Shown here: one piece after another, positions 1 to 22,475 of the stretch
How the letters are laid out: each line of letters opens with the position of its first letter
Position numbering within the stretch: the stretch's first letter is position 1
Virus record (IMG/VR): IMGVR_UViG_3300013286_000064
Location: 1 to 22,475 of that record
Length of the DNA: 22,475 bases
Source: a virus
Direction: 5' to 3' (one strand)
Made by a program: the position numbers and the translations under genes
The notes under the pieces: generated by a model
Told to the model about the DNA's origin: nothing
The model's database searches: none
Seen by the model: the letters and a program-made list of their open reading frames with translations, nothing else

Positions 1-108
1 AAACTGTAGTTCTGCACTTTTAGGCAATACTGCATCTAATGTGCCAGGATCATAACAATCTCCAACAATAACTTCTTGTAGTGGATCCCAATTTGTCCAA
101 ATGCTCAT
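1..108 (-). CDS. Amidinotransferase-like protein, N-terminal fragment
   Basis: Only the first 36 codons lie in the window; the gene runs off the left edge. The start is ATG at 108, with an AAGGAAG ribosome site about 7 bases upstream. The N-terminus reads MSIWTNWDPLQEVIVGD. The WDPL-x-E-V-IVG pattern is the opening motif of the glycine/inosamine amidinotransferase family, which moves an amidino group from arginine to an amine acceptor. The catalytic Cys/His/Asp residues of that family would lie outside the window, so activity cannot be judged. It is the last visible member of the minus-strand run of oxygenase genes, and 40 bases separate it from the next gene upstream. Other pentein-fold enzymes share a similar N-terminus, so the exact substrate is unknown. 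Confidence 0.7.
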   Translation of the reverse strand, partial: MSIWTNWDPLQEVIVGDCYDPGTLDAVLPKSAELQF

Positions 109-148
109 ATGTTTAACTTCCTTTTTATATAATCTTGATAATTTTTCA

Positions 149-724
149 TTACTTCTTTATACCTACATTGAATGCCAATGCATATCTGCTTTCATTTGAG
201 TATACAGGAGTAGTACCATGATGCATGTATGATTTAAAAATTATTACTTGCCCTTCTTTGGGTTTTATAATATGCACACGCTCAGATTCTGGGTTAAAAC
301 TTTTATAGTGATCGTGCTGTGCTATGTTATCTAAATCATGCTGAGGACTATTAAAATAGAACATTCCGCCTTGCTGAGACTGTTTGATAAAAATTACTCC
401 AGATACAAATTTTGGAAGATGAGTATGCCCTGGTATATATTCTTTCTGCTGATATTCAGTAACCCAACTATCTTCAAGCACAAGTCCTTTTATATTGGCG
501 GCTTCTGCATACTGATTTACTAATTGTTCTACACGCTTTCGTGTTTCTGGACAATAGTCTAAAATGTTCATGCAAATAAATTTATTGTTGACAAACTCCT
601 CAGCATCAATTACTAACTCGTCAACAGGGTTATTGTTTATATAATCTAATAATTCTGGTTGACAAATGTTCCAGTCAGGAAAATCTGTATCTAAAATTAA
701 ATTAGGAAATATTTGTCTTATCAT
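149..724 (-). CDS. Putative 2OG-Fe(II) oxygenase (PF13759-like)
   Basis: A 191-aa protein resembling the phage 2-oxoglutarate/Fe(II) oxygenase family PF13759/TIGR02466. The core reads H100-T-H102 followed by SGVIFI at 108-113, then GGMFYFNSP at 119-127. The distal part has GQVIIF (158-163) with H168-H169 and R180. In this family the first pair and the distal His bind iron and the late Arg binds 2-oxoglutarate; assigning them to these residues is my inference. The start is ATG at 724, which overlaps the TGA stop of the upstream gene as ATGA and so suggests translational coupling. The substrate is unknown. Length is normal for the family and no defect is visible. Confidence 0.8.
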   Translation of the reverse strand: MIRQIFPNLILDTDFPDWNICQPELLDYINNNPVDELVIDAEEFVNNKFICMNILDYCPETRKRVEQLVNQYAEAANIKGLVLEDSWVTEYQQKEYIPGHTHLPKFVSGVIFIKQSQQGGMFYFNSPQHDLDNIAQHDHYKSFNPESERVHIIKPKEGQVIIFKSYMHHGTTPVYSNESRYALAFNVGIKK

Positions 725-1140
725 TTTTCTATAATCTCTTTTAGGTAATCTTCAGCCCAGTGAGTATAATAGCTGGTCTTCTTCAATTTATCCCTAGCAG
801 ATTGTAGATCATCTCTCCATTGACACAATATAAAGTTACATCGGCCGTTGTTAGTTTGTACACCATTTATAAATGTATCTTTGTCTTTGTGATCGGGCAG
901 AAACACCATCTCTGGATATAGATTATTGTATTCTTTCGCTCTATCTTCTAGTTCTTCAATTGAATAGTGATCTGGTAATTTATATATTATTAGATCGAAT
1001 GCCCAAGGAGGCGGATCTATATCACTTCCGTCAGTGTCAATAATTGATACTTCGCTGTTCTTGGCAAAAGGACAGACAGGTAACCCGCCTAATTCCGGGC
1101 GTGGCTCACTTATATGTTTTACCCAATAATCAATATCCAT
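721..1140 (-). CDS. Conserved-looking 139-aa protein with CPFA motif (DUF1415-like?)
   Basis: A 139-aa soluble protein with no signal peptide or membrane segment. Near the N-terminus it has W6-x-KHISEPRPELGGLPVCPFAK (residues 6-27). The GLPVCPFA part recalls the GL-x-LCPFA motif of DUF1415 proteins, but the rest is not clearly that family. The C-terminal half (CNFILCQWRDDLQ, then a charged helix) has no catalytic motif I know. It overlaps the SDR gene upstream by 11 bases and the PF13759-like oxygenase downstream by 4, so the three are probably co-translated. Function unknown; redox or metal use of the two Cys residues is only a possibility. Confidence 0.6.
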   Translation of the reverse strand: MDIDYWVKHISEPRPELGGLPVCPFAKNSEVSIIDTDGSDIDPPPWAFDLIIYKLPDHYSIEELEDRAKEYNNLYPEMVFLPDHKDKDTFINGVQTNNGRCNFILCQWRDDLQSARDKLKKTSYYTHWAEDYLKEIIEK

Positions 1141-1741
1141 TTAATACCGTGAAACTAGAAATAAAGTTTCTTCCATTTATACTTTGCAATGCAAGATCTA
1201 CAGTCTTAACTAAATCATCTACTGTGATAATACTATTAGTTTTAAGTATTTGCTTGTACAATTCTGCACCGTTCTGATCTGCTGTGTCGTATGGATTATA
1301 AAAATTAGTTTGCACTACTCCAGGCATAACAACAATGCTTTTGCATTTACTGCCACTGTGATTAATTTCCCAGCTGGTCTTATTTATAGTGTACTTTTCC
1401 TCTCCGTATAGGGTCAACCAAGGAAAACTGTTAGGGATATCTGCTAGAGGTTCTGCGGCCATACTGCTGGTATTAATAATAAAATGATTGCTATGCCAAT
1501 GTTGCTGTTGCCATAATTTCATTAGCTCAACTTGTGCGTAATGATGGTAAGCATTATTAATAAACAAATCACAATCTTTAGTGTCCTCTACAATAAGGTC
1601 TTGATTAATTTTATTGCTAATATCAAACCCAGTATCCTTGCTGAAGCCTTTAACATTACAACCTTTATTTGTAAAATAATCAAATAGACCTTTACCTATG
1701 CCGCTGGTATGTCCTGTGATAGCAACTGACTTAAACTCCAT
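1130..1741 (-). CDS. Short-chain dehydrogenase/reductase (SDR)
   Basis: A 203-aa NAD(P)-dependent SDR-family protein. The dinucleotide motif T9-G-H-T-S-G-I-G16 follows the first strand. N62-N63-A64 matches the NNAG structural motif. The catalytic Ser is S92 or S93 in INTSSMAAE. Two overlapping YxxxK motifs follow, Y112-K116 and Y117-K121, so the catalytic Tyr/Lys pair is ambiguous. PG at about 140 follows as in classical SDRs. It is shorter than the usual 250 aa, lacking part of the C-terminal substrate loop. The start is ATG at 1741 with GGAG 6 bases upstream, inside the end of the preceding gene (11-base overlap). Likely oxidises or reduces an alcohol/ketone on the substrate that the neighbouring oxygenases act on (inference). 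Confidence 0.85.
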   Translation of the reverse strand: MEFKSVAITGHTSGIGKGLFDYFTNKGCNVKGFSKDTGFDISNKINQDLIVEDTKDCDLFINNAYHHYAQVELMKLWQQQHWHSNHFIINTSSMAAEPLADIPNSFPWLTLYGEEKYTINKTSWEINHSGSKCKSIVVMPGVVQTNFYNPYDTADQNGAELYKQILKTNSIITVDDLVKTVDLALQSINGRNFISSFTVLNGY

Positions 1742-3062
1742 TCCAGTCTCCGTTCATATGCCAAGTTGGACGTTTAATATCATCAGATATATTTCCTGTC
1801 ATTATTAAAGTAGCATCAGGTACATGTTTCTTTAGCTTGTCTAGTAACAATCGTTCGTTGTATATCCTGTGCTTCAATGGAACAAATGGGGCGACTGGGT
1901 CATAATTAAAAATATGACTAAGGTGTATGATTGTACTAGGTACATTGTCTACCCATGTACTCACAGGCAATAGTGTGTTAAGCACAAGATCCTGGTGATG
2001 AAATTCAAATTTAACTTTGCTGATCATATCAGTCCACATACGAGCATTTACGGTTTGTTCGCTACCGGTCATAGTGATCATATGATCACCGCCCGAGCTT
2101 AGAAACTCCTTACGACTATTCACATAGTCTTGAACAAACTCTATATAGTTTTGTTTTCCATCCCAATCTAGGGTTATTCGAAACATGCACTCAAGAGCAA
2201 ACAAATTATAGTCAACAAATTTAACTGTAGTATTTTCATCGTATCCGTAGTACAGCAAGTACTCATACCATTGTAAACCGCTGGCTTGTATAACCAATTG
2301 CTTCACAGGTCCTTTGAAGTCTACAGCAACAAACTGTTCTGTGTTGTAGGGGTAAAACAATGCTTGGCCTGCTACACTATACTTTCCGTATAGATACGAG
2401 CTCTTAGGAATAAAAGCCGGCTCATAGTTAGGATAGTAGTAGATCTTGTTGTTTCTAAATTGTTCCGGAAACACTTCCACAAGTTCGCCTGCGGCTAACG
2501 CTACACTGATAATGTTCCAACCGTGCCATTTGTGCTTGTACTCTTTTAACCTATGACCAGGCTTGACCCACACAGGGGTGTAGTCATCATGCACATTGTC
2601 CACACTACGCATTGGTTCTATTTGAAAATGTGGTGAGTAGTAGGCAAACTCTCCCACTACGGGAGAATCTAACTCTGTATACTTGTTAAGATTGATAATG
2701 TAGCATTGGTCGTGTAGTTCGTAGTAACCGTCATCTCTGTCTGGGATATGTCCCATCAAGAAAAACTTATAACCGCCATATACTAACTTTTCAACTTCGT
2801 TAAAGAACTCATCACCGTTGACAAACTCTGTGCCTGTGCTTAGTACTACTGCGTGTGTATAATCTTTAGCGGCTTCTTGAAGCATTAGATCTTCGTCTAG
2901 GCCTTGTATAACATTGAATCCGCTATCAATAATTTTACCTAGGACAAAGTCGCTGAGGTTTTTCATTAGTTCAGCAGTCCAAGCAGTTTGGCAGGAATGA
3001 ATCCTATCTAGGAAGATAAAGACAATGTCGTCAGATCCCGCAGGTGTGGTAAATTTAAGCAT
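1731..3062 (-). CDS. Large unrecognised protein (443 aa), possibly two domains
   Basis: I do not recognise this gene by name. The N-terminal half (to about residue 150) looks like an alpha/beta domain, with VVLSTGTEF near residue 73-81 and FLMGHIPDRDDGYYELHDQ near 100-118. The middle has VIQASGLQWYEYLLYYGY followed by VKFVDYN (about 260-290), which loosely recalls a Rossmann-type methyltransferase core. This is too weak to assign. No signal peptide or membrane segment is seen. The start is ATG at 3062. No good Shine-Dalgarno precedes it, but a possible promoter does (TTGCGA, 16 bases, TATAAT on the minus strand at about 3069-3096). It overlaps its neighbours by 8 and 11 bases and lies between oxygenases and an SDR, so a role in the same pathway is likely. 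Confidence 0.6.
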   Translation of the reverse strand: MLKFTTPAGSDDIVFIFLDRIHSCQTAWTAELMKNLSDFVLGKIIDSGFNVIQGLDEDLMLQEAAKDYTHAVVLSTGTEFVNGDEFFNEVEKLVYGGYKFFLMGHIPDRDDGYYELHDQCYIINLNKYTELDSPVVGEFAYYSPHFQIEPMRSVDNVHDDYTPVWVKPGHRLKEYKHKWHGWNIISVALAAGELVEVFPEQFRNNKIYYYPNYEPAFIPKSSYLYGKYSVAGQALFYPYNTEQFVAVDFKGPVKQLVIQASGLQWYEYLLYYGYDENTTVKFVDYNLFALECMFRITLDWDGKQNYIEFVQDYVNSRKEFLSSGGDHMITMTGSEQTVNARMWTDMISKVKFEFHHQDLVLNTLLPVSTWVDNVPSTIIHLSHIFNYDPVAPFVPLKHRIYNERLLLDKLKKHVPDATLIMTGNISDDIKRPTWHMNGDWNGV

Positions 3063-3699
3063 ACTGTTTATTATAACATCTTACGAGCATTTCGCAAAAC
3101 TCTTTCTTTCTATTACCTAAAATGATATTAGCAATCATATGTACTCTAGGTTTGGCGCTTCTATTAAAAACAGCATGATCTTTGCTTATGTTTAACATAA
3201 ACATTCTACCTTCACGCCACGGAACACGCTTATCTTCAATTTCCATGTCGCAAAACATAGGATGGATAATTGCAAGATTAATTGGCAATATAGAATCTAA
3301 AGGATCAATGCCATCGGGTAGTTGTCCATCATTGTGCCAATCTATATGCCCGCCCGGAGCAAGACGCATGAAGCGTATTCTAGTATATCGCTCTGCAGGA
3401 AATTGGTGTTTCCAAAAGTCTGTAATTACTGGACATCTATATGATAATTCTGTATATTGATATGGTGCATGATATTCATCGTGTCCGTAGTTGTCTGCTG
3501 TGTGTGTTCTGTCTATACCTAACCCGTGTAGACAACAGCTTGCCCATCCATCACTGGAGCTATCCCTATATTCTTGATAGAACGGTTCTGCTTCTAACGC
3601 CTGTTGCTTCCAAACATCAACATTGAACGGAATGTCTAATTCAAGCCAAGGAATAGATGTGTTCTTTAGTATTGTACGGGCTTGATTTACGATATCCAT
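3055..3699 (-). CDS. Aspartyl/asparaginyl beta-hydroxylase-like 2OG-Fe(II) oxygenase
   Basis: A 214-aa protein with the core of the aspartyl/asparaginyl beta-hydroxylase fold (PF05118-like). RIRFMRLAPGG (107-117) is followed by H118 and W121-H122-N-D124. It then has WREGRMFMLN (161-170), with DHAVFN at 174-179 and R185-V-H187. By family pattern, H122 (with D124) and H175 bind Fe(II) and R185 binds the 2-oxoglutarate carboxylate; this is inferred. The start is ATG at 3699, with GAGG about 11 bases upstream. It overlaps the next oxygenase upstream by 13 bases and the unknown 443-aa gene by 8. The substrate could be a protein side chain or a small molecule. Confidence 0.8.
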   Translation of the reverse strand: MDIVNQARTILKNTSIPWLELDIPFNVDVWKQQALEAEPFYQEYRDSSSDGWASCCLHGLGIDRTHTADNYGHDEYHAPYQYTELSYRCPVITDFWKHQFPAERYTRIRFMRLAPGGHIDWHNDGQLPDGIDPLDSILPINLAIIHPMFCDMEIEDKRVPWREGRMFMLNISKDHAVFNRSAKPRVHMIANIILGNRKKEFCEMLVRCYNKQYA

Positions 3700-4244
3700 T
3701 TTTTAAATACCTCTAATGCTTGTTCCATAGTAAGACCATCTTCTGGTTTAGATTCTAAACTAATATCACAACTCACACACCATCTAGGACCTTGAGTATG
3801 GTTTGTAATGTTGTGCGGCACACCTGTTTGCACAATGCTAGGAAATTTAATACTATGAGAGTAAACATGAGTTACCTGTTGTGGCTTATAAAGAGTATAC
3901 GGAGTTCCTGCTTGTGTTTCTACTTGTTCAGTTATATCAATGTTATCATTAAGTTTATACCAATGCATTAGACTGCCAGCGCCGCCAAATATAAAATTAA
4001 TACATGCACGATCACCTATTGCATATCCATCTATATGTATACCACATTGATCTCCGGGTGGAGTATAGAAAATCAACGGCGGGTATGTCATTACTAAATT
4101 ATGATTAGATAGCCACTGTGTAAATTCGTTAGAAACATTTTTAGGATCAGCAAACCATATTTCAGGTTCTACGATTGTTTGATTCAATATAGAATAGTCT
4201 GTAAGAGGACCAAAAGGAACTGTTAGATCAACAGCATAGATCAT
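3687..4244 (-). CDS. Cupin-type 2OG-Fe(II) oxygenase-like protein
   Basis: A 185-aa protein with a readable facial triad: PPGDQCGIHID puts H70 and D72 in an HxD motif after a Pro-Gly turn. ACINFIFGGAGS (80-91) is the following strand pair, and QTGVPHNITN gives a distal H144. R154 in GPRWCVS is the likely 2OG-binding Arg. The order and spacing (HxD, about 72 residues, H, 10 residues, R) fit double-stranded beta-helix dioxygenases. The assignment is by motif only and no exact family is recognised. The start is ATG at 4244, overlapping the upstream stop as ATGA. Confidence 0.72.
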   Translation of the reverse strand: MIYAVDLTVPFGPLTDYSILNQTIVEPEIWFADPKNVSNEFTQWLSNHNLVMTYPPLIFYTPPGDQCGIHIDGYAIGDRACINFIFGGAGSLMHWYKLNDNIDITEQVETQAGTPYTLYKPQQVTHVYSHSIKFPSIVQTGVPHNITNHTQGPRWCVSCDISLESKPEDGLTMEQALEVFKKWIS

Positions 4245-4774
4245 TTTGCATAGCCCAAAAAGTTAAACAAGAACTTTGGCTCTAATCCCATATTCATTCC
4301 GCCATGCCACTGTTGCCAATCGTCCCATTCAAATACATCGCCCTGTTCTCTATCGTAGCAAACTTCGCCTTCTAACAGAAATACCTGACCAAACGATGGT
4401 TTGTTGATATGGCAAGTAAAGCGTTTGATTATTCCTTTTTCTAACATCTCTGTTTCGTTGTCAGTAATATCGTAATGCCAGGGTACAACGAATCCCGGAC
4501 GAACGCTTGTGATCCAGCAGCCAATAGTAACCACGTTAGCAAACGTAGCAAATTTATCAATGATATCCTGTGGGCAATCATAATCAAACCAACCAACTGC
4601 TTTATTATCTTCGTAGCCTGCACGTTGCCATAGTTTACGCAATGCCGCAACCTTAGGGTTATGATGTATATCATCAGTCTGATCGTTGCCCCTAAAGCGA
4701 CCTTCTTGTGTACTAAGTTGTTCAATTAATGCAGGCCAATTGATCAAGCTAGATGAGTTTCCTATAAATTTCAT
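4241..4774 (-). CDS. 2OG-Fe(II) oxygenase-like protein, tandem copy A
   Basis: A 177-aa protein that is clearly paralogous to the gene just upstream (4771-5313). Both begin with a short N-terminal Ile-Gly segment and then LWQ-x-AGY near residue 50. Both carry S-x-RPG followed by H-x-D (here H100-Y-D102), RFT-x-H (118-122), a beta pair ending in VF, and W-x-x-WHGG with H157. The C-terminus is LFNFLGYAK. H100, D102 and H157 are the presumed iron ligands. The pattern resembles aspartyl/asparaginyl hydroxylase-like phage proteins, but no named family is certain. ATGA overlaps join it to the neighbours on both sides, which suggests coupled translation. Confidence 0.75.
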   Translation of the reverse strand: MKFIGNSSSLINWPALIEQLSTQEGRFRGNDQTDDIHHNPKVAALRKLWQRAGYEDNKAVGWFDYDCPQDIIDKFATFANVVTIGCWITSVRPGFVVPWHYDITDNETEMLEKGIIKRFTCHINKPSFGQVFLLEGEVCYDREQGDVFEWDDWQQWHGGMNMGLEPKFLFNFLGYAK

Positions 4775-5313
4775 ATCTTAACTCCTATGAAGTTAAACAG
4801 CCATTTCTTCTTAAAGCCACAGTTGCCGCCTGCATGCCAAGCTCTATGATTAGACCACTGATGTGTATATCCAGATTCTTGATTTGAAAACACTTGATTG
4901 TCAACAATAAACACATGCCCTGGTTCTGATATTCCCATGTGAGTAGTAAATCTAGTAAGCTCGCCTAGCTTAAGATGTTCTTCTTCAGCGTCATCAATAT
5001 CCCAATGGTACGGCGCATATCGTCCCGGACGTATAGAACTAACCCATGCACGTATGCATTTGTATCCTAGCCAACTACTATAATCTTCTATGATCTTAGC
5101 ATCAAAATGTTTTCCTGGATAGTAATTGATCCATTCTACTGTACCTGCTTTATCGTATCCGGCATGTTGCCATAACTGTATGATCTCATCAAATCTACCA
5201 TCTGTGTTTTGATAAAAATCAACACCATAAGTTCTAACATCGCCCTGTTTCAGGTCTAGTGTCTGTATAAGTTCATACCAGTTAATATTAGATCTGCCTA
5301 TCAATTTAGTCAT
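4771..5313 (-). CDS. 2OG-Fe(II) oxygenase-like protein, tandem copy B
   Basis: A 180-aa paralogue of the gene at 4241-4774. Shared landmarks are LWQHAGYD (47-54), VSSIRPGRYAPYH (91-103), the HxD motif H103-W-D105, RFTTH (121-125), the strand GHVFIVDN (132-139) and W159-H160-A-G-G, ending LFNFIG. H103, D105 and H160 probably bind iron. The two copies are similar in motif order and length but clearly diverged in sequence, so they probably act on different positions or substrates (inference). The start is ATG at 5313 and overlaps the preceding gene by 8 bases. The TGA stop overlaps the next start. Confidence 0.75.
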   Translation of the reverse strand: MTKLIGRSNINWYELIQTLDLKQGDVRTYGVDFYQNTDGRFDEIIQLWQHAGYDKAGTVEWINYYPGKHFDAKIIEDYSSWLGYKCIRAWVSSIRPGRYAPYHWDIDDAEEEHLKLGELTRFTTHMGISEPGHVFIVDNQVFSNQESGYTHQWSNHRAWHAGGNCGFKKKWLFNFIGVKI

Positions 5314-6016
5314 CTATTGCAAAGCCTTCTGGTAGTTTGCCACGCAACGAATCAATTGCATCTGGTTTTAATTTAAGAGAAAAGCCATTATTAGTTACAG
5401 TAAACTTAGACATCATACGTAATTTATCAAGTGCATTTAACACAGGACTTAGTACAGCATCAAACCTGTAACGAGATTCTTCTTTGTCGTCTAATGTCGA
5501 TCTAACTGAGACGGGTATAAAGGTGCCGTCGTCTCCATCCTTTAATAACATTCTTACTACTAATTGTGCTCGTACTCCCCTGCCAAAGTTAGCGGCAGTA
5601 TGTTTATTCCTTGCCTGCATAAGATACCAATGTCCATCTTTTACTAAATCATGTAATTCGTTCTTTTCTAAATCAATAATATAGCTGTCAGTTCCTGATA
5701 TGTTAAGATGATACCTGTCATCTATATCAGCGTGTGACTGGTAGCATTTACCCTCATCTAACAAAATAATACGTGCTTCGCCGTGCGGTACAGTCAAGGA
5801 CTTCAGTATGTGATACCATATGGTATTTTTGTATTCTTCCTTAATAGTCCAAGGATCGTAAAAGAAATCGCCAGTAGGTTCATTAATGGCCAAACGGAAC
5901 TCGTCAGATGGTAAATTGTTTTTAGCAATCTGTATACTTTCTATATCAACTGAGAAGTTAGTTTTGGCGAGCATGATATATTTAACACCATTAAATGCAC
6001 ACATAAATATTTCCAT
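5306..6016 (-). CDS. 2OG-Fe(II) oxygenase-like protein (aspartyl hydroxylase-like)
   Basis: A 236-aa protein and the first gene of the left minus-strand run. ARIILLDEGKCYQSH leads to the HxD motif H95-A-D97, followed by RYHLNISG. The distal region GHWYLMQARNKHTAANF contains H139, and R149 in GVRAQLVVR is the likely 2OG-binding Arg. This order matches the aspartyl/asparaginyl hydroxylase fold. A C-terminal extension of about 75 residues, KFTVTNNGFSLKLKP onward, has no recognised motif. Start choice is open. ATG 6016 has no clear ribosome site; in-frame ATG codons follow at residues 5 and 15, and the residue-5 codon has GGA about 7 bases upstream. Expressed from the divergent region at 6017-6057. 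Confidence 0.72.
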   Translation of the reverse strand: MEIFMCAFNGVKYIMLAKTNFSVDIESIQIAKNNLPSDEFRLAINEPTGDFFYDPWTIKEEYKNTIWYHILKSLTVPHGEARIILLDEGKCYQSHADIDDRYHLNISGTDSYIIDLEKNELHDLVKDGHWYLMQARNKHTAANFGRGVRAQLVVRMLLKDGDDGTFIPVSVRSTLDDKEESRYRFDAVLSPVLNALDKLRMMSKFTVTNNGFSLKLKPDAIDSLRGKLPEGFAIDD

Positions 6017-6057
6017 GAAACTGGATTATAATCCACTTTATTATATAGAGTTAACAC
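6017..6057. promoter_or_regulatory. Divergent AT-rich regulatory region with 14-bp palindrome
   Basis: This is the only space between the left minus-strand run and the plus-strand radical SAM unit. It holds the perfect palindrome TGGATTATAATCCA at 6022-6035. TATAAT occurs on the plus strand at 6027-6032 and on the minus strand at 6045-6040, so -10 elements for both directions can be drawn. No convincing -35 box accompanies either. A near-match to the T4-type late promoter (CATAAATA, consensus TATAAATA) lies at 6002-6009 on the plus strand. Promoter use is inferred from the divergent layout. Confidence 0.45.
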
Positions 6058-7311
6058 ATGCCACATAAATCAACAACGTTCTGCATGCATCCGTTTACAG
6101 GATTGGCAAGCCGCGAAGACGGAGCAGTTAAAGTGTGTTGCCGTAGCCGCCCTATTGGCAATATACAAGAAGAAACTATAGAACAAATTTGGAATAACGA
6201 TACAATGCAACGTATCCGATATCAAGTACTAAACAGCGAGCGTCCTCCAGAATGTGCGCCCTGCTTTAACCTAGAAGACCAGGGAGTAGAAAGTCTGCGT
6301 CAAAGACACATCAAAGGTGAGATACCTGAAGCACGGATTAATTTGTATCCTAATACACCTTTACAAGAAATAATGCCGTTTGAATTTCCTACTATGGAAA
6401 TTAAACTCAATAATCTTTGTAATCTTAAATGCCGTATGTGCAATCCCACAGACAGCACAAGCTGGAATGATTGGAGTGAGGTTGAGGAATTTTATGACAA
6501 AGAAAAGAACTATATTGCAGGCAATGTTCGCAAACTCAATTTAGTTAGAAAACCATACTTGGACAAGTTTGAGGATAATCCTAATTGGTGGGATAGCTTT
6601 AAAAAACTATTACCTTACTTCCGCCGCGTAGAGTTTGCTGGCGGTGAGCCCTTAATGGATCCACAACACTTTCAAATACTAGATATGTTAAAGCCTTACG
6701 GGCAACAAATAGAAATCAAATATGCTACTAATGGCACAACATTAGGAATTACAAAAGGAAGAACTATACATGAATATTGGCCACATTTTAGATCAGTTGC
6801 CGTTAATGTCAGCATTGATGGCATTGGTGATGTTTACGAGTACATACGTGGTAACGCTAACTTCTCTGAGGTTGTGGAGAATGTTAAAACAATACAGGCG
6901 ATCCCAAACGTCAGCAGAGTTGTTGGAGCCGTTGCTGTCCAAGTAAGCAATGTACTAATATTAGATAAGATGATAGAATATTTCCTAGATGATCTAGGCA
7001 TTGTGTTTTATACCAATATGGTTAATTACCCTAACGTGCTATCTATACAAGTGCTACCTAACGAATTAAAGTCCATTGCGATTAAACGGCTCATTGCTGT
7101 CAAATTGCGTGTTCCGGAATTTAAACACGTTAAAGCCAACCCTATTTTATTAGACATTACCAACAAGCAGATCGACGGAGTGATTAACTTTATTACTTCA
7201 AAAAATACCACACATCTATGGAGCGAGTGTGTAGAGTTTAATCGTAGGTTAGATATAACTCGTAATCAAAGTTTTACAGATGTAACTCCAGAGTTTATAG
7301 ATTATAAATGA
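6058..7311 (+). CDS. Radical SAM protein with N-terminal Cys cluster (twitch-type)
   Basis: A 417-aa radical SAM enzyme. The radical SAM [4Fe-4S] motif is C121-N-L-K-C125-R-M-C128, and the SAM-contacting motif is AGGEP at 194-198. Unlike classical SPASM enzymes, the extra cluster ligands sit in front: C9 (FCMHPF), C27-C28 (VKVCC) and C66-A-P-C69, enough for an auxiliary [4Fe-4S] cluster. Proteins of this layout are usually called twitch-domain radical SAM proteins. The C-terminus R-N-Q-S-F-T-D-V-T-P-E-F matches a tail shared with the radical SAM genes at 9033 and 15771. The start is ATG at 6058 with GAG 7 bases upstream, and the stop overlaps the next start as ATGA. The substrate is unknown. 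Confidence 0.88.
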   Translation: MPHKSTTFCMHPFTGLASREDGAVKVCCRSRPIGNIQEETIEQIWNNDTMQRIRYQVLNSERPPECAPCFNLEDQGVESLRQRHIKGEIPEARINLYPNTPLQEIMPFEFPTMEIKLNNLCNLKCRMCNPTDSTSWNDWSEVEEFYDKEKNYIAGNVRKLNLVRKPYLDKFEDNPNWWDSFKKLLPYFRRVEFAGGEPLMDPQHFQILDMLKPYGQQIEIKYATNGTTLGITKGRTIHEYWPHFRSVAVNVSIDGIGDVYEYIRGNANFSEVVENVKTIQAIPNVSRVVGAVAVQVSNVLILDKMIEYFLDDLGIVFYTNMVNYPNVLSIQVLPNELKSIAIKRLIAVKLRVPEFKHVKANPILLDITNKQIDGVINFITSKNTTHLWSECVEFNRRLDITRNQSFTDVTPEFIDYK

Positions 7312-8162
7312 GACAGTTTCTACTTACACTCGGTGACAAACAATCTAAGACTATTGTGTTTGATATACTGTCAACATCTATTGCGAATCGGTGGGCGGAT
7401 GAAATTGCTAAAGGTTATCCGCTGTACGAACAAGATAGGTTTAAAGGTTGGCCAGAAAGTCCAAGGACAGAAGCATACTATTATTACCAATTAAAAGAGC
7501 AAGTATCTATAGTCAATAACTATCAAGCAAATTTAATTCCTAATATACTTCATATGTTTACGCAGGATACATTAAACGTATTGCATAAACACTTTGAGGA
7601 CTTGCGGGGATCTATTGATGCAGGCACTGAGTTTTACAACAATGCACCGGACTATGTGAAATCTGCTGTAGATAAATTTAATGTATTGATACACGAGCTA
7701 GAACATTACATGCGACATTTTGGATATCCAGAATTAGTCGGAACCTACAAGGATAGACCCAGGATTGAATTGTTGTCCGAGGACTACAAGCAGTTTACAT
7801 TTAAATGGAAATTTGGTTATATGTATATTAATTACTGCGAAGTAGGTAAACCTTTACTTGATGTGTTTAAGGACAATGATCATCTCGTAGGGCACGATAA
7901 CATACGCCCATTGACATATTATAGCGCAGACTTTACAATTAAGTTTGGCCCAGATACTACTGAAGAAGTTTACCAAAAACGGTTAACACAATTTAACGAA
8001 TGGTATGCAAAACAAAATTTTAACTTTGATCAGTTATCGTTGGGTATGATTCCTGTAGCAAAATTAAACTTAAAAGACAGTAACCTATTAGGAATATCAT
8101 CTGATGGTATAATATCATTGTTATCCCAATATCAGAATATCAAATCAACATGCTTAAAATAA
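7308..8162 (+). CDS. Unknown 284-aa protein between two radical SAM genes
   Basis: I do not recognise this family. It is soluble, aromatic-rich (YYYYQL at 57-62; FTFKWKFGYMYINYCEVGKPLL in the middle) and has no signal peptide. Residues 124-134 (FNVLIHELEHY) contain H129-E-L-E-H133, which formally matches the HExxH zinc-protease motif, but the helix looks like an ordinary amphipathic one and no third ligand is evident. The start overlaps the upstream stop as ATGA and the end overlaps the next radical SAM gene by 13 bases, so all three are probably translated together. It may be a substrate, scaffold or partner of the flanking radical SAM enzymes; this is inference from position only. Confidence 0.6.
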   Translation: MRQFLLTLGDKQSKTIVFDILSTSIANRWADEIAKGYPLYEQDRFKGWPESPRTEAYYYYQLKEQVSIVNNYQANLIPNILHMFTQDTLNVLHKHFEDLRGSIDAGTEFYNNAPDYVKSAVDKFNVLIHELEHYMRHFGYPELVGTYKDRPRIELLSEDYKQFTFKWKFGYMYINYCEVGKPLLDVFKDNDHLVGHDNIRPLTYYSADFTIKFGPDTTEEVYQKRLTQFNEWYAKQNFNFDQLSLGMIPVAKLNLKDSNLLGISSDGIISLLSQYQNIKSTCLK

Positions 8163-9070
8163 CGGGACGCTGGGGACACGAAAGTTCTATTAAAGTAGAA
8201 TGGAACCTTGGTAAACGCTGTAACTACGACTGTACATACTGTCCATCTGCCATACATGATAATACCAGCAAACATACCGATATAGAAATACTTAAAGATG
8301 TTGTAGACAAGTTAGTATCGTTAGGCAAACCAATACGTCTTAGTTTTACAGGCGGAGAGCCTACAGTACATCCTAAGTTTGAAGAACTAATCAACTATGC
8401 TAAACATGTTGGTATTCATTGGATCAGCGTGACTACCAATGGTACACGTAAACCCGAATGGTATGATAGACTACGTGTAGATCAATTTGTGTTTAGTGTG
8501 CATTTTGAGTACGACTATAAAAAAGTCATTCATACAATAACAAGCCTTAAGAATTTTAGCAAGACATCTATAGTTGTACAACTAATGGCTCATCATGATC
8601 ATATAGAAAATGTTAAAGATGTTGCAGAGTACTTAAAAATTATGGAATTTCCTTTTACTGTACGCAGAATACGTTGGACAGAAGGTGACCATAATATATT
8701 TGACGATATGCGATATCATCCTGATGATTTTAAATGGATGATTGAACAAGAAGCAACTGTTAAGACCAACGTGATCATTTGGTTAAATGACGATACTCAA
8801 ATACCAAAACATGCTAACGATGTAATTAAAGAGCATCTTAATCAATATAAGGGATGGTCGTGCAATGCAGGTATAGAAAGCCTAATGATTAATTGGGACG
8901 GAGAGGTACATCGGGCAACTTGTAGGGTTGGTGGAAGACTCGGAAATATATACAAGGGAACATTCGATGTGCCTAGTAAGCCTGTAGTTTGCGATCGTGA
9001 TTTCTGTACCTGCGCGGCTGACATTCCTTTAACTAAAACAAGTATTTTAACTCTGAAAACGTCTTCTTAA
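8150..9070 (+). CDS. Radical SAM protein with C-terminal SPASM-like domain
   Basis: A 306-aa protein. C24-N-Y-D-C28-T-Y-C31 is the radical SAM cluster motif, and T67-G-G-E-P71 is the SAM-binding motif. The C-terminal third has five cysteines in the order SCNAG, ATCRVG, PVVC and FCTC (about residues 240-292), with NWDGEV between the first two. This is the pattern of a SPASM or shortened twitch domain holding an auxiliary cluster. The start is ATG at 8150, 13 bases before the upstream stop. The stop TAA at 9068-9070 lies 38 bases inside the opposing gene. Likely acts with the other two plus-strand genes; substrate not visible. Confidence 0.87.
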   Translation: MLKITGRWGHESSIKVEWNLGKRCNYDCTYCPSAIHDNTSKHTDIEILKDVVDKLVSLGKPIRLSFTGGEPTVHPKFEELINYAKHVGIHWISVTTNGTRKPEWYDRLRVDQFVFSVHFEYDYKKVIHTITSLKNFSKTSIVVQLMAHHDHIENVKDVAEYLKIMEFPFTVRRIRWTEGDHNIFDDMRYHPDDFKWMIEQEATVKTNVIIWLNDDTQIPKHANDVIKEHLNQYKGWSCNAGIESLMINWDGEVHRATCRVGGRLGNIYKGTFDVPSKPVVCDRDFCTCAADIPLTKTSILTLKTSS

Positions 9071-10334
9071 AGTCTGTTCCGCGCTGTGTATCTGTAGTAG
9101 TTAGATAGTCTTCTAACATAGGCAATTTGTTCGTCCAATCTTCGGCCATCATATACTGCACTAGACCTTGCCAACGTTTAAATCCATATGGGTTTTGCAT
9201 AAACTCTGCATCAGTACTTCTCCTAGAACAAAAGTGCTCTACATTCTTTGCTACTTTTGCTTTTAGATGACTGGGCAACACTCTAATATTTAGATAGCTT
9301 GGCAAGTACACAAGATGTGTGCCAACAAGTCCTGCACCGTAAGGAGGCAAATTAATCTTTTTAAAGTTTCTGCTTTCTTTCCAATGTACTAACTCTGGAA
9401 TAGTAAGGACATTTAACAACTGAACAGCACATGCAATATTTACAGTTATGTTTTTAGGAGTATCATCTAGTCGAAGTAAGTTAGCGACTACGTTTTCCCA
9501 TTTGCTAGGGTAACGTATATAATCATTACGACTGCCTACTGCATCAACGCTGAAATTAAATTTAACTTCCTTAAAATGATTCCATAGTTCAAATAGCTTT
9601 TCTGGAAGCTCTAAGCCGTTGCTGTTATAGCGTAGTGTACATAACTTAGCCGCACCTGTTTCTACCATAAACTCTAGTATCTTGTAATGCTCGGGTATCA
9701 GTAAAGGTTCCCCTCCGGCAAAGTATAGCTCGCGGATATTATATGCTTGCAAGCGCATGTCACTTAGGAAGCTACCTTTCTTATACCATGTATAATCAAA
9801 GTCACTATTCCACTGCTGATCTTGTTTTAGTTCAATAGTCTTGTACTTGGGATACTGTAGCTTCCATTCTTTGATCCAACTACTACTGTCATGTGGACTG
9901 CACATGATACATTTAAGTTGACACAAATTACCTAGTCGTAAATCAAAGTATGGAATGTCAACAGGTAAGCTACCATCTTTGCCCGTAGCATCTATAATAG
10001 TTGTCATGTCTAAGCGTTCATTCCAAACTGCGGATTCCCATTGTCGCTTACTTACAATACCTTTAGATTCTTCTTCAAAGCATTTAGTACAGCTAGGTGG
10101 AACGTTGCCTTCGAGCATTTGGAGACGCACGGTTTTCATGTAATTACTGTTCCAAATTTCTGCAATAGAATGAGTTTGTAGATTCATTACTTGGCCGTTT
10201 TGTTTTACCAAGCCAACTTCTTTACTATCTTCATCGCCTGCTCCACTGGCATTGGCTGTACAGCACACCCGCACATCTCCGTTAGGGCGTGTTGCTAAGT
10301 GTATCCAGGGCAATGGGCAAAATGTTTTAGACAT
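9033..10334 (-). CDS. Radical SAM protein with N-terminal Cys cluster (twitch-type)
   Basis: A 433-aa protein from ATG 10334. An in-frame start at 10385 would add 17 residues and overlap the upstream gene by 59 bases, so I prefer the downstream one, where the family motif SKTFCPLPW begins at once. Auxiliary ligands are C6, C24-C25 and C82-T-K-C85. The radical SAM motif is C138-Q-L-K-C142-I-M-C145, and AGGEP is at 206-210. The tail R-G-T-D-F-K-K-T-F-S-E-L matches the C-terminal signature of the paralogues at 6058 and 15771. The last 38 bases overlap the convergent SPASM gene. Probable function: radical modification of an unknown substrate, perhaps a peptide or sugar. Confidence 0.87.
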   Translation of the reverse strand: MSKTFCPLPWIHLATRPNGDVRVCCTANASGAGDEDSKEVGLVKQNGQVMNLQTHSIAEIWNSNYMKTVRLQMLEGNVPPSCTKCFEEESKGIVSKRQWESAVWNERLDMTTIIDATGKDGSLPVDIPYFDLRLGNLCQLKCIMCSPHDSSSWIKEWKLQYPKYKTIELKQDQQWNSDFDYTWYKKGSFLSDMRLQAYNIRELYFAGGEPLLIPEHYKILEFMVETGAAKLCTLRYNSNGLELPEKLFELWNHFKEVKFNFSVDAVGSRNDYIRYPSKWENVVANLLRLDDTPKNITVNIACAVQLLNVLTIPELVHWKESRNFKKINLPPYGAGLVGTHLVYLPSYLNIRVLPSHLKAKVAKNVEHFCSRRSTDAEFMQNPYGFKRWQGLVQYMMAEDWTNKLPMLEDYLTTTDTQRGTDFKKTFSELKYLF

Positions 10335-11391
10335 CTTCTTTTTGATCCCTAGGCTGTGCAAATGATACTTTATTAGATCGGCCACATGTTCGTGAACAAG
10401 TAATTAATTTTTTAGTTGTCCAGTACTTAGTCCAGCAAGTTTGCCAAGGCTCTGAATCTATAATATCTTTAATAGAATTATCAACAGCATTAACATTACC
10501 TAACGTGTTCATTAGGCCTGCATACTCATTTCTAATTTCATATCTAACACTGGATAGCGGATTATCTTCTATATGGTTATAAGGAATACTAGATAACCAA
10601 CAGCAAGGGAATACATTTTTGTAAGCATCAATGTATAGCTCTCGTTCCTTTTGAGCATAGCAGTCTATTTCCATAGTATCCATAACTTGTTTGTAATTTT
10701 CTATTACCTTCTTGTCAATGAATACCATCTTATTATCACTAGAAGGTTCTAAATGATAAACAGTTTCTCCTTGCTTGTTTAGTACAGGGTATTGCGGATC
10801 CAGCAAGAAGCGAGAGCTATTCTTTACTGTAAAGGTAGTAAATCCTAAATCTTTAGACATTTGTCTTGCTTCTTCTACTTGATGTTCGTTATGCTTAAAT
10901 CGAATAAACACCCACTCGGCTTCTATACCTTCTTCAATTACAGCTTTGGCGTTACGTATAATAGTATCAAAGTCTGTTCCTATTCTATAGATACTATGTG
11001 TATCTGCTAATCCGTCTAGAGCAAATACTATTCCGTTCTTATCTGGCATTGCCTTAGCCAACTGTTTCCACCAACTAACAGATCTAGCACTACCGTTAGT
11101 GTGTATCCGCACAGGCATGCCGGGTGCAATTTCTTTAGCGTATTCGCACATCTTAATAAGATCATTATTAAGTATAGGATCACCAAAATTACCACAGAAG
11201 TAAAAACTTCTAATCTGCTGAAATACTTCAGCAGTCATTACAGCTTTAAAATCATCAATGGTCCACCCTGCAGATGAAATTAAAGGATTGTCTAATCCGC
11301 CGTGTATGTTTCGACTGCACATAGGACAACTGGCCTGGCAGTTGTTAGTGATCTCTAAATGTATTTGTTGTAACTCGTTAAACTTGAACAT
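10327..11391 (-). CDS. Radical SAM/SPASM protein with GDP-variant SAM motif
   Basis: A 354-aa protein from ATG 11391. The open frame extends to 11445, but this start gives a modest 14-base overlap with the upstream gene and begins MFKFNELQQIHLEITNNC, typical of the family. The cluster motif is C18-Q-A-S-C22-P-M-C25. The usual GGEP is replaced by G67-N-F-G-D-P72, a variant common in SPASM-type enzymes. The C-terminal region has cysteines at IDCYAQ, FPCCW, WQTCW and TCSRTC, consistent with a SPASM domain holding auxiliary clusters. It lies directly downstream of the QueC-like gene and overlaps the next radical SAM gene by 8 bases. Confidence 0.87.
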   Translation of the reverse strand: MFKFNELQQIHLEITNNCQASCPMCSRNIHGGLDNPLISSAGWTIDDFKAVMTAEVFQQIRSFYFCGNFGDPILNNDLIKMCEYAKEIAPGMPVRIHTNGSARSVSWWKQLAKAMPDKNGIVFALDGLADTHSIYRIGTDFDTIIRNAKAVIEEGIEAEWVFIRFKHNEHQVEEARQMSKDLGFTTFTVKNSSRFLLDPQYPVLNKQGETVYHLEPSSDNKMVFIDKKVIENYKQVMDTMEIDCYAQKERELYIDAYKNVFPCCWLSSIPYNHIEDNPLSSVRYEIRNEYAGLMNTLGNVNAVDNSIKDIIDSEPWQTCWTKYWTTKKLITCSRTCGRSNKVSFAQPRDQKEDV

Positions 11392-12106
11392 CAATAGCCC
11401 ATTGTCGTTCTTTGCACCAGAAGCACTCTTTACATAAAGGAACATATTGGCCCGGTGTATATGATTTATAATCTATATCCGCAAACTCGCCTTCGCAACT
11501 GCGTGTTATTTCAAACAGATCCGTTAGATCCATATCTCTATACTGTTTAATAACCCAAGACTTTTCAGTAAATCTAAAAGGATGTACAGCCCAGCAATCC
11601 ATATGTTTCATTAATACTAAATGCTTATTATCTTCTGTTAGATCTACATCTCTAGGACTCAGTCCTTTAAACTCTACATTTTTAGGATTACGAGTAACTG
11701 CATTGTAATATGCATCTATGTTATGATGATGACAGATAAACTCTGCATAGGCACGTTGCTGTATGTTATCCCCACTAACTTCTTTTCCATATTCATCTGT
11801 TAGGATACGTCCTTTATTGCCCCATTCAAGATCAGGTGCTATGAAATTAGTATGTCTTTGAAATCTTATATTAGGAAACTTTATAGTCAACCATTGTATA
11901 ACTCTATCTGCATCGTACTGTTGCCACGGGCGTGTCTTCCACATACGCACATGATTAATGATATATATTGTAGTATGATCTCCAATAAACGAGCATATAA
12001 GGTATGCAAGTAGAGCAGAGTCTGCTCCGCCACTAACGCTTATAGCAATGTTTTTCCATTTCTTATCAAATGGTATATTAACGGTATCTACATTATAGAA
12101 ATTCAT
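11378..12106 (-). CDS. QueC-like PP-loop ATPase
   Basis: A 242-aa N-type ATP pyrophosphatase. The PP-loop S25-G-G-A-D-S30 adenylates a carboxylate or similar group. Near the C-terminus C204, C225, C228 and C231 (LCKECFWCKER) resemble the zinc site of QueC, the 7-cyano-7-deazaguanine synthase. In QueC the first Cys is only about nine residues ahead of the CxxCxxC; here the gap is 20. Length is close to QueC. No QueD, QueE, FolE or transglycosylase gene is in the window, so a 7-deazaguanine role is unproven, and amide or nitrile formation on another substrate is possible. Overlaps: ATGA with the SGNH gene upstream, 14 bases with the radical SAM gene. Confidence 0.75.
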   Translation of the reverse strand: MNFYNVDTVNIPFDKKWKNIAISVSGGADSALLAYLICSFIGDHTTIYIINHVRMWKTRPWQQYDADRVIQWLTIKFPNIRFQRHTNFIAPDLEWGNKGRILTDEYGKEVSGDNIQQRAYAEFICHHHNIDAYYNAVTRNPKNVEFKGLSPRDVDLTEDNKHLVLMKHMDCWAVHPFRFTEKSWVIKQYRDMDLTDLFEITRSCEGEFADIDYKSYTPGQYVPLCKECFWCKERQWAIDVQV

Positions 12107-13065
12107 TTGATATAGTCTATTGATTTATTGCAAAATTGCAAGTGACTAGATGCACCTGGGTGTCTTCCATCCCTGCTAAACTCAGCAGTATTCTCGTACT
12201 TGCCTCCAAGATTTTCAAAATAAGGAATTAACATCTCAGAATCCTTGCCTAAAAAATTATACAGTAGATTGTAAGTTGACGGAGACCAACTTGAAAAATA
12301 AATTTTAGTATTATTCTCCCTTGCAATCTTTGTGCAAAGTAACACAGTTTTTAAAGTATTGTATTCTAAGTATTCGTCTGACAATACACTATAGATCTTT
12401 CTTAAGTACGATTCGTCGGTTCCTATGTTAGGACCAACGTCCTGAACAACTAAATCTGTTTCATTTATTTTAGGAAATTCTAATCTAGATATTTCAGGCA
12501 ATAAAAATATTGCGTAGTCAAACTTTTTATGCTGTGACATTAACTCAAAGTATCGAGCAGATCGATTAAAACTTGATCCGGGCACACCAAAATTATAAGG
12601 AGTCGCATTTAATGCCTTTCCTATGAGTGTTGGAAAACAATCGGCTTCTGGTACACCAACACCAAATGTTAAACTACATCCAAAAAAGGCAACTGATGTA
12701 TCAGTATCCCCTAAATCAAAGTCACCACGAAATCCGTAATCGTTTATATCATAAACAACATCTTCTAATGTATAAAGAGTTGTTTTGTTAGCAATAGCAT
12801 CTGCTGAATCAAGTTTTTCTTGTTCAGTTAAGAAATACAAAGTTTGAGAAGCATAGTATATTTCTTTAGTCAACAATCCTTTTAAATCCTTAATAGAAGT
12901 TTGCTTCCATAAATCAACTACACGGTTGTCTATTGCGTCCCAAGGCATGAGGCCGTCCCATTCGTGTAGTGCAATAAGAGAAGGAACTGCACGTAAGAAC
13001 TTTGATTCTGCAGAAGGCAGTTTGGTAAAATCAATTAGTTTTAATAATAGATCAAAGTCTTTCAT
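12103..13065 (-). CDS. SGNH-hydrolase-like protein with GCS nucleophile motif
   Basis: A 320-aa protein from ATG 13065, which has AGGA 5 bases upstream and an ATGA overlap with the preceding stop. The open frame continues to 13122, but the extra 19 residues would overlap the methyltransferase gene by 61 bases. The N-terminal 120 residues have no known motif. The SGNH part starts at FFGCSLTFG (127-135), where the classical GDS is G129-C130-S131. It continues with NFGVPGSS and ends with D299-G-R-H302-P, the block V Asp/His pair. Ser131, Asp299 and His302 form the presumed triad. Such enzymes remove or add acyl groups on sugars, among other substrates. The Cys for Asp change is conservative for catalysis. 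Confidence 0.72.
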   Translation of the reverse strand: MKDFDLLLKLIDFTKLPSAESKFLRAVPSLIALHEWDGLMPWDAIDNRVVDLWKQTSIKDLKGLLTKEIYYASQTLYFLTEQEKLDSADAIANKTTLYTLEDVVYDINDYGFRGDFDLGDTDTSVAFFGCSLTFGVGVPEADCFPTLIGKALNATPYNFGVPGSSFNRSARYFELMSQHKKFDYAIFLLPEISRLEFPKINETDLVVQDVGPNIGTDESYLRKIYSVLSDEYLEYNTLKTVLLCTKIARENNTKIYFSSWSPSTYNLLYNFLGKDSEMLIPYFENLGGKYENTAEFSRDGRHPGASSHLQFCNKSIDYIK

Positions 13066-13655
13066 CTTGTTCCTATAATCATCCAACGTGTATACAATGG
13101 CAATTCTAACTCCCCTGCCCACAGCACATTTATATGGCTTTGTTTTTTAAATTCTTCTAAATTCTTTGCTGTTCTAATGTGCTCAGGTATATCATAGTTA
13201 TTGCTTTGTAAGACCAGCATACTATCTTTAGGGGTGTATGTTAACCAACGATCGTATTCCTCTTGAGTAAGATGCTCGCAACTTGTGTTTATGATAATGT
13301 CGGCACTCATATGCATTGGATGACTTATATCCACTATGCTTGCACGGAATCTGCCCTGCATCTCCTCTAGCTTGTTCATTGTTTGTGCAATGGGCTTACA
13401 AGTAGGGTCAATATCGTAGCTGGTGATATGTGTAATTGGAATATTGCTTTGAAACAACATACTGGCCAATGTTCCTACCCAACCTGCACATATCTCAACA
13501 CTAGATCCTGCATGCACATGCTCATCTAGATTATCAATTAGCCATTCCTTGCTTTTGAGTTGACCAGACCAGAATGCATCCATCGTGCGTATAGGATCCG
13601 GGCTTTGACGGATAGCTTGCATCCAATGATGTAGATGTTCTGTATCAATTAGCAT
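13062..13655 (-). CDS. Class I SAM-dependent methyltransferase-like protein
   Basis: A 197-aa protein. V53-E-I-C-A-G-W-V-G61 resembles motif I of Rossmann methyltransferases, with the glycine-rich turn relaxed. SYDIDP at 79-84 fits the acidic residue that binds the SAM ribose, and ADIIINTSCEHL (about 118-129) fits motif IV. The target could be a sugar, amino acid or nucleobase; no target-recognition domain is present and the protein is small. Overlaps are 11 bases with the upstream SGNH gene and 4 with the downstream one. The start is ATG at 13655. Confidence 0.7.
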   Translation of the reverse strand: MLIDTEHLHHWMQAIRQSPDPIRTMDAFWSGQLKSKEWLIDNLDEHVHAGSSVEICAGWVGTLASMLFQSNIPITHITSYDIDPTCKPIAQTMNKLEEMQGRFRASIVDISHPMHMSADIIINTSCEHLTQEEYDRWLTYTPKDSMLVLQSNNYDIPEHIRTAKNLEEFKKQSHINVLWAGELELPLYTRWMIIGTR

Positions 13656-14526
13656 TTATAAAATCGTATATTTCTTTAGCAATTATTGATTGCCCTTTGT
13701 GTGTAGGATGCACACAATTAGTAATGTATTCACTAGGTTTGGTAAGTTGAGAATAGTGGGTCCACCAACCTCCGCCACCTAAATGACTCATGCCTTCTAA
13801 TTCTAATAGATAGTGCAAGAAAGACTTATGTCCTTTAGGGTACAAGAAATTATTCCAATTTATCTTATCAATTAGCTTTTTATGCTCTCTACCCAATATA
13901 GGAATGTTACTTCCGAGCGTTTTACTCAACCAATCTTTGTTTGCCCTAGCATCAAAACCATTTGTTATGATTAGTTTATAATTATCCGCTTGGCAATATG
14001 TTTGTGCGTCAAGTATGTTTAGTATCAGTTCCCCGGCCATGAACTCATTAGAGTAGATATTCTTTTCGTATGCCTGCCATAGATCTGGGTGTGTGGCTCC
14101 AGGGTCGTGTGGGTTTGGCCACATAGTTTGGAAAGCATAGTGTTCTTCTGCACCGTAATTTTTCTTAACAAAATCAAATCTCTCTAGCCCTGTTAACATA
14201 TAAACTACTATAACTTCGTCTGCAAGTGATAGGTCAACTCGTGTGTTAAGATATATTTGTTTTAATGCTCCCCTGTTACCAATGCCAGCTTGTCCAAAAT
14301 TTACAGGTATGTAGTCATCTAGATATGTTTGGCATATTTGATTGACCCAACTACCCTGATATTGTTCTGCTATTAGTTTTTTATCGTTAGTATAGATAGG
14401 AATATTGTATTCGTGCTTTTTCCAAGTTGCATCTGTGTATGCACCAAGCCCCTGCGTAAAACTATCCCCAAGGCCAATAATAACCTTATTACCTTTCTTT
14501 AATTTAGGAACTGCAAAATTATACAT
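13645..14526 (-). CDS. SGNH-hydrolase-like protein with Asn in place of catalytic Asp
   Basis: A 293-aa protein. Block I is G18-L-G-D21-S22-F-T-Q-G-L-G, a textbook GDS motif with Ser22 as nucleophile. NFGQAGIGNRG (about 76-86) supplies the block II Gly and block III Asn. Block V reads T-N270-C-V-H273-P-T-H-K-G: His is present but the usual Asp three residues before it is Asn270. This could weaken hydrolysis or shift the enzyme to transfer chemistry. The start is ATG at 14526, with 8 and 11 base overlaps to its neighbours. It probably belongs to the same pathway as the GCS-type SGNH gene at 12103. Confidence 0.75.
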   Translation of the reverse strand: MYNFAVPKLKKGNKVIIGLGDSFTQGLGAYTDATWKKHEYNIPIYTNDKKLIAEQYQGSWVNQICQTYLDDYIPVNFGQAGIGNRGALKQIYLNTRVDLSLADEVIVVYMLTGLERFDFVKKNYGAEEHYAFQTMWPNPHDPGATHPDLWQAYEKNIYSNEFMAGELILNILDAQTYCQADNYKLIITNGFDARANKDWLSKTLGSNIPILGREHKKLIDKINWNNFLYPKGHKSFLHYLLELEGMSHLGGGGWWTHYSQLTKPSEYITNCVHPTHKGQSIIAKEIYDFINAN

Positions 14527-15796
14527 TAAAATATTCCTTACAATAATTTACAAGCTCAGTAGAAGCCATAGGTCTTTTATGTTTAGATTCGTGAAACATT
14601 TTGTAGTTATGTTCTAATATTTCGCTCATGCTTTCAAACCAACTTAGTTTATCCTCTATCGAATCTATTCTCTTCAGCTCTGTAATTATAGCATCTATTC
14701 TTTCAAAAGTCGATAAGTTATCGTAGGTTTCATTAATGAACCCATCAAATGTTCTGTAGCCCATATCACGCATTGCTTGTAAACTACCCTTGCCTCCTAA
14801 TATAATAAACGGATGCATACATGCTATAGGCTTGAAGGTTTTTTCACTAATGAATAAAGCATTGTCATTGTCTGCAAATATAGGTTCGCTTACTACTGTT
14901 ACCCAAGTATCTTTATATATCTGTTCCATGATTCTATCAATGTAGAAGCCATCGTCAAATTGGACATTTGATTTGCCATATACTTCTAAAGGTAGCACGG
15001 TTCTTGCTTCCTGTAGAAGTTCTTCGTTGGGTAATTTATTGTCTAAGTAGGCTTTGTTATCTTTGTAGTCGTTCATACTAACTAACCCAATATCCAATAT
15101 GCCTGCTTCAAACATTTTTATATAAAACCATATACGGTGAGATCTCAATCTCTTTTGTAAACAATTAAATGTTTTGATACTGTTAGATTTTTTATATCTT
15201 ATGTTCTCTTCCCAATTGGGGTAGATGTTATATTTTTCACTTATAAACCTAACGTAAGATTCAAAGTGTGTGAATGGTATAGTTTTAATCTTGTTAGTCT
15301 TATTACCGGCCCACTGTGCATAATCCTCTGCTGTTTTCCAGTTGCCTGTAACATATACAACTGCTTCTGGAGGAATAGTATACTTGACACAACTTTCGTG
15401 AAACCATTGCCATAGGTACGGTGTATGGTATCCTTCCAAGCATTGATCTAATAACAGCACAGCCCGACCTTCTTGGAGATCTCTTAGGTATGTAGGATTT
15501 AACCATTCAAATAGATTCTTTTTACCTCTAGGAGTTGTCCAGTTATCTGGATGATGTCTTACCCCTGATGCAATAATATAAGGGCTAGGTTGCTCACCAA
15601 ACTTAAAGTTTTGCTTAGTGTATAGTAACACGTCTTGCTCTACATGATCGTATGTAAGAGTAACTGTTGCTAATATGCAGGGATGAAAGCGGGTTAGCCC
15701 CGATGGATTAAGATCTGGGCAGTCTATAAAGTTTTCTAGACTATCTTCTTGATTCCGTTCAAATGCAAAATTAAGAAGAAAGGGCTTTGCAGTCAA
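14519..15796 (-). CDS. Glycosyltransferase-like protein (EKTFKPIA motif)
   Basis: The C-terminal third carries the motif ISEKTFKPIACMHPFIILGGKGSL, then MRDMGYRTFDGFI and NETYD. This resembles the nucleotide-sugar half of GT-B glycosyltransferases such as exostosin- or fucosyltransferase-like proteins, where Glu-Lys and a Gly/Ala-rich turn bind the donor. The same motif occurs in the gene at 19375. The start is uncertain. An ATG at 15913 gives 464 aa but overlaps the upstream gene by 143 bases with low-information sequence. TTG at 15796 gives 425 aa and a 26-base overlap, so I use it. Neither has a clear ribosome site. Activity is inferred from the motif only. Confidence 0.6.
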   Translation of the reverse strand: MTAKPFLLNFAFERNQEDSLENFIDCPDLNPSGLTRFHPCILATVTLTYDHVEQDVLLYTKQNFKFGEQPSPYIIASGVRHHPDNWTTPRGKKNLFEWLNPTYLRDLQEGRAVLLLDQCLEGYHTPYLWQWFHESCVKYTIPPEAVVYVTGNWKTAEDYAQWAGNKTNKIKTIPFTHFESYVRFISEKYNIYPNWEENIRYKKSNSIKTFNCLQKRLRSHRIWFYIKMFEAGILDIGLVSMNDYKDNKAYLDNKLPNEELLQEARTVLPLEVYGKSNVQFDDGFYIDRIMEQIYKDTWVTVVSEPIFADNDNALFISEKTFKPIACMHPFIILGGKGSLQAMRDMGYRTFDGFINETYDNLSTFERIDAIITELKRIDSIEDKLSWFESMSEILEHNYKMFHESKHKRPMASTELVNYCKEYFNV

Positions 15797-17111
15797 TATA
15801 GAATTGTTCGAGTTCTGGAAAGGTTTTGACGAAGTCCGTATTACGTCGGAGATCGTATTCAGTAAACCAATTATAGAAGTCTCTACGACCCTCAATAATT
15901 TTTGTATCTTCATAATTTGTATTTCTCATATATTCAACAACGCGGCTAAATTTCTCACGTTCAAGTTCTGAGAACTTGTTACTGTGCATATACTCTAATG
16001 CTATCTCCATGTATGGTATAAACTTATCTTTAGGCAATAGATTCATATCGTACTGCAATGGTTCTTTTAGATAGGGAGTATCAAATCTAATGCGTTGTTT
16101 GCGGCTGAACCAACTATTGTATTTCTTACGCCATTCTAGTATCTTAAGTAACAATGAACTAAAGTTTGTAACAGTTAAGATATTGAATGTACACATGAAT
16201 GTAATTGGTTGTTTTGTTTTAGTTAGGTACGTGTCTAAGTTTTTTTCCCATACTGCTAAGTCTAGGCCTGTGCGTAGATATTCAGCAGGTTCCCCCCAGG
16301 TATCAATACTGGTAAACAATTTAAAGTGTTTGATCTTACCTTCAGCAAGCAACGCATTGACCTTAGTAACCAATCGTTCCATTAGTACCGGTTTAACTCC
16401 AAGGTTACTGTTGATATTAATCTCTAGATTGGGCTTAGGATTAACTGATAGGTCATCCAACAGTTTCCATGTACTAGATTGCAGTAATGGCTCGCCTCCT
16501 GTAATGCGTAGGATGTTTAGAGTCTTACTGACTTCGGGCCACCAGCGCCACCATGCTTCAACATATGGATTAGTTTCTTCTTCGTATATCTTAAGGTAGT
16601 CAATATCATTGCGATGATTCTTAACCATTGTATAAGGACCAAAGTCTTTGATCTCTTTGTAGTATGCAGAGCTGTGCTTTGGATGACAGTAACCGCATTT
16701 GAAGTTACACTCATTGCCAAAGCTAATTTCAATGTATTCTGGATTGACAGGAGCCAATGGTGCGGCTTTGATATGGGCTAATCTTTCTTCTGTATAGATG
16801 CTGGCGTTACGCTCGTGTCTATCACTGATGTGATCACCTTCTAGTGATTCAATGTTCCAACAGTATTGACAGCCGCTAGGCTTTTTACCATCCAGCATCT
16901 CTTGACGTTCTAGTGTCTTTAGTGGGGTATTATGCAGGACGCTAGGATCTGCTAGGTCTAACGGAATATCGTGAGGACGCGGGTGGTAACAACTGTGTGT
17001 TTGGCCACTCTGTAGGTATATAGTAGTATGATGCCATTTAGCCAAGCAGAATGTAGGACTTATCTCGTTGACTATTGGTATTATTTTGTGTATGCGACTT
17101 ATTTCACTCAA
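15771..17111 (-). CDS. Radical SAM protein with N-terminal Cys cluster, TTG start
   Basis: A 446-aa twitch-type radical SAM protein. Front ligands are C22, C41 and C81-Q-Y-C84; H43 stands where paralogues have a second adjacent Cys. The cluster motif is C135-N-F-K-C139-G-Y-C142, and TGGEP is at 204-208. The C-terminus LRRNTDFVKTFPELEQFY carries the tail signature seen in the genes at 6058 and 9033. The start codon is TTG at 17111, with GAGGG six bases upstream. No ATG precedes the essential N-terminal cysteines, so the TTG is well supported. The ribosome site lies in a potential hairpin (17116-17165), which may control translation. Confidence 0.87.
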   Translation of the reverse strand: MSEISRIHKIIPIVNEISPTFCLAKWHHTTIYLQSGQTHSCYHPRPHDIPLDLADPSVLHNTPLKTLERQEMLDGKKPSGCQYCWNIESLEGDHISDRHERNASIYTEERLAHIKAAPLAPVNPEYIEISFGNECNFKCGYCHPKHSSAYYKEIKDFGPYTMVKNHRNDIDYLKIYEEETNPYVEAWWRWWPEVSKTLNILRITGGEPLLQSSTWKLLDDLSVNPKPNLEININSNLGVKPVLMERLVTKVNALLAEGKIKHFKLFTSIDTWGEPAEYLRTGLDLAVWEKNLDTYLTKTKQPITFMCTFNILTVTNFSSLLLKILEWRKKYNSWFSRKQRIRFDTPYLKEPLQYDMNLLPKDKFIPYMEIALEYMHSNKFSELEREKFSRVVEYMRNTNYEDTKIIEGRRDFYNWFTEYDLRRNTDFVKTFPELEQFYIDCKALSS

Positions 17112-17115
17112 GAGA

Positions 17116-17165
17116 AACCCTCAGTTATTAAAAGCTATTTTCATAGTAGTAATTATCTGAGGGTT
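17116..17165 (-). promoter_or_regulatory. Possible hairpin masking the Shine-Dalgarno of the TTG-start radical SAM gene
   Basis: Read on the minus strand, AACCCTCAG (17165-17157) and CTGAGGGTT (17124-17116) are perfect 9-bp inverted arms around a 32-base loop. The second arm contains GAGGG, the ribosome site of the radical SAM gene starting at 17111. Inside the loop a seven-codon frame, MKIAFNN, runs from ATG 17144 to a TGA at 17123-17121 that sits in the arm. Translating it could open the stem. No T-run follows, so a rho-independent terminator is unlikely. The arms are seen directly; the regulatory reading is inference. Confidence 0.4.
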
Positions 17166-17173
17166 AGCTGGGG

Positions 17174-17293
17174 TTAACGATCTTGTGGTTTTGGTATTGA
17201 TTTGATCAAATGGATCATTAGCGTATGTAACGCTTCACCTAATGTTTTAGGTACCCGAACTGCTTCTGCGAGGAAGTTGTTGTATAAAACCAT
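17174..17293 (-). CDS. Small protein, 39 aa
   Basis: A short frame from ATG 17293 to TAA 17174. It has an excellent ribosome site, AAGGAG, 6 bases before the ATG, starting immediately after the stop of the upstream gene (17304). The product starts MVLYNNFLAEAVRVPK and ends IKSIPKPQDR. The middle (TLGEALHTLMIHLIKS) would form one amphipathic helix rather than a clear membrane segment. No family is recognised. The strong ribosome site and fit into the operon gap make it a real gene candidate. It fills most of the 192-base space between the basic Gly-rich gene and the radical SAM gene. Confidence 0.6.
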   Translation of the reverse strand: MVLYNNFLAEAVRVPKTLGEALHTLMIHLIKSIPKPQDR

Positions 17294-17303
17294 TGTGGTC
17301 TCC

Positions 17304-17555
17304 TTATTTGCCGCTATAGTCTTTGACTACGCCGCCGTGCCGCTCGCTTTGTCCCTTGGCTCCGGCTTTCCCTCTTAGGATTTTTCCGGAACCCTTCTTA
17401 CCCTGTTGACCGCTACCATCTGTGTGGTCGCTGTCATGGGCAGTATACCCTAGGCTAACACACTGGTTATAACGAACACGGCTTAGACTGCGTCCACCTT
17501 TGCATTGGCTACGGGTTGGGTTTGCGATTTCTGATATAAATTCAATGGCTCTCAT
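17304..17555 (-). CDS. Small basic protein with Gly/Lys-rich tail
   Basis: An 83-aa protein if started at ATG 17555, one base beyond the stop of the SleB gene. An in-frame ATG at 17573 (preceded by AAGAG) and a GTG at 17603 would lengthen it by 6 or 16 residues and overlap SleB. It begins MRAIEFISE and continues with NPTRSQCKGGRSLSRV. It ends in a Gly/Lys/Arg-rich, probably disordered tail (GKKGSGKILRGKAGAKG). I do not recognise the family. The basic tail suggests nucleic-acid or membrane-surface binding, but this is only composition. It follows the cell-wall hydrolase and may be translated by coupling. Confidence 0.6.
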   Translation of the reverse strand: MRAIEFISEIANPTRSQCKGGRSLSRVRYNQCVSLGYTAHDSDHTDGSGQQGKKGSGKILRGKAGAKGQSERHGGVVKDYSGK

Positions 17556-17556
17556 A

Positions 17557-18252
17557 TCAGTATTTATTGGCATTACGCTCTTTGTAAAAGATATGCCCAC
17601 CAATCCTATTCACAGTTTCTTTACCATGCACCCAAACAGGACGGATGCCTGTTGCGTGAAAGTATAGAGCATCTGCGTACTTTGATCTGAGGTCCTCATA
17701 ATGCTCAGAATCACTTAGCAACACCAAAGCAACACGCTGGCTTTCAATCCATCGTTCATCGTTACTCTTGGGGTTCTTAACAAACATGCAACGCCAGCTG
17801 AACTGACAGATGCTGATCTTAGACCATACTGTTTGTGTTTCTCTAATCGTGCGAAACCATTCTCGCTTTTCGATTATTTGATGTTTAGGAATGTCCTTAG
17901 TTAGTTTCTGATCAACAACCCCACAAATGGTGTTCCTGAATCTGCCGTCAACCGAACGATTTATCGTTACAAGTCCCACGGCTACTTTACCTTCTTCTGG
18001 TTCACTGCCTGCTTCAAAGAATATATTCCTTGCTAGACAATCGAATTCCTTTATATTGATTACAGGGCTTATCATTGCTTTTGCAATTCCCTGTAGTCTC
18101 TCACTTGTCATGTCGTAAAAGTCGTGCGAACTATATGACGAGTTGCTTGCTGTTTGGTAAGAGTGTTTCTCTACCATTGTTTCTGCATGACCGGGTGCCA
18201 TTACGGTCAGGGCGTATACTGCTACTAACACTAATAAACGTGTTATTGACAT
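17557..18252 (-). CDS. SleB-type cell wall hydrolase with signal peptide
   Basis: A 231-aa protein of the Hydrolase_2 (SleB, PF07486) family, which cleaves peptidoglycan glycan strands. Residues 1-23 form a signal peptide: a basic Arg5, the hydrophobic run LLVLVAVYALTVM, then GHA with cleavage likely after A23. The domain spans about 68-225: C72-LARNIFFEAGSEP (72-85) with the presumed catalytic E80, VAVGLVTINR (95-104), C-Q-F-S-W near 157-161, A-LYFHAT near 200, and a final IGGHIFYKE. A perfect AGGAGG site precedes the ATG. Export into the periplasm fits a phage lysis enzyme, possibly a signal-arrest type endolysin, though a host-wall role at infection is also possible. Confidence 0.85.
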   Translation of the reverse strand: MSITRLLVLVAVYALTVMAPGHAETMVEKHSYQTASNSSYSSHDFYDMTSERLQGIAKAMISPVINIKEFDCLARNIFFEAGSEPEEGKVAVGLVTINRSVDGRFRNTICGVVDQKLTKDIPKHQIIEKREWFRTIRETQTVWSKISICQFSWRCMFVKNPKSNDERWIESQRVALVLLSDSEHYEDLRSKYADALYFHATGIRPVWVHGKETVNRIGGHIFYKERNANKY

Positions 18253-18264
18253 AATCGTGTCCTC

Positions 18265-18378
18265 CTATTTTTGTATACTTCTAGTGTCTATGTGTGTAAA
18301 TCCTTTACGGGTAAGTTTAGTTACTAGATTCTGTAATATCTGAGCTAGAATAGGGCAAAAAAGACTCATTTCGCCCAT
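18265..18378 (-). CDS. Candidate small protein, 37 aa
   Basis: ATG 18378 to TAG 18265 encodes a 37-residue peptide that starts MGEMSLFCPILAQILQ and ends GFTHIDTRSIQK. Its stop runs into the AGGAGG ribosome site of the SleB gene, the tight packing typical of this genome. It is in the same frame as the gene just upstream and separated from it only by the stop TAA and four sense codons. The nearest Shine-Dalgarno-like GAGGAG is 15 bases upstream, too far for efficient use, so translation is uncertain. Otherwise the 138-base gap at 18253-18390 holds only the SleB ribosome site. Confidence 0.3.
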   Translation of the reverse strand: MGEMSLFCPILAQILQNLVTKLTRKGFTHIDTRSIQK

Positions 18379-18390
18379 AATATATGTAGA

Positions 18391-18609
18391 TTACTCCTCA
18401 GAAGTGCTTGCTGTGCCTGTATCATTAGTTTTGTAATTTCCACCGCCTTGCTGTGGCTTACGTGGTTCGCGTTTTGGAACGATTGCCGCGGCCAGCTCTG
18501 CCTGGATCATATCTCTCTTAAATGAATTACGTGCCACTGGATCAATAATGGTAGCCATAAAGCGTTTGGTTTGTTTTGATAGTTTAAATGTCTTATTGGG
18601 TTTGAGCAT
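18391..18609 (-). CDS. Small basic hypothetical protein
   Basis: A 72-aa protein with a Lys/Arg-rich N-terminal half (KTFKLSKQTKRFM at 6-18, then NSFKRDMIQAELAAA at 28-42) and a polar, probably disordered tail (QQGGGNYKTNDTGTASTSEE). The ATG at 18609 has AGGAAC 4 bases upstream. It is the first gene after the consensus promoter at 18629-18657, so it is probably the leader of a transcript continuing into SleB. Family not recognised; no structural motif or Cys/His cluster is present. Confidence 0.6.
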   Translation of the reverse strand: MLKPNKTFKLSKQTKRFMATIIDPVARNSFKRDMIQAELAAAIVPKREPRKPQQGGGNYKTNDTGTASTSEE

Positions 18610-18628
18610 AATAGTTCCTTATCTATAT

Positions 18629-18657
18629 ATTATATTATCTTTCGTTGCGATTGTCAA
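18629..18657 (-). promoter_or_regulatory. Consensus sigma70-type promoter inside a 3' coding end
   Basis: On the minus strand, TTGACA (18657-18652) and TATAAT (18634-18629) are exact consensus boxes with the optimal 17-base spacer. The -35 box and spacer lie within the last codons of the oxygenase gene at 18635-19378. Transcription would start about 18622 and read the 72-aa gene, SleB and the genes after it. Exact matching boxes at optimal spacing are rare by chance in AT-rich DNA but not impossible. Confidence 0.75.
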
Positions 18658-19378
18658 ACGGTGTCTTGGTTTTATCATCCCACCAGTATAAACTTCTATG
18701 TGGAGTACTTATAGGAGTAGAGTTACTGGCATAATAAAATAGTCTCAGGTTTTCACGCTGTTGATCTGCAGGGCAGGCTAATGGTTGAGGGTAGCCATGT
18801 ATCAGTCGTTCGTCATAGTCCCATATGATTAGTCTGTTGGGCATAGGATATGTTTTAACCAGGCACTCTATACGTTCAAAGTCCCAAAACTCCAATGCTC
18901 CATTCCATTCTTCGTCCCATGTAGGATTTAAGTATAGGATAGCACTACAACTGCGATTTAGATGAAGCTGTTCGTTCCAGTTAAAGTCTGTGTGTAGATT
19001 TAAAAAGTGGCCTTGACTACAAGTAGAAAGGCCTGCACCTACCAGCTTAGGGTCACTGATGATTCTATCTTTGCCAGTTAGGGCTTCTAGCCAATTTAAG
19101 AACACACCACTGTTAAAACAATGTGTCAGTGTCTGTAGTATAGGCGCATTTGAAAACAGCTTACACTCACGCATTAGGCTACCCTTGCGTGTAAACTTAG
19201 TCCACTGGTGATCGGGTATACATGCTATCTCAGCTTGTGCTTCCACAAATATATCATTGGGTACAAAGTCATCTATTACCAAATAGGGCACGGGCTCTTT
19301 CTGCAGGTAATCTAGGCTGTATTCTTTGGGATTGTATTTGAGATGCAGATTATTAAAATAATTGTACAGGTCTATCAT
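18635..19378 (-). CDS. Prolyl 4-hydroxylase-like 2OG-Fe(II) oxygenase
   Basis: A 247-aa protein of the P4Hc/2OG-FeII_Oxy_3 type. VPYLVIDDFVPNDIF (30-44) is the usual opening. The iron motif is H129-T-D131 in NLHTDFNW. SAILYLNPTWDEEWNGALEFWD (145-166) is the classical strand pair of this family. The distal ligand is H194 in RLIHGYPQPL, and R208 or R212 in QQRENLRLFYYAS is the 2OG-binding Arg. It hydroxylates a carbon on a protein or sugar/amino-acid substrate that is not identifiable. The start is ATG at 19378, overlapping the upstream glycosyltransferase-like gene by ATGA. Its 3' end carries a promoter for the following genes. Confidence 0.87.
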   Translation of the reverse strand: MIDLYNYFNNLHLKYNPKEYSLDYLQKEPVPYLVIDDFVPNDIFVEAQAEIACIPDHQWTKFTRKGSLMRECKLFSNAPILQTLTHCFNSGVFLNWLEALTGKDRIISDPKLVGAGLSTCSQGHFLNLHTDFNWNEQLHLNRSCSAILYLNPTWDEEWNGALEFWDFERIECLVKTYPMPNRLIIWDYDERLIHGYPQPLACPADQQRENLRLFYYASNSTPISTPHRSLYWWDDKTKTPFDNRNER

Positions 19379-20553
19379 TTCTGCGTCTCTCGTTTAAATG
19401 CGTTTAGCCATAAAAACTCTGGAAAGTTTGATTCAGTCCATTCTGTGCGGCCCTGTAAATCTTTGAATGCCTGAAGGTTGAATTCTGCAATAGAGCGGCA
19501 TTCTGCTATCATACTGCTGTATTCTTCTTTGGGCATATTGCATATCCTATCAATCTCTGAAATTACGGCCTTGTGTCGTTCTTGGTTATCAGTGATGCTA
19601 TCATAAGTTTCATCTATCAAACCGTGATAGGTCTTAAAGCCCATTGACTGTATAGCCTTTAGTGATCCTGGAACGCTGTACATGATAAAGGGTCTAGCAC
19701 AGGCTATGGCTTTAAAGGTTTTTTCTGTTAGGAACACGGGTTGGTATTCTGGGCTATAGGGCAGGTGGCGGCTATATTCATTAGGATTAAATTTGCTTTC
19801 AACTATTAGATTTATATCTGCTTGTTGAATCGCTGTGTATGTTGCCTTATGAAACTTTATATCGACGCTTGCATCTAGATCGTAGGGCACTCCTTTGAGC
19901 CAACTGGCCAATGGCTCTTGCTCTGGGTCTATGCCCTGTCTGTTTAGATCTCGTGCTAGATGTAGTAGACTGTATTGTGTGATAGTACCATAGGGTTGAA
20001 TGTTGTGAAAACTGTAGACAAAGTCTTTTATCAAATCTCGATTGACTAAATCCGCAAACAACCCCAAGCGCCAGGGCCTGTAATTGCGACTTAGACAGCA
20101 AAACTTGTGAGTAGACTCCTGTGGTTCTGGAATATCTGTAAGCACTATGCTTTGATAGGTAACGGCTGTGTTAATTCCCACAATGCCCAATCGTGCCAGG
20201 CCTGCTCTAAGAAACTCAGCATGTATATCATCTACTACTATAACATACACCCTATCCAGTGGCAGATCCCTTAATTTTATCAGTAATGCTAATTCATTAA
20301 CAAATTTAGAGTCAAACGTTTCGTTGGTATTTTCATAGACAAATCGAGTAGTCCTATCCAATTTAAAATGTAGCCAATTTTCTTCCTCTAGACAATTGGT
20401 CATTTGTACATCGTTGTGCAAACAATCATAGACCTGATAGTAGTATATGGTTTTTGGTTTGAACTCACAGTAGCGTAAAGGCCTAATGCTGTCCAATTTA
20501 AACTTACTGTGCGGGAGTCTGCCCGTTTTAGAATATATTTTTGGTAGTTCCAT
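19375..20553 (-). CDS. Glycosyltransferase-like protein (EKTFKAIA motif)
   Basis: A 392-aa protein sharing its C-terminal region with the gene at 14519: VFLTEKTFKAIACARPFIMY, SVPGSLKAIQSMGFKTYHGL, then IDETYDSITD and an Ile-rich helix. This looks like the donor-binding half of a GT-B glycosyltransferase. The N-terminal half is unlike its paralogue, with SHKFCCLSRNYRPWRLGLFADLV (about 153-176) as the clearest element. In such proteins that half binds the acceptor, so the two likely use different acceptors (inference). The ATG at 20553 lies just before the divergent promoter region; no strong ribosome site or own promoter is evident. Confidence 0.6.
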   Translation of the reverse strand: MELPKIYSKTGRLPHSKFKLDSIRPLRYCEFKPKTIYYYQVYDCLHNDVQMTNCLEEENWLHFKLDRTTRFVYENTNETFDSKFVNELALLIKLRDLPLDRVYVIVVDDIHAEFLRAGLARLGIVGINTAVTYQSIVLTDIPEPQESTHKFCCLSRNYRPWRLGLFADLVNRDLIKDFVYSFHNIQPYGTITQYSLLHLARDLNRQGIDPEQEPLASWLKGVPYDLDASVDIKFHKATYTAIQQADINLIVESKFNPNEYSRHLPYSPEYQPVFLTEKTFKAIACARPFIMYSVPGSLKAIQSMGFKTYHGLIDETYDSITDNQERHKAVISEIDRICNMPKEEYSSMIAECRSIAEFNLQAFKDLQGRTEWTESNFPEFLWLNAFKRETQK

Positions 20554-20555
20554 GG

Positions 20556-20584
20556 TTGACTATTTACGGCTCAGATTGTATAAT
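20556..20584 (+). promoter_or_regulatory. Sigma70-type promoter for the rightward genes
   Basis: TTGACT (20556-20561), a 17-base spacer and exact TATAAT (20579-20584) form a near-consensus promoter on the plus strand. The -35 box begins only three bases from the start codon of the leftward gene. Transcription would start near 20591, leaving a leader of about 24 bases before ATG 20615. Host-type boxes fit expression early in infection if this is a phage. No comparable promoter is seen for the minus strand in this gap. Confidence 0.7.
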
Positions 20585-20614
20585 ACTCAGTAATAGTGAT
20601 ACTTAAATAAAATC

Positions 20615-21433
20615 ATGCAAACAATCGATCACACAACAAACCCAAATTTCAACACAGAATCCATACCGTCCGAGCAGACGTTTAAAATCTCAGGCACCCC
20701 CTTGGAAGTATTACAAGCCCTTGCCTATGTCAAAGCACTAGGCGGTGGCCATGTTCGGATTGGTATGGGGCTCTTGTCAGCCAAGCATCAGTACTACCTC
20801 GGGCATCCAGCACCCCCAGAAATGACAGGGCGTCTAAATGCAGAAGATTTAGAAATCATCCAGAGCCTAGCACAGAACTGCGGTTACATTGCAAGCATTG
20901 AGCCATGGGCTGGTGAGATCGTTGATTGGGACATGGACAAGATTGACTATACAGTAGATATGGACAATCGCTTTAATCGTCACCCTATGGATCGTTTTGG
21001 CAAGGTCTGTAACGTACATTGGACACAGTGGAATCAGATCAAGATGAAGAGCTGGTTAAATATTCCCGCCAACGTGGGCCGTCCTACTGGCAAGGGCTTA
21101 GTTATTACAGGCTCTGGTTGGGAAGCACGTGATACTTACAAAGCATGGGCACAACAGGGCATAGGCAATGCCAGTACGTTCCTGGGCTCAGAAGCAGATT
21201 ACAAAGAATGGGTAGCCGTAACAGGCATCAAAATGACACGTCAGGGCTACAAACACGTAGCAGAATTAGCACAGTGGATTTCAGGTGCTCAACAAGTCAT
21301 CTGCACTCCGGGTTGGGGTGCGGCTATAGCTCAGGCTATCAACCAACGCTATCTGGTACAAAGCCTTCCGGGCGTTGAACTGTGGCGTAACCCATGGGTA
21401 ATCGGCGAACGTGGAAACAACGGACCATTCTAA
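20615..21433 (+). CDS. GT9-like (heptosyltransferase-like) protein
   Basis: A 272-aa protein. The C-terminal half follows the layout of GT9/ADP-heptose transferases: GKGLVITGSGWEARDTYKAW (159-178), a strand ending in FLGSEADYKEW, then HVAELAQWISGAQQVICTPGWGAAIAQAI, as in the family's conserved donor-site Ser/Gly-His region, and a final LPGVELW. The N-terminal half is short (a domain of about 120 residues), so it may not be a full GT-B enzyme. It is the first gene of the rightward transcript from the promoter at 20556. Only a weak ribosome site is visible before ATG 20615. Role not known; sugar transfer or nucleotide-sugar binding is an inference. Confidence 0.5.
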   Translation: MQTIDHTTNPNFNTESIPSEQTFKISGTPLEVLQALAYVKALGGGHVRIGMGLLSAKHQYYLGHPAPPEMTGRLNAEDLEIIQSLAQNCGYIASIEPWAGEIVDWDMDKIDYTVDMDNRFNRHPMDRFGKVCNVHWTQWNQIKMKSWLNIPANVGRPTGKGLVITGSGWEARDTYKAWAQQGIGNASTFLGSEADYKEWVAVTGIKMTRQGYKHVAELAQWISGAQQVICTPGWGAAIAQAINQRYLVQSLPGVELWRNPWVIGERGNNGPF

Positions 21434-22118
21434 ACAACAACTCCTCCTAGCAGAAGCTAGGGCAGTATTAACACAACTCCAGGCAGTACGTAAACGCATA
21501 GGGTCTAGCTCAGAATACTACCAGCTGGCCTATCCTGACATGTGGGTTATCTACAACACCCTAAGTGGCAAGCAGGCAGAGAAATACATTGAGGGTTGGG
21601 TGGCCCATTTGCTACAGGGTGCTAAACTGCAAAGCCAAGACATAGCCGAAGAACTTCGTGGCCATGACTACGGCGACATTTGGGTAGGACCTGCCAAGAC
21701 CCTGGGCTCAAATAATGCAGAGCTGAAAGTTATCCTACGTGATGGGGGTAGCATTGGGGGCAAGCAGTTCCGCTTCTATGAAAATGTACCCTACTACATA
21801 TTCTTCAAAGCATGGAGCCCAGAACGTTACGAACTGTTTGTGCTCAGCAAACAAGAGCTTGTAGACGAAATTAAATACAGGGGCCGCAAGTATAGAAAAT
21901 TACGTGCATACGGTGCAAGCCAGGGTACGGGTTGGATGACACGCACCACCCCTTTAGAAAGCAAATTGGCACGCCTAGATGAAAACCTCAGCAAGGCCAA
22001 CAGAGACCTTATCACATGGGAATTCAATGCCCTTACTGAAACAGACTACTATGCTCGTTTCCAAAAGCTCTACAGTCTAACCCCCGCCCAAGCTGTCGCT
22101 AAAATACAACAGCTATAG
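21411..22118 (+). CDS. PD-(D/E)xK nuclease-like protein
   Basis: A 235-aa protein with a plausible PD-(D/E)xK core: YGDIWVG with D89, then E104-L-K106 in a following strand, the classic D-x14-E-x-K spacing. E57 in an upstream helix could be the fourth active-site residue. GKQFRFYENVPYYIFFKAW and YELFVLSKQELVDEIKY are typical of restriction-endonuclease-like folds. It starts with GTG at 21411, overlapping the upstream gene by 23 bases; the next ATG is at residue 44 and would remove the first helices. It could be a phage homing or host-DNA-degrading nuclease or a restriction-like enzyme. No paired methyltransferase lies beside it. Confidence 0.65.
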   Translation: METTDHSKQQLLLAEARAVLTQLQAVRKRIGSSSEYYQLAYPDMWVIYNTLSGKQAEKYIEGWVAHLLQGAKLQSQDIAEELRGHDYGDIWVGPAKTLGSNNAELKVILRDGGSIGGKQFRFYENVPYYIFFKAWSPERYELFVLSKQELVDEIKYRGRKYRKLRAYGASQGTGWMTRTTPLESKLARLDENLSKANRDLITWEFNALTETDYYARFQKLYSLTPAQAVAKIQQL

Positions 22119-22120
22119 AG

Positions 22121-22149
22121 TTGACCTATATGGTAAATGACCATATACT
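22121..22149 (+). promoter_or_regulatory. Sigma70-type promoter with operator-like inverted repeat
   Basis: TTGACC (22121-22126), a 17-base spacer and TATACT (22144-22149) form a near-consensus promoter on the plus strand. Within and just past the spacer, TATATGGT (22127-22134) and ACCATATA (22140-22147) are perfect 8-bp inverted arms around AAATG. A dimeric repressor bound here would occlude RNA polymerase. The ATG it serves is at 22183. The inverted repeat is seen directly; the repressor is inferred and none is identified in the window. Confidence 0.65.
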
Positions 22150-22182
22150 ATATCTAGTTTAACAACTTTATAGAAAGACCTT

Positions 22183-22475
22183 ATGTACCATACAATCAAA
22201 GCTCTTAATAAACTTGGCTTTTCTACGGCCAAAAAGATTGCCCAGCAACAAGGAATACAGCGACAGCCACATCCCAGCTATGGTGATTTGAATCATCCTA
22301 AATGCGATACTTACCAATGTGACAATACTAAACAGGTAAGAGACTGGCATTGGACCAGTGGCAAGCCAATTTATAGGACGATATGCCAAACCTGTCATGA
22401 TAACAATACTGCGGCACGATACGCTACCAAAACCGGTGCAACTTGGGTTAAGAATGTAGCCGATGTTTGTGCCCA
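22183..22475 (+). CDS. Zinc-ribbon protein, N-terminal part (HNH-like?)
   Basis: The first 97 residues of a gene that runs off the right edge, from ATG 22183 with AGAAAG about 7 bases upstream. Two cysteine pairs, C41-x4-C46 and C68-Q-T-C71, separated by 21 residues, form a zinc-ribbon or treble-clef pattern, followed by H72 and NNTAARYATKTG. The basic helix (residues 5-28) precedes it. This arrangement occurs in phage HNH endonucleases and in transcription-type zinc ribbons. The HNH residues that would decide lie beyond the edge. It has its own promoter with an operator-like repeat at 22121-22149. Confidence 0.55.
   Translation, partial: MYHTIKALNKLGFSTAKKIAQQQGIQRQPHPSYGDLNHPKCDTYQCDNTKQVRDWHWTSGKPIYRTICQTCHDNNTAARYATKTGATWVKNVADVCA

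Follow-up and report, generated by a model that had tools for sequence, protein, structure and literature searches.

The window analysed here, an entire virus record of 22,475 bases and thus cut at both ends, appears to belong to a hypervariable tailoring island found in large T4-like phages and possibly in others. Seven of its gene families recur together in viral relatives, where the island genes adjoin an operon of tail-fibre and glycosyltransferase genes. We tentatively favour the hypothesis that the island is an expansion of this operon and encodes a cytoplasmic pathway for a heavily modified sugar-like group on the fibres. Because a set of chemistry genes is plugged into the fibre operon in relatives, the most likely product would be an unusual chemical decoration. 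We infer the single pathway, the sugar-like product, the fibre destination and every single reaction.

Gene content of the window

The inventory given in a preliminary description made from the letters alone, i.e., seven oxygenases, five radical SAM proteins, a QueC-fold ATPase, a short-chain dehydrogenase (SDR), a methyltransferase-like protein, a pair of SGNH-like proteins, glycosyltransferase (GT)-like proteins and the start of an amidinotransferase, was recovered, and HMM searches together with structure prediction confirmed the family membership of most genes. The open reading frames (ORFs) are packed and overlapping, as described, and span positions 149 to 20553 in the ORF list of the window. 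The dN/dS ratio is 0.03-0.15 for most window genes with unsaturated dS. Purifying selection acts on nearly all window genes, and given this selection and the recurrent co-occurrence of the families, the island is more than a chance assembly.

The products of g01, g05-g09 and g24 are predicted 2OG-Fe(II) oxygenases. Three of them were assigned by Pfam, i.e., g01 (149..724, (-); PF13759, 7.4e-18; phrog_81, 1.4e-33), which has HxH in place of HxD, the Asp/Asn beta-hydroxylase-like g05 (3055..3699, (-); PF05118, 2.2e-15), and g24 (18635..19378, (-); PF13640, 2e-13), which has HTD at 129 and too few homologues for a conservation check. The HxD...H iron triad is conserved in the five families g05-g09, with HxD and the distal His invariant or at least 98% conserved in alignments of 8-66 sequences. 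The residues concerned are H122, D124 and H175 in g05 (48 sequences); invariant H70, D72, H144 and R154 in g06 (3687..4244, (-); 8 sequences); invariant H100, D102 and H157 in g07 (4241..4774, (-); 50 sequences); H103, D105 and H160 in its paralogue g08 (4771..5313, (-); 46 sequences); and invariant H95, D97, H139, R149 and R155 in the core family g09 (5306..6016, (-); 66 sequences). No significant Pfam match was obtained for g06, g07 or g08, and the best one for g09 (PF05118, E 0.037) is weak and under the cut-off.

All five radical SAM genes have Pfam or NCBIfam matches and encode CxxxCxxC. The core proteins g10 (6058..7311, (+)) and g13 (9033..10385, (-)) as well as g20 (15771..17111, (-)) carry an N-terminal twitch and score 327, 413 and 300 bits, respectively, against the corresponding family NF033640, all above its cut-off of 170 bits, and the core proteins g12 (8150..9070, (+)) and g14 (10327..11445, (-)) match PF04055 at 5e-17 and 1.2e-9. 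SPASM/twitch radical SAM enzymes and Asp/Asn hydroxylases act on peptides more often than on sugars.

The amidinotransferase is represented by its first 36 codons (1..108, (-); translation MSIWTNWDPLQEVIVGDCYDPGTL...), and the gene continues past the record end. The complete orthologue, from the 61-kb relative G001, matches StrB1 (1.4e-21), SxtG (2e-12) and HsvA, which bears out the assignment; the closest solved structure is that of StrB1, an aminocyclitol enzyme. Other assignments held in part. The SDR has a GxxxGIG motif in g03 (1130..1741, (-)), but its PF00106 match (E 0.002) is weak and under the cut-off. In the proposed methyltransferase, the core protein g17 (13062..13655, (-)), the class-I-methyltransferase-like motifs GGWxG...DIDP are conserved in 22 sequences, but Pfam and PDB searches gave no match. 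The two SGNH enzymes are recognisable by motifs in g16 (12103..13122, (-); GCSL...DGRHP) and in the GDSL/SGNH-like g18 (13645..14526, (-); GDSF), but g18 stays under the PF00657 cut-off (E 0.005) and g16, with no significant Pfam match, is assigned by motif only. The two proteins described as GT-like, g19 (14519..15913, (-)) and g25 (19375..20553, (-)), share the C-terminal motif EKTF...PF conserved in alignment A4, but PDB-profile support was absent; sequence-profile searches against PDB with g15, g04, g17 and g19/g25 gave nothing usable. As judged by motifs, g19 and g25 are putative GTs, and so are the C18 and GTx families of the relatives.

The protein g04 (1731..3062, (-); model pLDDT 87) combines a GT-A/nucleotidyltransferase-like N-terminal domain with a second domain. 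Pfam and PDB-sequence searches with it found no match, and its residues 8-227 resemble GT-A-type folds (best Z 9.8, 3.5 A over ~157 residues). An LH3-type assignment was rejected, as Foldseek gave LH3 at low TM-scores, and the protein was kept as GT-A-like only. This fold perhaps lies outside what had been counted as GT-like. The pair g05-g04 is adjacent in 22 cases. The window further contains the conserved phage protein g02 (721..1140, (-); phrog_10325, 5.8e-26) and, between g10 and g12, g11 (7308..8162, (+)), for which family searches gave no match; each occurs in 8/59 loci.

The QueC-fold protein g15

The claim of a QueC-like PP-loop ATPase was upheld by the fold of the model of the core protein g15 (11378..12106, (-); pLDDT 94.5), which resembles QueC 3bl5 (Z 14.8, 3.9 A over 179 residues), Cap9 (Z 13.8) and QatC (Z 12.7) and scores nearly equally, at 13.8, against other PP-loop enzymes (TilS/MesJ). 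With the QueC family (QueC, QatC, Cap9; PMC13329287, PMC13279940), g15 shares the fold, the SGGxDS pyrophosphate loop (32/35 sequences; SGGADS in the window copy) and four conserved cysteines (C204/C225/C228/C231), for which metal binding is predicted. The cysteines are spaced C-x20-CxxCxxC, in contrast to C(x)8CxxCxxC of the canonical QueC Zn site, and this x20 spacing is similar to the QatC variant of PMC13329287. The canonical substrate motifs of QueC, the preQ0 synthase, given there as YxQxHxxE, VPxRN and YPDC, were each found in 0/35 g15 sequences; g15 thus differs from the QueC family in being without the canonical CDG motifs and in having its own motifs, HxRMWKTRPWQ and VTRNP. The window protein does not reach the curated cut-off of PF06508, which is passed by one 256-aa ORF of the relative G026 (23.8 bits vs cut-off 22). 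The g15 family represents a largely phage-specific QueC-fold subfamily without any canonical substrate motif, a point new to this analysis.

A bacterial origin of g15 was rejected, as there were just four distant genome matches. Among these matches, L182 and perhaps L180 are apparent phage contigs in MAGs, and L183 (Bdellovibrionia) appears chromosomal.

Recurrence of the island and its junction with a tail-fibre operon

The seven families g09, g10, g12, g13, g14, g15 and g17 are each found in 83-100% of the 59 viral loci that remained after removal of redundancy (g12 and g14 in 59, g10 and g13 in 57, g17 in 53 and g09 in 52), the frequencies of g13 and g15 being inflated by their use as starting points of locus sampling; scanning once more, for relatives of g14, brought little that was new. 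The orders g17-g14-g13 and g15-g10-g12 are kept in relatives in an operon-like manner, and the island families are shuffled by cassette among loci; g03 occurs in 12/59. The grouping of these genes in one tailoring system, which had been proposed from layout as a shared pathway, is supported by this co-occurrence, and the scattering of genes in related genomes that would have spoken against it was not seen: the core families stand together in most non-redundant relatives. The nearest relative, G001, has the window genes in synteny, and its island ends at an operon of structural, GT, C18 and carbamoyltransferase genes. Megablast of the window against 50,697 phage records found nothing, and tblastn with g15, g17, g19 and C18b against the same records gave zero matches.

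As an independent anchor we used C18, a DxD-bearing GT-like family linked to the island, with 74 non-redundant loci. DxD-bearing GTx genes occur in 68 of them, and tail-fibre genes lie upstream on the same strand in 53; the tail identity of the operon genes is given by a PF07484 collar match (9.5e-15) and PHROG tail fibre matches. Among the 59 C18 loci with enough downstream sequence, 28 stop at the operon (empty sites) and 23 run into island genes (filled sites), including the window families g12, g13, g14, g17, g19, g20, g04, g05, g24 and g25; the junction in G001 is as in the filled sites. Furthermore, the g19 family is found in the tail-fibre operon slot of relatives, g25-g24 occupy this slot in L230 and L206, and C18b often adjoins the g20 family in the operon. 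The evidence from filled and empty sites is new. The operon in relatives makes tail fibres and is probably for sugar-coating them, and the fibre and GT neighbours point to the tail fibre as the target that the preliminary description had left open. No tail-fibre or capsid gene lies within the window, so that the fibre link rests on relatives. These have tail fibres and GTs with variable cargo, and gp23 occurs in 6/28 records; in G011 and G008 the island is present and T4 capsid or portal was not detected. The fibre operon (9-26 kb) and the main core (148-180 kb) of G014 are widely separated.

Possible products and related phage islands

Under the hypothesis of fibre decoration, the island enzymes would work in the host cytoplasm, where the radical SAM proteins and 2OG-Fe(II) oxygenases would functionalise unactivated C-H bonds, g15 would use ATP to activate a carboxylate and couple this to an amine by amide or nitrile chemistry, and further groups would come from genes of the wider island for the transfer of amidino, carbamoyl, methyl, acyl and amino groups. 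The product would most likely be a rare sugar or a similar unit, which the GTs would attach to tail fibres, and swapping of cassettes would alter the decoration. Besides the recurrent core and the junction, this hypothesis draws on the StrB1-like amidinotransferase, the GT-A-like domain of g04, the UDP-sugar dehydrogenase within the operon of G023 and G006, the gene order of phage Mosig and the Fe-S assembly genes that go with some islands, where IscU/IscA adjoin those of G014 and L281 and IscA is present in 14/28 records. The window holds no complete nucleotide-sugar pathway. The fibre-less window, the distant core of G014, GTs assigned by motif and the peptide-leaning SPASM/twitch and hydroxylase families count against a fibre sugar. 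If the hypothesis is true, phages decorate their virions with exotic chemistry, and new radical SAM, oxygenase, halogenase and QueC-fold enzymes are to be found in the islands. As one and the same fibre/GT operon exists in filled and in empty form, phage fibres with and without the island can be compared directly.

It is unlikely that the island instead changes the host surface polysaccharide (LPS core or O-chain) and blocks co-infecting phages. Such a role was proposed for pelagimyophage clusters in which tail fibres, GT8 and UDP-glucose dehydrogenase occur together with radical SAM cassettes (PMC7029224), and the relatives studied here carry GT-like genes and a UDP-sugar dehydrogenase, which in G023 and G006 lies within the tail-fibre operon (5e-18). 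Flippase-, polymerase- or Gtr-like polytopic proteins are, however, absent from the islands, in which 0/1086 ORFs have at least four TM-like segments and the proteins are predicted to be soluble. This absence is not decisive because LPS-core GTs are soluble and a host exporter could be used.

The fibre proteins themselves could be modified, with oxygenases hydroxylating them and twitch/SPASM radical SAM enzymes altering side chains, with or without later glycosylation. The island adjoins fibre genes, its Asp/Asn-hydroxylase-like and twitch/SPASM families often modify proteins or peptides, and the folds that g04 resembles most include that of LH3, a lysyl hydroxylase/GT. We nevertheless regard this as unlikely, as the amidinotransferase, carbamoyltransferase, UDP-sugar dehydrogenase and aminotransferase suggest small-molecule or sugar chemistry and collagen-like repeats are absent from the fetched ORFs. 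Quite doubtful, too, is a more far-reaching version of the fibre-sugar hypothesis, in which a modular phage pathway equips fibres with a sugar not seen before, radical-tailored and bearing a guanidino, carbamoyl or halogen group, as an exchangeable chemical identity that serves adsorption or escape, and g15 founds a new QueC-fold ligase class joining a radical-SAM-made carboxylate to an amine.

A soluble bioactive compound acting on the host or competitors seems improbable. Halogenases in 13/28 island records, the amidinotransferase, and the class III aminotransferase and carbamoyltransferase of the wider island in relatives would fit a secondary-metabolite cluster, which is one of the options named by Iyer et al. 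for a cyanophage cluster (PMC7824862). Such a cluster would leave the fibre-operon junction unexplained, an exporter is absent, and no NRPS, PKS or RiPP precursor peptide was seen in the islands, where no short ORF is conserved across loci and one 60-aa family occurs in 4 loci. A nucleobase pathway in which g15 and the radical SAM proteins would supply phage DNA or tRNA with a 7-deazaguanine-type base, or proteins with a deazaguanylation mark, is highly improbable and was rejected, since the QueC fold, Zn-type cysteines, QueD-like PTPS gene (13/28 records) and FolE (7/28) are set against the absence of all three substrate motifs in 35/35 g15 sequences, zero TGT-family genes in 28 records, and a QueD unlinked to the island, near IscA and long tail-protein genes, with no QueE/QueC neighbours seen.

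The island had been called undescribed, with a gene set of no known pathway. That is right only in part, since similar phage islands, their function unproven, are on record (PMC2853527, PMC7029224, PMC7824862). The host recognition cluster (HRC) of pelagimyophages and cyanomyophages (PMC7029224) is comparable in belonging to T4-like phages, as the relatives of the window apparently do at least in part, and in its hypervariable content of tail fibres, GTs and UDP-glucose dehydrogenase, to which radical SAM cassettes have been added. Unlike the HRC, the island has a defined seven-family core, a QueC-fold enzyme, many oxygenases, sites that are filled or empty where one fibre/GT operon ends, and families (the GT-like C18, g15, g17 and g19) lacking tblastn matches in the 50,697 phage records. 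The cluster of jumbo cyanophage S-SSM6a shares a halogenase, a carbamoyltransferase, several oxygenases and a methylase, and the portion of PMC7824862 consulted makes no mention of a radical SAM core or QueC-fold enzyme. In the cultured Pelagibacter phage Mosig EXVC030M, tail-fibre genes are followed by Asp/Asn hydroxylases, radical SAM, carbamoyltransferase and a g17-like protein, along with a UDP-sugar-type aminotransferase, an epimerase, nitroreductases and a desaturase; a g15 or g13 homologue was not found in the stretch examined. Phage clusters of radical SAM genes have been known since 2010, with no function assigned to them (PMC2853527). The swappable module of Campylobacter phages CP220/CPt10 described there, of ~10 kb, has five radical SAM genes, an amidinotransferase and nucleotide-sugar-transferase-like genes, and no oxygenase or QueC-fold protein is annotated in the CP220 stretch examined. 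Its radical SAM proteins include g14/g12-like ones, its amidinotransferase is 28% identical to that of G001 (E 3e-28), and the filled and empty sites show that here, too, several radical SAM genes and an amidinotransferase lie in one swappable block.

Gene content, core and mosaicism of the island

The window, a complete IMG/VR record of 22475 bases, is a fragment of a larger genome. It carries 28 main genes, which lie mainly on the minus strand and in most cases overlap their neighbours; protein families were assigned from Pfam, PHROGs and NCBIfam. Family profile searches identified g10, g13 and g20 as twitch-type radical SAM proteins (300-413 bits vs. a cut-off of 170), g12 and g14 as two more radical SAM proteins, and g01, g05 and g24 as oxygenases. 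Products of g06-g09 were missed or barely seen by Pfam, and homologue alignments keep HxD...H in essentially all members of their families. Positions 1-108 (minus strand) hold the 5' end of an amidinotransferase gene, its first 36 codons; among solved structures, the full orthologue is closest to StrB1. With g26-g28 (20615-22473, plus strand) the window leaves the island; g26 and g27 share 88-91% identity with their counterparts in the 61-kb nearest relative, G001, at a dN/dS of about 0.08. The CwlJ/SleB-type cell-wall hydrolase g22 (17557-18252; PF07486, 2e-15) lies beside the island in the window, G001 and record G014.

Queries with g15 and g13 retrieved 182 and 96 related stretches, respectively. 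These relatives come from metagenomic contigs, incomplete in many cases, and in the 59 non-redundant loci of at least 15 kb we found g12 and g14 in 59/59, g10 and g13 in 57/59, g17 in 53/59, g09 in 52/59 and g15 in 49/59, the g13 and g15 figures being biased since both were queries. The usual gene orders are g12'-g17-g14-g13 and C20-g15-g10-g12. Each of 27 related records carries 7-17 radical SAM domains, and IscA-type, Trp-halogenase-family and carbamoyltransferase genes occur in 14, 13 and 8 of 28 records. In G011 (32568-46920) and G008 (185129-191092), several flavin-dependent (Trp-type) halogenase genes are clustered, with as many as five in a single phage record; those of G011 adjoin g01-like oxygenases. 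A Bdellovibrionia genome (L183, 6057-13916) has g14-, g15-, g13- and B12-radical-SAM-like genes in an apparently chromosomal cluster.

The window genes are functional and move cassette-wise; nearly all that could be estimated show dN/dS of about 0.03-0.15 against their closest relatives, with dS near or at saturation in many comparisons. Identity is mosaic, g14 being 93% identical to L092 (part of G001) and 52% to locus L085, g10-g12 about 90% to L085 and 62-73% to L092, and g18 98% to L085 with dS of 0.17 vs. 0.7-2 in neighbouring genes. The location of g15 also varies among relatives. The island is thus reshuffled gene by gene.

Tail-fibre setting and probable role

The window contains no fibre genes. 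In the syntenic G001 (L004/L092), the far end of the island holds a carbamoyltransferase, two DxD-bearing GT-like proteins (C18a, C18b), two other GT-like proteins (GTx1, GTx2) and structural genes; GT assignments except g04 are based on motifs. The T4-like records G006 and G023 share this order and also contain g12-g17-g14, a UDP-sugar dehydrogenase and fibre genes, the latter with a collar domain (9.5e-15). When C18 served as an independent search anchor, 74 non-redundant loci were recovered, of which 68 have GTx and 53 have fibre genes upstream. Among the 59 that extend far enough downstream, the operon stops at C18 in 28, where the next gene lies on the opposite strand (an empty site); island genes follow in 23, and the other 8 are mixed. 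The slot after C18 also holds the window families g19, g20, g24 and g25 (L230, L206, L265). Among the records searched, T4 gp23 was detected in 6 and the portal in 5; some large island records lack them and may therefore represent a second phage lineage.

Given this neighbourhood, the GT-like genes, UDP-sugar dehydrogenase, aminocyclitol-type amidinotransferase, carbamoyltransferase and aminotransferase, the island most likely performs sugar-like chemistry in service of the fibres. None of 1086 ORFs between core genes has four or more TM-like segments; therefore, the islands do not encode a full pathway for polysaccharide export. The island proteins are predicted to be soluble. No precursor peptide is conserved across island loci. 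A 60-aa ORF with a 'CPA'-like C-terminal end, conserved near g07/g08 oxygenases in four loci (L014:8806-8988, L022:16331-16513, L049:7519-7701, L053:15219-15395), may serve some of the phages as a peptide substrate.

Campylobacter phages CP220/CPt10 carry five radical SAM genes and an amidinotransferase in one swappable cluster, for which a metabolic boost was suggested (Timms et al. 2010, PMC2853527); this amidinotransferase is homologous to that of the window. In pelagimyophages, the host recognition cluster joins tail fibres and GT8 enzymes with radical SAM cassettes, and a role in host O-chain change was suggested for it (PMC7029224); a jumbo cyanophage cluster has a halogenase, carbamoyltransferases and 2OG oxygenases (PMC7824862). 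Since the window's island brings together traits of these three systems, it is a new version of a known type.

QueC-fold enzyme g15

The predicted structure of g15 (pLDDT 94.5) best matches QueC (Z 14.8), followed by MesJ/TilS, Cap9 and QatC. Its family retains the SGGADS loop and four cysteines, but the preQ0 synthase substrate motifs YxQxHxxE, VPxRN and YPDC (PMC13329287) are absent from 35/35 family sequences, which bear motifs of their own. Thus, g15 is probably a QueC-type ATP-dependent carboxylate-activating enzyme with a substrate other than that of QueC. Just four relatives, all distant, occur among 84,980 bacterial and archaeal species genomes scanned.

Genes near the islands

The islands of G014 (L176:7364-8242, at about 147 kb of G014) and L281 are flanked by phage-encoded IscU (PF01592, 5.7e-52) and IscA genes, which lie at the island edge or adjoin tail-fibre genes and plausibly serve to load the numerous Fe-S enzymes. 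QueD-like PTPS genes (L289:11048-11497, L290:7048-7533, L292:8012-8494) show no linkage to the island; IscA, long tail-protein genes and a gene that resembles UvdE by eye lie within a few kb of them. Putative IF-1-like small proteins, also recognized by eye, occur near an AbrB-like ORF in eight island-phage loci (L018:18712-18930, L024:2327-2545 and six others). In eight loci (L007:4572, L026:6524, L046:3681 and others), a tRNA gene close to the edge of the island is suggested by spurious ORFs with the reading '..VGFEPT..'.

Follow-up and report, generated by a model that had tools for sequence, protein, structure and literature searches.

The window analysed here is a virus record taken at its full length (IMGVR_UViG_3300013286_000064, positions 1 to 22,475; 22,475 bases). 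It contains three overlapping plus-strand genes, referred to below as RS1, MID and RS2, which lie among the following features.

1731-3062, minus strand: G443, a 443-aa protein of unassigned family, overlapping AspH by 8 bases; a homologue is fused to MID in bacterial loci L290 and L295
3055-3699, minus strand: AspH, an aspartyl/asparaginyl beta-hydroxylase (PF05118, E=2.2e-15); in L295 its homologue is joined to a MID-like domain
5306-6016, minus strand: 236-aa gene divergent from RS1, with a weak Asp_Arg_Hydrox match; a homologue is present in 116 of 134 RS1-RS2 loci
6058-7311, plus strand: RS1, a twitch domain-containing radical SAM protein of 417 aa (N_Twi_rSAM, NF033640, 327 bits; Radical_SAM; invariant Cys)
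6082-6264, plus strand: N-terminal SPASM/twitch domain of RS1, residues 9-69 (PF13186, E=4.6e-10)
7308-7311, plus strand: four-base ATGA start/stop overlap of RS1 with MID (sequence)
7308-8162, plus strand: MID, 284 aa, an undescribed family and optional cargo of the RS1-RS2 slot (no family match; distribution; modelled fold)
7470-7715, plus strand: inserted helices of MID, roughly residues 55-136, in which N90, H93, N125, H129 and E132 are invariant (secondary structure, invariant columns)
8150-8162, plus strand: 13-base overlap of MID with RS2, recurring in type-A relatives (sequence, locus comparison)
8150-9070, plus strand: RS2, a radical SAM protein of 306 aa with CxxxCxxC and five invariant C-terminal Cys (Pfam, alignment)
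9033-10385, minus strand: second N_Twi_rSAM, convergent to RS2 (NF033640, 413 bits)
10327-11445, minus strand: further radical SAM gene, rsP type (Pfam); homologues adjoin MID in Bdellovibrionia (L283/L291, L287/L293)
11378-12106, minus strand: PP-loop ATPase-like protein; in L002 the gene immediately upstream of RS1 encodes a homologue

The initial annotation described this unit as two radical SAM genes of different types joined to an unrecognised gene by ATGA and 13-base overlaps. Both overlaps were confirmed, and so was the difference in type. RS1 and RS2 score 41.1 and 63 bits against Pfam Radical_SAM (cut-off 29.5); the N_Twi_rSAM match of RS1 far exceeds the family cut-off of 170 bits and covers model positions 1-396 of 398, whereas RS2 fits no specific NCBIfam family. 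The assignment of a SPASM domain to RS2 has to be revised in part: the Pfam SPASM domain sits at the N-terminus of RS1, and RS2 has no Pfam SPASM match, but cysteines 238, 258, 281, 286 and 288 near the RS2 C-terminus are invariant in 135 of 135 aligned sequences. Because of this invariance, RS2 likely also bears a SPASM/twitch-like cluster at its C-terminus. Equally invariant among 135 sequences are C24, C28 and C31 of the RS2 CxxxCxxC motif and cysteines 9, 27, 28, 66, 69, 121, 125 and 128 of RS1. Judging by their dN/dS against the relative L002 (RS1 0.056, MID 0.076, RS2 0.098), all three are real genes under strong purifying selection.

Several other traits of the window are worth recording. 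Besides RS1, two other genes score above the curated N_Twi_rSAM cut-off, and one of them, convergent to RS2, shares with it a 38-base overlap of 3′ ends (9033-9070) that is also present in L002. On the minus strand, 3687-5313 holds a trio of adjacent genes for proteins of 177-185 aa, all lacking a Pfam match; a paralogue-like pair at 4241-4774 and 4771-5313 has numerous homologues among the fetched loci. For G443 a Pfam search gave no match, and sequence searches of the PDB with G443 and MID returned chance matches only. In fetched viral loci an Asp/Asn hydroxylase gene adjoins the G443 homologue in 24 of 36 cases.

The middle protein had been put forward as a candidate for a new family, and our searches bear this out: MID has no match in PHROGs, NCBIfam or Pfam (the last at E up to 1), and tblastn against isolated phages found none either. 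Viral MID proteins fall into types A and B, which are only about 18% identical, yet are homologous by profile comparison (hhalign 97.5%, E 7e-12). Across 70 viral sequences W29, N90, H93, N125, H129, E132, G180, K181, D191 and G246 are invariant, and all of these positions except K181 are kept in a 35-sequence set that includes three bacterial relatives. Two possible identities were considered and rejected. Residues 129-133 (HELEH) could be read as an HExxH metalloprotease motif, but relatives read HQLES, HKLES or HDLES, leaving only H129 and E132 invariant. The Pfam family MUG113 matches 12 of 70 members with a best E of 4.5e-4, which is too weak for family assignment.

Structure prediction of the 284-aa protein alone gave a barrel resembling that of cyclophilins, into which a helical hairpin is inserted. 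AlphaFold2 models of the two types are confident (pLDDT 93.5 and 89.3), the former having no disordered segment. With VIA-align, cyclophilin-fold chains rank first for both types, at Z 9.5 (135 residues, rmsd 3.2) and Z 8.9 (138 residues, rmsd 3.0); Foldseek alone gave no significant match for either model against the PDB. We infer from the models that the MID fold is a cyclophilin-like β-barrel. The invariant Asn, His and Glu residues lie on the two helices of the insert, spaced so as to occupy one face of each helix, and the hairpin they line is a putative active or binding site. Structural matches to MID include a protein of Agrobacterium phage Atu_ph07 (BFVD) and a MID-like fold within the 768-aa viral protein A0A6J5T9P3; a MID profile search of the Atu_ph07 genome found nothing. 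Since Cyclophil_like2 (PF18050) was not found in the Bdellovibrionia genome of L267, there is no sequence bridge there from MID to cyclophilin-like proteins.

The modelled fold bears on what MID might do. One reading would make it a cyclophilin-type helper that, as a prolyl isomerase or chaperone, offers a protein substrate to radical-SAM and 2OG enzymes. Such a role would agree with the recovery of the fold in two independent models and with the fusion of a MID-like domain to an Asp/Asn hydroxylase described below. However, no cyclophilin sequence family is among the matches listed for the 70 MID members (the first 25 of 56 Pfam families), and the invariant residues are concentrated in the inserted hairpin, not in the barrel, so that we regard this reading as rather unlikely. 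Radical SAM/SPASM enzymes often modify peptides, and the gene order recalls a substrate flanked by its maturases; MID might accordingly be the protein substrate of RS1 and RS2, in the style of a peptide precursor. A 284-aa protein modelled confidently throughout, free of disordered segments, with polar residues invariant across types and in bacteria, and found also without radical-SAM neighbours, hardly resembles a substrate of this kind. We therefore rejected the RiPP precursor reading, and consider a substrate role in general very improbable.

MID could also assist the radical-SAM enzymes as an iron-sulphur or electron-delivery protein. One MID gene lacking a radical-SAM neighbour (L180, 6001-7238) begins a pair in which an A-type Fe-S carrier gene (PF01521) follows 2 bases downstream, but this is a single case. 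Moreover, MID has no conserved set of cysteines, and the one cysteine invariant in type A is not shared by type B. An accessory of this sort thus seems extremely unlikely. In L180, MID also stands among genes sharing a common MRAKEF-like N-terminus.

The initial annotation took the tight linkage of the three genes as a sign of a complex or of a substrate-plus-enzymes arrangement. We assessed this with a census of 94 distinct RS1-RS2 pairs, for which only RS1 or RS2, and never MID, had served as the query. The slot between the two genes is empty in 60 pairs, RS1 and RS2 then usually overlapping by 8 bases; it holds MID in 24 (16 type A, 8 type B) and other cargo in 10. This other cargo includes an additional radical-SAM gene and, as read by eye, PP-loop, SGNH-hydrolase-like, sulfotransferase-like, 2OG-like and lipoprotein genes. 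When mapped onto a tree of 128 RS2 proteins, the slot switched between filled and empty at least 29 times; 14 changes of the empty state are required even if only well-supported branches are counted. The four slot states together need 42 changes, compared with a mean of 57.9 after shuffling; slot state is therefore clustered on the tree, yet quick to turn over. Individual comparisons reveal the same turnover at close range. On either side of the slot, over 1.9 kb upstream and about 6 kb downstream, L196 and L244 are 90% identical in DNA, but one slot contains type A and the other type B, and L050, which has MID, and L122, which is empty, have RS2 in common at 98% identity. The 13-base MID/RS2 overlap is found in most type-A relatives.

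These data demonstrate that the RS1-RS2 junction is an exchange slot, which may be empty or occupied by MID of either type or by another gene; its variation is cassette exchange and there is no fixed three-gene unit. The proposal of an obligate complex with RS1, MID and RS2 as its three subunits draws on the overlapping start and stop codons and on the RS1-MID-RS2 order of 57 of 71 MID genes. It does not withstand the absence of MID from so many homologous pairs, its replacement in others, and the differing slot contents beside near-identical RS2 genes. The obligate unit is refuted, and we give such a complex only a slight residual chance; an optional RS1-MID-RS2 complex is possible. The substrate-plus-enzymes version of a fixed unit likewise lacks support, as the middle gene is so often missing beside homologous radical SAM genes, an outcome that the initial annotation itself had named as refuting its reading.

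What remains true of the linkage is best seen from the side of MID. Loci were gathered with RS2, with RS1 and later with MID itself. Of the 71 distinct MID genes from viruses, 57 sit precisely between RS1 and RS2, and 69 have one or more same-strand radical-SAM genes as direct neighbours; the sample leans towards radical-SAM adjacency inasmuch as part of it entered through the RS1 or RS2 searches. The two exceptions are L180 and L186. The RS1-MID-RS2 order also prevails in loci found by MID patterns alone (L161-L265). Because viral islands are rich in radical-SAM genes, this exact order is stronger evidence than adjacency to any radical-SAM gene. The claim of tight linkage thus stands for MID, but not for RS1-RS2 pairs, most of which do without it: the dependence is one-way. 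MID presence did not correlate with AspH or G443 in the fetched flanks of viral loci (Fisher p 0.33 and 0.25), nor significantly with PP-loop or methyltransferase genes in viral loci. Some arrangements differ. In L187, L199 and L221 the order is N_Twi_rSAM, a 218-aa gene, an RS2-like radical SAM gene and then MID, and the type-B MID locus L248 (4474-6644) includes an amidinotransferase-like gene, recognised by eye and having no Pfam match, together with a class-III aminotransferase gene.

Within one Bdellovibrionia class, 12 of 143 genomes also carry distant MID genes; in one of the 12 (G071) the gene is a short fragment with stops. N_Twi_rSAM is present in 11 of the 12 MID-positive genomes, compared with 46 of all 143 (p=1.4e-5); at five places MID is less than 4 kb from an N_Twi_rSAM gene, where about 0.2 would be expected. 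Several chromosomal MID genes have no radical-SAM neighbour. Taken together, the viral and bacterial data establish MID as a selected family that in viruses occurs almost only beside radical-SAM genes and has chromosomal relatives in some Bdellovibrionia. They also help to judge whether MID only hitchhikes, settling in the slot because it is a safe place to land, with no connection to radical-SAM chemistry. Other genes land in the slot too and some MID genes are located away from radical-SAM genes, both in keeping with hitchhiking. On the other hand, MID is much commoner in the slot than any other cargo, and its proximity to N_Twi_rSAM in Bdellovibrionia is far above chance, which makes mere hitchhiking unlikely. 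Two related genomes, G001 (L267; contig C1, about 745-775 kb) and G097 (L276; contig C192), have about 20 N_Twi_rSAM genes each, most of them clustered within about 30 kb.

Two of the bacterial loci contain fusions. In L290, an AspH gene overlaps the gene of an 817-aa protein in which a G443 homologue (E 2.6e-47) is fused to MID (E 1e-34). In L295, a MID-like domain (a weak match of about 30 bits) shares a single ORF with AspH (E 2e-32) and a part resembling G443.

Relatives of the window locate the locus within viral genomes. The T4-type capsid protein Gp23 is encoded on 7 of 15 long contigs carrying an RS1-RS2 locus, and the data as a whole show that T4-like myoviruses conserve RS1 and RS2 as a radical-SAM pair with translational overlap. 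On two of these contigs, G010 and G013, the island has tail-fibre or virion-structural genes on one side and the gene of an Mtd_N tropism-type protein on the other; a nucleotide-sugar epimerase is encoded on one of them as well. A hypervariable host-recognition cluster has been described in pelagimyophages, and for one pair of these phages that study notes, as the sole difference between clusters, added radical-SAM gene cassettes (PMC7029224). The island of the window may belong to such a hypervariable host-recognition cluster of T4-like viruses; this placement follows from the relatives, as the window fragment itself has no structural gene.

With a probability of roughly one half, we propose that MID is an optional component of a radical-SAM/2OG pathway, either as a tailoring enzyme or as a partner presenting the substrate; this pathway would modify a virion protein or host polymer and be diversified by cassette exchange. 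The RS1-RS2 pair would probably perform the core radical chemistry. MID would add or direct an optional step, perhaps together with oxygenases of the Asp/Asn-hydroxylase type. The target, relevant to host recognition, might be a protein of the virion, for instance a tail fibre, or a polymer on the host surface, and gain, loss or swap of MID would alter the final product, as may be expected of a locus in a hypervariable host-recognition cluster. All chemical steps of this pathway are inferred. A more specific version would have MID found a new enzyme family, in which a cyclophilin-like scaffold carries a catalytic, perhaps metal-binding, site in the hairpin, works in a radical-SAM and Asp/Asn-hydroxylase pathway and is swapped to vary the decoration of fibres or the host surface; this we consider conceivable but doubtful.

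The collagen prolyl 3-hydroxylase complex P3H1/CRTAP/PPIB resembles one part of this scheme: cyclophilin B works in it alongside a 2OG-Fe(II) hydroxylase. Purely by analogy, the fusion of a MID-like domain with AspH may represent a similar pairing, although the collagen complex uses another hydroxylase family and has no radical SAM enzyme. The barrel arrangement in the models of both MID types matches cyclophilins and cyclophilin-like folds, including the Pictet-Spenglerase KslB, which suggests that a related fold is able to carry other chemistry. Unlike cyclophilins, MID has no sequence match to them and has a large helical insert bearing invariant residues. Our literature search found no report of a cyclophilin-like fold with radical SAM enzymes, nor a paper on a Pictet-Spenglerase link.

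The genomic setting most resembles the pelagimyophage radical-SAM cassettes (PMC7029224). Those phages, too, are T4-like aquatic myoviruses, their hypervariable region includes tail fibres, radical-SAM cassettes are gained or lost between near relatives, and they carry an Asp/Asn beta-hydroxylase. In contrast, the accessible part of that paper does not name the RS1-RS2 slot, the middle protein family, its fold or the fusions. N_Twi_rSAM, to which RS1 belongs but RS2 and MID do not, is a broad subfamily without assigned function. That T4-like aquatic viruses have a hypervariable region rich in radical-SAM genes is already known, whereas the MID family, the cyclophilin-like model of its fold, the exchange slot between RS1 and RS2 and the fusions in bacteria appear to be new relative to the libraries and literature searched. 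The host-recognition regions of these viruses are crowded with radical-SAM genes; here, a conserved enzyme pair and a quickly exchanged third component make up a two- or three-gene system that can be expressed, natural controls with and without MID are available, and the bacterial fusions point to likely partners.
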